Assembly (NCBI RefSeq): GCF_003952385.1
Contig: NZ_CP034444.1
Location: 4,464,001 to 4,528,000 of the forward strand
DNA: 64,000 nt
Direction of reading: 5' to 3'
Origin: Mesorhizobium sp. M1D.F.Ca.ET.043.01.1.1
GTDB taxonomy: Bacteria > Pseudomonadota > Alphaproteobacteria > Rhizobiales > Rhizobiaceae
A model generated the notes under the pieces. The model did not search any database. It saw only the letters and a list, made by a program, of their open reading frames with translations, and was not told where the DNA came from. The position numbers and the translations under genes are program-made. Below, piece after piece: positions 1-64,000 of the stretch (its first letter is position 1; each line of letters starts with the position of its first letter).

Positions 1-805
1 AGCGTGAGGGGGATGTCGCGAGCTCTCTGGCGAACAAACGCTCCATCTGCCTGCGGGAAAGCTTGATGTGCCTCGCCACCGCCGCGACATCCGTCTGATC
101 CGCGATACGGTCTTCCATGAACTGAACGGCCGATAGCACAAGCGGGTTGACGCTGCCCAACGTTCTCAACGGACTGGGCTGCCGTTCAAACGGCTCCCTT
201 ATGCGATCGACAATTGCCTGTTCGCATATCGCCAACGCCACCCGCCGGCCGCAATCCTTTTCAATAAAATGGAGCATCATGTCGAAGGAGGCCGTCCCGC
301 CGACGCAGGTATGGATGTCGTCGTCGCTTTCGATGAGGCCACTGCCGACAATGACGGACGGAAACGTCTCTCTGAAGGCTGGAAGGTTCTCCCAGTGGAT
401 GGTGCAACGCCTCCCAGCCAACATTCCCGCATTCGCGAGGATGTACGCACCCGTGCAGATTCCCGCCACGGAGATGCCGAAATTGCGGCTTTGGCGCAGC
501 CATCCAGCGATAGATTTGTCCACCGCATGTTCGACGTGCCAGCCAGCGCAGACCACGATCATATTCGGCCGCTCCGCTCGTGGGCTCGAGCGCTCTGCGG
601 CAACGGAGCGATCGGGCGAGACCGACAGTCCGCAACTGGATCGCACGGTGTCACCGTCCACGCTGACGATCCGCCATCGATAGACGTCTTCCCCCATGAC
701 CGCATTCGCCAAACGCAACGCTTCGATGGCGGACGTAAACGCAAGCATGGTGAATTCGGGCACGATGTAGAAAACGAAGGTCTTTGACACGGGCTCTTTG
801 GTCAT
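1..805 (-). CDS. GlxA-family AraC-type transcriptional regulator, partial (C-terminus cut by window edge)
   Basis: An open frame of 268 codons runs from an ATG at 805 to the left edge, so the end is missing. The first ~170 residues look like a DJ-1/PfpI-type domain, with the elbow GICTGAY and the stretch TCVGGTASFDMM. An AraC-type helix-turn-helix begins after VNPLVLSAVQFMEDRIADQ and contains VAAVARHIKLSRRQMERLF. Members of this family (GlxA, CdhR, GbdR and relatives) are cytoplasmic activators, often of amine or amino-acid catabolism; the inducer here cannot be read. It is the last visible gene of a minus-strand run with the GMC oxidoreductase, flavin reductase and monooxygenase genes and lies 59 bases after the oxidoreductase stop, so it may control that unit. 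Sure of the family, unsure of the target. Confidence 0.85.
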   Translation of the reverse strand, partial: MTKEPVSKTFVFYIVPEFTMLAFTSAIEALRLANAVMGEDVYRWRIVSVDGDTVRSSCGLSVSPDRSVAAERSSPRAERPNMIVVCAGWHVEHAVDKSIAGWLRQSRNFGISVAGICTGAYILANAGMLAGRRCTIHWENLPAFRETFPSVIVGSGLIESDDDIHTCVGGTASFDMMLHFIEKDCGRRVALAICEQAIVDRIREPFERQPSPLRTLGSVNPLVLSAVQFMEDRIADQTDVAAVARHIKLSRRQMERLFARELATSPSR

Positions 806-864
806 TGTCGGATCACTCGAAACTGCAGCGGCGGTCATGCTTCCGCGCCCAATCACCCGTCAAA

Positions 865-2469
865 TCATGCCGTCGCGTAGGCGGCTTGTTTCTTAAGGAT
901 CAGATCGGCGCCCTTCTCTCCGATCGCCATGCTGATGGCATTGAGATTGCAGCTCGGTATCTGCGGGATGATGGAGGAATCGACCACGCGCAGGCCCTCC
1001 ACGCCGATGACCTTGAGATCCGGCGTCACGACGGCCATGGGATCGATGCCCATCTTGCAAGTGCCGCACGGATGGTAGCTGCCGCTCGCGTTCTCGCGCA
1101 TATAGGCGATCCATTCGTCGTCCGTCTGGACGTCCTTGCCGGGCTTCATCTCGCCCGTGACATAGGGAGCGAAAGCCCTCGTTTGCAGCGCTGCCCGTGC
1201 AATCCTGCCGCCCGCCATCAGTGTTTCGATGTCGTAGCGATCGCTCAGAAGGTTCAGCTGAATCTTCGGTTGTTCATTCGGATCGGCCGAGCGAAGTTCC
1301 AGATAGCCGCGACTGCGTGAAGCGTTGACATTGGGCTGGAGGTTGATCGCAGCCTCCTTCTGCATCTCGATGCCTTCGTCAGTGTAGTTCGCGGAGAAGG
1401 CACCGAAATGGTACTGGATGTCCGGATACTCGAGATCGGGCCGCGTGCGCACCATTCCCATGCCGGTATAGGTGTAGGTCGCATAACCCGAGCGGCTAAG
1501 CAGGAATTGCGCTCCATACTTCAGGATGCCCAAGAGATTGAACTCCTGGTTCGGCGTCTTCACGTTGACATAAGCCTTTACCTGGGTACTGGCATGCTCC
1601 TGAAGATTGCGGCCGACGCCTGGGCTGTCTTTCAACACCGGAATGCCATGTGCCTCAAGCTGCTCGGCCGGACCGATGCCTGACAGCATGAGCAGTTTCG
1701 GAGAGTTTATGGCGCTGGCAGCGATGATCACTTCGCCGGAGCAATGCTCCGTCCGGGTCCTGCCCTCTATTTCCAGTTCTACACCGGCCGCGCGCCGTCC
1801 TTCAAAGATGACCTTTCGCGCGACGGCGCCGGTGATGATCTTGAGGTTTGGCCGTGACTTGATGGGGTCGAGATAGCCCCTCGCGGCGCTGAAGCGCGTC
1901 CCCATATGCTGGGTTACGTGGCTCAAGGCCACGCCCTCGGTCGGTTCCGCGTTGTAACTGGGGTTATGCGGGTAACCGAGTTCCTGCATGGCCTCGATGA
2001 ATACCTGGGCCAGTTTCGGCGGCCTGCGGACGACACTGACGACGATCGGCCCGTCCTTGCCGTAGATATCCGTTACACCGTCCCGGTTGCCCTCGAGCTT
2101 CTTGAAGTAGGGCAGAATATCGTCGTAGGACCAGCCCCTGTTGCCGAGTTGCGCCCAATGGTCATAGTCGCCGCGATTGCCACGCACGTAGAACATCGCA
2201 TTGATCGAACTGGAGCCTCCGAGAACCTTGCCACGCGGGACCATATCCCGACGGTTATTCCGCGTCGGATCCGGCTCGGCCATGAATTTCCAGTTAGTGC
2301 GCTTGTCGGCCATCGCCTTGAAGGCCAGCGACGGCATCATGATGTTGAACTTCTTGTCGCTGCCACCCGCTTCGAGCAGCAGAACCTTCGTCGATGGATC
2401 GGCGCTCAGGCGGTTGGCAAGCACGCAACCGGCAGAACCCGCGCCAACGATAATATAGTCCCAACTCAT
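865..2469 (-). CDS. GMC-family FAD-dependent oxidoreductase (choline/alcohol dehydrogenase-like)
   Basis: 534 residues, the usual length for choline/alcohol dehydrogenases of the glucose-methanol-choline family. The N-terminal FAD-binding motif GAGSAG is at residues 8-13. The family stretch PRGKVLGGSSSINAM follows near residue 80, and the C-terminal catalytic pair is visible as His ~466 (SGSYHPCGTCKMG) and Asn ~510 (CNLNAISMA). Such enzymes oxidise primary alcohols to aldehydes in the cytoplasm or at the membrane; the substrate is unknown. BetA proper normally lies beside betB and betI, which are absent. The ATG overlaps the stop of the flavin reductase gene by one base (TGATG), so the two are probably translationally coupled. 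It may process the product of the upstream monooxygenase. Confidence 0.85.
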   Translation of the reverse strand: MSWDYIIVGAGSAGCVLANRLSADPSTKVLLLEAGGSDKKFNIMMPSLAFKAMADKRTNWKFMAEPDPTRNNRRDMVPRGKVLGGSSSINAMFYVRGNRGDYDHWAQLGNRGWSYDDILPYFKKLEGNRDGVTDIYGKDGPIVVSVVRRPPKLAQVFIEAMQELGYPHNPSYNAEPTEGVALSHVTQHMGTRFSAARGYLDPIKSRPNLKIITGAVARKVIFEGRRAAGVELEIEGRTRTEHCSGEVIIAASAINSPKLLMLSGIGPAEQLEAHGIPVLKDSPGVGRNLQEHASTQVKAYVNVKTPNQEFNLLGILKYGAQFLLSRSGYATYTYTGMGMVRTRPDLEYPDIQYHFGAFSANYTDEGIEMQKEAAINLQPNVNASRSRGYLELRSADPNEQPKIQLNLLSDRYDIETLMAGGRIARAALQTRAFAPYVTGEMKPGKDVQTDDEWIAYMRENASGSYHPCGTCKMGIDPMAVVTPDLKVIGVEGLRVVDSSIIPQIPSCNLNAISMAIGEKGADLILKKQAAYATA

Positions 2470-3470
2470 CAGTTTGGGGCCCGGTTCTGCGAAATAAGCT
2501 TGGACAGCGTCTTCTGCGTGGTACGAAGGTCCGCCTCCGGTATGCCCGCCATCTGGTCTCGCTGGAAGTTCCGCCAGCGGGTCTGGATCGCTTCGCGCAG
2601 GCGCTTTCCGGCCTCGGTGAGTGTCAGTTCTCCAGCCGTGCCGCTCACAAGCATCCCGCGCTCGGCAAGCGTCGCGAGGGCGTCCTCTGTGTCGCGCTGT
2701 CCGAGATAGGTGACGCGCGCCACTTGTTCCGCCTTCAGGCCTGGAATGTCATAGACGCAGGCGATGACGCGGGCCACCGGGATATCAAGGCCTTCCGCGT
2801 GTCTGTGCTCGTCGAACACCGCCGACAGCAGATGATGCGCCTCGAAAATCTGCGGGATAATCCCTGCCTGCGAAGGCATTTCAGGCTTGGGACCACTGAC
2901 TTCGGGCGCTGCAGATACCTCCGGATGGGCGTAGGCGACCGAGTATTGGCCCTGCGCGAACAGAAGCGGCTCCCCCTCGAACCGGCTGGCCCGGCGTACC
3001 AGCCCTATTAGGACGGTGTGGTCGCCACCTTCCACCTGCGCGTAGGTCTCGCACTCGAAGTGAGCGAGGCAGCCATGAAGCAGCGGTGAGCCATGCTGGC
3101 CCGGACTCCAGTCCGCATCTGCAAACTTGTCCTCGATCTTGCTGGAAAAGTGCCGCGATACCCCCATCTGGGTGGAGGCGAGGATATTCACGGCGAACGG
3201 ACCGCCAGCCTTGAACAACGGATAGCTGCGGGACGCGTGGCTGATCGACCAGAGCACAAGAGGCGGATCGAGTGAAACGGACGCGAAGGAGTTCACCGTA
3301 ACCGCCGCCCGCTGACCAGCGTTCTCCATTGTGATGATGGCAATACCTGTTCCGTAGAGACCGAGGCATCTGCGAAACAGCCTGCTGTCCTCCGCGGGAT
3401 CGGCCGACTCAATCGGTAGACGAGTAGCACTTTCGGACATCGTGGGTTCTCGACTGACGTTCGCCTGCAT
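2469..3470 (-). CDS. Flavin reductase-domain protein with C-terminal winged-helix (MarR-like) domain
   Basis: 333 residues. About residues 30-190 match the FMN-binding split-barrel flavin reductases (LYGTGIAIITM, VNSFASVSLDPPLVLWSI, PFAVNIL). These use NAD(P)H to supply reduced flavin to a partner monooxygenase. From about residue 220 the sequence changes to a helical winged-helix-like segment (LRTTQKTLSKLI at the end; LGQRDTEDALATLAERGML in the middle) resembling MarR-type domains. The typical NtaB/HpaC-type reductase is only 160-190 residues, so this is an extended or fused form. A second in-frame start at 3440 (MSESATRLP) is equally plausible; neither has a strong ribosome-binding site. 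It sits between the LLM monooxygenase and the GMC oxidoreductase and is the obvious flavin donor for the former. Confidence 0.8.
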   Translation of the reverse strand: MQANVSREPTMSESATRLPIESADPAEDSRLFRRCLGLYGTGIAIITMENAGQRAAVTVNSFASVSLDPPLVLWSISHASRSYPLFKAGGPFAVNILASTQMGVSRHFSSKIEDKFADADWSPGQHGSPLLHGCLAHFECETYAQVEGGDHTVLIGLVRRASRFEGEPLLFAQGQYSVAYAHPEVSAAPEVSGPKPEMPSQAGIIPQIFEAHHLLSAVFDEHRHAEGLDIPVARVIACVYDIPGLKAEQVARVTYLGQRDTEDALATLAERGMLVSGTAGELTLTEAGKRLREAIQTRWRNFQRDQMAGIPEADLRTTQKTLSKLISQNRAPN

Positions 3471-3493
3471 GTCGTGGACTCGTTCGATCGTGA

Positions 3494-4855
3494 TCAGCTG
3501 GCGAGACGCGCAACTGCTGAAGCATCAGCGTCGTAGCGGCTCTTTGGCAACGGTAGTCCGAGGTTCTCGCGCAGCGTGCGGCCCTCATATTCGTCGCGGA
3601 ACAGGCCGCGCCGGCGCAGTTCCGGCAAAACCAGTTCGACAAAATCATCAATGCCCTGCGGCAGGTGCGTCGGCGTGATGTTGAAGCCGTCCGCAGCACC
3701 GGCCTCGAACCAGCTTTCCATCTCGTCGGCGACGTCCTTCGCGGTGCCGACAACCGTCTTGTGTTCCTGCGCCATGCCAAGCTTTTTATAAAGCTGGCGG
3801 ATGGTCAGGTTCTGCTTCTGGGCCAGTTCGTAATACATCTGCGCGCTGCTCTTGAGGCCGACCTTGTCGAGATCCGGTTTCGGTACCGGACCATCAAGCG
3901 GCAAGTGCGAGAGGTCGCCGAACGACCGATAGAGCAGCTGCAGGCCGACGACCGGATCGATCAGCGATTCCAGTTCTTCATACTTTTCCTGCGCCTCCTC
4001 GCGGGTGCGGCCGACGATCGGTGTCAGGCCGAGCATCATCAGGAGATCGGTCTTTTTCCTGCCGAAGCCGTCGAGCCGATTCTTGACCGACGAATAATAG
4101 TCTTGGGCGGACTTCAGGTCGTTCTTGGCCATGAAGACCATATCACAATACTCGGCCGCGATCTGCTGCCCTGGCTCCGATACGCCTGCCTGCACAAGGA
4201 TCGGCCGACCCTGGGGCGAACGGCGGACGCTGAGCGGTCCGCGGACGGAGAAATGCTTTCCGACATGGTTGAGCACATGCATCTTGCGGTCGTCGAAAAA
4301 GATGCCGGACTCCTTGTCGATCACAAATGCGTCCTCGTCCCAACTATCCCAGAGACCGGTAACGACATCGACGAATTCCGCGGCCCGCTCATAGCGGGTG
4401 TCGTAATCGAGCTGCTTGCTCATCGAAAAGTTCCAGGCCTCCTGATCCGACCAGGAGGTCACGACATTCCATGCCGCCCGGCCATCGCTGATCTGGTCCA
4501 GCGAACCGTACTTGCGCGCAATGTGGAAGGGCTCGTTATAGGTAGTTGATGCCGTGGCGACGAGGCCGATGTTTCGCGTAAGCGCGGCCAACGCCGAAAG
4601 CAACGTCAGCGGCTCCAGCTCGACGTTGTGATGCGAGCGGCAGAGCGAGCCTTTCGGCTTGTCATCCAGCCGCACACCAATTCCGTCCGCGAGGAACAGC
4701 ATGTCGAACTTGGCACGCTCCGCCGTCTGAGCGACGCCGAGGAAGGACTGAAGCATAGAATTTCCGCCCTTGACGGTATCCGGATGCCGCCATGCGCCCA
4801 CGTGGTATCCCATGTAGCGCATGGAGAGCCCCAGCTTCATCTGCTTCTTGCTCAT
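3494..4855 (-). CDS. Flavin-dependent monooxygenase of the NtaA/SnaA/DszA (luciferase-like) family
   Basis: 453 residues, the typical length of the long luciferase-like class that contains nitrilotriacetate monooxygenase NtaA, pristinamycin synthase subunit SnaA and sulfone monooxygenase DszA. Recognisable segments are LGLSMRYMGYHVGAWRHP at the N-terminus, FDMLFLADGIGVR, TASTTYNEPFHIARKYGSLD and GRAAWNVVTSW. These enzymes use reduced FMN and oxygen, which fits the flavin reductase gene 23 bases downstream. The substrate is not predictable; family members act on chelators, sulfones and organosulfur compounds. The first gene of the minus-strand unit. Upstream, GTCCG at 4940-4944 and CGGAC at 4953-4957 form a short inverted repeat that could be an operator. 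Confidence 0.88.
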   Translation of the reverse strand: MSKKQMKLGLSMRYMGYHVGAWRHPDTVKGGNSMLQSFLGVAQTAERAKFDMLFLADGIGVRLDDKPKGSLCRSHHNVELEPLTLLSALAALTRNIGLVATASTTYNEPFHIARKYGSLDQISDGRAAWNVVTSWSDQEAWNFSMSKQLDYDTRYERAAEFVDVVTGLWDSWDEDAFVIDKESGIFFDDRKMHVLNHVGKHFSVRGPLSVRRSPQGRPILVQAGVSEPGQQIAAEYCDMVFMAKNDLKSAQDYYSSVKNRLDGFGRKKTDLLMMLGLTPIVGRTREEAQEKYEELESLIDPVVGLQLLYRSFGDLSHLPLDGPVPKPDLDKVGLKSSAQMYYELAQKQNLTIRQLYKKLGMAQEHKTVVGTAKDVADEMESWFEAGAADGFNITPTHLPQGIDDFVELVLPELRRRGLFRDEYEGRTLRENLGLPLPKSRYDADASAVARLAS

Positions 4856-5240
4856 AAGGAAAACCCTCCGTTGGCATCCGTGGCTGCGGCGATCTGGTTA
4901 CCGCACGACCCGCCCGGACATGCTCTTGTTGAGGGGAACGTCCGACTTCGGCCGGACATTGTAAACGCCGAAAAAACTGCCGTTGTTGTTAAGCGGAGCT
5001 TACGCTAGCGATGCGCAGATGTGGAAAATCCTGAGGCCAAATTTGGCGACCATGCACAAAGTCAATTGGGCGCCAGAACAAGAGGTCGCGCCTTGCGGCG
5101 TCCATCCTGCCCGCCTGAAATGTCGCCTTTCGACATATCACTACGGAAGACCGACAGACCGCTTTCGGTCCCATTTCACCGTTCACCGACAGCTATAAGG
5201 GAGGTCGCTCATGGCCCAAAGTTTGAAGGTCTGCAAAATT

Positions 5241-5516
5241 TGCCGTACTTTTTGGGCAAAAATAGTACGGCGATTTCCGAGCCAAACCATTGAAAACTAT
5301 GGTGATCCCGACAATCGAACCTGTGACCTACAGATTAGGAATTTGTTAGACGATCTTTCCCTTTGTTTCCCAATGCCGATCGCTGTACGATTGATCCTAT
5401 TCTAACTTACTAAAATTGTTGCATTTTTCGTACTGCGCGGATATGATGGCGTAAATAAACCGACAGATCGAGCGAGATCGACAATCGCGCAATTGCCGTA
5501 CTAAATGCCGTACTAA
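5241..5516. repeat. Four TGCCGTACT-type repeats flanking a tRNA-like core (possible integrase arm sites)
   Basis: TGCCGTACT occurs at 5241-5249, 5494-5502 and 5506-5514, and its complement AGTACGGC at 5264-5271. The left pair is inverted around a T-run and A-run. The right pair is direct with a 12-base period and ends 7 bases before the integrase ATG at 5521. The tRNA-like remnant lies between the two pairs. Two pairs of short repeats on each side of a tRNA-derived core is the layout of an attP with arm-type binding sites; that reading is inference. They could instead be operators for the integrase gene. Confidence 0.5.
5300..5355 (-). other. tRNA 3'-half remnant, candidate attachment-site core
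   Basis: Read on the minus strand this contains a TCCTAA-type anticodon loop followed by TCTGT, then AGGTC, a T-arm-like ACAGGTTCGATT and an acceptor-like CGGGATC with ACCA. The 5' side of the anticodon stem (ACAAA) pairs with TCTGT except at one position. If the loop is read normally the anticodon would be CCT (Arg). The 3' half of the T-stem is short by about three bases, and no D-arm or 5' acceptor strand is present, so it cannot be a working tRNA. tRNA 3' ends are the classical targets of tyrosine integrases, and one lies 166 bases away. Identity of the tRNA is tentative. Confidence 0.5.
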
Positions 5517-5520
5517 TTTC

Positions 5521-6833
5521 ATGACAGACCTTCGGATCCCTCTCACCGACCGCGCCGTCGCGAGCCTTAGGCCGGCGAAATTCAGGTCAATATTTTGCCC
5601 GGGATACCGAGCTCCAGGGCTTCATGGTGCTTGTGGGCAAACGGCGAAAGACATTCGTTGTCCAGGGTGAGCGGAGGAAGGCGGGACATCGGCTGTCCGT
5701 CCGAATGAAGGTTGCTGAGGTCGGAGAACTCACGACGCGAGCGGCGCGGGCGAAGGCCAAGAACATTCTCGGGAAGATCGCCAGTGGAATTGACCCTCGC
5801 ACGTCGACCCGTAAGCGAGGCCCTGCCGAGGTTGATCTGTCATCGATCGGGAACCCTACGCTGCGCATTGCCTGGGAACGCTACCGAGACGGGCATATGA
5901 AGAAGAAGGGCCGAAGCGAAGGAACGATCAACAACTATCGCGATCACGCCGAGCGTCTACTGGCCGACTGGCTTGATGAACCCCTTTCCAAGCTCGGCAA
6001 TGATCCCGCCCTGGTAACGGCACGGCACGAGAAGTTGACCAAGGAAAACGGCGCCTACATCGCCAATGGTTGCATGCGAACGTTGCGCGCCATCTACAAC
6101 CATGCCCGCAAAGTCGCCCGCACGTTGCCCGCGGATAACCCGGTCTCAGCCATAGATTGGAATGCCGAACACCGACGCAATAGCGCGCTTGGGCTATCGG
6201 ATCTCGAAGGGTGGTTCACCCAGCTCGCGGCTCTGAAGAACCCCGTCCGGCGGGAGTTTCATCTGTTCATGCTGCTTTCGGGCCACCGCCCTGAAGCGAT
6301 TCAGGAAAGCGCGGGTAGAGCATGTCGATTTTCGCGCCCGTGTCCTGCACATACCCAGGCCGAAGGGCGGCGAGGTCAAGGCTTTCGACATACCGCTGTC
6401 GAAGCCCATGATCCGCTGTCTGGTTCGAGTGATGCGCATTGGCCGCGCCCTCTATGCAGAGCAATCGCGTGAATGGCTCTTCCCGGCGGACAGCAGAAGC
6501 GGTCACATGATTGAACACAAGGAAAAGCGCGACGATTTGTCGAAATGGGGCAATGACCTGCGGCAGACGTTCCGCACAATCGCTCAAGCCGCGGGTGTGG
6601 CGGAGCTCGATGTTCACCTTCTGATGAACCACTCGATCCCAGGCGTAAATGCGGGCTACATTACCCGCAACAAGCTTCTGAGTGATCACCTGCGTCATCA
6701 GCAGGAGGCCATTTCACGTCGGATACTCGAAGCGGGGCGTTCGCGACAGAACGGACCGCAGCCTCGCACTTCTGCCTGGCCGGCGCTCCCGGCCAGGTGC
6801 ATCCTTGATGAACTGATGGGCGGCAAGGATTAG
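5521..6833 (+). pseudogene. Tyrosine-type (phage/ICE) integrase, disrupted by two +1 frameshifts
   Basis: The reading starts at ATG 5521 (MTDLRIPLTDRAVASLRPAK), shifts frame near 5584 to SGQYFARDTELQGFMVLVGKR, and shifts again near 6300 from LFMLLSGHRPEAI to RKARVEHVDFRARVLHIP. Together the three frames give a normal ~435-residue integrase with an N-terminal DUF4102-like arm-binding region, a core-binding domain (about 5890-6140) and a catalytic domain. Catalytic residues seen are the first Arg (SGHRPEA), a box-II NDLRQTF with Asn where His is usual, and the Tyr in NAGYITR. Each break is explained by one extra T in an ATTCAGG context. The enzyme is probably inactive unless the breaks are sequencing errors. 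Confidence 0.8.
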
Positions 6834-7049
6834 TGGCCGCACACTCGCCACATTCCGCCGGACATAGCGCGGGCTGAAGGCTGCTTTGCGCCCATGTCAG
6901 CCGTTCGGAGCTTTGTTCGCATTGCCCGGAAGCAGACGATTCGGCACTTGAGGAAGGACGCAGGAAGACGGCTGGCAGCCTTGCAGTATGCAAATCCGTC
7001 GGCTCGGTTGCTCCGGATTCAATTTCGCAGACTAGGAGGCAGTTATCGA

Positions 7050-7778
7050 TTACTGTGCCAGGTAGCCACCATCTATATTCAGCTCTAAGCCTGTCACGAA
7101 AGAGGATTCGTCGCTCGCCAGATAGAGCACGCCAAATGCGATCTCCTCGGGCTCGCCCGCGCGACCCATCGGCGTCACGGCGATGATGCTGTCGTTCATC
7201 TCCTTGCTCTGGCCTTCGATCAGCGGCGTCCAAATGATGCCTGGATGGACCGAGTTTACTCGGATGTTGTCCTTGGCGTAGCTGATGGCCGCATTCTTTG
7301 TCATCGTGCGCACTGCACCTTTCGCGGCTTGGTAAGGTGCTGCTCCAGCAGCGCCCGTGGTGCCCCAGATCGACGAAAAATTCACGATAGACCCTCCGCC
7401 GTTGCGCTTCATGACCGGGACAATCTCGCGCATGCCGAAGAAGGTTCCCGTTTGGTTGACTGAGATGACGCGGTGCCAGGCCTCGGTGCTGGTGGCGTCT
7501 ATCTGGCCATAGTGCTCGACAATGCCGGCATTGTTCACGAGGACATCCAGACGACCGTGACGCTCGACGATCTCCGTGACGATGGAGCGCCAGTCATCTT
7601 CTTTCGAAACGTCCAGCCGACGATACTGCGTGCCGGGCTGAAGCTCGCCTTTCGGTGACGGCTGGACGTCGGTCAGGTAAAGCACGGCACCCTCGGCGGC
7701 GAATAGCTTTCCGATCGCCGCGCCGATCCCTTGTGCTGCACCGGTCACAAGCACCACTTTGCCCTCGAGACGGCCCAT
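7050..7778 (-). CDS. SDR-family NAD(P)-dependent oxidoreductase
   Basis: 242 residues, classical short-chain dehydrogenase. The cofactor motif TGAAQGIG is at residues 13-20, NNAG is near residue 87, and the active-site Ser with Tyr-x-x-x-Lys is seen in SSIWG and PYQAAKG. The ending TGLELNIDGGYLAQ is typical of the 3-ketoacyl-ACP reductase-like and sugar/alcohol dehydrogenase-like SDRs. Asp after the second strand (LTDVQ) favours NAD over NADP. It is the gene downstream of the zinc alcohol dehydrogenase, 44 bases away, on the same strand, and likely acts in the same pathway. Substrate unknown. Confidence 0.85.
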   Translation of the reverse strand: MGRLEGKVVLVTGAAQGIGAAIGKLFAAEGAVLYLTDVQPSPKGELQPGTQYRRLDVSKEDDWRSIVTEIVERHGRLDVLVNNAGIVEHYGQIDATSTEAWHRVISVNQTGTFFGMREIVPVMKRNGGGSIVNFSSIWGTTGAAGAAPYQAAKGAVRTMTKNAAISYAKDNIRVNSVHPGIIWTPLIEGQSKEMNDSIIAVTPMGRAGEPEEIAFGVLYLASDESSFVTGLELNIDGGYLAQ

Positions 7779-7822
7779 TGTTCTTCCTCCTTCTGTCTAT
7801 GAAAGTCGTGACGCTGCAGGGT

Positions 7823-8893
7823 CTAAGCACCGACCGCGATGAGAATCTTCAGATGGTCCTGGTCCGGCTGTGCAAGCGTATCGAAGCCTCGGACGATGGC
7901 GTCAGCCATCGTCACCCGACCCGTTATGATTTTTTCAGGCTGGACCTGTCTAACGGCGATCATCTGGACGACGCGGGGGCCGATGGTGATCGGAAAGCCC
8001 CAACTCGTTGTCAGCGTCACGGCCTTGGAAACAAGCAAGCGCATGTCCACGCGGGGAGGATCAACGAAGATGCCCACCTGAACCACTGTTCCGCCGCGCC
8101 GCACAAGCCGGATACAGTCGGCCAAGGCACGCTCGTTGCCCGCGCATTCAACCGCCACGTCGACACCCAGGCCTTCCTCGGTCGGCCCCATTACGGCATC
8201 GCCAAAATTCGCCGAAGTGGGGTCGACGATCTCGTAGCCGAGTTGGAGAGATTCCAGCCTGCGGCGGCGTGCGGGATTGGCTTCGGACACCACCACCCTC
8301 GATGCGCCGGCAGCTTTCGCGGCCATTGCCACAAGGACGCCGATCGGACCCGCGCCGGTCACCAAAACGGTGCTGCCGGCATCGACGCCGCCCCGATCGA
8401 TCGCGTTGATGGCCACGGCCATCGGCTCGAAAAGCGCGCCTTGCTCGTCGCTCACGCTATCCGGCAATTTGACGATGTTGTCCTGCGGAAGGACCGCATA
8501 TTCCCCCATGCCGCCATAAGCCGAAGAGAGGCCCACCAAAGCCGTCGTATCGCTGATGTGGCCGATCCCGCGGCGCACGAAATAGTCTCCCGGCTTGTTG
8601 AGATGGGGGAGGATCGCAACCCGGTCGCCGTCAGAGAAGCGGCTGACACCGCGACCGACCGCGGCGATTCTGCCTGAGAATTCGTGGCCAAGCACGAGCG
8701 GTGCCGTCGCACCGGTGAGAGGGTGCGGCCGCGTCGACACGAATATCGGCCCGTCCAGATATTCGTGAATGTCGGTCCCGCAAATCCCGCAGTGGCTGAC
8801 CGCAACGATGACCTCGTTCGGCTCCGGGGCGGCGGGCGGGTCTATATCCTCCAGCCGCAGATCGCGCGCGGCGTGAAAACGAAGGGCCTTCAT
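7823..8893 (-). CDS. Zinc-dependent alcohol dehydrogenase, 2,3-butanediol/sorbitol dehydrogenase-like
   Basis: 356 residues from the ATG at 8893, chosen because GGGAGG lies just upstream. Catalytic zinc ligands are visible as Cys38 (CGICGTD), His70-Glu71 (GHEFSG) and Glu156 (LFEPMA). The Rossmann motif VTGAGPIGVL follows near residue 173. The four-Cys structural zinc loop common in this family is missing: the place after GDRVAI reads LPHLNKPGDYFVRRGIG. Closest in layout to 2,3-butanediol and sorbitol dehydrogenases, which oxidise secondary alcohols with NAD. It is divergent from the FAH-family gene, and the 209-base gap carries an AT-rich palindrome shared with two other promoters of this locus. 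Confidence 0.85.
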   Translation of the reverse strand: MKALRFHAARDLRLEDIDPPAAPEPNEVIVAVSHCGICGTDIHEYLDGPIFVSTRPHPLTGATAPLVLGHEFSGRIAAVGRGVSRFSDGDRVAILPHLNKPGDYFVRRGIGHISDTTALVGLSSAYGGMGEYAVLPQDNIVKLPDSVSDEQGALFEPMAVAINAIDRGGVDAGSTVLVTGAGPIGVLVAMAAKAAGASRVVVSEANPARRRRLESLQLGYEIVDPTSANFGDAVMGPTEEGLGVDVAVECAGNERALADCIRLVRRGGTVVQVGIFVDPPRVDMRLLVSKAVTLTTSWGFPITIGPRVVQMIAVRQVQPEKIITGRVTMADAIVRGFDTLAQPDQDHLKILIAVGA

Positions 8894-9102
8894 GATCCAT
8901 CCTCCCTGGCTGTCTTTTTTGGCGCCATGCAGCCGACAGCAGGCATGACGGCGCAAGCTGGCTCCTCCACCAACCCGCTCGATATGACTACTATCCATGC
9001 GTTGATCAGATGGTCAACGGAAAAATAGATTTTTTGTTGACATATCTTATTTTTTGGAAAATCCTTGCCTCAACAAGCAGCACACTGTGAGCGAGGAAAC
9101 GC
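8894..9102. promoter_or_regulatory. Divergent promoter region with GTTGA/TCAAC inverted repeat
   Basis: This gap separates two divergent operons. It contains GTTGA (9001-9005) and TCAAC (9014-9018) as an inverted repeat with an 8-base spacer. The AT-rich palindrome at 9021-9035, listed separately, follows within three bases. A TTGACA hexamer overlaps the end at 9037-9042. GntR regulators of the FadR type often bind short dyads of this kind, so the GntR protein encoded at 24288 is a candidate; that is inference. Confidence 0.5.
9021..9036. promoter_or_regulatory. Shared AT-rich palindrome, copy 1
   Basis: AAAAATAGATTTTTTG, ending 67 bases before the FAH-family start codon. One mismatch separates it from the perfect palindrome AAAAATATATTTTT at 20991. 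TATC follows at 9043-9046. The same arrangement recurs at 14850 and 20991, in each case about 60-70 bases upstream of a plus-strand start codon, which points to a common regulator of the locus. Confidence 0.55.
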
Positions 9103-9990
9103 ATGCGCTTTGTAAGGTTCGAATTGGGGGGTCAACGAGGCTTGGCCGTGGAAAGGGCGGGTCGGCTGCGCGGCTCGATTGCTGCCGGCTCGGATCGCAC
9201 GCTCGACCTGGAGCATCTGATAGCCGAAGGTCCGGAGGAATTGTTGCGCGTGGGCCATAAGCTCGCCGAGGGCGCGGAATTTGATCCCGATGCCGTCACT
9301 TTTCTTCCGCCTTTGGCGCGGCCGCCGAAGATCATTTGCGTTGGGCTGAACTATGCCGACCATACCAAGGAGTCGCCATACGAACAGCCGAATTACCCGA
9401 CGCTGTTTGCTCGCTTCGCCACCACGCTGGTGGGTCACAACCAGCCGATCGTGCGGCCGCTTGCCTCGACCAGCCTCGATTTCGAAGGCGAGATGGTGGT
9501 TGTGATAGGGCGGGGCGGTCGCCACATCCCGAAGTCGCGCGCCCATGACCACGTGATCGGCTATTCGATCTTCAACGAAGGATCGGTCCGTGAATACCAG
9601 TTCAAGTCACCGCAATGGACAGTGGGCAAGAATTTCGATTCCACAGGCGGCTTCGGCCCCGCGCTGGTGACTGCCGATGAAGTGCCGGCCGGCGGCAAGG
9701 GGCTGAGGCTCGAGACGCGGCTCAACGATGTGGTCGTCCAATCGGCGACCACGGACGACATGCTCTTCGATGTCGCCACCCTCATCGAGACGATCAGCGA
9801 GGCGATCACGCTCGAAGCCGGCGACCTGATCGTCAGCGGCACCCCCGCCGGCATCGGATGGGCCCGCAATCCGCGACTGTTGATGAAGGACGGCGACAAG
9901 TGCGAAGTCTCGATCGAGGGGCTTGGAAAGCTGGTCAATCCGATCCGCGACGAAGTTCGCCGTGAGGACATGGCCGGTAAGGCCGCCTGA
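9103..9990 (+). CDS. Fumarylacetoacetate hydrolase (FAH) family protein
   Basis: 295 residues. A short N-terminal domain is followed by the FAH fold from about residue 75: ICVGLNYADHTKE, the metal-binding DFEGEMVVVIG, GKNFDSTGGFGPALV and VSGTPAGIG near the C-terminus. The family includes fumarylacetoacetase, 2-oxo-acid hydratases/decarboxylases and 2,4-diketo-3-deoxy-sugar-acid hydrolases, all using a divalent metal to act on 2-oxo or 2,4-dioxo acids. In a locus with a sugar-type importer, SDRs and TIM-barrel isomerases, a role in cleaving a dioxo acid at the end of a sugar-acid or aromatic route is plausible but not proven. First gene of the plus-strand operon reaching 13858. Confidence 0.85.
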   Translation: MRFVRFELGGQRGLAVERAGRLRGSIAAGSDRTLDLEHLIAEGPEELLRVGHKLAEGAEFDPDAVTFLPPLARPPKIICVGLNYADHTKESPYEQPNYPTLFARFATTLVGHNQPIVRPLASTSLDFEGEMVVVIGRGGRHIPKSRAHDHVIGYSIFNEGSVREYQFKSPQWTVGKNFDSTGGFGPALVTADEVPAGGKGLRLETRLNDVVVQSATTDDMLFDVATLIETISEAITLEAGDLIVSGTPAGIGWARNPRLLMKDGDKCEVSIEGLGKLVNPIRDEVRREDMAGKAA

Positions 9991-10086
9991 TCGAAAGCCG
10001 GAAGCAACGCTCCGGAAAACTGCACAACCAGCGTTGCTGCGCCTGCGTGGCGCACGGGCGCGAAGCAACCACTGCCTGAGGGATCG

Positions 10087-10887
10087 ATGGACACCGGATT
10101 GAAGGGAAAGACCGTGCTCATAACGGGCGCGGCAAGCGGCATAGGCAGGGCGACGGCGCTCGCGTTTGCCAGGGAGGGGGCGGACCTGCGGCTCATCGAT
10201 ATGGACGCGGCGGGCCTGGAGAAGACGGCTGCATCAGCCTCAGCGACGGGCGTGGGCATCACGCTTGCGGTCGCCGATCTATCGTCGGCGCAAGGCGTTG
10301 GACAGGGGATTGCCGACGTGTTCCCGGCCGGGAACGGCAAACTGGATGTCCTGGTCAACAATGTCGGCATTGTCGACGCGCAGCCGTTCGATCTGCTGAC
10401 CGACGCACACTGGCAACGCACATTCGATGTCAATTTCCTCAGCAATATCCGCATGACGCGCGCCCTGCTGCCTCGGCTGCGTGAAAGCCGCGGCGCGATC
10501 GTCAACAACACGTCCGATCTCGCCCGCCAGCCTGAGACCATTCCAGCCGACTATGCCGCCTTAAAGACCGCTCTGGTGAGCATCACCAAAAGCCTGGCAC
10601 GCGCCGAGGCCCCCCACGTGCGGGTGAATGCGGTCGCGCCTGGGCCGGTCTGGAGCCCTCTGTGGTCCCGGCCGGGAGGGTTTGCGGACAAGCTTGCGGA
10701 GGTTCATGGCATGCCGCCGCGCCAGGCGGTCGACCATGAAATGAAACTTCGGCAACTGCCGCTTGAGCGCATGGGCGAACCTGAGGAGGTTGCCGACATC
10801 ATCGTCTTCCTCGCCTCGGAGCGGGCATCCTTCGTCACATCATCGGTTTGGGGCGTCGATGGCGGCTCGATCCGCAATCTGTTCTAG
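10087..10887 (+). CDS. SDR-family oxidoreductase
   Basis: 266 residues. The cofactor motif TGAASGIG is at residues 14-21, NNVG is found in place of NNAG, and the catalytic Tyr-x-x-x-Lys is DYAALKT after the Ser/Thr of NNTSDLA. The proline-containing stretch VNAVAPGPVWSPLWSRPGGF is typical of an SDR subgroup with a long substrate loop. The C-terminal VDGGSIRNLF closes the gene. It lies 96 bases after the FAH-family gene and 10 bases before an MDR reductase. Together they look like consecutive redox steps of one pathway. Substrate unknown. Confidence 0.83.
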   Translation: MDTGLKGKTVLITGAASGIGRATALAFAREGADLRLIDMDAAGLEKTAASASATGVGITLAVADLSSAQGVGQGIADVFPAGNGKLDVLVNNVGIVDAQPFDLLTDAHWQRTFDVNFLSNIRMTRALLPRLRESRGAIVNNTSDLARQPETIPADYAALKTALVSITKSLARAEAPHVRVNAVAPGPVWSPLWSRPGGFADKLAEVHGMPPRQAVDHEMKLRQLPLERMGEPEEVADIIVFLASERASFVTSSVWGVDGGSIRNLF

Positions 10888-10897
10888 GAGCAGCCGG

Positions 10898-11911
10898 ATG
10901 AAGGCAGTCGGATTCACCAAGGCCGGGCCCGTCGACGCGCCGGATGCGCTTATCGATGTCGAACTGTCCCGACCGAGCGAATTGCAGGATCGCGACCTTC
11001 TGGTCGAAGTAAGGGCCATTTCGGTCAATCCGCTCGACGCCAAGCTCAGGCGCATAGCCGACCCGGGCGGTGCGCTCAAAGTACCCGGCTACGACGCCGC
11101 CGGGGTCGTTGTGGCGGGGGGCTCGAAGGTGGCGAACTTCAAGACAGGCGATGCCGTGTTTTACGCCGGCTCGGTCGTTCGCCAGGGCAGCTATGCAGAA
11201 TACCAGCTTGTGGATGAGCGGATCGTCGCGGCGATGCCGAGGAGTCTCGATTTTGCGCAGGCGGCGGCCTTGCCGCTGACCACGCTGGCAAGCTGGGAGC
11301 TTCTGTTCGACAGGCTTGGCGCCCGTCCCAAACCGGCCTCTGATGGACGTACCCTGCTGATTGTCGGCGGCGCCGGTGGGACCGGTTCCATGGCGATCCA
11401 GCTCGCGCGCGCCTTGACCGATTTGACGGTGATCGCGACGGCGTCCCGGCCGGAGACGGCAGACTGGTGCCGGGAACTCGGCGCCGCCCATGTGATCGAC
11501 CACCGGCAGCCGCTGAAACCACAGGTGGAGGCGCTGGGCTTCAAGGGCGTGGATCTCGTCATGGCCCTGGCCCAGACGCCTCGCCATCAGAGCCAGTTCG
11601 TGGATCTGGTTCAGCCGTTCGGGTCGATCGGCGTTCTCGATGATCCCGATCCGTTTCCGCTCGCTACGTTGAAAACAAAGTGCATCACTGTGCATATGCA
11701 TTCAATGATGGCGCGGCCGGTCTTTCAGCGCCCGGACATGGCCGAGCAGGGCGCAATTCTGCGCAAGCTGGCGCAGCTCGTCGATGCAGGGCAGGTGCGA
11801 ACCACGCTGGCGCGGCGCCTGGGGCCGGCCTCGGCGAACGCGCTGATCCAGGCCCACCGGGATATCGAGGCCGGTTCCGTGAACGGCAAGATTGTATTCG
11901 AAGGTTTTTGA
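10898..11911 (+). CDS. Zinc-independent MDR oxidoreductase (quinone oxidoreductase-like, ZADH family)
   Basis: 337 residues from ATG 10898, preceded by TAGGAGCAG, which overlaps the SDR stop. N-terminal GroES-like half (VKAISVNPLDAKLRR-type stretch near residue 45, GYDAAGVV) and a Rossmann half with IVGGAGGTGSMAIQLAR near residue 155. No Cys/His zinc ligands of alcohol dehydrogenases are present, so it belongs with the zinc-independent reductases of the QOR/ZADH2 group that reduce activated double bonds or quinones with NADPH. It is in a tight run with the SDR upstream and the TIM-barrel gene 41 bases downstream. Confidence 0.82.
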   Translation: MKAVGFTKAGPVDAPDALIDVELSRPSELQDRDLLVEVRAISVNPLDAKLRRIADPGGALKVPGYDAAGVVVAGGSKVANFKTGDAVFYAGSVVRQGSYAEYQLVDERIVAAMPRSLDFAQAAALPLTTLASWELLFDRLGARPKPASDGRTLLIVGGAGGTGSMAIQLARALTDLTVIATASRPETADWCRELGAAHVIDHRQPLKPQVEALGFKGVDLVMALAQTPRHQSQFVDLVQPFGSIGVLDDPDPFPLATLKTKCITVHMHSMMARPVFQRPDMAEQGAILRKLAQLVDAGQVRTTLARRLGPASANALIQAHRDIEAGSVNGKIVFEGF

Positions 11912-11952
11912 GGCGCCATTGCTTCGCGCCTGGCTGCGACAAGGAGGAGAGT

Positions 11953-12843
11953 ATGGACAAGTCGTCGACGATCATGTGGGTGGGAACGGTGCGGTCGCTG
12001 CCGCTGAAGGAGCAGCTGCGCGCCTCGCGGCTGGCAGGCTGCGATGCCATCTCCATCACGCCATGGCATTATTGCCGCTGGCTTGCTGACGGCATCACGA
12101 CGAAGGACATGCTGCTCATGGCGGATGACGAGGGGGTGAAGCTCACCCAGCTCGATCCCTATTCGCGCTGGGCAACGCACTGGCTGCCCGACAATCTCGA
12201 TCCGGCCGCGTTTTCGCTCGGCTTTTTCGGCTTTGACGAAGACGACTTCTTTCGTATCGGCGAGGCGCTTCGTGTCGACTCCATGAGCTGCATCATCACC
12301 TGTCCGGAAAGCCAGGTCTCGATCGATCAGCTCGTCGAAGGCTTTATCAGGACCTGTGACCGGGCAGCCGGCCTGGGCTGGCGCTGCGACCTCGAATTCA
12401 TCCCGTTCTGGGGCCTTCCCGACCTTGAGACAGCCTGGAAGATCATCAAGACCGCGGATCGCGACAACAGCGGCCTTGTATTCGACTTCTGGCACTATCT
12501 GCGCGGAAAGCCTGACCCGGCGCTGCTCGACACGATCCCCGGCGACAAGATCTCCACCGTGCAGATCGCCGATGCCGATGCAAAGCTGAGGCCGGGCCTG
12601 TCGCTGCTGAACGACTGCATCTTCCATCGCGTGGACGCCGGCACTGGCGGCTTCCCGGTGGTCGAGCTGCTCCAGCAACTTCACCGCATCGGCGGGCTCA
12701 ACCGTTACGGACCTGAGACCTTCTCCGGACTCTACGACACGCTGTCGGCCGAGGAGATCGGCAACCGGAGCCGGGTCGCGCTCGCCAATGTCTTCGACAA
12801 GGCGGGTATTCCGCATCGTTTCGGCACGGCCGAAGCCGCCTGA
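11953..12843 (+). CDS. Sugar phosphate isomerase/epimerase-like TIM-barrel protein (first copy)
   Basis: 296 residues, ATG 11953 with AAGGAGGAGA just upstream. The sequence fits the xylose-isomerase-like TIM barrel (AP_endonuc_2 type). Likely metal-binding acids and histidines are seen in DLEFIPFWGLPD, LVFDFWHYLRG and VQIADADAK. This fold covers hydroxypyruvate isomerase, tagatose/inosose epimerases and dehydratases such as inosose or 3-dehydroshikimate dehydratase. It is clearly related to the next gene: LEF-PFWG, VFDFWH / VDVWHF and YGPETFSG / VGPEVFSL correspond. A specific reaction cannot be given. Confidence 0.82.
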   Translation: MDKSSTIMWVGTVRSLPLKEQLRASRLAGCDAISITPWHYCRWLADGITTKDMLLMADDEGVKLTQLDPYSRWATHWLPDNLDPAAFSLGFFGFDEDDFFRIGEALRVDSMSCIITCPESQVSIDQLVEGFIRTCDRAAGLGWRCDLEFIPFWGLPDLETAWKIIKTADRDNSGLVFDFWHYLRGKPDPALLDTIPGDKISTVQIADADAKLRPGLSLLNDCIFHRVDAGTGGFPVVELLQQLHRIGGLNRYGPETFSGLYDTLSAEEIGNRSRVALANVFDKAGIPHRFGTAEAA

Positions 12844-12988
12844 CATCGGCTGCAAGTTGACCGACGGCGTTGCGGTCCACTCATCGGGTGATGAAGAGGC
12901 TGCCCCCGTCACGGCGTCGACCGGCGCGGCATTCCGCCGTGGCTGGCGGGAATCTGCGACGCCAGGAAAAGACAAGCGAGGGATTGTG

Positions 12989-13858
12989 ATGACTGCACCT
13001 GTCGATTTCGTCTTCTGGCCCGCCTCCGCGCGCGCACATGGGTTTCGGGGGCATGTGGAAGCCGCGAGGGCAGGCGGCTTTACCGCTCTTGCCATCGCGC
13101 CCGAAACCTACCTCGATGCACTGGAGTCGGGGCTTACTCCATCGGACATGAAGGCGATGGCCGCCGATGTCGGCGCTCCGTTGCGCTACCTGGATTCGCT
13201 CACCGACTGGGCGCCCATCCGAGTCCCTGCCGAATGTTCGCCGGAGCTGCGCGCCCGCTTCGACGTCAGCACCGATCACTCTTTTCGCATGTGTGAGAAA
13301 CTCGGTTTGACGTCGATCCTGGCGGTTGCCGGTTATGACAAGGGAACGGTTGAGCTCTCCCGGCTGATCGATGGGTTCGGGCGGCTCTGCGAGCGCGCCA
13401 AGGCGCAGGGTTACTGGATCGATCTTGAATTCATGCCGTTCTGGGGAATGCCCAATCTTTCCGATGCCTGGGCGATCGTCAGCGGCGTTAATCCATCCAA
13501 TGCCGGCATCCTTGTCGACGTATGGCACTTTTCCAAGGGCGCATACGAGCTCGACCTGCTCAAGAGCCTGCCGGCCAGGCACCTGGCTGGAATGCAGATC
13601 GATGACGGCGTGCGGCGGCAGGTGGGCAATTCGCTCTTCGACGATACGATCAACTATCGGAATTTCCCGGGAGAGGGTGAATTCGACGTCGTGGAGATCA
13701 TCAAGATCGTCGCGGGCAAAGGCAACCTCCGCCATGTCGGCCCCGAAGTCTTCTCGCTGGAAGCCGACGCGCTGTCGGCGACAGAGGCTGGAGAGCGTTC
13801 GGGAGATACCTCCCGCAAGGTACTGGCCGAGGCCGGCGTGAGGCTGGCAACAGCCTGA
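12989..13858 (+). CDS. Sugar phosphate isomerase/epimerase-like TIM-barrel protein (second copy)
   Basis: 289 residues from ATG 12989; GGGATTGTG lies upstream. Same fold and same motifs as the preceding gene: IDLEFMPFWGMPN, ILVDVWHFSKG, GMQIDDGVRR and HVGPEVFSLEA, with the acidic and His residues expected to bind the divalent metal. The two are diverged paralogs rather than a recent duplication, so they may catalyse successive steps or form a heteromer. The 145 bases between them show no gene. Last gene of the plus-strand operon; a short hairpin follows before the convergent NmrA-like gene. Confidence 0.82.
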   Translation: MTAPVDFVFWPASARAHGFRGHVEAARAGGFTALAIAPETYLDALESGLTPSDMKAMAADVGAPLRYLDSLTDWAPIRVPAECSPELRARFDVSTDHSFRMCEKLGLTSILAVAGYDKGTVELSRLIDGFGRLCERAKAQGYWIDLEFMPFWGMPNLSDAWAIVSGVNPSNAGILVDVWHFSKGAYELDLLKSLPARHLAGMQIDDGVRRQVGNSLFDDTINYRNFPGEGEFDVVEIIKIVAGKGNLRHVGPEVFSLEADALSATEAGERSGDTSRKVLAEAGVRLATA

Positions 13859-13866
13859 CACCTGGG

Positions 13867-13884
13867 CCGGACAAAACGGTCCGG
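13867..13884. terminator. Short hairpin between convergent genes
   Basis: CCGGAC (13867-13872) and GTCCGG (13879-13884) form a 6-bp GC stem with a 6-base AAAACG loop. It sits in the 37-base gap between the stop codons of the TIM-barrel gene (+) and the NmrA-like gene (-). No long T-run follows on either strand, so it would be a weak or factor-dependent terminator. Confidence 0.4.
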
Positions 13885-13895
13885 ACGCTCGCATG

Positions 13896-14777
13896 CTATC
13901 CTGTCTTTCGTTCCGCCGCGAAGCGGCGGGCGAAATCCTCGAAGGCGGCGGGCTCGCGGCCGAGGATCATCGATGCCGCCGCCGGATTGCCACCCGGCAG
14001 ACCGAAGCGGTCATAATGCCGGCACATCGCCGCATAGATCCGAAGGTAGTCCTCCGGAAAGCGGCCGCGGTTGCGGCGTCGCCATTCCGCCGGTGCATAG
14101 CGCGACGCCCGAACCGGCTTGCCCAAAAGTCCGGTCAGCACCTTCGCCATGCCGGCGTGTGAAAGCGGCTCGCCGCCAACCAGTTCATACGTGCCCCCGA
14201 TGTAGCGCTCTGTCGTGAGCACGACCGCCGCCGCCTCGGCCAGATCGGCGAGATCCACCATCGCCATGGGAAGGTCTGTCCGGTAGGGGCGTTCATAGAT
14301 GCCCTCGGTTTCGATCTTCGGCCATTCGAGCGCGATGTTCTGCATGTACATCGCCGGCTGGAGGATGGTGTAGGGCAGGCCGGATTCGATCAGCATCTCC
14401 TCCAGCCGAAGCTTCTGCCGGTGGTGGATCATGGTTCGGCATTGCGAATGGAAGACCGAATGAAGGACGAAATGCCTTAGACCGGCGGCGCGGGCGGCCG
14501 CGATGATGTTGGCTCCCAACGCTATCTCGCGGTCATTGAAACGCGGTCCGATATGGTAGAGCCGCGCAACTCTCGATACTGCGCTATCGAGCGACGAGCG
14601 ATCCCCGAGATCGGCAACTGCGACCTCATGCGCGCCTGCAGCGCGAAGGCTGTCTTCTCCCGCCAGCGTGCGGGTCATGGCGCGAACGCGCGCTCCGCGC
14701 GCGGCAAGCGCGGCGATCACCGCTTTGCCTGTCCGCCCCGTGGCGCCTGTGACAAGCACGGTTTCTCCTGTTCCCAT
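13896..14777 (-). CDS. NmrA-family NAD(P)-binding protein (atypical SDR)
   Basis: 293 residues. It begins with VLVTGATGRTGKAVIAAL, the N-terminal NAD(P)-binding motif of NmrA/atypical SDR proteins. Arg in RAMTR after the second strand suggests NADP. Other family features are HIGPRFNDREIALGANII, HFVLHSVFHSQ, LPYTILQPAMYMQN and the late GRFPEDYLRIYAAM. Members are NAD(P)H:quinone reductases, reductases of phenylpropanoids, or redox sensors. It is divergent from the ABC transporter operon, and the gap carries copy 2 of the shared AT-rich palindrome. Confidence 0.8.
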   Translation of the reverse strand: MGTGETVLVTGATGRTGKAVIAALAARGARVRAMTRTLAGEDSLRAAGAHEVAVADLGDRSSLDSAVSRVARLYHIGPRFNDREIALGANIIAAARAAGLRHFVLHSVFHSQCRTMIHHRQKLRLEEMLIESGLPYTILQPAMYMQNIALEWPKIETEGIYERPYRTDLPMAMVDLADLAEAAAVVLTTERYIGGTYELVGGEPLSHAGMAKVLTGLLGKPVRASRYAPAEWRRRNRGRFPEDYLRIYAAMCRHYDRFGLPGGNPAAASMILGREPAAFEDFARRFAAERKTG

Positions 14778-14849
14778 GGCCGAATCCTCCTATCGGTTGC
14801 GCAGGTATCGATTATCACTTTTCCTTTTAGATAATTTATTAGTCTTTAC

Positions 14850-14864
14850 AAAATAGATTTTTTG
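14850..14864. promoter_or_regulatory. Shared AT-rich palindrome, copy 2
   Basis: AAAATAGATTTTTTG, identical over 15 bases to copy 1 at 9021. It ends 69 bases before the GTG start of the ABC binding-protein gene. TATC follows at 14873-14876. It lies in the gap between the NmrA-like gene and the transporter operon, so it could act on either or both. Confidence 0.55.
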
Positions 14865-14933
14865 AGGAAATGTATCCTCTGCAGGGCCGTAGAGGACGGC
14901 CCGTCGCATGAACACGATCATCGGGAGGATGAA

Positions 14934-16016
14934 GTGAAACTGCTGAAAAGGATTTCAGCCGCGGTAGTGGCGGCTGTGGCAATCGCCGTTGGCCCTATGG
15001 CCGGCCACGGCGCAATGGCCCAAGAAAAACCAAAGACCATCTATCTGGCCGTCGGGACGACCAGCAGCGAGTATTGGCAGGAAGTCATCTGGGGCGCGGA
15101 GCAGGTGGCAAACTCCGTCGGCGCCAAGCTCGAGGTCTACGAGAGCGGGTTCGACGGCCAGAAGCACATGCAGCAATTGGGGGCGATACTTGCAGCCGGC
15201 TGCGAAGGCTGCGCATTCGCCTGGTTCCCGGACTCGACCGCTTTCACCAAGGCATTCGTCGAGCGGGCGGAAGCCGGCGGCGCTTTCATGACGACGATGT
15301 GGAATCGTCCTGAGGAGATCCATCCCTGGGATACGGCTTCCGATGCATGGATCGCCAACATTTCCTTCGACGGTGTCGATTCCGGCTATCAGAACGGCAT
15401 GGCGCTGTGCAAGGCGATTGGCGGCAAGGGCGGCATCGCGGTCCTCAAAGGGACGCCGGACAATCCGCCGTCGAAGCAGCGGGAGATCGGCCTCCTGAAG
15501 GCGGTCTCGGAATGCCCCGGCATGACGATCCTCGACACCCAGATCGGCAATTGGGGGCAGACGGAAGGTCAAAACATCACCCGTACATGGATTGCGCGCT
15601 ACGGGGACCAGTTGAAGGGTGTCTTCGCGCAAAATGACGGCATGGCGCTCGGCGCGGTCGCGGCGCTGCGCGAGAAGGGCCTGGTGGGCAAGGTCCCTGT
15701 CACCGGCTCCGACGGATCCAGCGACGTGCTGAAGCTGATCAAATCCGGCGAGATGCTGTCCAGCATGCGGATCAGCTCGCAATTGCACGGAGCCGTGGCG
15801 GCAGCTCTTGCCTACGCGGTGGCCTCGGGAGACCTCAAGATCGGCGACCTGGCGCAGGCTCAGCGCGACTTCTACCTGGTGCAAACGCTTGCGACCAAGG
15901 ACAATGTCGATGCGATGCTCTCGGCCCAGCCGAATCCGGCCGACTTCTCCTATGACGCGTTGAAGAAGAATTTCTGGGCCCGGTCAAAGGGTCAGATCCC
16001 GGTCGGCGTGAACTGA
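14934..16016 (+). CDS. Periplasmic sugar-binding protein of an RbsB-type ABC importer
   Basis: 360 residues from a GTG start at 14934, chosen because GGGAGG is 6 bases upstream and because it gives a proper signal peptide: KLLKR, a hydrophobic stretch AAVVAAVAIAVGP and a cleavage site at AMA-QEK. The mature protein has the two-lobe periplasmic-binding (Peripla_BP_4) pattern: IYLAVGTTSSEYWQEVIWGA, VFAQNDGMALGAVAALREKG and GSDGSSDVLKLIKSGEM. It is followed by permease, ATPase and second permease genes, so this is the ligand-binding part of a complete importer. The ligand is probably a sugar, polyol or related small molecule. Confidence 0.88.
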   Translation: MKLLKRISAAVVAAVAIAVGPMAGHGAMAQEKPKTIYLAVGTTSSEYWQEVIWGAEQVANSVGAKLEVYESGFDGQKHMQQLGAILAAGCEGCAFAWFPDSTAFTKAFVERAEAGGAFMTTMWNRPEEIHPWDTASDAWIANISFDGVDSGYQNGMALCKAIGGKGGIAVLKGTPDNPPSKQREIGLLKAVSECPGMTILDTQIGNWGQTEGQNITRTWIARYGDQLKGVFAQNDGMALGAVAALREKGLVGKVPVTGSDGSSDVLKLIKSGEMLSSMRISSQLHGAVAAALAYAVASGDLKIGDLAQAQRDFYLVQTLATKDNVDAMLSAQPNPADFSYDALKKNFWARSKGQIPVGVN

Positions 16017-16024
16017 GCCGCACC

Positions 16025-17071
16025 ATGACCCAGGCGCAATTGCACGCCCACGACACCAGCGCAATGGCTTCCCCGCGACGCGGGGAAGCCGGAATGCAAC
16101 GGCGATCTGGGCACACCGGACTCGGTGTCTTGAAATCGGCCGGCCCCATAGTGTCGCTGCTTGCAATGGTTCTGGTGTTCGCCAGCCTGACCCCGAATTT
16201 CGTTTCGGCAGCCAATTTGCAGGCGATCCTGGAGTCGGCGGCGGTTCCCGCCGTGGTCGCAATCGGGATGACTTTCGTGCTGGTGCAAGGTTCGATCGAC
16301 CTGTCGGGCGAGGGAGTGGCTCCGCTCGCCAACATCCTGCTTTCAATCCTAATCGCGAACAGCGTCACGGCACATGACCTTGGCGCGGGTGCGATCGCGG
16401 TCGCTCTGGCCGCGGGCCTGGCCGTCGGTGCTCTCAACGGGATCCTGTATGCCCATCTGCGGATGCCGTCGCTCATCGTCACGCTTGCGATGTGGTTGAT
16501 CACGCTCGGCCTGGCGGCTTTGCTCTTTCCCTCGAGGCAGCCGCAAATCCTCGACGGCGGCTTTGTCGGATTGGCCCTGCACAAACATCTAGGCCTAAGC
16601 GCGCTGGTGTACCTGGCCATGGCGCTCGCTCTCGTCGCCTTCATTGTCGAGCGGCGCACCAAGCTTGGCCGTATCGGCTTTGCCATCGGCGCCGACGAGG
16701 CGCTTGTCCGTTTGGCCGGCGTGAACGTGAACGTCTACAAGGTCGGCGCCTTTGCCATCTGCGGATGCCTGACCGGATTGGCCGGCATCTTGACCGCGGC
16801 GCAGATCGGCGTCGGCAATCCCCTGGCGGGAGAGGGGCTGCTCTTCCCCGGAATTGCCGCTTGCGTGATCGGCGGCACGTTGCTGTCCGGCGGCCGGGGC
16901 GGCGTGCTGCATTCGCTCGTCGGCGTCCTTGTTCTCGTCACGCTGCGCAACGGGCTCGTGCAGACGGGAGCCAACCCTCTGCTGCAGAAAGCCATCGAAG
17001 GGGTGGTGATCGTCGTCGCGGTCGCCGCGTCCACCTGGCACCTGCGGCGCAAGACCAGAGTGGTAAAATGA
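16025..17071 (+). CDS. RbsC-type ABC transporter permease (first)
   Basis: 348 residues with about eight to ten hydrophobic segments after a ~35-residue polar N-terminus. Family features are VAIGMTFVLVQGSIDLSGEGVA near residue 80, GALNGILYAHLRMPSLIVTLA, GADEALVRLAGVNVNVYK and the C-terminal GGRGGVLHSLVGVLVLVTL. Such proteins (BPD_transp_2) form the inner-membrane channel of sugar importers. It begins 8 bases after the binding-protein stop and overlaps the ATPase gene by four bases (ATGA). Confidence 0.87.
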   Translation: MTQAQLHAHDTSAMASPRRGEAGMQRRSGHTGLGVLKSAGPIVSLLAMVLVFASLTPNFVSAANLQAILESAAVPAVVAIGMTFVLVQGSIDLSGEGVAPLANILLSILIANSVTAHDLGAGAIAVALAAGLAVGALNGILYAHLRMPSLIVTLAMWLITLGLAALLFPSRQPQILDGGFVGLALHKHLGLSALVYLAMALALVAFIVERRTKLGRIGFAIGADEALVRLAGVNVNVYKVGAFAICGCLTGLAGILTAAQIGVGNPLAGEGLLFPGIAACVIGGTLLSGGRGGVLHSLVGVLVLVTLRNGLVQTGANPLLQKAIEGVVIVVAVAASTWHLRRKTRVVK

Positions 17072-18585
17072 CCGTACTCCTGTCACTGCAAAATATCTCC
17101 AAGCGCTTCCCCGGCGTGCTCGCTGTCGATGAGATAGACATGGAGCTGCGTCAGCACGAGGTTCTCGGCCTGATCGGCCAGAACGGATCGGGCAAGTCGA
17201 CATTGATGAAGATCATAGGCGGCCTCCATCAACCAAGCGCCGGGGAAATGCGTCTGCGGGGTTCGCCCGTGCGCTTCGGCTCTCCCCTGGAGGCCGCGCG
17301 AGCGGGCATTGGTCTTGTCCATCAGGAGCAGTCGCTCATCGGCAATCTCACCGTTGCCGAGAACCTTTTCATCGACAAGCCGACCGACTTCAGCCGCTTC
17401 GGATTCTATCGGCGCGGCCGGATGAACGATGCGGCCCGCATCCAACTGGACAAGGTCGAACTCGATGTCGCGCCGGATACGCCCGTCGACCAGCTGACCT
17501 TCGCGCAGCGCCAGATGGCCGAACTGGCCAAAGTGCTGTCGCTTGAGGAACTGGTGGAGGGCCATCTCGTCGTCCTGTTCGACGAGCCGACATCGGTCCT
17601 GACGCCGACCGAGATCCAGGCGCTGTTCAGGCAGGTGCGGCGACTGAAGATGCGCTCATCGGTCGTCTTCATCTCGCATCGCATGGACGAGGTGCTGGCG
17701 ATCTCCGACCGGGTCTATGTGCTTTCCGACGGACGCAATGTCGCCGAAAGAGTGAAGGGCGAGACCGACCCCGACGAGTTGTACGAGCTGATGGTCGGAC
17801 GCCAGCGCGCGGGCTCGGTGCTGCCGCGGAGCAACCCGCCGGGCAAGGACGCGCCGAAGCGACTGGCAGTGCGCGACCTGACGGTACCGGGCAAAGTCGA
17901 GGATGTGACCTTCGATGTCGCGTCCGGGGAGATCGTCGGCTTGATCGGCGTCCAGGGATCCGGCGCCGAGGCGGTCTGCCGCGCGATTTTCGGCGTCGAG
18001 GACAGCCATAGCGGCCACATCGAATATGAGGGTCGGCCGGTGCGTGTCAGCTGTCCAAGCGGCGCCGTCGGTCTCGGCATAGGCTATGTCCCGGCCGAGC
18101 GTAAGGCGGAAGCGATGATGAAAGGGATGAGTGTCTGCCAGAACATGACCGTAACCTTCGGGTCCGACTATGGCTATGGCGGGCTCTTGCTGTCGAAGCG
18201 GCGCGAACGGCGCGAGGCGGCGAACTGGGTTGAGCGGCTCAAGATCAAAACGCCGTCGCTCGACCACCGCATCGACCAGCTTTCCGGCGGAAATCAGCAG
18301 AAGGCCGTGCTCAGCAAATGGCTTCTGGGCCGCTCGCTGCGGCTGCTGGTGCTCGATCATCCAACCCGCGGTCTCGATCCCGGAGCGCGCGCCGATCTTT
18401 TCAACGCGATCCGTCAATTGGCCGAAGACGGCCTGTCGATCGTCTTCGTCGGCGACACGCTGGATGAGATGGTGACCCTCTCGGACACGATCCTGGTGTT
18501 GCGGGACGGGAGGCTCAGCCAGCGCTTCGATGACGTGCAAACCAAACGGCCGTCGGAAGAAGACATCGTGAGGGCGATGGTATGA
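17068..18585 (+). CDS. Sugar ABC transporter ATP-binding protein with two nucleotide-binding domains (RbsA/MglA type)
   Basis: 505 residues from ATG 17068. The first domain has Walker A GQNGSGKST at residues 37-45, signature region LTFAQRQMAELAKVLS (diverged from the usual LSVGQ) and Walker B VVLFDEPTS. The second has a degenerate P-loop GVQGSGAEAV, an intact LSGGNQQK signature and Walker B LLVLDHPTRG, where His replaces the usual catalytic Glu. A poor P-loop in the second domain is normal for RbsA-like proteins; the DH is less usual. It energises import through the two permeases flanking it. Confidence 0.88.
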   Translation: MTVLLSLQNISKRFPGVLAVDEIDMELRQHEVLGLIGQNGSGKSTLMKIIGGLHQPSAGEMRLRGSPVRFGSPLEAARAGIGLVHQEQSLIGNLTVAENLFIDKPTDFSRFGFYRRGRMNDAARIQLDKVELDVAPDTPVDQLTFAQRQMAELAKVLSLEELVEGHLVVLFDEPTSVLTPTEIQALFRQVRRLKMRSSVVFISHRMDEVLAISDRVYVLSDGRNVAERVKGETDPDELYELMVGRQRAGSVLPRSNPPGKDAPKRLAVRDLTVPGKVEDVTFDVASGEIVGLIGVQGSGAEAVCRAIFGVEDSHSGHIEYEGRPVRVSCPSGAVGLGIGYVPAERKAEAMMKGMSVCQNMTVTFGSDYGYGGLLLSKRRERREAANWVERLKIKTPSLDHRIDQLSGGNQQKAVLSKWLLGRSLRLLVLDHPTRGLDPGARADLFNAIRQLAEDGLSIVFVGDTLDEMVTLSDTILVLRDGRLSQRFDDVQTKRPSEEDIVRAMV

Positions 18586-18637
18586 GCACGCGCCGCGACC
18601 CTCTCGATCGAGACTGCACCTCCCATCGGAGCCGTTC

Positions 18638-19612
18638 ATGACCCCCACACTCGCCCGAATGTTCCCATCCATCCGATCCGCCGGCGACCTGCTGCGCGCT
18701 TGCGGGCCGGCCATTGTCCTCGTGCTGGTGTTTGCGGCTGTGATCTGGATCGCGCCGGGTATTCTCAAATGGCGCGCGATCAATGCGCTGCTCTTCGATG
18801 CAGCGCCGCTGCTGATCCTGGTTATCGGCAGCACCCTTCCGGTGCTGCTCGGCTGCATCGACCTGTCGGCAGCTGCCATGGCGTCGTTTTCAGCGGTGGT
18901 CGTGGCGCTGCTTGTCCCCGAATTCGGTTCGGCCGCCGTGCCGATGGTGCTTGTTGGAGCGGCAGGGATCGGGGCCGCCCAGGGGTGGCTGATCGGGCGG
19001 CTTCAGATTCCTTCCTTCGTGATGACCCTTGGGACGCTTGGCCTGTTTTCGGGCCTGGCCCTTTATCTCAGCAACGCCTCGACCGTCGGCCTCAGTCCTG
19101 GAGTTGCGCCGCTCGACTTTCTCGGCGGCAGGACGCATGGCGTGCCCAACGCGTTCCTCGCGGTGGTCGCGGTGTGGGCATTCCTGTCCCTTTTGCTGCG
19201 CTTCACGCGTGTCGGCCGGGATATCTACGCCTTCGGGGCGAGCGAGCTGGCTGCCTATATGTCCGGCGTCCGGCGCGATCTGATCCGAAGCTGCGCGTTC
19301 GCGATCTCGTCGGTCTGCGCCGCTCTCGGAGGGATGATGCTTCTGTCGCAGACCCTCTACAGCGCGCCGACGATGGCGAGCAACCTGCTCTTGCCTGCGC
19401 TGGTCGGCGTGGTGGCGGGCGGAACCGCGATCTCGGGCGGGGTAGGCGGCCTGTCGGCAAGCCTGATAGGCGGGCTCACGGCGGTCATGGTCCGTGTCGG
19501 CGCCACGATTGCGGGCCTGCCGGGGGCGGCGCAGGACGTCGCCTTCGGCATCATCATTCTGGTTGCGGTCGCCGTTACGACAGACAGGACCAAGATCGGC
19601 ATCGTCAAGTGA
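18638..19612 (+). CDS. RbsC-type ABC transporter permease (second)
   Basis: 324 residues, predominantly hydrophobic, with the family pattern VIGSTLPVLLGCIDLSAAAMASF near residue 65, GAAQGWLIGRLQIPSFVMTLG, GASELAAYMSGVRRDLIRS and GGTAISGGVGGLSASLIGGL. It pairs with the permease at 16025 to give a heterodimeric channel, as in several rhizobial sugar importers. It begins 52 bases after the ATPase stop and ends 40 bases before the VOC gene, so the transport and enzyme genes probably share a transcript. Confidence 0.87.
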   Translation: MTPTLARMFPSIRSAGDLLRACGPAIVLVLVFAAVIWIAPGILKWRAINALLFDAAPLLILVIGSTLPVLLGCIDLSAAAMASFSAVVVALLVPEFGSAAVPMVLVGAAGIGAAQGWLIGRLQIPSFVMTLGTLGLFSGLALYLSNASTVGLSPGVAPLDFLGGRTHGVPNAFLAVVAVWAFLSLLLRFTRVGRDIYAFGASELAAYMSGVRRDLIRSCAFAISSVCAALGGMMLLSQTLYSAPTMASNLLLPALVGVVAGGTAISGGVGGLSASLIGGLTAVMVRVGATIAGLPGAAQDVAFGIIILVAVAVTTDRTKIGIVK

Positions 19613-19652
19613 TCCGGGCGGCGGCCGGAAAATCATATCTCGGGAGGATTTG

Positions 19653-20555
19653 ATGAGACCGATGGTTCAGCGGCTGGGTTATGTCGCCCTCAACGTGGCG
19701 GATATAGATACCGCGATAGAAGACGCTTGCACGATAGCAGGCGCCCGCGTCGTCGAGCGGGAGCGAGGTCGAGCGTTGCTGACCTCGAACCAGCGTCATG
19801 CCGAACTCGTCCTGCATGCCGGCGATGGCGACAGCGTTCGAGCAATCGGGCTGCAGGCCCACGATGCCGAGGCGGTCGCCGCGGTCCGCATCCGTGCCGA
19901 ACAGGCTGGCCTCAGAGTTCTGTCCGAGCGTCCCTCGCTTGCGTGCATCGAGCGCTCCGTCACTTTCGCGACCGGCGAGGGCCATGTGTTCGAGGTCCAC
20001 ACGCCGATGCCGCTCACGCAGCCGGTCCGTCACACAGGCCCGGGCATCCGCCCGCGCTGCCTCGATCACGTTAACCTGTCGAGCAGGGATTCGGAGGCGA
20101 TCAGCCGGGAGCTCGAGGCCGTGCTGGGGCTTCGACAGTCCGAGAGGACCACCGGCCATGAAATCGTCTGGATGCGTGCGGCCGACAACCGCCACCACAC
20201 AGTCGCGACCGTCAAAGGACCGAGCGGGTTGCACCACTTCAGCTGGGAGTTCGCCAGCTTCGACGATTTCAAGCGGCTGGGGGATACGCTTGACGCACAG
20301 GGGCGCTTCCTCGTCTGGGGACCTGGCCGCCATGGCGCCGGCGACAATCTGTTCGCCTACTACATCGACCGGTCCGGGTTCATGGTGGAATGCATCGCCG
20401 AGATGGAGGTGATCGAGGACGAGAACCATCAGGCAAGGATTGCCGACCCCGGCGAAAACCTATCAAATCCCAAGGTCGTGAACCGCTGGGGCGCGCTGCC
20501 GCCCCGCCTTTGGACGGAGCATTTCATGCCGTTCGCCGCGCCAATCGCTGCCTGA
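19653..20555 (+). CDS. VOC-family protein, extradiol dioxygenase-like
   Basis: 300 residues from ATG 19653; CGGGAGGATTTG precedes it. Two vicinal-oxygen-chelate modules: residues 1-120 (diverged) and 135-260. The second carries a full 2-His-1-carboxylate set: His139 (LDHVNLSS), His195 (LHHFSWEF) and Glu246 (MVECIAE), as in type I extradiol dioxygenases. Those enzymes cleave catechols using Fe(II). Without an obvious aromatic pathway beside it, an isomerase or other VOC reaction is possible. It is co-directional with the sugar importer upstream and the NTF2-like gene 16 bases downstream. Confidence 0.8.
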   Translation: MRPMVQRLGYVALNVADIDTAIEDACTIAGARVVERERGRALLTSNQRHAELVLHAGDGDSVRAIGLQAHDAEAVAAVRIRAEQAGLRVLSERPSLACIERSVTFATGEGHVFEVHTPMPLTQPVRHTGPGIRPRCLDHVNLSSRDSEAISRELEAVLGLRQSERTTGHEIVWMRAADNRHHTVATVKGPSGLHHFSWEFASFDDFKRLGDTLDAQGRFLVWGPGRHGAGDNLFAYYIDRSGFMVECIAEMEVIEDENHQARIADPGENLSNPKVVNRWGALPPRLWTEHFMPFAAPIAA

Positions 20556-20571
20556 AATCGCGAGGAAAACC

Positions 20572-20970
20572 ATGAGCTTGCCAAAAGCCGACCTTGCCGA
20601 TGAGGTTCGCCGCCTCATCGAGGCACTTGAGCAGAAACGCTATTCGGCAATGCTGGCGTCCGACGTCGCGACGCTTGAAGATCTTCTCGATGACGACCTG
20701 GTCTACACGCACTCTTTCGGAGAGCGTGACGACAAGGCGGGCTATCTGAAGAAGGTCGCGAACCGGTTCTTCATCTATCACGAGATCCACTACAGCAGTG
20801 AACGCATCGTCGTCCGTGACAGCTGTGCCATCGTCGCGGGAATCATGCGCGCGAAGGCGACTGTGGGGAACGCGGCCCGCGAGATCGACAATTCCTGCAT
20901 GGCGGTGTGGGGAAAAAGCAAGGGCCAGTGGCGTCTGATTGCATATCAGCCGACGCCCTTGCGGAAGTAG
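20572..20970 (+). CDS. NTF2/SnoaL-like small protein
   Basis: 132 residues; CGAGGAAAACC provides a ribosome-binding site. The pattern LASDVATLEDLLDDDLVYTHSFG, then GYLKKVANRF and a C-terminal GQWRLIAYQPTPL is typical of nuclear-transport-factor-2-like cone-fold proteins (DUF4440/SnoaL-like). Such proteins may be small isomerases, dehydratases or binding proteins; catalytic residues cannot be assigned with confidence. The gene sits between two VOC genes and is the last of the operon that starts at 14934; a new promoter probably lies in the 97-base gap downstream. Confidence 0.75.
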   Translation: MSLPKADLADEVRRLIEALEQKRYSAMLASDVATLEDLLDDDLVYTHSFGERDDKAGYLKKVANRFFIYHEIHYSSERIVVRDSCAIVAGIMRAKATVGNAAREIDNSCMAVWGKSKGQWRLIAYQPTPLRK

Positions 20971-20990
20971 TTAGATCGCATCATTGACTT

Positions 20991-21006
20991 AAAAATATAT
21001 TTTTCG
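20991..21006. promoter_or_regulatory. Shared AT-rich palindrome, copy 3
   Basis: AAAAATATATTTTTCG; the first 14 bases are a perfect palindrome. It ends 61 bases before the ATG of the VOC gene at 21068. TATC follows at 21013-21016. This is the third copy of the element seen at 9021 and 14850, in an otherwise GC-rich locus, and marks a likely internal promoter for the VOC-HisD-SDR operon. Confidence 0.55.
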
Positions 21007-21067
21007 TAACGGTATCTCGTGTTCGGCGGAAGTGAGGACGTTGGGCACGGCAGGTGGAGGATGAGCA

Positions 21068-22024
21068 ATGACGGCAATTCGCAAGCGGCAGCCTGAGGCA
21101 GGAGGCGAGGGCATCCTCGGCATCCACTCCGTCAACCACTTCGTGCTGGCCGTGCCTGACCTCAAGGAGGCCGAGCGCTTCCATCAGGCTTTCGGCCTTG
21201 ACGTGGTCGGCCACCGTGCCGGCTATGCGGTGCGTACCGAGGGTGTCGACCACAATTGGGGCTTCTTCGTCCAGGGTTCGCGCAAGCAGCTGCAGCATCT
21301 GTCCTTCGGCGTCTTCGACGACGATTTCCAGCGTTTCAAACTGCATCTGGAGTCCAAAGGGATGGAGCTTCTATCTCCGCCCAAGGGCTTTGAATCCAAT
21401 GGACTGTGGTTCCGCGATCATGACGGCAACCTGATAGAGTTGGTCGTGAGCGCCAAGACATCGCCGGACTTCAAGGCGCAGTCGGGGCATGCCTCAACGC
21501 CCGCCGGCATTGTCGCCGCGCCGCTGCGCAGCAAGGCGGCGAAGGTTCGCCCGACCCGGCTTGCCCACATCCTGATCTTCACCCGTGATGTCCAGAAGGC
21601 GATCGATTTCTACACCGGCGTCCTGGGCATGGGACTATCCGACCGGTCGGGAGACAACATCGCATTCCTGCATGGCCGCCACGGCAGCGACCATCACATG
21701 CTTGCCTTCGTCAAATCATCGGCGCCCGGCCTGCATCATACAAGCTGGGACGTGCCGCTGATCGACAATGTCGGGCAAGGTGCGATGCAGATGGCCGACA
21801 AGGGTTTTTCGAGAGGCTGGGGACTGGGGCGGCATGTGCTGGGTTCGAACTTCTTCCATTACATCCGCGACCCCTGGGGCAGCTACGCCGAATACTCGTG
21901 CGACATCGACTACATCCCGGCCGAAATGGATTGGGAATCCAAGGACCATGACCCGGAGGATTCATTTTACATCTGGGGGCCGACTCCGCCTGACGACTTC
22001 GCCCGCAACTATGAGGCTGAGTAG
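21068..22024 (+). CDS. VOC-family protein, catechol 2,3-dioxygenase-like
   Basis: 318 residues, two VOC modules. The first (residues ~20-130) includes [20 protein letters not shown] and [16 protein letters not shown]. The second carries metal ligands His167 (LAHILIFT), His224 ([10 protein letters not shown]) and Glu275 ([10 protein letters not shown]). This resembles the type I extradiol ring-cleavage dioxygenases active with Fe(II) and oxygen. The ligand geometry resembles that of the VOC protein at 19653, but the sequences are far apart. It starts the third operon of the locus and is followed by HisD-like and SDR genes. Function in ring cleavage is inferred only from the family. Confidence 0.8.
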
Positions 22025-22107
22025 GCGGAACGCGCCTTTCGACACCATTGCAGCCCGCCGGGTGGATAAGGCTCCGGCGGCAAAGAACGCAGAGCGAAGG
22101 AAATTGC

Positions 22108-23415
22108 ATGATCAGAATACTGAAGTCGGGTCGGTCCGCGGAAGCCAAGGCAACCGATGCCAGCGCCGTCCGCGGCGCGGTCGAGAGTGTTCTCATCGAC
22201 GTCGAGGCCCGTGGCGACTCTGCGTTGCGGGAACTGTCGCAGAAGTTTGACCGGTGGTCGCCACCGTCTTTTCGCCTTTCGCAGGACGAGATCGATGCAT
22301 GCGTCGAGGCGCTGTCTTCCCGCCAGCTGGACGATATCCGCTTCGCGCAGGCACAGATCCGCCGCTTTGCGGAAGTCCAGAAGGCCGCGCTCAAGGATGT
22401 CGAGGTCGAGACACTGCCCGGCGTGGTGCTCGGCCACCGCAACATTCCCATGAATTCGGTCGGCTGCTACGTGCCGGGAGGCAAATATCCGCTTGTGGCA
22501 TCCGCCCATATGGGGATCGTCACCGCCAAGGTGGCCGGCGTGAACCGGGTTATCGCCATGACGCCGCCGTTCCAGGGAAGACCGGCCGCGGCCGTCATCG
22601 CAGCCATGGCTCTGGCGGGCGCCGACGAGATTTATGTGCTGGGCGGCATCCAGGCGGTGGCCGCGATGGCGATCGGCACCGAGACGATAGCGCCGGTCGA
22701 CTTTCTGGTCGGCCCGGGGAATGCCTATGTCGCCGAGGCCAAGCGGCAGCTCTTCGGCCGCGTCGGCATAGACCTGCTCGCCGGGCCGACGGAAACGCTT
22801 GTGATCGCGGACGACACGGCCGATGCCGAACTCTGCGCCACGGATCTGCTTGGGCAGGCCGAGCATGGTCCGAACTCGCCGGCCATCTTGCTGACCACGT
22901 CGGAGCAACTCGCGACGCAAACGATGGCCGAGGTCGAGCGGCTTCTCGGCATCTTGCCGACCGCAGCCATCGCAAAGCAGGCGTGGGCCGATTTCGGCCA
23001 GGTGATCGTTTGCGACACCGACGACGAAATGGTGAGCGAGGCGGACCGCATCGCTTCCGAGCATGTGCAGGTCATGACGCGCGATCCCGATTACTTTCTG
23101 CAGCGTATGACCAACTATGGAGCGCTTTTTCTCGGACCGAGGACGAACGTCGCCTATGGCGACAAGGTGATCGGCACGAACCACACCCTGCCGACTTTGG
23201 GAACGGCGCGTTTTACGGGCGGGCTTTGGGTCGGCAAATTCCTGAAAACCTGCACCTACCAAAAGGTTCTCACCGACGAAGCCTCGGTGATAATCGGGGA
23301 ATATTGCTCGCGACTTTGCGTCCTGGAGGGATTCCTCAGTCATGCCGAGCAGGCCAATGTGAGATTGCGGCGCTATGGCGCGCGCAACATTCCTTATGCT
23401 GAGGCCGCGGAATGA
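22108..23415 (+). CDS. Histidinol dehydrogenase-like NAD-dependent dehydrogenase (catabolic HisD paralog)
   Basis: 435 residues from ATG 22108; AGCGAAGGAAATTGC precedes it. The HisD fold is clear: [43 protein letters not shown], the Gln-His pair GQAEHGPN and the Glu-His pair [10 protein letters not shown] that in HisD bind zinc and act as base. No other histidine genes are nearby. HisD paralogs outside his operons include HpsN, the 2,3-dihydroxypropane-1-sulfonate 3-dehydrogenase, so it probably oxidises a polyol to an acid in two steps. No sulfonate-lyase gene is seen, so HpsN identity is not claimed. Overlaps the SDR gene by four bases (ATGA). Confidence 0.82.
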
Positions 23416-24191
23416 ACGCGTCGCCCGTCACGCTGCCGAAGGCGCCCTCGTTCCGGCTCGATGGGCGTCGCGCGTTGGTGACGGGCGCGGGTCGTGGAAT
23501 CGGACTGGCCTTGGCCACGGCGCTTTCGGAGGCCGGGGCTGACACGGTGCTTGCCGCGCGGACCAGGAGCGAGGTGGAGGAGGTCGCGACGGCGCTGAGG
23601 GATCGTGGCGGCAAAGCGGAGGCGCTCGTTCTGGACGTTACCGACATTGCCGGAGCCGGCGAATTGATTGCACAACAGCCAGCTTTCGACATCGCGGTGA
23701 TCAATGCGGGCACCAATAGGCCCAAGCTGATGGCCGAGGTATCCGAGGCGGACTATGACATCGTTCTGGATCTCAACGTCAAGGCTGCCTATTTCTCGGC
23801 ACAGGCCGTTGTTCGCAAAATGCTGGCGGAGCATATCCGGGGTTCGATTATTTTCACGACCTCACAGATGGGTCACGTGGCAATGGCAGCGCGAACGCTT
23901 TATTGCGCGTCCAAGCATGCGGTGGAGGGACTTGTGAAGGCCATGGCCATCGAGCTCGCGCCACGGGGCATCCGCGTCAATAGCATTGCCCCCACCTTCA
24001 TCGAAACCCCGATGACCGCTCCTTACTTTGAAAGCAAAGCATTTCGAGATGAGGTATTGTCCAAAATCAAGCTTGGCCGACTCGGTCGAGTCGAGGATCT
24101 CATGGGTGCCGTTGTGTTTCTGGGTTCAGATGCCGCCGCGTTGATGACGGGCACTTCCATTAAGATTGACGGAGGCTGGACAGCGGAATGA
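23412..24191 (+). CDS. SDR-family oxidoreductase
   Basis: 259 residues starting inside the HisD-like gene end (ATGA overlap), which implies translational coupling. Motifs: TGAGRGIG near residue 25, INAGTNRP, the Ser of TTSQMG and Tyr-x-x-x-Lys in LYCASKHA, then [14 protein letters not shown] at the end. Arg in AARTRSE after the second strand favours NADP. This composition is close to gluconate/2-dehydro-3-deoxy-sugar-acid 5-dehydrogenase-type SDRs. It would act next to the HisD-like enzyme. Substrate unknown. Confidence 0.84.
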
Positions 24192-24287
24192 CTTTTGCAA
24201 CTTTGACATTCGCTTTAAGTCGACCAAGAAGCAGCACAATGCCTAACGCATCTGAATCACTTCGGCGCCCAGATAAGCGAAATTAAG

Positions 24288-24950
24288 ATGGATCCGATTG
24301 CCCGCACTATTGCCAACGACGTCTACGAGCAGCTTCGTCACGATATCATTTCGTGTCGCATGCTGCCGGGTTCCAAGATCAATATACAGGCTCTCGTGCA
24401 GAAGTATGACGTGAGCCTGGGCGCTGTCCGCGAAGCGCTATCGAAACTTTCGGCTGAGGGCCTTGTCGACGCAAGAGCGCAGCGCGGATACACGGTCTCA
24501 GACGTGTCCCCCGAAGATCTCGCTGAACTAACTGACGCCCGCGTCCGCATCGAGCAGGAGTGCCTCAAGCTCGCTATCGAGAAAGGCGGGTTAGAATGGG
24601 AGACTGATATCGTGGCCGCACTTCACCGTCTCAGCCACACGCCATACACGATACCCGGCGACACTGCTATCCTGGATCAGCGCTGGGTCAAGGCGCATCG
24701 CGAATTTCACCGCGCTTTGGTTTCGGGTTGTGACAACCGCTGGCTGCTTCGTATCCGCTCGCAACTGTACGATCAGAGCGAACGCTACCGTCAGCTCTCT
24801 GTGCCGCTAGCAAGATCAGAACGCGATGTAGCGCGAGAGCACAGGGATATCGCAGATGCTGTCATTGCCCGAGATGTCACGCGCGCCTGCGCGGCGATAG
24901 CATCGCACATGTGGACGACGACGCAGATCGTCACGACCGGGCTGAGCTGA
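24288..24950 (+). CDS. GntR-family regulator, FadR/FCD type
   Basis: 220 residues. A winged helix-turn-helix occupies residues ~8-72 (VYEQLRHDIISCRMLPGSK, VSLGAVREALSKLSAEGLV, RGYTVSDVS). An all-helical FCD ligand domain follows, with Asp and His residues that in the family bind a metal (DARVRIEQECLK, HREFHRALVSGC, EHRDIADAVIARD). Such regulators are usually repressors released by a pathway acid. It lies at the right end of the catabolic locus in the same direction. It is the best candidate to bind the AT-rich palindromes at 9021, 14850 and 20991; this is inference. Confidence 0.85.
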   Translation: MDPIARTIANDVYEQLRHDIISCRMLPGSKINIQALVQKYDVSLGAVREALSKLSAEGLVDARAQRGYTVSDVSPEDLAELTDARVRIEQECLKLAIEKGGLEWETDIVAALHRLSHTPYTIPGDTAILDQRWVKAHREFHRALVSGCDNRWLLRIRSQLYDQSERYRQLSVPLARSERDVAREHRDIADAVIARDVTRACAAIASHMWTTTQIVTTGLS

Positions 24951-25121
24951 GTACAACTCCAAGCTTACTATACGAAACTGCAGCGCTGAAACACGCCTTG
25001 GCCAAATGCTGAACGAGGCCGCTGTGTGTTGGGTTCACGGCAAAGGTCGGCTTTCTAGTAGTAGTTCAATCATTCGGAAGAGGACGATCTGCTTACGGCC
25101 CAAGAGGCACGAGATTCCGAC

Positions 25122-26105
25122 CTAAACGCCAACCACCAGCGCCCCGCCAGTCAGGCCCGCGCCGGCGGCCGCCAGCAGCAGCTTCTCGCCCGACCGAAAG
25201 GGGTTGGCACCGTGGGCGATCGACAGCGACAGAGGGATCGTTGCGGCCGACGAGTTGCCATAGTCTGCGATGGTCTTGACGATGCGCTCATCCTCGATGC
25301 CGAGCGACTTGCCGACCGCGTTGAAAATGCGGGCATTTGCCTGATGCGGCACGAAGCGGGCGATGTCCGGCGCCGAAAGGCCGGCGGCCGCCAGCGCCTC
25401 GCTTGCACAGCGGCTCATCATCTCCACAGCCTTGACGAAGACGTCGCGGCCATTGGCGATGGTCATGCGGGTTTCGGCGATGTCGATCTCTTCCGCGAAG
25501 GGACGGTTGCTGCCGCCGGCCGGGATATGGATCAGGTCGTAGGCAGAACCGTCCGAGGCGAGCGAGGAACCGAGGATGCCGTGACCGGGATCGATTGATG
25601 GGGCGAGCACCACTGCGCCGGCGGCATCGGCGAACAGCACGGCGCTCGCCCGCTCGGCCGGATTGATCCGGCGGCTCAATATGTTGGCTGCGATGACGAC
25701 GGCCGGTTTGTTGTTGAGGCGCACGAAGCCGTCGGCGAAGGTCATGGCGTAGATGAACCCCGCGCAGGCACCCGCGAGGTCGACTCCTCCGGCCTTTTCG
25801 AGGCCGAGCCTGTGCGCCACCAGCGGCGCGCTCGGCGGCAGGAGATGGTCCGGCGTTGAAGTTGCCAGGAGAAGCAGGCCGATATCTTTGCGATCGATGC
25901 CGGCGGTCTCAAGCGCCATGTCGCCCGCATTGGCCGCCAGCCAGGAAAGCGTATCGCCGGGCTCCGCGCAGAAGCGCGAGCGGATGCCGGTTCGCCCTTC
26001 GATCCAGCCCTCTTCCAGCCCGAGGCTTGCCTCGATCTCGGCATTGCCGACTTTTCGAGCCGGCACGTGATGGCCCAGGCCTATGATGCGCGCCGTGCGG
26101 TTCAT
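25122..26105 (-). CDS. bioZ: BioZ, 3-ketoacyl-ACP synthase III-like enzyme of biotin-precursor synthesis
   Basis: 327 residues from ATG 26105, overlapping bioA by four bases. The KAS III catalytic triad is present: Cys114 ([11 protein letters not shown]), His254 ([10 protein letters not shown]) and Asn284 (YGNSSAATI), matching FabH in spacing. Its place at the end of a bioBFDA operon identifies it as BioZ. In Agrobacterium and Brucella, BioZ condenses a glutaryl thioester with malonyl-ACP, and the product is elongated to pimeloyl-ACP. First noted in the Mesorhizobium loti symbiosis-island operon bioBFDAZ. It thus replaces BioC/BioH for making the pimeloyl moiety. Confidence 0.9.
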
Positions 26106-27367
26106 CTCTTGTTGCCCGCAAGGCCGGCAGCCTCGTCGATAGCGTCGTAAAGCCGGTCGAGCTCGTCCGATGTGACGCAATAGGGCGGCAGCACGTAGAT
26201 GACGTTGCCCAGCGGTCTCACCAGCAATCCGCGCTCGAGGAAGAAGGCGCGCAGTTTTGGCCCGACCTCGGCGAGATAGCCTGCATTGCCGACTCGGAGG
26301 TCGAGCGCCGCGATTGTGCCGCTGGTGCGTACATTCTCGAAATGCGGATCCCGACTGAACCGCGCAACCTTTTCCGCTTGCATCCGCGACAGCGCAGCTA
26401 TGCGTTCCACCACCGGCTCGTCGTTCCAGATGCCGACATTCGCGCGCGCCGCCGCGCAGGCGATCGGATTCGCCGTGTAGGAGCTCGAATGGAAGAAGGT
26501 CCTGGCGCGATCGCTGGAATAATGCGCGCGGAAGATCGCCTCGGTGGCAAGCGTCGCCGCAAGCGGCAGCGAGCCGCCCGTCAGCCCCTTGGAGGTACAC
26601 AATATGTCGGGCGCGACCGCTGCCTGCTCGCAGGCGAAGATAGTGCCGGTGCGGCCCCAGCCGGTCATGACTTCGTCGGCGATGAAAAGCGTCTCGGTGC
26701 GCTCGGCAATGCGTTTGAGCTCGGCAAGGATCCAGGCAGGATACATGAGCATGCCTCCGGCGCCTAGCACCAGCGGCTCGACGATCAGCGCGGCAACCTG
26801 CCGGTCGCGCGCCAGCCGTTCGAAGGCATCGAGCGTTTTTTGCTCCCAGCCCGACGCGGGGAAGGGGATGGTGTCGACCTCGAACAGCAGCGGCTCGTAA
26901 GCGGCGTTGAAGACGCCGCGCGCGCCGACGCTCATCGTGCCGATGGTGTCGCCGTGATAGCTGTGTTCCATCACGACGATGCGCGAGCGGGGTGCGCCGT
27001 TGTTGCGATGAAAGCCGAGCGCCATTTTAAGCGCCACCTCGACGCTGGTCGAGCCGCTGTCCGAGTAAAAGACCCAGTCGAGACCCGGCAATGCCATGTC
27101 GACCAGCGCCGACGCCAATTGCTCGGCAGGCTCGTGGCTGAGGCCGGCGAAGATCACCTGGTCGAGAGTCTCGGTCGCGTTGCGGATCGCCTCGATGATC
27201 TTCGGGTGGCGATGGCCGTGGGTGACGACCCACCAGGAGGAGATCGCATCGAGTATGCGCTTGCCGTCGCGCGTCTCGACATAGGCGCCCTCGGTGCGCA
27301 CGATCGTCGGCGGCGCCGGCTCGGTGGCATGTTGGGTGAAGGGATGCCAGACAGTGGAGCGGTTCAT
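26102..27367 (-). CDS. bioA: Adenosylmethionine-8-amino-7-oxononanoate aminotransferase
   Basis: 421 residues from ATG 27367, overlapping bioD by four bases. PLP-dependent class III aminotransferase: [15 protein letters not shown] near residue 43, [42 protein letters not shown] and the Schiff-base Lys in [10 protein letters not shown]. The Trp pair and the tyrosine of the S-adenosylmethionine site fit BioA. It converts 7-keto-8-aminopelargonate to 7,8-diaminopelargonate. The frame is open further upstream, but that extension lies over bioD and is not credible. Confidence 0.93.
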
Positions 27368-28002
27368 GCCCGGGCCTCCATGAACTCGGCGACGTTGAAC
27401 GCGGCCCGCATCGCCGCCGAAAGCGCCTCGGGCGTCAGCGGATCGAGACGCGGCAGACGACCGAGCACGCGAACCTTGCCCATTTCGGCGATCGTCCTTT
27501 GCGTATCGGCCATCTCGCCGCCGATGAACGCGATGCCGAGCAACGGAATGGAGCGGGCACGCAGAGCTTCCAACGAAAGCAAGGTGTGATTGATGGTGCC
27601 GAGCGCTGTGCGTGCGCAAAGAATGACCGGCAGTTGCCAATCCCGGAAAATATCGATGAACCTCGTCTGCCGATTGAGCGGCACCATCAGCCCGCCGGCA
27701 CCTTCGATGATGAGTGGGCCGGCCAACTCCGGAAGCGAGAGCTTTGCCGCCTCGATCGCGACGCCATCGATTTCGGCCGATCGATGCGGCGACAGAGGCG
27801 TCTTCAGACGGTATACTTCCGGCAGGACGCGCCCTGAAGGTAGGCCAGAAAGCCGGGCAACGACCTCGCTGTCGGTCTCTTCGTCGAGGCCCGATTGCAC
27901 CGGCTTCCAATAGAAGCCGTTAAGCAGCCCCGCTAGACCGGCCGAAAACACCGTCTTGCCGACACCGGTGTCGGTGCCGGTCACGATGAAGCGTGCCGTC
28001 AT
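27364..28002 (-). CDS. bioD: Dethiobiotin synthetase
   Basis: 212 residues from ATG 28002, which overlaps the bioF stop by four bases; an in-frame ATG at 28017 would add five residues. The P-loop GTDTGVGKT is at residues 9-17, followed by YWKPVQSG, EGAGGLMVPL and RTALGTINHTLLSLEALR. It carboxylates 7,8-diaminopelargonate with CO2 and ATP to close the ureido ring. Third gene of the operon. The four-base overlaps on both sides indicate coupled translation. Confidence 0.93.
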   Translation of the reverse strand: MTARFIVTGTDTGVGKTVFSAGLAGLLNGFYWKPVQSGLDEETDSEVVARLSGLPSGRVLPEVYRLKTPLSPHRSAEIDGVAIEAAKLSLPELAGPLIIEGAGGLMVPLNRQTRFIDIFRDWQLPVILCARTALGTINHTLLSLEALRARSIPLLGIAFIGGEMADTQRTIAEMGKVRVLGRLPRLDPLTPEALSAAMRAAFNVAEFMEARA

Positions 28003-29153
28003 GGTCTGCGCTCCCATTCCTCGGCAAGAGCATCGAACAGCGTCGAAACATCTGCTTCGTCGACATTCAGCGTCAGCGAGATGCGCAGCCTCGCCGTGCC
28101 CTCTGGCACGGTTGGTGGGCGGATGCCGCGTACGTCGAAACCGCGCGACTGCAGAGCCTCAGCCAGCGCCATGGCACGGGCATTGTCGCCGACGATGATC
28201 GGCAGGATCTGCGAACCGCTCGCCGGCAAGCCAAGGTTAGCGGCCCTCTTGCCTGCAAGCGCGACCAGCCACGCCAGCCGCTCACGGCGATCCGGTTCGT
28301 CGGCAACGATGTCGAGGGCCGTTGCCGCCGCCACTGCCATCAGCGGTGAGGGCGCGGTGGCGTAGATGAAGGGCCGACAGCGGTTGACCAGATAGTCGCA
28401 CAGCAGCGCGGGCGCTGTGACCAGCGCGCCGGATGCGCCAAGCGCCTTGCCGCAGGTATGCAGCACCACGACATCGTCGCGGCCTTCGAGATCGTGCGCG
28501 AAGCCGCGCCCATCCGGGCCGCAGACGCCGGTGGCGTGCGCCTCGTCGACGAACAGGAATGCGTCGTGCCGATCCGCGACTTCGATCAATTCGCCGAGCG
28601 GCGCCCGGTCGCCGTCCATGCTGTAGAGACTCTCGACCACGATCCAGGCACGGCCGGCGCCGCCTCTTGTGCGCCATGCGCGGATCGCATCGTCCACGGC
28701 ATTTGCATCGTTGTGCGCGGCTTCCGTCACTTCGGCACGGCCGGCCCGCGCCCCCTCATGGGCGCTGGCATGGATGAGTTCGTCCAGCACCACCAGGTCA
28801 CCCTTCTGGGGCAAGGTCGTGAGCACCGCGAAATTGGCGACATAGCCGCCGCCGAAGAAAAGGGCGCGCTCCGTGCCGAAGAAGCCGGCTGCCTTGGCTT
28901 CGAGCGCCTCATGCTCAGGCGTATTGCCGCGCAAGAGCCGCGACCCTGTCGCCCCGACGGGTGTGCCTGCGGCGAGTGCCGCGGCGACCGCCTCCGCCAA
29001 ACGCTTCGAGCGCGCGAGACCGAGATAGTCGTTGGAGGCGAAGTCGAGCCCGGCGCGACCGCCTAGGGCCCGCAACCGGTTCTTGCGGGCCAACCCGCGC
29101 AGACTGGCCTCGTAGCGGTCGAGCAAGGCTCGCCCGTTCGCTCGGCCCTTCAC
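27999..29153 (-). CDS. bioF: 8-amino-7-oxononanoate synthase
   Basis: 384 residues from a GTG at 29153 that overlaps the bioB stop (GTGA). The frame is open far upstream, but the upstream part lies over bioB. PLP-enzyme features: [52 protein letters not shown] and the PLP Lys in [12 protein letters not shown]. It joins a pimeloyl thioester and L-alanine with loss of CO2 and CoA/ACP, the first dedicated step of the biotin rings. The start codon choice is supported by overlap and by homologous N-terminal length. Confidence 0.92.
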
Positions 29154-30148
29154 TGGGCGTCGCGCTCCATCGGCTTGATGCCCAGCCGGCGAAACAGCGC
29201 GCTGTCCTTGTCCTCGCCTGGATTTTCGGCGGTCAGCAAGGTGTCGCCGACGAAGATGGAGTTGGCGCCGGCGAAGAAGCACAGCGCCTGCATCTCGTCG
29301 CTCATCGCCGTGCGGCCGGCCGAAAGCCGCACATGCGACTTCGGCATCATGATGCGGGCAAGCGCGATTGCGCGCACAAATTCGATCGGCTCGATCGGCT
29401 CGGCCTCGCCGAGCGGCGTGCCCTCGATCGGGATCAGCATGTTGATCGGCACGCTGTCGGGCGGCTCCGGGAGGTTGGCTAAAGTCACCAGCATGTCGAT
29501 GCGGTCGGCCTTCTCCTCGCCCATGCCGACGATGCCGCCGCAGCAGACCTTGATGCCGCTGTCGCGGACATTGGCGAGGGTGTCCAGCCGGTCGGCGAAG
29601 GTCCGCGTCGAGATGATCTCGCTGTAGTAGCGCTCGGAGGTATCGATGTTGTGGTTGTAGTAGTCGAGCCCGGCCTGCTTGAGCCGCTGCGCCTGGTCGA
29701 GGTCGAGCATGCCGAGCGTCATGCAGGTTTCCATGCCAAGCGCCTTCACGCCCTCGACCATGGCGGCCACCGCGTCCATGTCGCGCTCCTTGGGGCTGCG
29801 CCAGGCGGCTCCCATGCAATAGCGGGTAGCGCCCGCATCGCGCGCCTTCCTGGCCTCGGCGACGACGCGCTCAACCTCCATCAGCTTCGAGGCCTTGAGG
29901 CCCGACTGGTGATGCGCGGACTGGCTGCAATAGCCGCAATCCTCTGGACAGCCGCCGGTCTTGATCGAAAGCAGGCGCGACAGCTGCACCCGGTTGGGAT
30001 CGAAATTCTCGCGATGGATCGTCTGGGCTCGGAAGAGCAGGTCGTTGAAGGGCAGGTCGTAGACTGCTTGGGCCGCTTCGCGGTTCCATTGAATGGAGGC
30101 CTCGTGGGCCGACCTCAAGGCGGCGTTCAACTGTGGTTCGGCGTTCAT
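29150..30148 (-). CDS. bioB: Biotin synthase (radical SAM)
   Basis: 332 residues. The radical-SAM cluster Cys67-x3-Cys71-x2-Cys74 ([13 protein letters not shown]) is followed by [43 protein letters not shown] and the C-terminal Arg-containing [26 protein letters not shown] that holds the second cluster region. It inserts sulfur into dethiobiotin. First bio gene of the operon, 84 bases after panD on the same strand. No BioR-type TTATCTATAA palindrome is seen in front of it. Confidence 0.95.
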
Positions 30149-30232
30149 TCCATCTCCATCGTCAGTATGTCCATTCGGTACTGGTTCCGCCCAACTGGGG
30201 TTGAACTTTCCGCAGCGGCCAGCTTGGCCAAT

Positions 30233-30682
30233 TTATCCGCCCACGAGCGCCGGTATCGGCAGAGCTTCGCGGACCTCATTGAGGATCGAGAAGCTGTAGC
30301 CTCCGTCCGCGTTATGCTCAACCGAATAGGTCAGGCGGCTAGCGATGCAATTGTCCTTGTCGAAGGTCAGCACGCGCGGCTTGAGCGTGGTCAGTTCTCT
30401 CTCGTGCATATAGACCGAGTTGCAGATGATGACCTGATCGCCTGGCTGGCAGGTGCGGGCCGCGGCGCCGTTAAGGATACAGCAGCGCGATCCCCTTTCG
30501 CCAAGGATGACATAGGTCGAGATCCGTGCGCCTGAATTCTTGTTCCAGATATCTACGAATTCCATCGGCAGGATGCCTGCCTCCTCGCAATGGTCGGGGT
30601 CCAGCGTGATCGAGCCGTGGTAATCGAGGTTGGCTTCGGTGACATAGATGCCGTGCAGCTTACCGGCGACGATTTTGCGCAT
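30233..30682 (-). CDS. panD: Aspartate 1-decarboxylase proenzyme
   Basis: 149 residues; GGAGGAAGTGC precedes the ATG. The self-cleavage site Gly23-Ser24 in [10 protein letters not shown] gives the pyruvoyl group. Other family features are [38 protein letters not shown] and the Tyr of the active site. The usual bacterial PanD is about 126 residues; this one has a C-terminal tail ([19 protein letters not shown] and on). It makes beta-alanine for pantothenate and so for CoA and acyl carrier protein. Its position in front of bioB suggests co-expression of biotin and pantothenate synthesis. Confidence 0.92.
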
Positions 30683-31006
30683 GCACTTCCTCCAAAACAG
30701 CTAGCGACACTAATGCAACCGCGTCGAGCCCCTCATTCGCCTCGGCGGCTACGACTGGCCGCAAAGCGACTCTCCATCAGGTGCGCGGGTTTCTGGTCGT
30801 GGCCGTATGCGCTTTGATCGAAATCCAATGTGGCTCTACCGGCGTGCGCGGTGCGCACTGGGCCGTTCTGGACGTGATCGGGCCTGCCCATCATGCCTGC
30901 CACCATTTCTTTCTCGACGCTGGCACCAGCGACCGTCGTTCGCGGGCCGCTCGTGCAACGCGGGGGCTACTTTGCGAGCTGTCTACGCAGTCATATTGTT
31001 CGACTG
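30683..31006. other. 324-base intergenic region, no gene seen
   Basis: The leader of the panD-bio operon (reading left) and the downstream side of the SDR gene at 31007. Short open frames exist on both strands but match nothing recognisable and have no good ribosome-binding sites. TTGACA is present on the minus strand near 31008, but no well-spaced -10 is obvious. Confidence 0.5.
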
Positions 31007-31753
31007 TCAAGCGTTAGATCCGCGATCGATGGTGTACACGGAACCGGTGACGCTTGCCGCGCCTGGCCCGGCAAGCCATGCGACAAGACCAGCTACGTCT
31101 TCGGGGGTGGCGAAGCGTCCCGGCAGCGCCATGCGCGCCCGCTGATTGTCGGCGAACGCCCCATCGGCAGGGTTCATTTCCGTATCTGTGGAACCTGGCT
31201 GAACGACGTTTACGGTTATGCCTTTCTGGCCGAGTTCGCGGGCGAGGGCTTTGGACATGCCGACAAGGGCGGCCTTGCTCATGGAATACAGGCTTAAGCC
31301 CGGTCGAGGCGCTCGATCAGCAAGATTGCTGCCGATTGAAATGATCCTTCCGCCCGCACGCATTTGGCGGCCAGCCGCGCGGCAAGCTAGAAAGGGAGCT
31401 CGTACGTTGATTGCAATGGTCTGCTCAAAATCCTCGAGCGTGAAGTCCTCAATTGGCCCGGTGTGCAGAATCCCAGCGTTGTTGACGAGAATGTCCAGAC
31501 CTCCGAGCTTGGCGATCGTTTCATTCACGGCAAGATCCATTGCTTCAGCGGCCAGATTGTCGGCACAGATAGCGATGGCGTTGCGGCCGATGGCCTCCAT
31601 TTCCTTGACCACTTCATCGGCTTTGTCTTTGGCCGAAGTGTAAGTGATGGCGACGTTCGCACCGTCGCGCGCAAGTTGCTTCGCTATTGCGGCGCCGATG
31701 CCGCGGCTGCCTCCTGTGACCAAGGCGATCTTGCCTTCAAGTGCAGAGCTCAT
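31007..31753 (-). CDS. SDR-family oxidoreductase, 3-ketoacyl reductase-like
   Basis: 248 residues. TGGSRGIG at residues 13-20, NNAG near 92, catalytic Ser in SIGSNLA and Tyr-x-x-x-Lys in LYSMSKAAL, and the ending TGSVYTIDRGSNA. The initial stretch and YTSAKDKADEVVKEMEAIG resemble FabG-like and cyclic-ketone/alcohol SDRs with NADP preference. TCGGGAGGATTAG precedes the start. It is divergent from the sigma-54-driven pnt operon; whether it shares that regulation is unclear since no -24/-12 element is seen on this strand. Confidence 0.85.
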   Translation of the reverse strand: MSSALEGKIALVTGGSRGIGAAIAKQLARDGANVAITYTSAKDKADEVVKEMEAIGRNAIAICADNLAAEAMDLAVNETIAKLGGLDILVNNAGILHTGPIEDFTLEDFEQTIAINVRAPFLACRAAGRQMRAGGRIISIGSNLADRAPRPGLSLYSMSKAALVGMSKALARELGQKGITVNVVQPGSTDTEMNPADGAFADNQRARMALPGRFATPEDVAGLVAWLAGPGAASVTGSVYTIDRGSNA

Positions 31754-31878
31754 CGACTAATCCTCCCGAGTGATGCCGTCATTCTCTTCGCAATAACCAT
31801 GCCATTCCGCTGGCAGCCAGGGATGGCGAGAAAAACATCAACCCAAGCGCTGACCTTCACGCGCACGCCGGTGCTGGC

Positions 31879-31895
31879 TGTCCTTGATAAACACA
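31879..31895. promoter_or_regulatory. Candidate activator site upstream of the pnt promoter
   Basis: TGTCCTTGATAAACACA. It matches TGTACTCGATGAATACA at 41770 in 13 of 17 positions, including both TGT and ACA ends. Its centre lies about 120 bases upstream of the predicted transcription start at 32007, a normal distance for a sigma-54 enhancer-binding protein. The likely partner is the activator encoded at 40081. The link is inferred from sequence similarity and position. Confidence 0.5.
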
Positions 31896-31942
31896 TGATG
31901 TTGCCGCCGGAAACACCGGGATCCCCCTGCCTGGAAACAGAC

Positions 31943-31965
31943 GAGTAGCTGGTAGCCAGTTACTC
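31943..31965. promoter_or_regulatory. 10-bp inverted repeat just upstream of the pnt -24 element
   Basis: GAGTAGCTGG (31943-31952) and CCAGTTACTC (31956-31965) are complementary except at one position, with TAG between them. It ends 16 bases before the -24 box, so a bound protein could block or help sigma-54 polymerase. It could also form a small hairpin in a read-through transcript. Confidence 0.5.
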
Positions 31966-31980
31966 GGCCTCCATCCTCTC

Positions 31981-31996
31981 TGGCACGGGACTTGCT
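31981..31996 (+). promoter_or_regulatory. Sigma-54 (-24/-12) promoter of the pnt-SDR operon
   Basis: TGGCACGGGACTTGCT fits the consensus TGGCACG-N4-TTGCW at every fixed position, with GG and GC exactly 12 bases apart. Transcription would start near 32007. This rules out start codons at 31992 and 32004 for pntAA and supports the TTG at 32037. Confidence 0.8.
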
Positions 31997-32036
31997 ACTG
32001 AGCGTGGCAACGAACCCAACAGAAAGATCAACCCGT

Positions 32037-33323
32037 TTGGCAGCGACGCAAACCATATTCATCCCTCGTGAGCTTGATGCGAACGAGCCGCGTGTCGCGG
32101 CCTCGCCTGAGACGGTGAAGCGGCTGGTTGGTCTGGGCTTCGAGGTGATCGTGGAGAAGGGCGCCGGCCTCGGCTCGCGCATCATCGATCAGGATTTTGC
32201 CGCGGCGGGTGCCGCGATCGGCAAGGCTGCCGACGCGTCGAAGGCCGACGTGGTGCTCAAAGTGCGCCGGCCGACGGATGCGGAGCTGAAGGGCTACAAG
32301 CCGGGCGCGGCCGTCATCGCCATCATGGACCCCTACGGCAACGATGCGGCGGTGGCCGCGATGGCCAAGGCCGGCATCACCGCCTTCTCGATGGAGTTCA
32401 TGCCGCGCATCACCCGCGCGCAGGTGATGGACGTGCTGTCCTCGCAGGCCAATCTCGCCGGCTACCAGGCGGTGGTCGACGCGGCCGCCGAATATGACCG
32501 CGCGCTGCCGATGATGATGACGGCGGCGGGCACCGTGCCGGCGGCCAAAACCTTCATCATGGGCGTCGGCGTCGCCGGCCTGCAGGCGATCGCCACCGCG
32601 CGCCGCCTCGGCGCCGTCGTCACCGCCACGGACGTGCGCCCGGCGGTGAAGGAGCAGGTGCAGTCGCTCGGCGCCAAGTTCCTGGCGGTCGAGGACGAGG
32701 AGTTCAAGGCGGCCGAGACCGCCGGCGGCTACGCCAAGGAAATGTCGAAGGAATACCAGGCCAAGCAGGCGGCGCTGACCGCCGAGCACATCGCCAAGCA
32801 GGACATCGTCATCACCACGGCGCTGATCCCCGGCCGTGCGGCGCCGAAGCTGGTCTCCGCGGCCATGGTCGCCTCCATGAAGCCGGGCTCGGTGATCGTC
32901 GATCTCGCCGTCGAGCGCGGCGGCAATGTCGAGGGCGCGGTGCCCGGCAAGGTCGTGACGACGGAAAACGGCGTCAAGATCGTCGGCCATCTCAACGTGC
33001 CTGGCCGCGTCGCGGCCTCGGCATCACTGCTCTATGCCAAGAACCTCTACGCCTTCCTCGAGACGATGGTCGACAAGGCAACGAAAGAGCTTGCCATCAA
33101 GCGCGACGACGAACTGGTCAAGGCGACGATGCTGACCGATGGCGGCCAGGTCGTGCATCCGAACTTCTCCAAGGCGGCGGAGGCGCCGCGCACCGAACCG
33201 GCGGCCATTCCCGCCACGATCATTGTCGCTGACGCCTCGACCAAGCCGGTCGCGAAGAAGACAGCGGCGAAGAAGCCTGCCGCAGCCAAGTCGGCCTCGT
33301 CCAAGTCGAAAGGGACCGCGTGA
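32037..33323 (+). CDS. pntAA: NAD(P) transhydrogenase subunit alpha part 1 (NAD-binding domain I)
   Basis: 428 residues from TTG 32037, chosen because homologs begin at [10 protein letters not shown] and the sigma-54 promoter places the transcript start near 32007. The open frame extends to 31992, but that part overlaps the promoter. Features: [22 protein letters not shown], the RQD-loop-type region, [19 protein letters not shown] (NAD-binding) and [12 protein letters not shown]. The C-terminus is a Lys/Ala-rich linker. With pntAB and pntB it forms the proton-pumping transhydrogenase that makes NADPH from NADH at the cytoplasmic membrane. Its own promoter and neighbours suggest an accessory copy. 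Confidence 0.9.
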
Positions 33324-33745
33324 TGGAACAGCTGCAAAAAGCCCTCGACCAGCTCGATCAGGCGACCGCCGCCGTCCGCCTTGCGGTGCAGGATCTGGCC
33401 AATGCGCCCGCCGGCGCCGAGGCTGCCGGCAACGCGGCGCATGCGCTCTCCGGCGGCGCCATCGACCCCTTCGTCTTCCGCTTCGCCATCTTCGTGCTGG
33501 CGATCTTCGTCGGCTATTATGTCGTCTGGTCGGTGACCCCGGCGCTGCACACGCCGCTGATGGCCGTCACCAACGCCATCTCCTCGGTCATCGTCGTCGG
33601 CGCGCTGCTTGCCGTCGGCATCGCGGCTTCCGGCCTTGCGGCGGGCTTCGGCTTCGTCGCCCTGGTGCTGGTCTCGGTCAACATCTTCGGCGGCTTCCTC
33701 GTCACCCAGCGCATGCTGGCCATGTACAAGAAGAAGGAAAAGTGA
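33323..33745 (+). CDS. pntAB: NAD(P) transhydrogenase subunit alpha part 2 (membrane domain)
   Basis: 140 residues from ATG 33323, overlapping the pntAA stop by one base. After a ~50-residue polar lead come three or four membrane segments: [41 protein letters not shown] and [21 protein letters not shown]. This is the small membrane subunit of the three-gene transhydrogenase found in alphaproteobacteria. The C-terminus ends in a Lys-rich stretch. Co-transcribed with pntB one base downstream. Confidence 0.9.
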
Positions 33746-33746
33746 C

Positions 33747-35144
33747 GTGACCGTCAATCTCGCCTCCTTCCTCTATCTGGTCTCCGGCATCCTGTTCATC
33801 CTGGCGCTGCGTGGCCTCTCGCATCCGACCACCAGCCGCCAGGGCAATCTCTACGGCATGATCGGCATGGGCATTGCTCTATGCACGACGCTGGCGCTGG
33901 CGCTGCCCTCGGCTGGGCGCTTCGGCCTGATCGTGCTGGGTCTCGCCATCGGCGGCGGCGTCGGCGCCTATGTGGCCCGCCGCATCGCCATGACCTCGAT
34001 GCCGCAGCTTGTCGCCGCCTTCCACAGCCTCGTCGGCTTCGCCGCCGTCATGGTGGCGGCCGCCGCCATCTATGCGCCGGAAAGCTTCGGCATCGGCACG
34101 GCGGGCGACATCCATGCCCAGGCGCTCATCGAGATGAGCCTGGGTGTGGCCATCGGCGCCATCACCTTCACCGGCTCGGTCATCGCCTTCCTCAAGCTCG
34201 ACGGCCGCATGTCGGGCAAGCCGATCATGATCGGCGGCCGCCATCTCATCAACATCGCGCTCGGCATCGCCCTTGTGGTGCTGATCGTGCTGCTCGTCAC
34301 CACCGAATCCAAGCTGGTCTTCTGGCTGATCGTCGCCGCCTCGCTGGTGCTCGGCGTGCTGTTGATCATCCCGATCGGCGGCGCCGACATGCCGGTCGTG
34401 GTGTCGATGCTGAATTCTTACTCGGGCTGGGCTGCCGCGGCACTTGGCTTCACGCTCGGCAATCTGGCGCTGATCATCACCGGCGCGCTGGTCGGCTCGT
34501 CGGGTGCGATCCTGTCCTACATCATGTGCAAGGGCATGAACCGCTCCTTCATCTCGGTCATCCTCGGCGGCTTCGGCGGCGAGACGGCGGCAGTTGCCGA
34601 CGACGGCGTCGAGCGCACCGTCAAGCAGGGCTCGGCCGACGACGCCGCCTATCTGATGATGAACGCGCAGAAGGTCATCATCGTGCCCGGCTACGGCATG
34701 GCGGTCGCCCAGGCGCAGCACGCGCTGCGCGAGATGGCCGACAAGCTCAAGGCCAACGGCGTCGAGGTGAAATACGCCATCCATCCGGTCGCCGGCCGCA
34801 TGCCCGGCCACATGAACGTTCTGCTCGCCGAGGCCAACGTGCCTTATGACGAGGTGTTCGAGCTCGAGGACATCAACTCCGAATTCGCGCAGGCCGACGT
34901 CGCCTATGTCATCGGCGCCAACGACGTCACCAACCCGTCCGCGCGCGACGACAAGGCCTCGCCGATCTTCGGCATGCCGATCCTCGACGTCGACAAGGCC
35001 CGCACCTGCCTCTTCGTCAAGCGCTCGCTCGGCTCCGGCTACGCCGGCATCGACAACACGCTGTTCTACAAGGACGGCACCATGATGCTGCTCGGCGACG
35101 CCAAGAAGATGACCGAGGAAATCGTCAAGGCCATGGATCACTGA
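33747..35144 (+). CDS. pntB: NAD(P) transhydrogenase subunit beta
   Basis: 465 residues from a GTG at 33747; earlier in-frame codons lie over pntAB. The N-terminal half has about eight or nine membrane segments. The C-terminal NADP-binding domain III shows VIIVPGYGMAVAQAQHALREMA, HPVAGRMPGHMNVLLAEANVPYD and VIGANDVTNPSARDD. Together the three subunits couple proton flow to hydride transfer from NADH to NADP. The coding sequence uses mostly C or G at third positions, more than the flanking SDR genes, which suggests recruitment of a chromosomal-type copy. Confidence 0.92.
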   Translation: MTVNLASFLYLVSGILFILALRGLSHPTTSRQGNLYGMIGMGIALCTTLALALPSAGRFGLIVLGLAIGGGVGAYVARRIAMTSMPQLVAAFHSLVGFAAVMVAAAAIYAPESFGIGTAGDIHAQALIEMSLGVAIGAITFTGSVIAFLKLDGRMSGKPIMIGGRHLINIALGIALVVLIVLLVTTESKLVFWLIVAASLVLGVLLIIPIGGADMPVVVSMLNSYSGWAAAALGFTLGNLALIITGALVGSSGAILSYIMCKGMNRSFISVILGGFGGETAAVADDGVERTVKQGSADDAAYLMMNAQKVIIVPGYGMAVAQAQHALREMADKLKANGVEVKYAIHPVAGRMPGHMNVLLAEANVPYDEVFELEDINSEFAQADVAYVIGANDVTNPSARDDKASPIFGMPILDVDKARTCLFVKRSLGSGYAGIDNTLFYKDGTMMLLGDAKKMTEEIVKAMDH

Positions 35145-35157
35145 CGATGGGTGGCTT

Positions 35158-35967
35158 TTGACTGAGTTTTCAACGACGAATGAAGCTCTCGCGCCGAAGA
35201 AGAAGGTTGCACTGGTGACCGGCGCTAGCCGCGGCATTGGTCGGGCTATCGCGTTGGAACTCGCAAGAGCCGGCTTTTCCCTTTGCTTGGCTGCGCGCGA
35301 CAGCCAGTCTCTCGCGGAAACGCAACAGTCTGCGACAGCACTTTCTGGCAAGCCAGCAGCTGCCATTGTTGCAGATCTGAAAAAGCCTGACGCTCCACAC
35401 CGTTGCATCGAGTTTGCACTAGGTCAGTTCGGCCAGCTCGATCTTCTGGTCAACTGCGCGGGCGCTACCAGGCGTGGAGAGTTTCTGGATTTTACCTTCG
35501 AGGATTGGCTGGATGGGTTCGCGCTCAAGTTTCACGCGAGCGTGCTTCTGTGCCGGGCGGCGTGGCCGCATCTGGCTTCACGCAGCGGCTCAATAATCAA
35601 CATTATCGGCTCGAGCTCTCGCACGCCAAGCGCAGATTTCACAATTGGCGGCGCGGTCAATTCCGCGCTGCTGAACCTTACAAAGGCCTTGGCTGACAAG
35701 GGAAGTCGCGATGGCGTTCGTGTGAACGCAGTAAACCCGGGCTATATCAAATCGGGTCGGTTGTACGCCCGTATCGAGTCCCTGATGAAAGAGCGACAGT
35801 TGAGCGAAAGCGCCGCCGAGGAAGAACTGCTCACGGCCTACCAGATCGGACACTTCGGATCCCCACAGGATGTAGCGCAGCTTGTTGCTTTTCTTGCCTC
35901 CGATCAGTCTGCCTACATCCAGGGCGCCACAATCGATATCGACGGCGGCGCTACCCGTGGGATCTAG
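35158..35967 (+). CDS. Atypical SDR-family protein lacking the YxxxK motif
   Basis: 269 residues from TTG 35158, 13 bases after the pntB stop; no ATG in frame gives a full N-terminus. The cofactor motif TGASRGIG is at residues 21-28, with NCAGATRRGEF and the ending QGATIDIDGGATRGI. At the usual active site the sequence reads SSSRTPSADFTIGGAVNSALLNLTK: Phe stands for Tyr and Gly for the following Lys. This belongs to an SDR subgroup with a different active site, or binds without classical chemistry. Being right after pntB on the same transcript, it may use the NADPH made there. Confidence 0.78.
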   Translation: MTEFSTTNEALAPKKKVALVTGASRGIGRAIALELARAGFSLCLAARDSQSLAETQQSATALSGKPAAAIVADLKKPDAPHRCIEFALGQFGQLDLLVNCAGATRRGEFLDFTFEDWLDGFALKFHASVLLCRAAWPHLASRSGSIINIIGSSSRTPSADFTIGGAVNSALLNLTKALADKGSRDGVRVNAVNPGYIKSGRLYARIESLMKERQLSESAAEEELLTAYQIGHFGSPQDVAQLVAFLASDQSAYIQGATIDIDGGATRGI

Positions 35968-35989
35968 TTTGATGGTCTCCTCCGGTTTC

Positions 35990-36026
35990 TAGCGTCTGAG
36001 CGGCCATTTGGGCCGCTCAGACGCTA
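35990..36026. terminator. Strong hairpin between convergent genes
   Basis: A perfect 16-bp stem: the arm at 35990-36005 (TAGCGTCTGAGCGGCC) is the exact complement of 36011-36026, around a 5-base loop ATTTG. It lies in the 76-base gap between the stop of the pnt-linked SDR (+) and the stop of the MDR gene (-), so it can serve both. A short T-rich tail follows on the plus strand. Confidence 0.8.
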
Positions 36027-36043
36027 ATTGATTTGCGACGCCT

Positions 36044-37033
36044 CTAAAGCGACACAACCACTTTGCCAAATTGCTCGTTCGATTCGAGATATCGATAGGC
36101 CTCAACGATATCTGCAAAATCAAAGGTCTTGGCGATAACAGGCTTCAGTGATCCGTCAGTCAGTCCGTCGACAATGAATGTCTTGGCAGCTTCGAGGCGG
36201 CGAGGGTCCTGAACGATCTCGTGTACAAGATAACCGCGCAGCGTCAGACATTTGCCCAACACCGTGAATAGCGGGAAGGGGGTGGGCTCGGGGCTGAGCC
36301 CACCATATTCGAGCAGAATGCCACCGCGGGACATGGCAGCGGTCAGCGGATTGAAAATCGAGCCACCAACAGCGTCGAGAACGACCCGCACGCCGGCCGA
36401 GCCGGAAATTGCCTTCAGCCGGGCTTCCAGGTCTTCCTCGTTTGCCGCGATCACGTGGGTAGCGCCGAAACCGAGCAACGCCTGCTTCTTGGCTGAAGAT
36501 CGCGTGATGGCAATTGGCGTGGCGCCAACCTTATTCGCGATCTGAATGGCTGCTAGTCCGACACTGCTTGACGCTGCAGTAATGGCGACGAAGTCCCCGG
36601 CGCGCAGTCGGGCGATCTCGATCAAAGCGCCATACGCCGTGAGAAACTGCATCCATAAAGCGGCAGCAGCTTCGAAGCTGAGGCTCGCAGGGTGCTTGAC
36701 GATGTGCACGGCCGGGAATGTGGCGAGTTCGCCGTGGGCCGGATATTCGATCATCGAGATCGGCGGAATAGTACTGACAACGTCACCTGGCGCGAAGCCG
36801 CTGACGCCAGCACCGACGGCATCAACGATGCCGGCGGCCTCGAGGCCAAGACGCGAGGGCAATTCAGGGGTCTCGATATAGGTGCCGGCGCGCATCAGCG
36901 CTTCGGCGCGATTGAGGCCGATGGCCTTCACGCGAATGCGGACTTCCCGAGGGCCAGGAGGCGCCACATCGATAGTGTCGATGCGCAGGACTTCCGGCCC
37001 ACCAAACTCATGAAAACGAACGACTTTTGTCAT
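36044..37033 (-). CDS. Zinc-independent MDR alcohol dehydrogenase/quinone oxidoreductase
   Basis: 329 residues from ATG 37033, preceded by AGGAGTCACA; an upstream in-frame ATG at 37072 lacks a ribosome-binding site. MDR pattern: KVVRFHEFGGPEVLRID, GLNRAEALMRAGTYIE, GLEAAGIVDAVG and the NADPH-binding AITAASSSVGLAAIQIANKVGA, with no zinc-ligand Cys or His. NADPH:quinone reductase-like enzymes of this type also reduce enones. Divergent from the LysR gene at 37134, which probably controls it; the gap has a dyad suited to a LysR protein. Confidence 0.85.
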   Translation of the reverse strand: MTKVVRFHEFGGPEVLRIDTIDVAPPGPREVRIRVKAIGLNRAEALMRAGTYIETPELPSRLGLEAAGIVDAVGAGVSGFAPGDVVSTIPPISMIEYPAHGELATFPAVHIVKHPASLSFEAAAALWMQFLTAYGALIEIARLRAGDFVAITAASSSVGLAAIQIANKVGATPIAITRSSAKKQALLGFGATHVIAANEEDLEARLKAISGSAGVRVVLDAVGGSIFNPLTAAMSRGGILLEYGGLSPEPTPFPLFTVLGKCLTLRGYLVHEIVQDPRRLEAAKTFIVDGLTDGSLKPVIAKTFDFADIVEAYRYLESNEQFGKVVVSL

Positions 37034-37081
37034 TGTGACTCCTAACGATTTCCATCGAATTGGCTTTACCATGCGTTAATT

Positions 37082-37097
37082 ACCGGGATATACCGGT
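37082..37097. promoter_or_regulatory. Candidate LysR operator in divergent promoter
   Basis: ACCGG (37082-37086) and CCGGT (37093-37097) form an inverted repeat with a 6-base GATATA spacer. It lies 36 bases before the LysR start codon and 49 bases before the MDR start on the other strand, the usual place for autoregulation and divergent activation by LysR proteins. Confidence 0.5.
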
Positions 37098-37133
37098 CGA
37101 AATGCAGATCAGACAAAACTATGAGTTTGGAAT

Positions 37134-38030
37134 ATGGACCGTCTCACAAGTATGACCGCTTTCGTCAAAGCCGTAGATCTCGGTTCGTTCGAAGCGGCGG
37201 CCTCTGCCCTTCAGATGTCCGGGCCGATGGTTGGAAAGCATGTGCGCTTTCTGGAGGAACGGCTCGGTGTTCGATTGCTGAACCGCACCACGCGAAGGCA
37301 GAGCCTGACCGACATTGGCAAGATCTACTACGAGCGATGCCGCATCATTCTTACCGAGGCTGAAGCCGCCGACGCGCTCGCAGCCGATCAGCTCTCGGAG
37401 CCACGAGGTAAGCTGAGAGTTACAATGCCGGTCCATTTTGGCCGGCAATGCGCTGCCCCCGTGATGCTGAATCTGGCCAAGCGCTATCCTGGATTGGAGT
37501 TGGATCTCTCTTTCACCGATCGGCTTGTCGATCTTGCTGAGGATGGGTTCGACCTCGCAGTCAGGACAGGAGAATTGACCGATAAGGCCGGCCTGATGGC
37601 CAGGCGTCTCGCGCAGCAACACATGATCGTCTGTGCTTCGCCGGGCTACATTGCCGAGCGTGGCCTGCCGCAAGATCTGTCCGATATCATGCAGCATGAG
37701 ACAGTGGTCTATTGGCGCGCCGGTCCAGTTCCTCCTTGGCTGTTTCCGCGCGATGGGGAAGCGCCTTTCGAGATTGTTCCGTCGAGCCGATTTCGCTTCG
37801 ATGATCTCAATGTAATTGCCGACGCCGCCGCAGCAGGGGCCGGCCTTGCATGGCTGCCCTCATGGCTGGTGCGCGCTTATATCGCCAATGGCAGCTTGAG
37901 GGATGTGTTTCCGACGGCGCCGAGCTTTCCTTACGACGCCTATGCTGTCTGGTTGCGGGCGCCGCTGATGCCAGTCAAGTTGAGGCTTGCCATAGACGAA
38001 CTGGCAGCATCCTTGCCGAGATTGATGTGA
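37134..38030 (+). CDS. LysR-family transcriptional regulator
   Basis: 298 residues. The N-terminal helix-turn-helix is MTAFVKAVDLGSFEAAASALQMSGPMVGKHVRFLEERLG, followed by LLNRTTRRQSLTDIGKIYY. The effector domain begins near residue 90 (GKLRVTMPVHFGRQ) and contains DLAVRTGELTDKAGLMARRL. This is the CrgA/AaeR-like subgroup common in proteobacteria. It is divergent from the MDR gene at 36044 and probably regulates it, for example in response to an electrophile or quinone; that is inference. Confidence 0.88.
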   Translation: MDRLTSMTAFVKAVDLGSFEAAASALQMSGPMVGKHVRFLEERLGVRLLNRTTRRQSLTDIGKIYYERCRIILTEAEAADALAADQLSEPRGKLRVTMPVHFGRQCAAPVMLNLAKRYPGLELDLSFTDRLVDLAEDGFDLAVRTGELTDKAGLMARRLAQQHMIVCASPGYIAERGLPQDLSDIMQHETVVYWRAGPVPPWLFPRDGEAPFEIVPSSRFRFDDLNVIADAAAAGAGLAWLPSWLVRAYIANGSLRDVFPTAPSFPYDAYAVWLRAPLMPVKLRLAIDELAASLPRLM

Positions 38031-38121
38031 GAGCTCAGGAATGGCCGCCTGGGTGTAGTGTGGCAATGGGCCGGACTGTCGTTCGACCCGCCAATATCGA
38101 GCCATCAGGCATTGGAGATCG

Positions 38122-39237
38122 TCATTCGGCCGCCGGTTTGAAGGTAAGGTGGCCGTCCGCGTCCTTGATCCATTGATAAACGATGAACCCTGGAAGCTTC
38201 GGATCGCCCTTGTCATCAAAAGCGATGCCGCCAAGCACCGTCTTGAAGGGCCCTTTTTCATGCAGGGCCCTAGCCACTGTCTGGGGATCGTTCGAGCCCG
38301 CTGCCGCCGCTGCCCCAGCGATCACCTGGACCGCCGCGTAGGAATAGAGTGTATAGGCTTCGGGATTAAATCCTTGCGCCCTGAATCTGGCAACCACGTC
38401 CTTGTTGTCGGCATCAAGCGTGGGATCCGGGCCAAAGGTATGCAGCGTACCGACAACCGCTTCCCCAGCGATTGACGGCAACTCATTAGACACAATGCCA
38501 TCCCCGGACATCAGTGTTGCAGAGAGGCCCTGGTCCTTCATCTGGCGGATGAGCAATCCCGCCTCGGTGTGCATGCCGCCCCAATAGACGAGCTTGACGT
38601 TTGCGTTTTTGAGTTTGCCAATCAGGGTCGAAAAGTCCTTCTCACCGAAGTTGACGCCTTCATAGGCAACCTCCTTGAGGCCGGATTCGTTCAGCACACG
38701 TTGCGTTTCGTCGGCCAGGCCTTGTCCGCCTGGCGTCTTGTCATGGACAATCGCGATATTGGCGCCTGCAAAATGTTTGGTGATGTACTTGGCCGCGACC
38801 ACACTTTGCTGATCGTCACGGCCGCAGGTGCGGAAAGTGTTCCACATGCCGCGCTCAGTGTAGTTCGGCTTGGTCGTGGCGGGCGTGACCGCCAGGATTC
38901 CGTTTTCGGCATAGATCTCCGAAGCCGGGATAGAGATTCCCGCGTTGAAGTGACCGACGACGAAGCGCACACCATCAGCGACAAAGCCATTGGCAACCGA
39001 GATACCCTGCCTGGGGTCCGAAGCATCGTCGCCGATCTTCAGCTTGATTTGCTCCCCATTCACGCCGCCCGCCGCGTTAATGTCGGCAACGGCCATCTCC
39101 GCGCCTTTCTGGAGCTGCGCGCCAAAGGCGGCATTGCCACCAGTGATAGGCCCAGCCACGCCGATGAGAAGATCGGCTTTGCTGGTTGCGGTAAAGGTAA
39201 TCAGAATGCCCAAGGCAATCCCGATTGATCGGAACAT
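38122..39237 (-). CDS. Branched-chain-amino-acid-type ABC transporter substrate-binding protein (LivJ/LivK family), orphan
   Basis: 371 residues with a signal peptide ([24 protein letters not shown]). The mature part is a Peripla_BP_6 protein: [77 protein letters not shown] hinge and [19 protein letters not shown]. Ligands of the family include amino acids, aromatic acids, amides and cyclic carboxylates. No permease or ATPase genes are nearby, so it must use components encoded elsewhere. It is 76 bases downstream of the small gene with a sigma-54 promoter, and is likely part of that transcript and of the uptake side of the same pathway. Confidence 0.87.
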
Positions 39238-39313
39238 GTCTTCCTCCCTTTTGGTTGTGCGCCTGTGAATCCGTTGCCGCGGCCCAGGCGAAAGCGCGCG
39301 CCGGATCGCGTGG

Positions 39314-39904
39314 TCAGCGCACGAGCGGTAGCGCTTCGGGCTGCTCGGTGATCACCAGATCGGAGATGGGTTGGTAGAAGGCCTCATTAACGCCTGCGAT
39401 TGCAGCGTAAGCGGTATCCGATTTTTCAACGGATAGGCCGAGAAGCGGGGTGTGCCTGTCGAGGCCGACAGATCGGAACCATCTGGTGCCGGGTCGCTCG
39501 GCATCGATTTGGGAATGGGCATCCGTCGCGGATGCTTCCGACGCGCCCTCGAATGAAACCAAGCGCAACAACTCGCCTGGTCGCAGCCTGGGTGCCGCCA
39601 CCGAATGCCCGTTACGGGCTTCAAACAAGTCGCGGCTCCAATCGACGATATAGGGGCGCCATTCGAAGAAGCCCCAGTCGCTTGTATATTCCTTGGTGGT
39701 GAAGGCCTCCGCTGAAGCGATCGTCCAGAAGGCGAGATAATTTCGCCCCGATCCCGAGACGCGTCGAAATCGCTGCACGGTCAGGAAGTGTGGCTTTGCC
39801 AACATCTGCCCCAGCTTCGGACCGCTATACCACTCGTTCCAGGCGGCCTCGCGTGAGGCGTCGTTGAAGTTGCAGCGTACGACATAGGCGAGATTCATAT
39901 TCAT
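39314..39904 (-). CDS. Hypothetical protein, probable dimeric alpha/beta-barrel (EthD/DUF4286-like) fold
   Basis: 196 residues. No sure family assignment. The sequence [49 protein letters not shown] has the shape of ferredoxin-like dimeric barrel proteins (Dabb/EthD type). [18 protein letters not shown] repeats the pattern of YLAIYEVDSPD in the small protein at 55816. A second half from ~110 may be another such module ([13 protein letters not shown]). GAGGATGAAT precedes the ATG, and a sigma-54 promoter lies 33 bases upstream. It heads the transcript with the ABC binding protein. Function unknown. Confidence 0.7.
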
Positions 39905-39936
39905 CCTCAGACAGGCGCGGCGATCTGGCCTGGTCC

Positions 39937-39952
39937 TGCAACCAATGTGCCA
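39937..39952 (-). promoter_or_regulatory. Sigma-54 (-24/-12) promoter for the 39904 gene and ABC binding protein
   Basis: On the minus strand this reads TGGCACATTGGTTGCA, matching TGGCAYR-N4-TTGCW with GG and GC 12 bases apart. Transcription would begin near 39926 and give a ~22-base leader. An upstream inverted repeat, CTGT at 40040-40043 and ACAG at 40057-40060, lies about 124 bases from the start; it does not closely resemble the sites at 31879 and 41770. Confidence 0.72.
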
Positions 39953-40080
39953 GTTAGGCTGGGAGGCTTCGGACGGTGGTAAAACATCCTTCGGGTAGGC
40001 TTAGCTGCCTTTCTGGGGGACACGGAAGTCACTGAATGCCTGTGCTGCGGACAGTGACAGCATTCCATGGGCTATCTCCG

Positions 40081-41715
40081 CTAACGGTCGACGTCTCCGA
40101 GAACCTTGTAGAGATAGGATCGTGAAATGCCGAGCTCATCGGCGACACGTTTCTTGTTCCCGCCATAGACTTGCATTGCTTCCCGTATAAGTGCGGTTTC
40201 GGTACGCTCGATGGCATCCTTCAACCGCGGCAGACTGGCTCGGGGCTCCCGTTCAAGCGGCAGTTCCGAACGCGCGGCGCTCGCTTCCAGGCCGCCATGT
40301 CGGATCAAGGTTTCGGTGGTGATCAGACCGTCCTCGGCAAAGATGAAGGCCCGCTCGATGACGTGACGAAGCTGGCGGACATTGCCGGGCCATGTCCGCT
40401 CCATCAGATAGGTCGCCGCGCTCTCGCTCATCTTCGGCGCCGGTCTACGGTGAATACGCGAGAACTCATCCAGGAAATGCGCAGTAAGCAGTTCGATGTC
40501 CTCAACACGCCTGCGAAGCGGCGGCACTTCGATGACGACCGGTGAGATCCGGTAGTAGAGATCGAGACGAAACTTCTCTTGCGAGACGAATGACTGCAAA
40601 TCCCGGTTGGTTGCCGATACGAGGCGAAAGTCGACATGCCGCGGGCGCTCGCCACCGACACGTTCAACGACCCGGTCCTGCAGGACGCGTAGCAACTTGG
40701 CCTGCACGTCGAGCGGCATGTCGCCGATCTCGTCCAGGAAGATGGTGCCGTCAGCGGCCTGTTCGAACTTACCCTTGCGGCCCTTCCGATCGGCGCCGGT
40801 GAAAGCGCCGCCCTCATAACCGAAAAGCTCCGATTCGACCAGATTGGCGGGGAGCGCCGCAGCATTGACCATGACAAGCGGATTGTCGCGACGTGGGCTC
40901 AAGCGGTGCAGCGCATGCGCCACCAGTTCCTTGCCCGTCCCGCTCTCGCCGGAAATCAGCACCGGGACCTCCAAGGGCGCCACCTTTGCGATCTCTGTTT
41001 TAAGGCGCTGCATAGGCGCGCTTTCGCCGATCAGGTGCTCGAGGCCGAAACTGCGTCCGCGCAAGGCGGCTGCTTCGCGGCGATGGAACTCGACCTCACC
41101 CTCCAATTGACTGATGCGCTTACTCAGCGCGGCGAGTTGTTCAGGGCCCTTGAACATGATTCGGCCGATCGCGCCGAGGGTCTTTCCGTCGCGCAGAATT
41201 GGCTGCCGCGAAACCACGCGCTCAACGCCGTTCATGCGCTGGATCTCCCCGATCTCGGGGCGCCCCGACCGCACGACCGAATCCAATCTTGTGTTTTCGA
41301 TGACGCGCGCGACGGGACGACCATTGGCTTCGCCATGTCGCAGGCCAAAAAAGGCCTCGTGCACGGGCGAGATGTAGACGAGGCGCGCCTCGCGATCGAC
41401 CACCGTCATGGCCTCGAAGGGATCGGTCAACAGCTTCTCGATGATGTCGTAGGCGAAGTCGACGGAGCCGATGAATTCAAGAACCGCGTTGCGGCTCGTG
41501 CTGATCAAGATGACGTCGCCATCGGCGTACGAAGAGATGAGCGCCGAATAGTCCTTGCCGCGCAACAAGAGCGGTTGCAGCCGTCGGGTTCTCGCTTCCG
41601 CTATCCATTCCCGGTCAGTTGCAAGGGCGCGCACGCGGGGATCTGCACCAGCGCCGCACGCAAAGACGACGCCCTTACCCGTCTGGGTAACCACAAGGCC
41701 CTCAATGCCCGACAT
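40081..41715 (-). CDS. Sigma-54-dependent enhancer-binding activator (PAS - AAA+ - Fis-type HTH)
   Basis: 544 residues from ATG 41715, chosen because GGAGGGTGGG precedes it; an ATG at 41787 lies in the likely enhancer region. About residues 90-190 form a PAS-like sensor (FEAMTVVDREARLVYISPVHEAFFG). A short coiled coil leads to the AAA+ domain with Walker A GESGTGKE, the sigma-54-contact loop GAFTGA, Walker B GTIFLDEIGDMPLD and LLRVLQDR. The C-terminus holds the helix-turn-helix ALIREAMQVYGGNKKRVADELGISRSYLYKVL. It resembles PrpR/RocR/AcoR-like activators that sense a pathway metabolite. Divergent from the 41902 operon. Three -24/-12 promoters surround it. Confidence 0.93.
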   Translation of the reverse strand: MSGIEGLVVTQTGKGVVFACGAGADPRVRALATDREWIAEARTRRLQPLLLRGKDYSALISSYADGDVILISTSRNAVLEFIGSVDFAYDIIEKLLTDPFEAMTVVDREARLVYISPVHEAFFGLRHGEANGRPVARVIENTRLDSVVRSGRPEIGEIQRMNGVERVVSRQPILRDGKTLGAIGRIMFKGPEQLAALSKRISQLEGEVEFHRREAAALRGRSFGLEHLIGESAPMQRLKTEIAKVAPLEVPVLISGESGTGKELVAHALHRLSPRRDNPLVMVNAAALPANLVESELFGYEGGAFTGADRKGRKGKFEQAADGTIFLDEIGDMPLDVQAKLLRVLQDRVVERVGGERPRHVDFRLVSATNRDLQSFVSQEKFRLDLYYRISPVVIEVPPLRRRVEDIELLTAHFLDEFSRIHRRPAPKMSESAATYLMERTWPGNVRQLRHVIERAFIFAEDGLITTETLIRHGGLEASAARSELPLEREPRASLPRLKDAIERTETALIREAMQVYGGNKKRVADELGISRSYLYKVLGDVDR

Positions 41716-41736
41716 CCCACCCTCCAAACGAACAAG

Positions 41737-41755
41737 TGTTGTCAGAAAAGACACA
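41737..41755. promoter_or_regulatory. Second, weaker TGT...ACA element near the CoA-ester operon
   Basis: TGTTGTCAGAAAAGACACA contains both a TGT-N11-ACA and a TGT-N10-ACA reading and the inverted repeat TGTC/GACA (41740-41743 and 41750-41753). It is 33 bases upstream of the stronger site at 41770, about three helical turns between starts. It could be a second activator site; the match is weak. Confidence 0.35.
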
Positions 41756-41769
41756 CCAGCGCAGTCCGC

Positions 41770-41786
41770 TGTACTCGATGAATACA
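41770..41786. promoter_or_regulatory. Candidate activator site upstream of the CoA-ester operon
   Basis: TGTACTCGATGAATACA, 13 of 17 identical to the site at 31879 upstream of the pnt promoter. Its centre is ~107 bases upstream of the predicted start of transcription at 41885, a typical enhancer distance. It lies just outside the activator start codon (41715), so the activator may bind here. Confidence 0.55.
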
Positions 41787-41857
41787 ATCAGACAGGGCTG
41801 ATGTAAATCTTAGCCGGATTTCGGTTCAAGATTCTTCGCGTGAGGCTCGGGGCGCAA

Positions 41858-41874
41858 TTGGCATGCGGCTTGCT
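41858..41874 (+). promoter_or_regulatory. Sigma-54 (-24/-12) promoter of the CoA-ester operon
   Basis: TTGGCATGCGGCTTGCT matches the consensus YTGGCAYR-N4-TTGCW, with the GG and GC 12 bases apart. The start of transcription would be near 41885. This excludes an ATG at 41863 as the start of the first gene and supports ATG 41902 with GCGAGGAACCGC in front. Confidence 0.82.
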
Positions 41875-41901
41875 ACGAGTGGCTTAGCAGCGAGGAACCG
41901 C

Positions 41902-43158
41902 ATGTCGCATAACCACATGATTGCAAGAGGCTTGCCGCTCGACCAGCTTCCCGTCGCGCAAGAAGGCAACAAGGGCTTTGACCTGCTAGAGGGAGTGCGT
42001 GTGATCGATTTGACGACCTCGATCGCCGGTCCTTATGCCGCGCAATTGCTCGCCGATTTCGGCGCCGACGTAATCAAGGTCGAGCGGCCTGGCGGCGATG
42101 ATGCTCGGGCATGGGGGCCGCCCTTCCTTGACGGCGAGTCGCTTTGGTTCGAAAGCGTCAACCGAAACAAGCGCAGCCTGTGTCTGGACTATAATCAGCC
42201 GGAAGGCGTGGGGGTCTTGCGCGACCTGGCCGAGAGGGCCGATGTTATCCTAATCAACACCTCTGTACGGGTCGCCGCAAAGCTTGGCCTTGACCAGGAA
42301 ACCGTGCGTTCGTGGAACCCCCGGCTGGTCTATGTCTCAATCACAGGTTTCGGAATGACCGGGCCCCGATCTGATTTGCCCTGTTACGACCTGATCGCAG
42401 AGGGGTATTCAGGCATCATGGACGTCACCGGCGCGGCTGACGGAGATCCGCAGAAGGTCGGCGCACCCGCGGCCGACATGTTGGCCGGCCAGGACGCCGC
42501 TCTCGCGGCAATAGCGGCGTTGATGCGACGCGCCCGAACAAACGTGGGCGCAACCGTCGACATCGCTTTGGTCGATTCGATGTCGCGCTTTGTCGCCTGT
42601 CGCATCGTGCCGTTCCTAGGCTCTGGCGAAATCCCCCGGCGGTCCGGCGGTAAGGATAGTGTGATTGCAATCTACCAGGCGTTTGAGACCGCCGATGCGC
42701 CGATCACGCTTGGGCTTGGCAATGACAATATCTGGCAACGGTTCTGGGAAGCGCTCGGCAAGCACGAAATCGCTGGCGACGATCGCTTCGCCAGCAACGC
42801 CCTACGACGCGAGTGCAGGACAGAGATTGTAGGGCTGATCCAGGAGGTTCTTCTGAGCAAGCCTCGCGCCCATTGGCTGTCCCTGTTTGCCAGGGCGCGG
42901 ATACCGGCCGGACCTATAAACCGTGTCGATGACCTCGTCAGCGACCGCCACCTGCTCGAGCGCGGCCTGTTCTATACCTTGCAAAGCGGCGATCGCAAAG
43001 TTCCGCAGGTTGGCATCGGCATCCAGGTTGATGGCGAGGTCAGCAGGCCGCGGCTTGGGCCACCGCTTCTCGGCGAGCATAGCGCCGAGATACTCGAAAG
43101 TCTTTTGGGGTACGATCAGGAGCATCTCACGGATTTGCGGCGCCTGAAGGTGGTCTAG
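41902..43158 (+). CDS. CaiB/BaiF-type (class III) CoA-transferase, first copy
   Basis: 418 residues from ATG 41902. Family signatures: LLEGVRVIDLTTSIAGPYAAQLLADFGADVIKVERPGGDDAR, NRNKRSLCLDYNQPEG, YVSITGFGMTGP and the likely nucleophilic Asp in GAPAADMLAGQDA. These enzymes move CoA between acids without a ligase step. First gene of the sigma-54-driven operon, so it may activate the incoming carboxylic acid or recycle CoA from succinyl-CoA or another thioester. A second family member is at 49761. Substrate not determinable from sequence. Confidence 0.88.
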   Translation: MSHNHMIARGLPLDQLPVAQEGNKGFDLLEGVRVIDLTTSIAGPYAAQLLADFGADVIKVERPGGDDARAWGPPFLDGESLWFESVNRNKRSLCLDYNQPEGVGVLRDLAERADVILINTSVRVAAKLGLDQETVRSWNPRLVYVSITGFGMTGPRSDLPCYDLIAEGYSGIMDVTGAADGDPQKVGAPAADMLAGQDAALAAIAALMRRARTNVGATVDIALVDSMSRFVACRIVPFLGSGEIPRRSGGKDSVIAIYQAFETADAPITLGLGNDNIWQRFWEALGKHEIAGDDRFASNALRRECRTEIVGLIQEVLLSKPRAHWLSLFARARIPAGPINRVDDLVSDRHLLERGLFYTLQSGDRKVPQVGIGIQVDGEVSRPRLGPPLLGEHSAEILESLLGYDQEHLTDLRRLKVV

Positions 43159-43215
43159 CCACAAACGAACAATGTCGTTCAGCCGGCAAACTGCAAGCAA
43201 TAGGGACCAGGATCA

Positions 43216-43995
43216 ATGAGCTACGATACAATCATCTACGAAGAAGACGGTCCGATTGGGACGCTTACGCTCAATCGTCCTGACGATGGCAATATGTTCA
43301 ACCTGACAATGTGCCACGAAATCCGAGATTGCCTGAACGAGGTCCGCCGTGAAACGCGCACGCGCGTGATCGTGCTGACCGGCGCAGGCGACCAGTTCTT
43401 CTGCGTCGGTGGCCGTAAGGATGAGATGGAGGATAGCCTGCTTTATGCCGGCACGCTCCCCACTCTGGAAATGTACGAGACGATCGATCGGCTGCAGAAA
43501 CCTGTCATTGCCTCAGTCAACGGTTTCGCGGTCGGTGGCGGCAACGTTCTGCAGATGGTTTGCGATTGTACGATCGCCAAAGAGAGTGCCGTCTTCCGAC
43601 AGGTCGGGCCGATGGTCGGATCCTTCGATGCTGGCTATGGCACCTGGTACCTGGAAGATCTGGTCGGCAAGAAGAAGGCGAAGGAAATCTGGTACCGCAA
43701 CCCGAAGATTCCGGCCCGTGAAGCGCTTGAGCTCGGTTTGATCAACAAGGTGGTGCCCGACGCCGACCTCAAGGAGGAGACGCTCAAGTTTGCGCTGGAG
43801 ATCGCCGAGCGCGGCTCTTTTGCGCTTGCCTCGATCAAGGCGGCCTTCAACGCTCGCCATGGTGGCGTGTCGGGTCTGTCCCGCATGGCACACGACCTGT
43901 TGCTGCGGGCCTATCTCGAGACGGATGAGAGCCTTGAACTGGCAAGCGCCTTCACAGAGCGGCGCAAGCCCGATCCCTCCAAATTCGGGGCCTGA
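43216..43995 (+). CDS. BadI/MenB-like crotonase, probable ring-opening 2-ketocyclohexanecarboxyl-CoA hydrolase
   Basis: 259 residues, crotonase fold. The oxyanion-hole and active-site pattern is that of the MenB/BadI subgroup, not of enoyl-CoA hydratases: GFAVGGGNVLQMVCDCTIA lacks the hydratase Glu, and FRQVGPMVGSFDAGYGTWYLEDLVGKKKAKEIWY is characteristic. BadI hydrolyses 2-ketocyclohexanecarboxyl-CoA to pimeloyl-CoA; MenB makes naphthoyl-CoA for menaquinone. The neighbours (ligase, hydratase, SDR, acyl-CoA dehydrogenase) match the alicyclic acid route and not menaquinone synthesis, and the length is that of BadI (260), so the first is favoured. ATAGGGACCAGGATCA precedes the ATG. Confidence 0.78.
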   Translation: MSYDTIIYEEDGPIGTLTLNRPDDGNMFNLTMCHEIRDCLNEVRRETRTRVIVLTGAGDQFFCVGGRKDEMEDSLLYAGTLPTLEMYETIDRLQKPVIASVNGFAVGGGNVLQMVCDCTIAKESAVFRQVGPMVGSFDAGYGTWYLEDLVGKKKAKEIWYRNPKIPAREALELGLINKVVPDADLKEETLKFALEIAERGSFALASIKAAFNARHGGVSGLSRMAHDLLLRAYLETDESLELASAFTERRKPDPSKFGA

Positions 43996-43999
43996 CGCG

Positions 44000-45616
44000 A
44001 TGCGCCCATATCTGACGCTGCACCATCCTACGGTGGCGCGCGACTATTATGATGCAGGGCTTTGGCAGACGGATACGTTCTATTCGCTGCTCCAGCGCAA
44101 CGCTCGCAGGCGACCCGACGATGCGGCCCTGCAAGACGGCCGTTCCGGGCTGTCGTGGGCAGAGCTATTGGCGCGTGTCGATGGGGTCGCGGCAGATCTG
44201 AGGATCTACGGCCTTGTACCTGGCGATCGCGTCTCGATCTGGATGTCCAACAAGATTGAGGCCGTCATCCTATTCCTGGCCTGCGCGCGCGAGGGCTTTG
44301 CCTGCAATCCTTCGCTTCATCGCACCTATACTTGCGCGGAAGTCGCAGGGCTTATCAATCGGCTCTCCGCGCGCGCCCTGTTAACGGAAGAAGGGTGGGG
44401 CGCGGACCGAGCGACGGCAAAGTTCGATCAATTGCTCGCCGGTGTGCGATCGCTGAAGATCGTATACACGCCGGAAAGTCTGCCGGTCGCCGCTCCGAAT
44501 CTGGCGGAACCGTCCCACGATCCCGACAAGGTCGTCTACCTCGCCTTTACATCCGGCACGACAGGGACACCCAAATGCGTGATGCATTCCGACAACACGC
44601 TGTTGGCGAATGCGCGCGAACTCGTGCGCGACTGGGGCCACGGGCCACAGACGGTTGTCATGGTTTTGGCTCCGCTCTCGCATCACATTGCCTGGGTGGC
44701 AGTGTCACAGTGGCTTTTGACCGGCGGGCGTTTTGTCACCGATGATCCACCACAGGGCATGAGCCGCCTTGACTGGATTCTGAAGAACGGCGCCACCTAT
44801 GTGCTTGGGGTACCTACGCACGCGATGGACATCCTGGCTGAGCAGCAGCAACGGGGTCTGCCGCGGCTTGGAAGTGTGGCGACGTTCTATATGGCTGGGT
44901 CTCCCATCCCGCCTTCCGTGGCGAGCGCTTTCCTGGCGCAGGGGATCAAGGCACAAAACGTCTACGGCATGACCGAGAACTCCTCTCATCAGTACACGCA
45001 TCCGGACGATGATGAGCTGACGATCGTCAACACCTGCGGGCGAGGGGGTAACGCTTATCGGGTGCAGATCTTCGATGCAGCTGATCAGGATGTAGCTCTG
45101 CCTGCCGGCCAGATCGGTCAGATCGGCGGTAAAGGCGCTTCGCTCATGCTTGGCTATTTCGATAACCAAACCGCGACCGAAGGTAGTTTCAACCGTGAGG
45201 GCTGGTTCATGTCCGGGGACCTCGGCATCCTCGATGAGAAGGGCAATCTGCGCATAGAGGGCCGCATCAAGGACGTCATCATTCGTGGCGGCCATAACAT
45301 CTACCCGGCGCATATCGAGGCGATTGCATTGCGCCATGCTCAGGTCGACCGGGTTGCATGCTTTCCTGTCGCCGATGTCCGGCTCGGCGAAAAGGTCTGT
45401 ATCGCCGTGATCGGCACCGTCGACCCGGGCGAGCTGCTCGAACACCTGGCCCGCGAAGGTCTGTCTCGGTTCGACATGCCGGAGTACTTCATCAGGCTTA
45501 GCGAGTTGCCTCTGACCCCAAGCGGCAAGGTGCTCAAACGCGAGCTGGTCGAACAGGTCAAGCGCGGCGAGATCGCCCCTACGGCCATTCGCTACCAGGC
45601 GAGGACGCCGGCATGA
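44000..45616 (+). CDS. Acyl-CoA ligase (AMP-forming), AliA-like
   Basis: 538 residues from ATG 44000, 4 bases after the BadI-like stop; the frame is open earlier but over that gene. ATP/AMP motifs: FTSGTTGTPK at residues 183-192, YGMTENSSHQYTHPDDD, GWFMSGDLGILDEKGNLRIEGRIKDVIIRGG and catalytic Lys510 in PSGKVLKREL. It activates an organic acid to the CoA thioester. In the Rhodopseudomonas alicyclic-acid cluster AliA does this for cyclohexanecarboxylate and lies near badI, which supports a similar role here. Overlaps the next gene by four bases (ATGA). Confidence 0.87.
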   Translation: MRPYLTLHHPTVARDYYDAGLWQTDTFYSLLQRNARRRPDDAALQDGRSGLSWAELLARVDGVAADLRIYGLVPGDRVSIWMSNKIEAVILFLACAREGFACNPSLHRTYTCAEVAGLINRLSARALLTEEGWGADRATAKFDQLLAGVRSLKIVYTPESLPVAAPNLAEPSHDPDKVVYLAFTSGTTGTPKCVMHSDNTLLANARELVRDWGHGPQTVVMVLAPLSHHIAWVAVSQWLLTGGRFVTDDPPQGMSRLDWILKNGATYVLGVPTHAMDILAEQQQRGLPRLGSVATFYMAGSPIPPSVASAFLAQGIKAQNVYGMTENSSHQYTHPDDDELTIVNTCGRGGNAYRVQIFDAADQDVALPAGQIGQIGGKGASLMLGYFDNQTATEGSFNREGWFMSGDLGILDEKGNLRIEGRIKDVIIRGGHNIYPAHIEAIALRHAQVDRVACFPVADVRLGEKVCIAVIGTVDPGELLEHLAREGLSRFDMPEYFIRLSELPLTPSGKVLKRELVEQVKRGEIAPTAIRYQARTPA

Positions 45617-46380
45617 GTATCACCCTCGATCGGAAGGACGATTGCGCCATCCTGACGATAGATCGCCCGGAGAAACTCAACGCACTGTCGTTTTCGGTGC
45701 TCGCCGAGTTGGACGGCGTGCTGGAACAAGCCGCAAGCCTGCCTGTGCGCGCCCTGGTCGTTACGGGCGCCGGTGACAAGGCGTTCTGCGCCGGAGCCGA
45801 CATTGAAGAGTTACGCGGGCGCAGCCAGACCGAACAGCAGCGCGGCGCAGAGTTTGGTCAGGCGGTGTTCGAGAGACTTTCACATTTTCCCGCGCCGTCG
45901 ATCGCCGCCATCAACGGATATGCATTCGGCGGCGGGCTGGAGCTCGCCATGGCATGCACCTTTCGTATTGCCGTACGGACCGCGCGTCTGTCGTTGCCCG
46001 AGATCAAGCTTGGCCTAATTCCGGGTTATGGGGGAACCCAGCGCTTGCCGAGACTGGTTGGTGAGGCGCGCGCAATGGAACTCATTTTGACCGGGCACAT
46101 GATCGATGCCGAGGAAGCCTTACGGATCGGCCTCGTCAACAGCGTGACTGATGGGGATCCGGTGGCAGCAGCTATCGAATTCGCAGGGGCATTCATGCGC
46201 CATGGCCTGGTGGCGCTGCGGTTGGCGCGATCCGCGGTTGCGAGGGCGCTCAACAATCCGATCCAGGAGGGGCTCAGGATCGAAGCCGATCTGTCAACCC
46301 TGGCCTATCAGACACATGATTCTGAGGAAGGCATGGCCGCCTTTCTGCAGAAGCGCAAGCCGGAGTTTCGAGATGCCTGA
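45613..46380 (+). CDS. Enoyl-CoA hydratase, BadK-like
   Basis: 255 residues. Unlike the BadI-like neighbour it keeps both catalytic glutamates of hydratases: GGGLELAMAC and LPEIKLGLIPGYGGTQRLPR. VVTGAGDKAFCAGADIEELRG forms the oxyanion hole. It would add water to a cyclic or linear 2-enoyl-CoA; in an alicyclic route this is the BadK step on cyclohex-1-ene-1-carboxyl-CoA. Start ATG overlaps the ligase stop (ATGA); the stop lies inside the following SDR gene. Assignment to hydratase is firm, the exact substrate is not. Confidence 0.86.
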   Translation: MSITLDRKDDCAILTIDRPEKLNALSFSVLAELDGVLEQAASLPVRALVVTGAGDKAFCAGADIEELRGRSQTEQQRGAEFGQAVFERLSHFPAPSIAAINGYAFGGGLELAMACTFRIAVRTARLSLPEIKLGLIPGYGGTQRLPRLVGEARAMELILTGHMIDAEEALRIGLVNSVTDGDPVAAAIEFAGAFMRHGLVALRLARSAVARALNNPIQEGLRIEADLSTLAYQTHDSEEGMAAFLQKRKPEFRDA

Positions 46381-47080
46381 GCAGCAGATCATCGTCACCG
46401 GCGCGAGTAAGGGGATTGGCGCTGCCATCGTTTCAGACCTCGATCGGCGCGGCTTCATTGTGGCTGGTCTTTCACGATCCGGCGAAGTGCCTGCGGGCTA
46501 TGGGCTTGCTTGCGACGTCTCCGATCCGCATTCGATTGCAGCCGCAGTGGATGCGGTGGCGGCCAGAGGCTACATCTCTGGCGTTGTGAACTGCGCCGGA
46601 GCGCACGCATCAGGCCCGAGCACGGACTTGCCGGTCGAAGGCTTTGAAAACACCATGCGCCTCAATGCGACGTCGGTGCTGGCCGTCTGCCAGCAAGCCT
46701 ATCGCCATCTGGTTCGTGCCGAGACGTCGCTGATAGTTAATATCGGCTCCTTTTACGACAAGCTCGCCGTGGCAGAGAACGTCGCTTACTGCGCCTCGAA
46801 AGCGGCGGTCGGCGCGATCACCCGTTGCCTCGCGGCCGAATGGGCCAAGGACGGGGTCCGGGTCATCAATATTGCCCCTGGATATATCGAGACTGATCTT
46901 AACCGCGAGTTTCTTGCCAAGGACAAGATCCGCGCTTGGATCGGCAAACGAGTACCGGTCGGACGGACCGGCAAGCCGGATGAAGTAGCCAGGCTCGTCG
47001 GCGCGCTGTTCGCTGAAAACATCGGCTTTTTGAGTGGCGAGACGATCTATCTGGACGGTGTGCAAGGGATCAATCTGTAA
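46373..47080 (+). CDS. SDR-family dehydrogenase, BadH-like
   Basis: 235 residues from ATG 46373, overlapping the hydratase gene by 8 bases. TGASKGIG at residues 9-16, NCAGAHASGPS, the catalytic Ser in NIGSFYDK and Tyr-x-x-x-Lys in AYCASKAAVG, ending SGETIYLDGVQGINL. By position it would oxidise the 2-hydroxy-CoA ester formed by the hydratase to the 2-keto ester that the BadI-like enzyme cleaves, as BadH does. SDRs of this size serve many pathways, so the role is inferred from context. Confidence 0.83.
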   Translation: MPEQQIIVTGASKGIGAAIVSDLDRRGFIVAGLSRSGEVPAGYGLACDVSDPHSIAAAVDAVAARGYISGVVNCAGAHASGPSTDLPVEGFENTMRLNATSVLAVCQQAYRHLVRAETSLIVNIGSFYDKLAVAENVAYCASKAAVGAITRCLAAEWAKDGVRVINIAPGYIETDLNREFLAKDKIRAWIGKRVPVGRTGKPDEVARLVGALFAENIGFLSGETIYLDGVQGINL

Positions 47081-48246
47081 TGAAGTTCCTCGATCAACTC
47101 GACCGCCGGCGCGGCTGGTCGTCAGACGAGCGCATGGTTCTCGACCAGGTGCGCCGGCTTTGCCAGGAATTGATCGGCCCAAGGGCCGAACACCATGACC
47201 GGACGGGCGAGTTTCCCACCGAGAACCTCGCCGCGCTGAACGCCCTTGGCCTGAACGCGATCTTCATTCCGGAAGCCTATGGCGGCTCGCCGATGTCATA
47301 CCGGCTCTACCTCGAAGTCGTGAAAACTATTGCGGAGGCTTGCGCGTCGACTGGCATTATCTACGCAACGAACTTCCATGGCATGAAGCCTCTGGTGGAC
47401 TTCGGCAGCGAAGAACAGAAAGCGAGGCTGCTGCCACGCATCGCGGAAGGCGGTATCGGTGCGCTGGCGATTACCGAGAACAGCGCCGGTTCGGATGCTA
47501 CGGGCATGAAGACGCGCTTTAGGCCCGACGGTGACGAGATTGTCGTCGTTGGCAGCAAGCTCTTCATCACCAATGGCGATGTCGCCGACCTCATCCTGCT
47601 GTTCGGCAAATGGACTGAGATCGACGATGCCCGCGCGGCGATATCGGTTCTGGTGTTCGAGAAGGGAACGCCAGGCTTCGAGGTGGTGCGGCTCGAAGAC
47701 AAGATGGGGCATCGCGGTTCGTCGACGGCTGCGATCTCGTTTCACGAATGCCGGGTTCCACGCGCAAATCTCTTAGGCAACCCCGGGGACGGGCTTCGCA
47801 TCCTGCTTGCGTCACTCAACAAGTCGCGCCCCAGCATCGCGGCGCATGCGCTGGGCATTGCCCGCGCAGCGTTCTCCGATGCCGTCGCATACTCGAACCA
47901 GCGACGTCAATTCGGCCACGCCTTGCTTGAATTTCAGGGCAACCAATTCACCTTCGCCGACCTATCGGTGGAGCTCGCCATGGCGGAGCTGTGGCTCGAC
48001 TATGTCGGCCGGCTGGTCGACGACGGAGAGACCGACTTTGGGCTGGAGGCCTCCATGGCGAAAATGCGAGCATCTGACCTTGCCATGCGTCTCAGCACCG
48101 AAGCGGTCCAGATGCACGGCGGCTACGGCTATTGCAGGGACTACCGCGTGGAACGCCTGATGCGTGACGCCAAGATCACGCAGATCTGGGAAGGCACCAA
48201 TCAACTGCATCGTCAATTGATCGGCAGGAGTCTCATCGCCAAATGA
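47080..48246 (+). CDS. Acyl-CoA dehydrogenase
   Basis: 388 residues. The start overlaps the SDR stop (TAATG). Family signatures: IPEAYGG, ALAITENSAGSDATGMKT, NGDVADLILLFGKW, CRVPRANLLG, AYSNQRRQFGHALLEFQGNQF, QMHGGYGYCRDY and the catalytic Glu371 in QIWEGTNQ. FAD-dependent, passes electrons to ETF. Here it would introduce the 1,2 double bond into the ring or a dicarboxyl-CoA. Glu at the catalytic position is the usual residue; no ring-specific change can be read. Confidence 0.9.
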   Translation: MKFLDQLDRRRGWSSDERMVLDQVRRLCQELIGPRAEHHDRTGEFPTENLAALNALGLNAIFIPEAYGGSPMSYRLYLEVVKTIAEACASTGIIYATNFHGMKPLVDFGSEEQKARLLPRIAEGGIGALAITENSAGSDATGMKTRFRPDGDEIVVVGSKLFITNGDVADLILLFGKWTEIDDARAAISVLVFEKGTPGFEVVRLEDKMGHRGSSTAAISFHECRVPRANLLGNPGDGLRILLASLNKSRPSIAAHALGIARAAFSDAVAYSNQRRQFGHALLEFQGNQFTFADLSVELAMAELWLDYVGRLVDDGETDFGLEASMAKMRASDLAMRLSTEAVQMHGGYGYCRDYRVERLMRDAKITQIWEGTNQLHRQLIGRSLIAK

Positions 48247-49121
48247 GCAACATAAAGACAGTAGGGGTGTGTGGTGCGGGCGGCACCATGGGGGCCGGCA
48301 TCGCGATTGTGGCGGCGCGGGCGGGCTTCCGCACCATTTCTTTCGACACATCGGCTGAGGCGCTCGAGCGGTCAAGGCAGAGCACGGCCACCTTCTTCGG
48401 CAAGTCCGTGGAACGGGGCAAGATGACGACTGCGGAGCGGACTGCCATTCTCGACAACATGCGGTCGACTACCGCGCTTGATGATCTGGGTGAATGCGAC
48501 CTGGTCATAGAGGCGGTGTTCGAGGACCTGGAGACCAAGCGCCATCTGCTTGGAGCGCTCGACAGAGTATGCGGGCCGCAGACAATTTTCGCCTCAAACA
48601 CCTCGACCTTGTCCATCACCGAGATTGCGGCTGGTTCGAGGCATCCGGAACGGGTGGTCGGCATGCATTTTTGCCTGCCGGCACAGTTGATGAAGCTCAT
48701 CGAGATGTCGCCGGGCCTGCTGACTTCGACCGAGACCTTCGCTGCTGCCTGGGATTGGACGGAGGTCTGCGGTCAGATCCCGGTCAAAACCCAAGACAAG
48801 CCGGGCTTCATCCTCAACGCGCTCCTGGTGCCATTCAACAATGACGCCATCCGGGCCGTGGAAGCCGGCGTTGCATCGCCGGCAGACATCGACAAGGCGA
48901 TCAAGGTGGGCCTCGGTTACAAGATGGGGCCGCTGGAGTTGCTCGACCTGATCGGCCTCGACACGCAGATAAGGCTGTCGGAAGCCTTCTATCCCATCAC
49001 GCTCGACGCACGCGCAGCGGCGCCGCCACTGCTGCGGCGGATGGTTGCCGCGGGCCTGCTCGGGCGAAAGTCGGGAAGGGGGTTCTTCAGCTATGCCGGC
49101 GACAAGATGTTCGGAGCTTGA
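48243..49121 (+). CDS. 3-hydroxyacyl-CoA dehydrogenase, single C-terminal domain form
   Basis: 292 residues, overlapping the acyl-CoA dehydrogenase by four bases (ATGA). NAD-binding GAGGTMGAGIAIVAARAG, then IEAVFEDLETKR, FASNTSTLSI, catalytic His in GMHFCLPAQLMKLIEM and a C-terminal helical domain ending GLLGRKSGRGFFSYAGD. The Pro-Ala-Gln after HFC differs from the common HFFNPVP. This is the short type (HbdA-like). The following gene encodes a free-standing second C-terminal domain, so the two together correspond to the long PaaH type at 50946. Confidence 0.87.
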   Translation: MSNIKTVGVCGAGGTMGAGIAIVAARAGFRTISFDTSAEALERSRQSTATFFGKSVERGKMTTAERTAILDNMRSTTALDDLGECDLVIEAVFEDLETKRHLLGALDRVCGPQTIFASNTSTLSITEIAAGSRHPERVVGMHFCLPAQLMKLIEMSPGLLTSTETFAAAWDWTEVCGQIPVKTQDKPGFILNALLVPFNNDAIRAVEAGVASPADIDKAIKVGLGYKMGPLELLDLIGLDTQIRLSEAFYPITLDARAAAPPLLRRMVAAGLLGRKSGRGFFSYAGDKMFGA

Positions 49122-49122
49122 G

Positions 49123-49764
49123 ATGCGCTACACACTGGTAAAGAAAGGCAACAGCCCATCGTTCCCCGACGGCGATCCCTTCCTGGTGGCCGCGGTTGCC
49201 GACCCGGATGCAGAGATGGTGATCTACCTGTCGGGGACCCGGCTGCAAAGCGACAGCTCGAAGTCTGCTATCCTTGTCGAGCTCGGCCTTGAAAGCCTCG
49301 GCTTCCATACAGGCGAAGCGGCAGGAGAAGAGGGCTCCAACATCCTCGGCTTCGCGCGCTATCGGAACGGGGCGGACCTGCCTTCCTCCCTGATCGAGCT
49401 CGTCACTCAGCCCAAGACTTCCCCCCAAGCCGTGGCTTGCGCGCGCGCCCTGCTGGAATCGGCCGGGTTCACCGTCACGATTTGCAGCGATCAGGCAGGC
49501 CGCATCATCGATCGGTTGGTCCGGCCAAAATACAACGCGGCGCTGCGGCTGCTCGATGAAGGCCTTGCCAGCCAGAAGGACATCGATCTGACCTGTCGCC
49601 TTGGCCTCGGTTATCCCGACGGACCGATTGAACGCACGGTGCGCGGCGGTCTTGCCTATCATCATGACGTCTGCAAGGCCCTGTTCGAAAGCTATGGCAC
49701 CCCGGCTTTCGCGCCAGCGCGCCGTGCCGTTGTCGCTGCCCAGCGCAGGGAGGCAGGCGATTGA
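49123..49764 (+). CDS. Free-standing 3-hydroxyacyl-CoA dehydrogenase C-terminal domain protein
   Basis: 213 residues from ATG 49123, one base after the previous stop; GGAGCTTGAG serves as the binding site. No GxGxxG is present. Residues ~115-200 match the HCDH C-terminal domain: ICSDQAGRIIDRLVRPKYNAALRLLDEGLASQKDIDLTCRLGLGYPDGPIE. The arrangement equals the linker plus second C-terminal domain of the fused enzyme at 50946. It probably binds the upstream dehydrogenase and completes its dimer-like C-terminal half. Alternatively it is a regulatory or scaffolding paralog. Confidence 0.75.
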   Translation: MRYTLVKKGNSPSFPDGDPFLVAAVADPDAEMVIYLSGTRLQSDSSKSAILVELGLESLGFHTGEAAGEEGSNILGFARYRNGADLPSSLIELVTQPKTSPQAVACARALLESAGFTVTICSDQAGRIIDRLVRPKYNAALRLLDEGLASQKDIDLTCRLGLGYPDGPIERTVRGGLAYHHDVCKALFESYGTPAFAPARRAVVAAQRREAGD

Positions 49765-50888
49765 GACCACTGCAGGGACTGCGTGTACTTGACTTCTCGA
49801 CGCTGCTGCCTGGTCCGCTGGCTTCGCTGTTGCTGGCCGAGGCCGGCGCCGACGTCGTCAAGATTGAACGCCCGGGGACAGGCGAAGATATGCGTGGCTA
49901 CGAGCCGCGATGGGGACATGACAGTGTCAATTTCGCCATGCTGAACCGAGGCAAGAAAAGTCTTGCTCTGGATCTGAAGCTGGACAGTGACCGCGCCGTG
50001 TTGGCGCCGTTGCTGGAGAGCGCCGACATTGTCCTGGAGCAATTCCGACCCGGTGTCATGCAGCGGTTGGGACTTGATTACGCGACAGTCTCGAAGATCA
50101 ATCCGAAGCTTATCTATTGCTCGATAACGGGTTACGGACAAAGCGGCCCCAAGCGCGACGTGGCCGGGCATGATCTGAACTATATTGGCGACACCGGCCT
50201 GCTGTCGCTCTCGATGGGAACACCACAGGTGCCGGTCATTCCGCCGGCGCTGGTGGCCGACATTGCGGGTGGCGCCTACCCCGCGGTGATGAATATTCTG
50301 CTGGCTCTGGAGGAGCGTCGCGCGACCGGGAAGGGTCGTCATCTCGATATTGCGATGACCGACAATCTGTTCACTTTCATGTACTGGGCGATGGGCAGTG
50401 GCCTGGTCACGCAGAAATGGCCTGGCAACGGTACCGATCTTGTAACGGGCGGCACCCCCCGCTATCGCCTCTATCCCACGCAGGACGCCCGATTCGTCGC
50501 CGCGGCGCCGATCGAACAGAAATTCTGGGATCTGTTTTGTGACCTGATTGGTTTGCAGCAGCATTATCGCGACGACACGATCGATCCATCAGCGACTGTC
50601 CGCCAGGTCACGACGATCATTTCATCGCGTCCCTCGCAGTACTGGCGAGACAGTTTCACCGGTCGCGACTGTTGTTGCTCGATTGTCGCGACCCTCGAGG
50701 AGGCGCTGGCCGATCCTCACTTTGCCGCCCGCGGCGTTTTCAGCCATATCGTGACGAACGAGGCCGGCCAGACGCTGAAGGCCTTGCCTGTGCCGATCAA
50801 CGCCGGGTTCCGTGGCGATGCAGGGCAGCCCCTGGCAGCCCCAATCCTCGGTGGGTTCACGACGGGACCAAGCGGATCGGAGCGATGA
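49761..50888 (+). CDS. CaiB/BaiF-type CoA-transferase, second copy
   Basis: 375 residues from a TTG at 49761 that overlaps the previous stop (TTGA), with GGGAGGCAGG upstream; no suitable ATG exists near. Family features: GLRVLDFSTLLPGPLASLLLAEAGADVVKIERPG, NRGKKSLALDLKLDSD, YCSITGYGQSGPKRDVAGHDLNY and the Asp in LVADIAGGAYPAVM. It differs strongly from the first copy at 41902, so the two likely use different acids, for example entry substrate and a dicarboxylic intermediate. This Asp is the expected nucleophile. Confidence 0.85.
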   Translation: MRPLQGLRVLDFSTLLPGPLASLLLAEAGADVVKIERPGTGEDMRGYEPRWGHDSVNFAMLNRGKKSLALDLKLDSDRAVLAPLLESADIVLEQFRPGVMQRLGLDYATVSKINPKLIYCSITGYGQSGPKRDVAGHDLNYIGDTGLLSLSMGTPQVPVIPPALVADIAGGAYPAVMNILLALEERRATGKGRHLDIAMTDNLFTFMYWAMGSGLVTQKWPGNGTDLVTGGTPRYRLYPTQDARFVAAAPIEQKFWDLFCDLIGLQQHYRDDTIDPSATVRQVTTIISSRPSQYWRDSFTGRDCCCSIVATLEEALADPHFAARGVFSHIVTNEAGQTLKALPVPINAGFRGDAGQPLAAPILGGFTTGPSGSER

Positions 50889-50945
50889 GGCAGTTTTGCA
50901 ACCGAACTTATCTGCGGAAAAATCAACAACAGGACAACCAGCAAA

Positions 50946-52382
50946 ATGAGCGCTCTGTCACAAGATTCACTTGTCGCCGTGGTCGGTGCGGGCGCAATGG
51001 GATCAGGTATAGCTCAGGTGGCGGCGACAGCGGGACATCCGGTTGTCATCTACGATGCAATCCAAAGCGCTGCGGCACGCGGCCTCAGGCGCATAGAAGA
51101 CAGCCTTGCTGGTCTCGTGTCAAAGCGGCGACTTGGCGACGATGAGCGCCGAAGCATTCTTTGTCGGATCAGGCCGGCTGAGAGTTTAGACGGGCTGGCC
51201 GGCGCCAGATTGTGCGTTGAAGCAATCAATGAGGACCTTGCGGCAAAGCGCTCATTGTTTGCTGCGGTTGAGGACAAGCTGGAGCCCAGTTCCATCCTCG
51301 CCACCAATACGTCGTCCCTGTCGATCCCCGCCATTGCGGCCGGCCTCGCAAGTCCGCAACGCTTTGCCGGCATGCATTTCTTCAATCCTGCACCGGTCAT
51401 GAAACTTGTGGAGGTCGTCCAGGGACCGGCAACATTGCCCGAGGTCGCCACCACCATATTCGATACCGCTCAGGCATGGGGTAAAGCGGCGGTCCTTTGC
51501 CGGTCGACCCCGGGCTTCATCGTCAACCGCATCGCCCGGCCTTTCTATGGCGAGGCCCTGCGCATCCTCGAGGAGGGTGTGGCCGACGTCTCGACGATTG
51601 ACGCTCTGATGGTGGAGAGCGGTGGCTTTCGCATGGGACCCTTCACCTTGATGGATCTCATCGGGCAGGACGTCAATTATGCCGTCTCCTGTTCTGTTTT
51701 CGAGGCTTACTACGGCGATCCGCGTTATCGACCTTCCCTGCTGCAAAAGGAGCTGGTCGAAGCCGGCTGGCTCGGTCGCAAGACCGGGCGCGGCTTTTAT
51801 ACTTATTCCGACGGTGTTCAGTCTGGTATCGATCGGTCCGATGCCGATTCTGCCGCGGTGACTGCGGCCGGCTACCGGCTCGCGGAGCGCATCGAAGGTG
51901 TACGCTTCCAGCGCACGGATGGGCGTATGGCAGCCGAGGTCGCGCGAACCCTTGGCGAGCCGGTCATCCTCCACGACCTCGCCCTTGATGCCGTTAGCAG
52001 CAGGAGGATCGGTATCGCCGCCTCGCCGGATCTACCAGGCGCGCTGCTGCAACGCGTGATTAATGCGCTCCAGGAAGACGGGCTAGCGGTCTCCTGCCTG
52101 AGTGATCACCCCGGCCTTGTTGTGATGCGCGTTGTCGCGATGCTTGTGAACGAGGCCTATGAGGCAGCAATGCACAAGGTCGCGACGCCCGACGCCATCG
52201 ACATGGCCATGCGCCTTGGTGTCAACTATCCGATTGGCCCCATCGCCTGGGGGCAGCGCATTGGCCTGAACACGGTGCTTCAGGTCCTCGAGGCTGTTCT
52301 TGAGCGCACAGGCGACACTCGATACCGGCCGTCGCTTGGCCTGAGGCGAGCCTGCCTGGCCGACGAGCTTTTGTCGGCGTGA
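50946..52382 (+). CDS. 3-hydroxyacyl-CoA dehydrogenase, PaaH-type with two C-terminal domains
   Basis: 478 residues. NAD motif [45 protein letters not shown], catalytic His in [17 protein letters not shown], first C-terminal domain ([21 protein letters not shown]) and a second one from about residue 300 ([24 protein letters not shown]). PaaH-type enzymes oxidise 3-hydroxyadipyl-CoA and similar dicarboxylic CoA esters, which suits the pimelyl-to-glutaryl steps expected after ring opening. 57 bases follow the CoA-transferase gene, with no sign of a terminator. Confidence 0.88.
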
Positions 52383-52418
52383 CGACTGCATTTTTCCTAA
52401 GACTGTGAGGTGGGACAG

Positions 52419-53225
52419 ATGACGCGAATGAATGGCAAAGTGGCTTTCATCACCGGCGCCGGCGGCGGGCAGGGGGCTGCCGAAGCCGAACTGTTTGCCC
52501 GGGAAGGAGCGTCGCTTGTTCTGAGTGATGTCGATGCGAGCAGGGTCGCTGCTATTGCAGCCAAGGTCGAGAAGGCTGGAGCGCGGGCGATATGGTGCAA
52601 GCAGGATGTGACTATCGAGGCTGATTGGGTCTCGGCGGTCGAGAAAGCACAGCAAACATTTGGCGCCCTGCACGTCCTGGTCAACAACGCAGGCACCATC
52701 AGCCGGCAAGGGATCGCAAATACTGAGCTCGCCAATTGGAACAGAACGCTCGATGTGAACCTGACAGGCGCGATGCTGGGCATGAAGCATTGCGCGCCGG
52801 CCATGCGCGACGCCGGCGGAGGTGCTATCATCAACGTGTCCTCGACGGCCGGACTTGGCGCTCACTATGACGCCGCCTACACGGCAAGCAAATGGGGCCT
52901 TCGCGGTCTGACCAAGTCGGCGTCGGTGGAGTTCGTCGAATGGAACATTCGCGTCAACTCCATTCATCCTGGCCAGATTGTCGATACGAGCTTCTACCGC
53001 GAAGGATCACCGGGGCACGCTGAATCTGGCCGGCTAAGTGTGCCGATGCAGCGCCAGGGCACGCCGTTGGAATGCGCCCAACTTGTGCTGTTTCTCGCTA
53101 GCGATGAGGCCAGTTACATCACCGGAGCCGAAATCGCCATTGACGGCGGTTATTCTGCAGCCGGCGGTCTCTGGTTGCGCAACCGTCTGCGCGACACTTT
53201 AGCTGCCAGTTCGCCGCACCCCTAG
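52419..53225 (+). CDS. SDR-family oxidoreductase, last gene of the CoA-ester operon
   Basis: 268 residues from ATG 52419; a GTG at 52410 is the alternative. TGAGGGQG at residues 12-19, NNAGTISRQG, Ser of NVSSTAG and Tyr-x-x-x-Lys in AYTASKWGLRG, SIHPGQIVDTSFYREGS, and the ending TGAEIAIDGGYSAAGG followed by a ~20-residue Arg-rich tail that may be altered. Close to 3-alpha-hydroxysteroid/cyclohexanol-type SDRs. It may act on a ring hydroxyl group. Gap to the previous gene is 36 bases, so probably in the same transcript. Confidence 0.82.
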   Translation: MTRMNGKVAFITGAGGGQGAAEAELFAREGASLVLSDVDASRVAAIAAKVEKAGARAIWCKQDVTIEADWVSAVEKAQQTFGALHVLVNNAGTISRQGIANTELANWNRTLDVNLTGAMLGMKHCAPAMRDAGGGAIINVSSTAGLGAHYDAAYTASKWGLRGLTKSASVEFVEWNIRVNSIHPGQIVDTSFYREGSPGHAESGRLSVPMQRQGTPLECAQLVLFLASDEASYITGAEIAIDGGYSAAGGLWLRNRLRDTLAASSPHP

Positions 53226-53430
53226 ATGACGATCTGCGGTCGCGGGCCGATTGCTTTTTTCGGCCGCCCTGCGCGGACGAGATCATCCCGCTGGGAGCTG
53301 TTGTTCCGGCCTTGCGAAGGAAGTCCGGGGCGCCGTTGGAGAAGACGATGGTCACTCGCACCTCGTGTTGAGTGCGGGTCATGCTTTTGTGGACATGGTC
53401 CTGCGCGGCATCACCCGCCCGAGGGCAGAA
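53226..53430. other. Intergenic junction between convergent units
   Basis: 205 bases between the SDR stop and the thiolase stop. GGCCGA (53245-53250) and TCGGCC (53260-53265) flank a T-rich loop and could form a weak terminator hairpin. No recognisable gene; a short minus-strand frame over this area has no known family. The thiolase on the right uses far more G/C third positions than the gene on the left. Confidence 0.4.
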
Positions 53431-54636
<1,206 letters not shown>

Positions 54637-54786
54637 TTATGCAGCTTTTCCTTTGGCGGTTCCCGTTGGCGCCGGCGTGTCGTTAACTGCTTCGGCAAAT
54701 TCTACGATCGAGGGTTTTGCACCTGCTGGCGTGTAACGCCCGGTAGCGAGATCAGGGTGAAATTCCTTGGTGACCTGGGTTTGCAC
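54637..54786 (-). CDS. Small open frame in front of the thiolase gene, remnant or short protein
   Basis: 49 residues from a GTG one base after the MDR stop to a TAA that touches the thiolase ATG. Sequence features: KEFHPDLATGRYTPAG, a short helix IVEFAEAVND, and a Pro/Thr/Gly/Lys-rich tail ending KGKAA. No family recognised. It may be the C-terminal end of a gene that stood before the thiolase in its source genome, left after recombination, or a spurious frame. Low confidence that it is a gene. Confidence 0.25.
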   Translation of the reverse strand: MQTQVTKEFHPDLATGRYTPAGAKPSIVEFAEAVNDTPAPTGTAKGKAA

Positions 54787-54787
54787 G

Positions 54788-55780
54788 TCATCCAATCTTG
54801 AGGACGATCTTGCCCTGCGCCTTGCCGTCGCGCAGCAGCCTTAGCCCTTCGGCGAATTCCTCCAGCGCGAACTCTCGACTGATGATCGGATCAATCTTGC
54901 CTGCCATGAATAGCGAGAAAATCTGCTCTTGAGCTTCTTTCACCCGCTCCGGAGTCCGCTCGCGATAATCTGACCATTGCAAGCCGGTGACGGCGATGTT
55001 CTTTACGAGGAGATAGTTGGCTTTGATCGACGGGATCGTGCCGCTGGCGAAGCCAATAATGACCATGCGCCCGCACCAAGCCAGCGCCCGCAAGGCTGCG
55101 GCATTCGAGTCTCCACCAACAGGATCGATGACGATGTCGACTCCATTTCCGCGCGTCAGCGCCTTGACCTCATCACGCAATGCGTCCTGTAGGTTGGATG
55201 CACTGAGGTCGATAACCGCGTCAGCCCCGGCTTGTCGCGCAATCGCATCGTTGCCTGGCCCGATAATCCCAGCGATGACGGTCGATGCCCCAAGCGCCTT
55301 GGCCAGCTGAATGCTGGCAACGCCGATGCCGCCCGATCCTCCCAAAACCAGCACGCTCTCGCCTGGCTTGAATGAAGCCCGGTCCTGCAAGGCAAACCAG
55401 GCCGTTTGGTAGACCAGGCCGAGAGAAGCGGCCTTGGCGAAAGGCATGCCCTCGGGCAACACGAAGCAGCTTTCCTCACGGACCCGCAATCTCTGAGCGT
55501 AGGCGCCGTATTCAGTCTGTGCCGCGACCTTTTGGCCGACGCTCAGCGACGCCACGCCCGCCCCGATGGAAGAGACGACACCAGCGGCGCATTTCCCGGG
55601 AGAGAATGGCAGGGGTGGCTTGATCTGGTATCTGCCCTCAATGGCCAGAATGTCGGGAAAATTCGCTTCCGCGGCTTGCACCTCAATGACGACCTCGCCT
55701 GGCCCTGCAACGGGATCGGGAACCTCTGCGACACGGACCTGCTCGAACGGCGCAAATTCAGATACCCAAACTGCTTTCAT
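54788..55780 (-). CDS. NADPH:quinone oxidoreductase-like MDR protein
   Basis: 330 residues from ATG 55780; AGGAGACGTTACC precedes it. MDR features: MKAVWVSEFAPFEQVRVAEVP, EANFPDILAIEGRYQIKPPLPFSPG, YGAYAQRLRVRE and VLGGSGGIGVASIQLAKALGA; no zinc ligands. Such proteins reduce quinones or enoyl compounds, and one subgroup acts as crotonyl-CoA-type reductases. The open frame reaches 55987 but that extension lies over the small gene at 55816. It is the eighth gene of the minus-strand run starting with pxpA. Confidence 0.84.
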   Translation of the reverse strand: MKAVWVSEFAPFEQVRVAEVPDPVAGPGEVVIEVQAAEANFPDILAIEGRYQIKPPLPFSPGKCAAGVVSSIGAGVASLSVGQKVAAQTEYGAYAQRLRVREESCFVLPEGMPFAKAASLGLVYQTAWFALQDRASFKPGESVLVLGGSGGIGVASIQLAKALGASTVIAGIIGPGNDAIARQAGADAVIDLSASNLQDALRDEVKALTRGNGVDIVIDPVGGDSNAAALRALAWCGRMVIIGFASGTIPSIKANYLLVKNIAVTGLQWSDYRERTPERVKEAQEQIFSLFMAGKIDPIISREFALEEFAEGLRLLRDGKAQGKIVLKIG

Positions 55781-55815
55781 GGTAACGTCTCCTGCTTGCG
55801 AGGTTGCCGGTGGCC

Positions 55816-56127
55816 TTAGCGCAGTCGGCGGAACATGGCGTGGCGGCGGACCGAGAGGTGAGGGCGGATCGTCTCCGCCCAACCCGATCTGACCGAGGCC
55901 TCGAGCCAGGCTGGCGATTTCGGGACGTCCGGCGAATCGACTTCGTAGATGGCCAGATATTCTGGCGCCTTCTCGCCGTCGGTCCACTCCAGGCGATAGC
56001 GGCTCACAGCTCTGACCCCGGGCAGTTCCAGGAGCTGGGGCAGATAGCGATTGTCGTAGAAATCATTGAACCGCCGGTCAAACTCTTCAGGCACGGATAG
56101 CTGCGCCAAATACACGTAGTCGCTCAT
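55816..56127 (-). CDS. Small dimeric alpha/beta-barrel (DUF4286/EthD-like) protein
   Basis: 103 residues. MSDYVYLAQLSVPEEFDRRFNDFYDNRYLPQLLELPGVRAVSRYRLEW followed by APEYLAIYEVDSP is the pattern of ferredoxin-like dimeric barrel proteins (DUF4286/EthD type), where one subunit gives a beta-alpha-beta-beta-alpha-beta unit. Members include small isomerases, monooxygenases and EthD. The gene lies between the aldehyde dehydrogenase and MDR genes. It resembles the first half of the 196-residue protein at 39314, which stands in the other regulon. Function unknown. Confidence 0.72.
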   Translation of the reverse strand: MSDYVYLAQLSVPEEFDRRFNDFYDNRYLPQLLELPGVRAVSRYRLEWTDGEKAPEYLAIYEVDSPDVPKSPAWLEASVRSGWAETIRPHLSVRRHAMFRRLR

Positions 56128-56185
56128 TTCACCACTCCGCTCCCAGCCTCCCAGAGGCCATCAAAGTTGAACATTTGAGGAAACC

Positions 56186-57664
56186 TCAACCGAGTTTGAA
56201 AGGATCTCTCGGCTGGCCGCTGAGCTCCACAAACACCGCCTTGGTTTCCGTGAACTCCCGCATAGCGTCGGGGCCGTTTTCACGTCCCAGCCCGCTTTCG
56301 CCAAACCCGCCAAAGGGGGCCATGTAGCTGACAACGCGGTAGGCGTTTATCCACACCGTGCCGGCACGCAACCTGGCCGACACGCGATGAGCGCGATGCA
56401 CATTCTTGGTCCATACCGCAGCTGCCAAACCAAAACGCGTGTCGTTGGCGATCGCGATCGCCTCCTCCTCCGTCTTGAAGCGGATGACGCTGAGGATCGG
56501 TCCGAAAACCTCTTCCTGCGCGATACGCATATCGTTGGTGACATCGGTGAATATGGTTGGCTTGACGAAATAGGAGCCGATATCGGTGACCGCCTCGCCG
56601 CCTTCGACCAGACGCGCGCCCTCTTGCTTTGCCATCTCGATTGAAGACAGAACTTTCCGATACTGCGGCTCATTCGCGATCGGCCCCATCTGGGTTTCTG
56701 CGTCCATCGGATCGCCCAGACGAATTGTACGGGTCTGTTGAATCAGCTTCTCTAGGAAGTGATCATGGATGCTCTCTTGGAGCAGCAGGCGAGAGCCGGC
56801 GGAGCAAGATTGGCCACTGGCACCGAAGATGCCGGCAATCGCACCATTTACCGCGACATCGAGGTCCGCATCCTCAAAGACAATGTTCGGAGATTTGCCG
56901 CCGAGCTCAAGGGAGACCCGCGTCAGATTGGCCGCGGCGCTGGCGGCGATGCGCTTGCCGGTCTCTGTGCCGCCGGTGAATGCGATCTTGTCTATACCCG
57001 GGTGGTTGACCAGTGCCGCGCCTACCGCGCCACCGCCGGTGACGACGTTGAACACGCCTGGCGGGAAGCCTGCTTCGTCGGCACGCTTGGCAAGTTCAAT
57101 GGTCGAGATCGGCGTGTACTCGGATGGCTTGACAACAAAGGTGCAGCCAGCTGCGAGCCCGGCTGCGAGTTTCATGATGAGCAGCATTCCCGGCGAGTTC
57201 CACGCTGTGATGGCGCCGACAACGCCCACCGGCTCCTGGCGTGTGAACAGGTGGAAGTTCTGGCGATCCGAGGCGAGCACACTCCCGGCAAGCTTGTCCG
57301 CCATGCCCGCGAAATAGTAGAAGTATTCCGGCAGATATCGCCATTGGCCGAGCATCTCGCGATAGAGCTTGCCATTGTCGTAGGTTTCCATGCGCGCGAA
57401 TTCCTCCGCGTCGCGCGCAACAATATCGCCAAGCTTGCGCAGAAGGTGGCCGCGCTGGGTAGCAGTCATCGTGCTCCAAGGCCCGGTCTCGAACGCATCA
57501 CGCGCCGCTTTCACGGCGGCATCGACGTGCGATGCATCACCATCCGGGACCCGTGCCCAGGCCAAGCCGGTGTAGGGATTGACGGTTTCCATAAATTTTT
57601 CATGCGCAACGTCCGCGCCGCCAATGCGCATGCCGTAGTTCTCGATCTTGCCTTCGAAGCCCAT
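56186..57664 (-). CDS. NAD(P)-dependent aldehyde dehydrogenase
   Basis: 492 residues from ATG 57664, with AAAGGAGGACCT directly upstream; an in-frame start at 57685 is weaker. Features: ITAWNSPGMLLIMKLAAGLAAGCTFVVKPSEYTP, FTGGTETGKRI, Glu in SLELGGKSPN, the nucleophilic Cys in GASGQSCSAGSRL, EEVFGPILSV and FGGFGESGLGRENG. It oxidises an aldehyde to the acid. Length and motifs fit the betaine/phenylacetaldehyde/5-carboxymethyl-semialdehyde group. It is 80 bases after pxpC in the same direction; the presumed substrate would come from or feed the carboxylase/oxoprolinase-like step. Confidence 0.9.
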   Translation of the reverse strand: MGFEGKIENYGMRIGGADVAHEKFMETVNPYTGLAWARVPDGDASHVDAAVKAARDAFETGPWSTMTATQRGHLLRKLGDIVARDAEEFARMETYDNGKLYREMLGQWRYLPEYFYYFAGMADKLAGSVLASDRQNFHLFTRQEPVGVVGAITAWNSPGMLLIMKLAAGLAAGCTFVVKPSEYTPISTIELAKRADEAGFPPGVFNVVTGGGAVGAALVNHPGIDKIAFTGGTETGKRIAASAAANLTRVSLELGGKSPNIVFEDADLDVAVNGAIAGIFGASGQSCSAGSRLLLQESIHDHFLEKLIQQTRTIRLGDPMDAETQMGPIANEPQYRKVLSSIEMAKQEGARLVEGGEAVTDIGSYFVKPTIFTDVTNDMRIAQEEVFGPILSVIRFKTEEEAIAIANDTRFGLAAAVWTKNVHRAHRVSARLRAGTVWINAYRVVSYMAPFGGFGESGLGRENGPDAMREFTETKAVFVELSGQPRDPFKLG

Positions 57665-57744
57665 AGGTCCTCCTTTGGGCGTCACAGCGGACGCCGCATA
57701 ATCAAGGTTTGGTAGAAATTTCAGATCACGTAGATGGCTGGGCC

Positions 57745-58719
57745 TCAGCCATACACTCGTCGCAGCCGGTCGAGGCGATCAGCCTCCTGCCGCCTAGCCG
57801 CGAGGGCAGCCGGCATGTCGACCGGTTCGAAGCGGATCTTCTGATGGGGTTGCAACTGGCCAATCAGGTCCATGTCAGCCGCGATGACGGTGCCGAGCGT
57901 GAAATAGCCGCCGCCTGACACGGCGTCACGATGCAACACGATCGGTTCGGTGCCGGCGGGAACCTGGATTGACCCGTAAGGATAGCAGGCATCGACAATG
58001 TTGGACGGATCGGCGCCAGCGCCGAATGGCTGTTCTCGCGCCTTGAACTCCAATGGCGACCCGCCCCGAAACCGGTAGCCGACGCGGTCAGCGTCAGGCG
58101 CCACCGCCCATGTGTCATCATAGAAACGCTGTTCGGCAGCGGGCGTGAGGCGATGGTTATAGAGTCCGGGAAGCACGCGCAGCACCACATCCGCAGGCAA
58201 AGTGCGCCGCAGTTCATCCGCTATTGACGACCGGCTCCCCGGCTGTCGTTTGCGCGCCCCGGCGGGCAAACGGTCGCCACCTTTGAGAGGCCGCCCGCCC
58301 AGGCCGCCGAACTGGCCATGCACATAGGTCGATCGGCTGCCGAGCAGCGGCGGCACTTCAAGTCCACCCGAAATGGCAATGTAGGCCCTGGCACCGCGCT
58401 TGAGAAATCCGAAGGACAAGGTCTGACCCGGTTCGACCTCGAATGCCGCCCATGTGGGCCGGGATTCTCCGTCGACTTTTGGAGGCAATTCGGCTCCCGT
58501 AACCGCGATGGTCCTGTGGTCGGTGAAGGTCAGTTCCGGCCCCGTGAAGACAGCCTCCAACGCTGCGTCGCCTTCATCATTGCCGACCAGAAGATTGGCC
58601 GCCCGCAAGGCGTGGCGGTCCATGGCGCCAGAGGTCGGGATGCCGAAATGATAGTAGCCGGGACGGCCGAGGTCCTGGATGGTGGTGAGAAGGCCAGGCT
58701 TGATAACCTCAATGTCCAT
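57745..58719 (-). CDS. pxpC: Biotin-dependent carboxyltransferase/5-oxoprolinase subunit C family (AHS2, KipA-like)
   Basis: 324 residues. AHS2 signatures: VIKPGLLTTIQDLGRPGYYHFGIPTSGAMDRHALRAANLLVGN, LKRGARAYIAISGGLEVPPLLGSRSTYVHGQFGGLGGRPLKGGD and LPADVVLRVLPGLYN. In Bacillus and E. coli, PxpC works with PxpB and PxpA as an ATP-dependent 5-oxoprolinase. In urea amidolyase the same domain is fused to biotin carboxylase. It overlaps pxpB by 11 bases. The presence of accB and accC in the same operon hints at the carboxylase use. Confidence 0.85.
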   Translation of the reverse strand: MDIEVIKPGLLTTIQDLGRPGYYHFGIPTSGAMDRHALRAANLLVGNDEGDAALEAVFTGPELTFTDHRTIAVTGAELPPKVDGESRPTWAAFEVEPGQTLSFGFLKRGARAYIAISGGLEVPPLLGSRSTYVHGQFGGLGGRPLKGGDRLPAGARKRQPGSRSSIADELRRTLPADVVLRVLPGLYNHRLTPAAEQRFYDDTWAVAPDADRVGYRFRGGSPLEFKAREQPFGAGADPSNIVDACYPYGSIQVPAGTEPIVLHRDAVSGGGYFTLGTVIAADMDLIGQLQPHQKIRFEPVDMPAALAARRQEADRLDRLRRVYG

Positions 58720-59584
58720 CGATTGCCTCCAGCATTTGCTGGTTAGACGCCTTAATGTCTCGCTCGAAGGCGTCGAGCGAGAATGAGGCTGGCGTCTGAT
58801 GCAGCTGAAAATCTTCGCTCTTCACTTGCTCTGCGAGCTCGTCATACTCGTTGCGGTCAATCGGGCGCATCCGCACAATGTCGCCAGGGCGAAACAGGAT
58901 CATGAACTCTCGCAGATAGCTCGTCGTCTGCGTCGGATCGTAGATCGGCAGCGGTGTAACGCCGAGCATCTGGTAGCCACCGGCGCCACGCACCGGATAA
59001 ATCCCGGTAAAGCAGCCACCCTGGGACACGCATTGTTTCGGCGTGTCCGTGCGCGGGCGCACATATTTCGGGACCTGGAGTTGCTGGTCTTGTTCCACCA
59101 TCTGGAACATGAACGGGCTGCCGGCACCGAAGCCAACCATCGTGACCATCCAGGGCGAACCTGAATGTCTGGCGACGTAGTCGAGCGGGCCGGGCAGGCC
59201 GTTTATACGTGCTGCATATTCGAGATCGGTCAGTTGAGGGTTCTGGCGACGGTCGCCGAATCTCGCCATGACCTCGCGTGTCCAGGGGTCATCGTAAAAT
59301 ACGGGAATTTCGAGAACGCGTGTCCCTAACGCCTCTTCCCGGTTTGACAGCGATGCCTCGATTTGCTTGACCTCAGCCAGCAGGTCTTCAGCCGCGATGA
59401 GGTCCGGATCAAAGCGAAGTTGAAACGAGGCGTTGGAGGGGCAGATTTCCGTGACACCTCGGATTTGACTGTCGCGGATCGCATTGCAGATCGACAGGGC
59501 CGCAAAGAAGGCGCGCAGCGACATCGCTTCGTCCACCTCTACGACCAGATGCTCGTCCCCGCCAAATGAATAGCGCGTCATCAA
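58709..59584 (-). CDS. pxpB: 5-oxoprolinase subunit B family (AHS1, KipI-like)
   Basis: 291 residues (a second ATG at 59581 would remove one residue). AHS1 features: YSFGGDEHLVVEVD, IRGVTEICPSNASFQLRFDP, the cyclophilin-like IPVFYDDP region, YAARINGLPGPLDYVARHSG, FGAGSPFMFQM and a late RPGDIVRMRPIDRNEYD. It pairs with the PxpC protein to form the AHS1-AHS2 unit found in urea carboxylase/allophanate-type and oxoprolinase systems. The protein is longer than KipI (~240), with an inserted stretch after VPKYVRPRTDTPKQC. It follows accC by 7 bases. Confidence 0.83.
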   Translation of the reverse strand: MMTRYSFGGDEHLVVEVDEAMSLRAFFAALSICNAIRDSQIRGVTEICPSNASFQLRFDPDLIAAEDLLAEVKQIEASLSNREEALGTRVLEIPVFYDDPWTREVMARFGDRRQNPQLTDLEYAARINGLPGPLDYVARHSGSPWMVTMVGFGAGSPFMFQMVEQDQQLQVPKYVRPRTDTPKQCVSQGGCFTGIYPVRGAGGYQMLGVTPLPIYDPTQTTSYLREFMILFRPGDIVRMRPIDRNEYDELAEQVKSEDFQLHQTPASFSLDAFERDIKASNQQMLEAIDGH

Positions 59585-59591
59585 GATCGTC

Positions 59592-60965
59592 CTAGGATGC
59601 CAGCTTAGCCGGTTCTAATGGCCGGTCTTCCAGCCATCGCTCAAGCCAGCCGGTATGAACGCGCAGCGAGCTGACGTCCGGGTCGAGCGCCAGCCGGCGA
59701 TGCAGTGGTGCTGTGGTCGCGATGCCGCCAACCTCGAGCACAGCGAGTGCCTGGCGCAGTTTCTCAAGCGCTTTTGCGCGGGTCTCCCCCCAGACGATAA
59801 GTTTCCCGAGCAAAGAGTCGTAATAAGGTGGCACGGTGTAGCCGGGATAGAGCCCGGTATCGAAACGCACATGCGACATTTCGGGCAACCGGAGCTCCTC
59901 GATCCTGCCGGGTGTTGGCCTGAAGTCTGCGTGTGGATCCTCGGCGTTGATGCGGCATTCAATGGCGTGCCCGGACAGCACGATGTCATCTTGCTGGACA
60001 GACAGTGGCTCGCCGGCAGCGATCCGGATCATCTCCTTCACGAGATCGATGCCTGTTACCATCTCGGTGACGGGATGCTCCACCTGGATGCGTGTGTTCA
60101 TCTCGATGAAGAAATACTCGCCGGTCAGCTCGTCATAGAGAAATTCCAAGGTGCCGGCGCCGCGGTAGTTCACGTGCTTGGCAAGACGCGCAGCCGAAGC
60201 GCAGAGTTCGGCGCGCACTGATTCTAACAGGCAAGCGGCAGGGGCTTCCTCCCACACCTTTTGGCGTCGACGCTGCAAGGAGCACTCGCGCTCAAAGACA
60301 TGGACAGCGTCCTTCCCGTCTCCCAGAACCTGGACCTCGATATGACGGGCGCGTTCGATGAAGCGTTCGACATAAAGGCCACCATCGCCAAAGGCCGCAA
60401 GCGCTTCGGCGCTGGCCAGAGGCATCATACGTTCGAGTTCCTCGACCGTGTTGGCGACCCGTATGCCCCGGCCGCCACCTCCGGCGGCCGCCTTGATCAT
60501 CAGGGGCAGGCCAAGCCTGGCTGCTAGATTGGCGGCGTCCGCAGCGTCAACGCGCCCCTCGCTTCCTTGGACGGTCCGGATGCCAGCCGCTGCGGCCGAA
60601 GCCCGAGCGGCAGCCTTGTCGCCCATGGCGCGGATCGTATCGGCCCGCGGCCCTATGAATGTCAGCCCCGCCGTCTCGACCGCGTCGACGAAGTCAGCAT
60701 TCTCCGACAGAAACCCGTAGCCGGGATGGATGGCGTCGGCGCCGACGGCGCGCGCCGCCTCGATGATCGCATCGATCTTGAGGTAGGATTTGGAGGCTTG
60801 GGCAGGCCCGACCTCGATCTTTTCGTCGGCTAACCGCGCCGCAAGCATCTCATGGTCGGCCTTGCTGACCACCTGAGCGGTCGCGATCCCCATCTCACGC
60901 GCCGCACGGATGATACGAACCGCTATTTCGCCGCGGTTGGCAACGAGTATTTTCGAGATTCCCAT
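59592..60965 (-). CDS. accC: Biotin carboxylase subunit
   Basis: 457 residues, standard length of AccC. ATP-grasp features: KILVANRGEIAVRIIRAAREMG, HPGYGFLSENADFVDA, KAAAGGGGRGIRVA, ECSLQRRRQKVWEEAPA, EMNTRIQVEHPVTEMVTGIDLV and ECRINAEDP. It carboxylates biotin on the carrier protein with bicarbonate and ATP. It is very unlikely to be the housekeeping copy, because accB here is short and the operon carries pxp genes. It starts 6 bases after accB. The carboxyl acceptor would be fixed by the PxpB/PxpC pair or an enzyme elsewhere. Confidence 0.93.
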   Translation of the reverse strand: MGISKILVANRGEIAVRIIRAAREMGIATAQVVSKADHEMLAARLADEKIEVGPAQASKSYLKIDAIIEAARAVGADAIHPGYGFLSENADFVDAVETAGLTFIGPRADTIRAMGDKAAARASAAAAGIRTVQGSEGRVDAADAANLAARLGLPLMIKAAAGGGGRGIRVANTVEELERMMPLASAEALAAFGDGGLYVERFIERARHIEVQVLGDGKDAVHVFERECSLQRRRQKVWEEAPAACLLESVRAELCASAARLAKHVNYRGAGTLEFLYDELTGEYFFIEMNTRIQVEHPVTEMVTGIDLVKEMIRIAAGEPLSVQQDDIVLSGHAIECRINAEDPHADFRPTPGRIEELRLPEMSHVRFDTGLYPGYTVPPYYDSLLGKLIVWGETRAKALEKLRQALAVLEVGGIATTAPLHRRLALDPDVSSLRVHTGWLERWLEDRPLEPAKLAS

Positions 60966-60971
60966 GGCCGG

Positions 60972-61214
60972 CTACGTCTCCAGTTCATAGAGCGGCTGGC
61001 CGGGCACGACCGCTTCCTCATCATCGACGAGGTAACGGACAAAACGCCCCGGCTCTTCAGCTTCGATCTGCGTGAATGTCTTCATGACCTCGATCAGCCC
61101 CACCACATCGCCTTTGGTGACGGCATCGCCTTCAGATTTGAAGGGCGGCTTGTCCGGCGACTCGCTCCGGTAGAAGACACCCGGGATCGGCGCTGGCACC
61201 GTCGTCAAAGTCAT
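60972..61214 (-). CDS. accB: Short biotin carboxyl carrier protein
   Basis: 80 residues, only the biotinyl domain with no AccB-type N-terminal linker. The biotin site is Lys45 in the motif EVMKTF, slightly different from the classical EAMKM. PIPGVFYRSESPDKPPF at the start and VVPGQPLYEL at the end frame the barrel. Housekeeping AccB is about 150 residues; this small form is typical of pxp/urea-carboxylase-type operons. It lies between pxpA (13 bases before) and accC (6 bases after) and must carry carboxybiotin between the two enzymes. Confidence 0.88.
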   Translation of the reverse strand: MTLTTVPAPIPGVFYRSESPDKPPFKSEGDAVTKGDVVGLIEVMKTFTQIEAEEPGRFVRYLVDDEEAVVPGQPLYELET

Positions 61215-61227
61215 TCGGTTTCTCCAC

Positions 61228-61998
61228 TCAGATCCTTGCCAGGCTGCCGAGGCTTCGTCCGCAATCCGTTATCGCCTTGCGGGCGGCGTTGATGACCGCC
61301 AGCACGTTGGGCCCGTCACTGTGAACGCATACGCTGTCGACGTCCATCGGCAGAACCTTGCCCGAGCGTATCGTGAGTGTCTTGTGGGTGATGATCTCGG
61401 CGACGCGCCGGTAGACCAAGTCGGCATCGACCGGCTTCTTGTGCCGCTCGACAATGACAGAGCCGTCGTCCTCGTATTCGAGGTCAGGATAGGCCTCCGG
61501 CCAAACCGGAACGCCGCGCGCGACCGCGGTGCTGGAAAAGACTTCCTTGCCGGTCGGGCCGGCCAGGATGATGGGAAGCCCGGGTGCAACGGCGGCGATG
61601 GCGTCCACGGCCGCTTCAGCGAGCGCCCGGTCGCGCAGAACGTAGAACATGGCGCCATGGGGTTTTACGTGGCTCATCGCTACTCCGGCCTCGGTAAGGA
61701 AGCCCTGCAGCGCCCCGATCTGGTAGATGAGATAGGCATGGAGGTCATTCGGGCTGATGGCCATCGGGCGCCGCCCGAAACCCAGCAAATCGGGAAGCCC
61801 TGGATGCGCACCGACGGCGACGTTGAACTCACGTGCCAGATTGACGGTATTGCGCATGATGAGCGGATCGCCGGCGTGGAAACCGCAAGCCAGATTGGCG
61901 GTGCTGATGAGGGGCATTATGCCGTTGTCATCGGCCAGACGCCAATTGCCGAAGCCCTCTCCAAGGTCGCAATTGATATCGAATTTTCCACCGCTCAT
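61228..61998 (-). CDS. pxpA: 5-oxoprolinase subunit A (LamB/YcsF family)
   Basis: 256 residues. Family stretches: FDINCDLGEGFGNWRLAD, ISTANLACGFHAGDPLIMRNTV, VGAHPGLPDLLGFGRRPM, VKPHGAMFYVL, EAYPDLEYEDDGSVIVERH and VLPMDVDSVCVHSDGPN. In Bacillus and E. coli this protein with PxpB and PxpC cleaves 5-oxoproline with ATP. It heads a minus-strand run of nine genes ending with the thiolase. GGAGAG occurs just upstream. The divergent LysR gene is the probable regulator. Whether the substrate is 5-oxoproline or another lactam/carboxylation target is open because of the accBC genes. Confidence 0.86.
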   Translation of the reverse strand: MSGGKFDINCDLGEGFGNWRLADDNGIMPLISTANLACGFHAGDPLIMRNTVNLAREFNVAVGAHPGLPDLLGFGRRPMAISPNDLHAYLIYQIGALQGFLTEAGVAMSHVKPHGAMFYVLRDRALAEAAVDAIAAVAPGLPIILAGPTGKEVFSSTAVARGVPVWPEAYPDLEYEDDGSVIVERHKKPVDADLVYRRVAEIITHKTLTIRSGKVLPMDVDSVCVHSDGPNVLAVINAARKAITDCGRSLGSLARI

Positions 61999-62208
61999 CC
62001 ACGGCTCTCCGTTCCGCTGTTAGGCAATTGGTACGTCCGGTCCAGGCGCATCCGGGCCCTTGCACGCCCCCTGGAGTTGCCGAACCTCCCGGTGTTTCCT
62101 GGCCACGCTGTGGCGGCTCCAGAAATCCTTAGCCAATGTGGAAAGCATGCGATAATATTTAATAATGATGATGTTCCATCTGTTTTTTTATAATCCTACG
62201 GTGCTGTC
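61999..62208. promoter_or_regulatory. Divergent promoter region of pxpA operon and LysR gene
   Basis: 210 bases. The half near the LysR gene is AT-rich (about 62145-62195) with overlapping ATAAT repeats (ATAATATTTAATAAT near 62153) that could be a LysR site. No -24/-12 element is seen. Nothing coding is recognised. Start codons of the two genes face away from each other. Confidence 0.5.
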
Positions 62209-63123
62209 ATGACCTTTTCTCTGAAGCAGGTCCGATATTTCATTGCCGCCGCGGAGACCGGTCAGGTCAGTCGGGCGGCTATCCAGCTGAACGTCTCACA
62301 GTCGGCGGTGACGACCGCGATCCGCCAGCTGGAGGATCTCATCGGGATAACGCTTCTCAACCGCACTTCCCTTGGCGTGACGCTCACGCGTGACGGCGAG
62401 CAGTTTTTGCGACGGGGACGGGACATCATTGCAACGGTCGAGCAGGCACTGCACCTTCAACGGGATGGTGAGCGGGAAGTAGCGGGTGAGGTGAGGCTCG
62501 GTACCACCACAATCGTTACAGGTTATTTCCTGGCTCCCCTGCTGGCGCGCTTCCACTATGTCTATCCGGACGTCAGGCTGGTTCTTGAGGAACTTTCAAG
62601 ACAGGCTGCTGAAAAGGCCGTCATGGATGGCCGCTTCGACCTTGCGCTCACGATGACCCAGGATGCGCAGCAGGATGGCGGTCTCAACTATAAGTTGCTG
62701 CACAGATCGTCCCGCAGGCTCTGGCTTTCCGCAAATCATGCATTGCTTGCCAAAGAGTCCGTAACCCTCGGAGAGGTAGCCCAGGAGCCCTACATCGCCC
62801 TGACCGTCGACGACGCCTGGGACAATGCCCTTCGCTATTGGGAAAGGGAACCCGTGAAGCCAAAGGTCGTCTACAGGACTGATTCAGTCGAGGCGATCCG
62901 GACGATGGTTGCCTCCGGTCTCGGTGTGTCAATCCTGTCCGACATCATCTATCGCCGTTGGTCATTGGATGGCCAGCGGGTGGAAACCCGCGACCTGCAG
63001 AACAATGTGCCTACGCTCGATGTTTCGATCGTCACGGCGACACAACGCAAACTCAGCCCGGCGGCAAAGACGTTCACAACGTTCATTCAGCGAATAGTCA
63101 GCAGCCCGCAGCTGCCGCAGTGA
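62209..63123 (+). CDS. LysR-family transcriptional regulator
   Basis: 304 residues. N-terminal DNA-binding domain: SLKQVRYFIAAAETGQVSRAAIQLNVSQSAVTTAIRQLEDLIG, then LLNRTSLGVTLTRDGEQFLRRG. Effector domain from ~90: VRLGTTTIVTGYFLAPLLARFHYVYPDVRL, DLALTMTQD and MVASGLGVSILSDII. Subgroup similar to NocR/NdvR-like regulators of catabolic operons. Divergent from pxpA, and 152 bases ahead of bioY, so it may control either. Likely autoregulated through the gap at 61999-62208. Confidence 0.87.
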   Translation: MTFSLKQVRYFIAAAETGQVSRAAIQLNVSQSAVTTAIRQLEDLIGITLLNRTSLGVTLTRDGEQFLRRGRDIIATVEQALHLQRDGEREVAGEVRLGTTTIVTGYFLAPLLARFHYVYPDVRLVLEELSRQAAEKAVMDGRFDLALTMTQDAQQDGGLNYKLLHRSSRRLWLSANHALLAKESVTLGEVAQEPYIALTVDDAWDNALRYWEREPVKPKVVYRTDSVEAIRTMVASGLGVSILSDIIYRRWSLDGQRVETRDLQNNVPTLDVSIVTATQRKLSPAAKTFTTFIQRIVSSPQLPQ

Positions 63124-63190
63124 TGGATTGACGGCTCGGGACTATGGACAGAGGTCCGGCCCTGCTCTGAGTCCATTATAAAAAAATCAG

Positions 63191-63208
63191 ATAGTACTCC
63201 CTCACTAT
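63191..63208. promoter_or_regulatory. Inverted repeat in front of bioY
   Basis: ATAGT (63191-63195) and ACTAT (63204-63208) with an 8-base spacer, 67 bases before the bioY start. The surrounding sequence is AT-rich with an A-run before it (63180-63186). It could be a site for the LysR protein encoded upstream. The BioR consensus TTATCTATAA is not present. Confidence 0.4.
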
Positions 63209-63275
63209 TTTGAATTTTACATTGCTCACCAATTTCAGCAGCATCTGACCAACGCAAGGGGATGGAGCTGCGTCG

Positions 63276-63848
63276 ATGAGCGTTTCCAGGTCAGATACTG
63301 TGTCGGGAAGCCGCTATGCGGGCCTGCATCGGTCGGTGGGCCTGTTGGTTGGTGGCGTGGCGTTGGTTACCGTTTCCGCCAAGGTTCAGGTGCCTTTCTG
63401 GCCGGTTCCTATGACGTTGCAGACCCTGGCGATCCTGCTCATCAGCGCCTCGTATGGCATGCGGCTCGCCTCCAGCACGCTTGCGGCTTATCTATTGCTT
63501 GGCGCGGCCGGCTTTCCGGTCTTCGCGAACGGAGGGGGCCTCCTCTACGTGGCAGGCCCGACCGGCGGCTATCTCGCCGGGTTCCTCATCGGTGCCTGCC
63601 TGGTGGGATGGTTGTCCGACCACGGGTTTTCACAGCGGGCTCCCGACAGCGTGATCATGATGCTGATCGGGGAATTGGCGATCTTCCTGCCGGGCGTGGC
63701 GTGGCTTGGCGTTCTGTTCGGGCCCGACAAGGCGCTGGCCGGCGGGCTCTCCCCGTTCATTCTCGCGGAAGTGCTCAAAGTCTTACTCGCCTGCGCCGCG
63801 ATCCGACTTTTCAGAACTCAGCCGGTCGGCAGCAAAACTGGCGTTTGA
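63276..63848 (+). CDS. bioY: BioY, biotin importer S-component/permease
   Basis: 190 residues, about six membrane segments. BioY signatures: SAKVQVPFWPVPMTLQTLAILLISASYGMRL, the LAAYLLLGAAGFPVFANGGG region, GPTGGYLAGFLIGACLVGWL and a C-terminal SPFILAEVLKVLLACAAI. It binds and imports biotin, alone or with the energy-coupling BioMN proteins. These are not in the window. GGGGATGGAG precedes the ATG. Its place beside a biotin-dependent carboxylase operon and within 33 kb of a full bio operon suggests an effort to secure biotin for the accessory carboxylase. Confidence 0.9.
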   Translation: MSVSRSDTVSGSRYAGLHRSVGLLVGGVALVTVSAKVQVPFWPVPMTLQTLAILLISASYGMRLASSTLAAYLLLGAAGFPVFANGGGLLYVAGPTGGYLAGFLIGACLVGWLSDHGFSQRAPDSVIMMLIGELAIFLPGVAWLGVLFGPDKALAGGLSPFILAEVLKVLLACAAIRLFRTQPVGSKTGV

Positions 63849-63898
63849 TCTGGCTGGTTACGCACTGGCCCTACGACAAGGTAAGGAAGGGGAAGGCT

Positions 63899-64000
63899 AT
63901 GCTGCAGGCCGCGCCGAATTCCATAGAGTCGCGGGACATGCTCTCGCTGATTCATCCGCAAACTAACCTCGCGGCTCACCTGGAAAGGGGACCAGAAGTT
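63899..64000 (+). CDS. Class III aminotransferase, N-terminal fragment cut by window edge
   Basis: ATG 63899 preceded by AAGGAAGGGGAAGGCT, 50 bases after bioY; 34 codons are visible. The start MLQAAPNSIESRDMLSLIHPQTNLAAHLERGPEV contains HPQTNLAAHLERGP, very like the HPYTNL...EEGGP beginning of class III (ornithine/gamma-aminobutyrate/beta-alanine-type) aminotransferases. Same direction as bioY, so probably co-transcribed. Substrate cannot be told. It may feed the aldehyde dehydrogenase of the pxp run. Confidence 0.6.
   Translation, partial: MLQAAPNSIESRDMLSLIHPQTNLAAHLERGPEV

Follow-up and report, generated by a model that had tools for sequence, protein, structure and literature searches.

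A predicted local sigma-54 regulon joining a CoA-ester operon and a duplicated transhydrogenase operon in Mesorhizobium

Genes at the locus

The window analysed comprises 64,000 nt of Mesorhizobium sp. M1D.F.Ca.ET.043.01.1.1 (NZ_CP034444.1, 4,464,001-4,528,000, forward strand). The genes and control elements are collected in Table 1.

Table 1. Genes, predicted promoters and predicted upstream activator sites (UAS) at the locus
Feature	Position	Strand	Basis or remark
SDRa, SDR dehydrogenase gene divergent from pnt	31007-31753	-	PF13561; 98% in G772
-24/-12 before SDRa, TGGCATGGTTATTGC	31804 to 31790	-	compound motif search; absent from first-pass annotation
UAS TGTCCTTGATAAACACA, common to pnt and SDRa promoters	31879-31895		19.5 bits, top of 64 kb
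Weak partner site TGTTGCCGCCGGAAACA, 20 bp off 31879	31899-31915		4.5 bits
-24/-12 of pnt operon	31980-31996	+	strict pattern; identical in G772
pntA part 1	32037-33323	+	NF006942 417.1 bits, above cut-off 383
pntA part 2, membrane part by position	33320-33745	+	within 98% duplicated block
pntB	33756-35144	+	99% protein identity to second genomic copy
SDRb, SDR gene 13 bp after pntB	35158-35967	+	Pfam
LivK-type substrate-binding protein	38122-39237	-	PF13458
Small protein, predicted two-repeat dimeric alpha/beta barrel (ABM/NIPSNAP-like)	39314-39904	-	structure model
-24/-12 of small-protein/binding-protein genes	39937-39953	-	strict pattern; conserved in G772; TTGGCGCG-N4-TTGCA in G680
Weak UAS, 53 bp from 39937-promoter -24	40006-40022		10.3 bits; 13.4 in G772
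Weak partner UAS, 31 bp from 40006	40037-40053		9.5 bits
Sigma-54 enhancer-binding activator (PAS-like N-terminus, AAA+ with GAFTGA, Fis HTH)	40081-41715	-	Pfam, motifs
UAS TGTTGTCAGAAAAGACA, 33 bp from 41770 site	41737-41753		13.9 bits; G772 counterpart 19.9; absent from first-pass annotation
UAS TGTACTCGATGAATACA, 72 bp from -24	41770-41786		17.5 bits
-24/-12 of CoA-ester operon	41858-41874	+	strict pattern
CaiB-type CoA transferase 1 (CaiB1), start MSHNHM	41902-43158	+	NCBIfam search
MenB/BadI-like crotonase, candidate ring hydrolase	43216-43995	+	below both equivalog cut-offs
Acyl-CoA ligase, open frame with uncertain true start	43790-45616	+	PF00501
Enoyl-CoA hydratase	45613-46380	+	profile matches
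SDR, open frame, family match from near 46385	46151-47080	+	profile matches
Acyl-CoA dehydrogenase near cyclohexane-1-carbonyl-CoA dehydrogenase	47080-48246	+	NF043006 292.8 bits, cut-off 650
3-hydroxyacyl-CoA dehydrogenase	48243-49121	+	profile matches
Protein with 3HCDH C-terminal domain, start chosen by analyst	49117-49764	+	Pfam
CaiB-type CoA transferase 2	49761-50888	+	Pfam
PaaH-like 3-hydroxyacyl-CoA dehydrogenase	50946-52382	+	profile matches
SDR, best match trans-4-hydroxycyclohexanecarboxylate dehydrogenase	52410-53225	+	NF053702 229.3 bits, cut-off 400

The central gene was found to encode an activator, as the first-pass annotation had claimed. PF00158 (E 1.6e-67), an AAA lid and a Fis-type HTH (PF02954, E 1e-9) were matched, and the Walker A GESGTGKE and GAFTGA motifs are present. 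GESGTGKE was invariant in 19 sequences, and GSFTGA replaces GAFTGA in 3 of 13 orthologues. Topology and weak Pfam matches suggest a PAS-like N-terminus in the structure model, whose overall confidence is low (pTM 0.42). Identity with PrdR was rejected, the score against NF041552 being 379.3 bits with a cut-off of 795. The listed open frame extends to 41787; the likely ATG start, chosen by eye, lies at 41715, and therefore the 41737 and 41770 sites would be intergenic.

The operon that adjoins the activator encodes enzymes of CoA-ester metabolism. The crotonase scored 222.5 bits against BadI (TIGR03210, cut-off 467.6) and 244.4 against MenB (NF005637, cut-off 380), the ligase 237.8 against the cyclohexanecarboxylate-CoA ligase AliA (TIGR03208, cut-off 792.3), and the score against the AliB model TIGR03207 was 141.9 bits at a cut-off of 575.35. 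None of the pathway-specific models BadI, MenB, AliA, AliB and ChcB1 attained its cut-off in the cluster. Downstream, the open frames at 53226-54798 (+) were rejected as genes, since no Pfam family scores above cut-off in them and by eye they look antisense to an open frame at 53431-54636 (-).

The small protein was modelled with a pLDDT of 91.8. It has no Pfam match, and its best Foldseek match was 5f9p_A (E 1.7e-6, 12% identity). The neighbouring binding-protein gene is present in G680, a member of the same genus; the close relative G772 lacks it at this locus. The proposal that the unit joins uptake to degradation is thus weakly supported on the uptake side, where a lone binding-protein gene is involved, while ring degradation of an alicyclic substrate is suggested by the MenB/BadI-like enzyme.

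Promoters and activator sites

Three -24/-12 elements had been claimed previously. The pattern YTGGCAYR-N4-TTGCW occurred at exactly three positions in the window, all within one base of those first reported, against a mean of 0.02 matches and a largest count of 1 in 100 shuffles. In the whole genome, TGGCAYRN4TTGCW gave 20 matches, compared with 2 for the reversed control. The fourth element, before SDRa, escaped the strict pattern because G comes after TTGC. Its sequence is unchanged in G772, and G680 carries TTGGCACG-N4-TTGCA at the equivalent position. All four elements combine TGGCAY/TTGC with the fixed GG-GC spacing upstream of genes.

Two 17-base sites, at 31879 and 41770, had also been proposed. 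By eye they have 13 of 17 positions in common, and the consensus drawn from them at first reading matched without mismatch only there. A 17-bp model was trained on CaiB1-side sites of seven other genomes, the training sites being chosen by eye. It takes the form of a TGT-N11-ACA palindrome with inner CYT/ARG symmetry. This motif ranked 31879 first, 41770 second and 41737 fourth in the 64-kb window. The first of these lies 85 bp from the pnt -24 and 74 bp from the SDRa promoter. None of 108,638 background positions reached 17.4 bits, and for each of the 17 further strict sigma-54-like elements in the genome the best upstream site scored at most 6.7 bits. In G940 and G1190, held out from the training set, the two best sites both lay between the activator gene and CaiB1, upstream of the -24/-12 element. 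The G133 training site was weak, scoring 8.3 bits and ranking 7th in the leave-one-out test.

For 13 of 13 sites (the near-duplicate G772 left out) the best partner was found at 20 or 31-33 bp, compared with a mean of 5.3 and a maximum of 9 in 1000 shuffles in which any four spacings were allowed; these spacing classes were named after the data had been seen. With one mismatch allowed, the genome contains many copies of the 17-mer, which would favour a chance origin of the promoter and site resemblances. Such an origin was rejected as having a negligible probability, since it is countered by the shuffle test, the prediction in the two held-out genomes and the spacing test. The 17-mer alone was not enriched genome-wide (34 matches, 41 in the control), and no wider regulon is therefore claimed. 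A genome search for the combination had been suggested at first reading; with TGGC-N7-TTGC and TGT-N11-ACA at 60-90 bp it returned six rows, four of them at the locus and two elsewhere.

Synteny was compared around 13 loci of the activator, which adjoins a conserved operon. A -24/-12 element lies upstream of CaiB1 in all 13, with the variant TGGTAC in G033, and in 11 the activator gene stands beside CaiB1 with an intervening element and TGT-N11-ACA site. In G222 and G281, whose activator genes lie apart from the operon, no convincing site was detected in the 480 bp scanned despite the -24/-12 before CaiB1; the best scores were 11.6 bits, for a site some 305 bp ahead of the element, and 3.6 bits.

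These comparisons also bear on the possibility that the palindromes are NifA sites and the locus a part of the nitrogen-fixation regulon. NifA recognises TGT-type half sites in front of -24/-12 promoters. In Mesorhizobium loti a NifA-RpoN regulon has been described, whose promoter consensus TGGCACG-N4-TTGCW is similar (PMC3538637). Three RpoN genes were found in the present genome. In Azoarcus BH72, nitrogen-fixing conditions strongly induce a transhydrogenase gene cluster, for which its authors predicted no obvious RpoN or NifA site (PMC3916325). The NifA spacing, however, is TGT-N10-AGA and the targets are nif/fix genes (PMC3538637), whereas N11 with inner symmetry was observed here, beside the activator gene in 11 of 13 loci and in 11 of 11 loci with a site. 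As N10-type spacing was not found, NifA sites were rejected, and membership in that regulon is considered very improbable.

The small-protein promoter is one of the weaker parts: its -24/-12 element agrees with the earlier assignment, and its activator sites are weak. Scores such as those of 40006 and 40037 also occur in the background, where 15 of 108,638 positions attain 10.3 bits. The SDRa-pnt gap of G680 likewise holds a single 12.2-bit site with no well-spaced partner. Both observations could be expected if the activator governed only the adjacent CoA-ester operon, leaving the pnt, SDRa and 39937 promoters to another activator, and most activators in a Clostridiales survey control a single operon (170 of 263; PMC6615313). 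Against this, a motif derived from CaiB1-side sites of other genomes gives 31879 the highest score in 64 kb. Conservation in G772 extends to the 40006 site, and at the corresponding promoter of G680 a site reaches 16.7 bits. Control of a single operon is accordingly regarded as unlikely. The idea of one activator serving several sigma-54 promoters agrees with the comparative genomics, both in the 11 of 13 loci and in the choice of both sites by a motif trained elsewhere. From the computed motifs and their conservation, the locus is likely a local sigma-54 regulon, in which one activator would serve four -24/-12 promoters; its binding and the RpoN dependence are deduced from sequence.

The duplicated transhydrogenase operon

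The TTG start of pntA part 1 aligns with the GTG start of its paralog. The PntA model TIGR00561 was not reached (367.7 vs 444.4), the query covering just part 1 of the divided protein. For part 2, no NCBIfam match was found at E <= 1e-40, the sole threshold used. The pntB product scored 543.2 bits against NF006974, below the cut-off of 689, with the best match at residues 52-509 and extra N-terminal residues in the query; it is still read as PntB because all 146 genus genomes match this model. SDRb is probably on the same transcript. In G090 a 46% SDRb homologue lies behind the activator gene with its own -24/-12, and no UAS was detected close by.

Computation revealed that the pnt copy is 98.0% identical to the housekeeping operon across 3097 bp. 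The block ends at the pntB stop, and the housekeeping paralog is without the sigma-54 promoter. The site patterns were 129 within-genome, as against 9 by-locus and 2 cross. This conversion-like pattern suggests that the copy has apparently been homogenised with the housekeeping operon by gene conversion.

More than one pntB match was found in 3 of 3 activator-bearing genus members vs 12 of the 143 others. All three carry sigma-54 promoters at a pnt copy, together with a dehydrogenase gene read divergently from it. The duplication thus also occurs in genus genomes without the activator; in four of these the second copies showed neither SDRa nor a -24/-12 in the stretch fetched. In G680 the pnt copy is placed differently relative to the operon, still with a sigma-54 element and again divergent from an SDRa homologue (76%). 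This copy lends independent support to the predicted membership of pnt in the regulon. On balance, it seems somewhat more probable than otherwise that a catabolic regulon captured a second copy of the housekeeping proton-pumping transhydrogenase, which gained a new substrate-induced sigma-54 promoter, with a divergent SDR gene served by one enhancer, while gene conversion kept the protein unchanged. If true, the paralogs diverge in regulation while protein divergence is suppressed, and this is tied to one degradative pathway.

Comparison with known systems and proposed function

Regulons with TGT-N10-12-ACA sites have been described in Clostridiales for the PrdR, YcbP and AhcR groups (PMC6615313). 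There, as here, a Fis-HTH activator usually lies near its operon, several TGT/ACA sites are often present beside -24/-12 elements, and the regulon has one to six operons (PMC6615313). Unlike those, the present activator belongs to another orthologous group and is alphaproteobacterial, and its regulon includes a duplicated transhydrogenase. The enzymes resemble the bad-ali cyclohexanecarboxylate pathway of Rhodopseudomonas palustris and Aromatoleum sp. CIB, in which a CoA ligase, an acyl-CoA dehydrogenase, an enoyl-CoA hydratase, a dehydrogenase and a BadI/MenB-type crotonase are likewise clustered (PMC9795900). Membership in the bad-ali family was rejected, as the enzymes score well below the BadI, AliA and AliB cut-offs; two extra CaiB transferases also set the cluster apart. 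Control of bad-ali clusters lies with the MarR-type BadR or, in Gram-positives, a TetR-like regulator, and in CIB the operators cover -35 boxes (PMC9795900), in contrast to the activator and sigma-54 here. Among the subset of 31-53 kb genes scanned, the regulators matched were the activator and a LysR gene, with no MarR or TetR.

Growth on chloromethane raises the abundance of PntAA in Methylobacterium extorquens (PMC3621897), and the soluble sthA of Bradyrhizobium is listed with an RpoN-type promoter (PMC13207237). Unlike here, neither is described in the cited text as a duplicated pnt behind the promoter of a catabolic activator. In the literature consulted, neither a duplicated pnt operon under such an activator nor sigma-54 control of a bad-ali-like pathway was found, which is no proof of absence.

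In the mechanism proposed, the activator would sense a ligand via its PAS-like N-terminus and bind TGT-N11-ACA palindromes, mostly paired on one helix face. Its AAA+ ring would then open RpoN-RNA polymerase at the promoters of the CoA-ester operon, the small-protein/binding-protein operon, the pnt-SDRb operon and SDRa, the last being driven divergently from the 31879 site used by pnt-SDRb. The CoA-ester operon probably activates and oxidises an alicyclic carboxylic acid, the ring would be opened by the MenB/BadI-like hydrolase, and beta-oxidation would probably complete the breakdown. Both this substrate and the direction of transhydrogenation are deduced. The pnt duplicate would stand under an inducible promoter while gene conversion holds its protein nearly identical to the housekeeping transhydrogenase, and therefore the cell could tune transhydrogenase dosage during growth on the substrate.

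The type of switch is familiar; the gene set and the copied transhydrogenase under it are new members. A testable binding rule is offered, namely paired TGT-N11-ACA sites 20 or 31-33 bp apart and 29-118 bp from the -24/-12 element, which covers a group of alphaproteobacterial activators. This group is tied to a likely alicyclic-acid pathway in which, among the genes scanned here, no regulator of the BadR type known from bad-ali clusters was matched. The locus would also be a clear-cut instance of a core redox enzyme copied into a catabolic regulon, and finding the inducer would make the need for an extra transhydrogenase an answerable question.

Activator and probable sigma-54 promoters

The activator claimed by the first-pass annotation was confirmed as an enhancer-binding protein (EBP), with sigma-54 interaction domain, AAA lid, Fis HTH, Walker A and GAFTGA all present. 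Weak PAS hits and the predicted topology suggest a PAS-like sensor at its N-terminus. Against the curated models listed at E <= 1e-40 no cut-off was reached, PrdR being the closest among those listed. At the thresholds used, and with the window's genome counted in every set, orthologues were found in 3/146 genus, 6/297 family, 3/397 order and 3/385 class genomes, so the EBP locus is considered accessory. Many further relatives are present in protein databases.

The three -24/-12 elements proposed together with the activator were located within one base of their claimed positions, and they are the sole strict matches in 64 kb (0.02 expected from shuffles). A looser pattern gave five matches vs 0.40 expected. 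One extra match faces SDRa, an SDR gene divergent from the proton-translocating transhydrogenase (pnt) genes; the other (TGGCAY-N5-TTGC, 936-950, plus strand) is far from the cluster. Strict elements in the whole genome (G000, a single 7.1 Mb contig) numbered 20 vs 2 in the reversed control, and three RpoN matches were obtained.

Features of the putative regulon and its surroundings in the window
Feature	Position	Strand	Remark
SDRa	31007-31753	minus	
-24/-12, SDRa	31804-31790	minus	TGGCATGGTTATTGC, looser pattern
UAS	31879		rank 1, 19.5 bits
UAS, weaker	31899		4.5 bits
-24/-12, pnt	31980	plus	
pnt genes	32037-35144	plus	
Quinone-oxidoreductase-like gene	36044-37072	minus	
LysR gene	37134-38030	plus	
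Small protein	39314		
-24/-12, small protein and binding protein	39937	minus	
UAS, weaker	40006		
UAS, weaker	40037		
EBP	40081-41715	minus	
UAS	41737		rank 4, 13.9 bits
UAS	41770		rank 2, 17.5 bits
-24/-12, CoA-ester operon	41858	plus	
CaiB1	41902-43158	plus	first gene of operon
Crotonase	43216		

Putative upstream activator sites

A TGT-N11-ACA palindrome was first spotted by eye in every gap read between the EBP and CaiB1, and a symmetric weight matrix was built from seven gap palindromes, excluding the window and its close relative G772. The two 17-base sites noticed in the first reading proved to be the best two in the window, and an additional UAS lies beside the second. An isolated match at 17124 (rank 3, 15.8 bits) is far from the cluster and unrelated. 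Among 108,638 background positions of this genome, none reached 17.4 bits, one reached 13.9 and 15 reached 10.3. When each training locus was left out, its site ranked first in its own locus for G680, G090, G583 and Hoeflea, second for G422 and G033, and seventh for G133. In G940 and G1190, later finds outside the training set, both top-two sites fall in the EBP-CaiB1 gap. In G222 and G281 a -24/-12 is present ahead of CaiB1, and no convincing UAS was found in the 480 bp scanned (best scores: 11.6 bits in G222, at a position well upstream, and 3.6 bits in G281).

The sites are usually paired. For all 14 main sites the best partner within 70 bp lay at 20, 31, 32 or 33 bp, while 200 shuffles of the flanks gave at most 4/14, with 1.03 on average. 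These spacing classes were named after inspection of the data; therefore a stricter null was applied, which chose its own best four spacings with the near-duplicate G772 removed, and 13/13 were observed vs a mean of 5.3 and a maximum of 9 (1000 shuffles). Some partners are weak alone (31899; -1.5 bits in G133), and the SDRa-pnt site of G680 (12.2 bits, outside the 14) has its best partner 23 bp off at 3.4 bits. A -24/-12 (TGGYR-N6-TTGC) was found 29-118 bp off on the gene side of 14/14 main sites.

The best UAS at the four promoters of the cluster score 10.3-19.5 bits; elsewhere in the genome, 17 further sigma-54-like elements fit the strict pattern, and 40-180 bp upstream of these the score never exceeds 6.7 bits. 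The 17-mer alone was not enriched genome-wide (34 vs 41 in the reversed control), and for this reason the regulon seems to be a local one. Of the four, the 39937 promoter is the weakest case (UAS 10.3 and 9.5 bits); its UAS is conserved in G772 (13.4 bits), and the corresponding G680 promoter has a 16.7-bit site.

Related loci and candidate pathway

Thirteen EBP loci were compared (window, G772, G680, G090, G422, G133, G033, Hoeflea L007, G583, G940, G1190, G222 and G281). CaiB1 was found at all of them, immediately adjoining the EBP in 11; in G222 and G281 the distance is about 10-17 kb. The following genes, encoding a MenB/BadI-like crotonase, ligase, hydratase, SDR, acyl-CoA dehydrogenase and hydroxyacyl-CoA dehydrogenase, are largely retained, exceptions being G583 and G940, whose contigs stop early. 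The crotonase was absent from the G281 stretch searched and the SDR from that of G1190. In G222 (L088, about 6780-8223, minus) a gene that looks rpoN-like by eye from its translation is divergent from the EBP orthologue and carries a -24/-12 of its own (8331, minus). Between pnt and the small-protein operon stand two divergent genes, one LysR and one quinone-oxidoreductase-like, which are kept in G772 and G680; in the window, this pair has no sigma-54 element that fits the strict pattern.

The nearest models of the crotonase are MenB and BadI, both cut-offs being missed. Also under their cut-offs, cyclohexanecarboxylate-CoA ligase is the third-best model for the ligase, cyclohexane-1-carbonyl-CoA dehydrogenase the second-best for the acyl-CoA dehydrogenase and trans-4-hydroxycyclohexanecarboxylate dehydrogenase the best for the last SDR. 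As a best guess from these similarities, the substrate may be an alicyclic acid, its ring opened by a BadI-like step. The known cyclohexanecarboxylate (bad-ali) clusters differ in their regulator, which is BadR or TetR-like at least in those described in PMC9795900. The small protein is predicted to form a two-repeat dimeric alpha/beta barrel. Nine of its homologues come from assemblies whose longest contig is equal in length to that of an assembly with an EBP homologue, suggesting that the partnership is stable.

Transhydrogenase copies

A second pnt operon, around G000:C1 2944118, matches window positions 32048-35144 with 98.0% identity across 3097 bp. The matching stretch starts near the fourth pntA codon and closes at the stop of pntB; the sigma-54 promoter and UAS of the window copy are absent from this paralog. 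A small gene, presumably oxidase-subunit-like, precedes this paralog as well as pnt in G680 (contig C78) and G772, and, in four additional genomes, marks one of the pnt copies; the paralog is therefore called housekeeping. When both copies of G000 and G772 were compared, 129 informative sites grouped the copies by genome, 9 grouped them by locus and 2 gave another grouping. By-locus sites occur only in the first 400 and about the last 500 bases of the alignment, and bins 600-2000 hold zero differences between the two G000 copies. Gene conversion between the copies is the simplest reading, preferred because G000 and G772 have the upstream region and neighbours of the cluster pnt in common.

More than one pntB match was found in 15/146 genus genomes, some matches being draft fragments, including 3/3 EBP-bearing ones (0.0009 by counting). 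The 12 EBP-less genomes are G537, G721, G725, G735, G740, G747, G749, G751, G754, G761, G781 and G800. With that reservation about fragments, pnt duplication seems recurrent in the genus. The second copies of G749, G721, G725 and G781 showed no SDRa and no TGGCA-N6-TTGC in roughly 4.5 kb each. Since each of seven EBP-bearing genomes tested outside the genus holds a single pntB, pnt seems to have been added at genus level and would not belong to the regulon core.

Several TGT/ACA sites per promoter, with 10-12 bp spacers and small regulons, are described for Clostridiales EBPs, at least in the systems treated in PMC6615313, and TGT/ACA sites with 9, 11 or 12 bp spacers for those of Desulfovibrio in PMC4641369. 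Transhydrogenases tied to substrate or RpoN have already been noted in some other bacteria. Given these precedents, the mechanism is of a known kind; what looks new is the EBP orthologous group, the gene content of the regulon and the captured transhydrogenase.

The cluster-linked pnt copy of G680 is cut short by a contig end. As in the window, it is divergent from an SDRa homologue and both directions have a -24/-12, but it sits on the opposite side of the CoA-ester operon relative to the window. Another G680 contig (L133, G680:C71, 1-8379) carries a pntB 3' end; after it come nadA-nadB-nadC and bioB-F-D-A-like genes, their names assigned by eye from the translated sequences. If L133 continues this pnt copy, NAD synthesis and biotin genes would lie behind a sigma-54 promoter.
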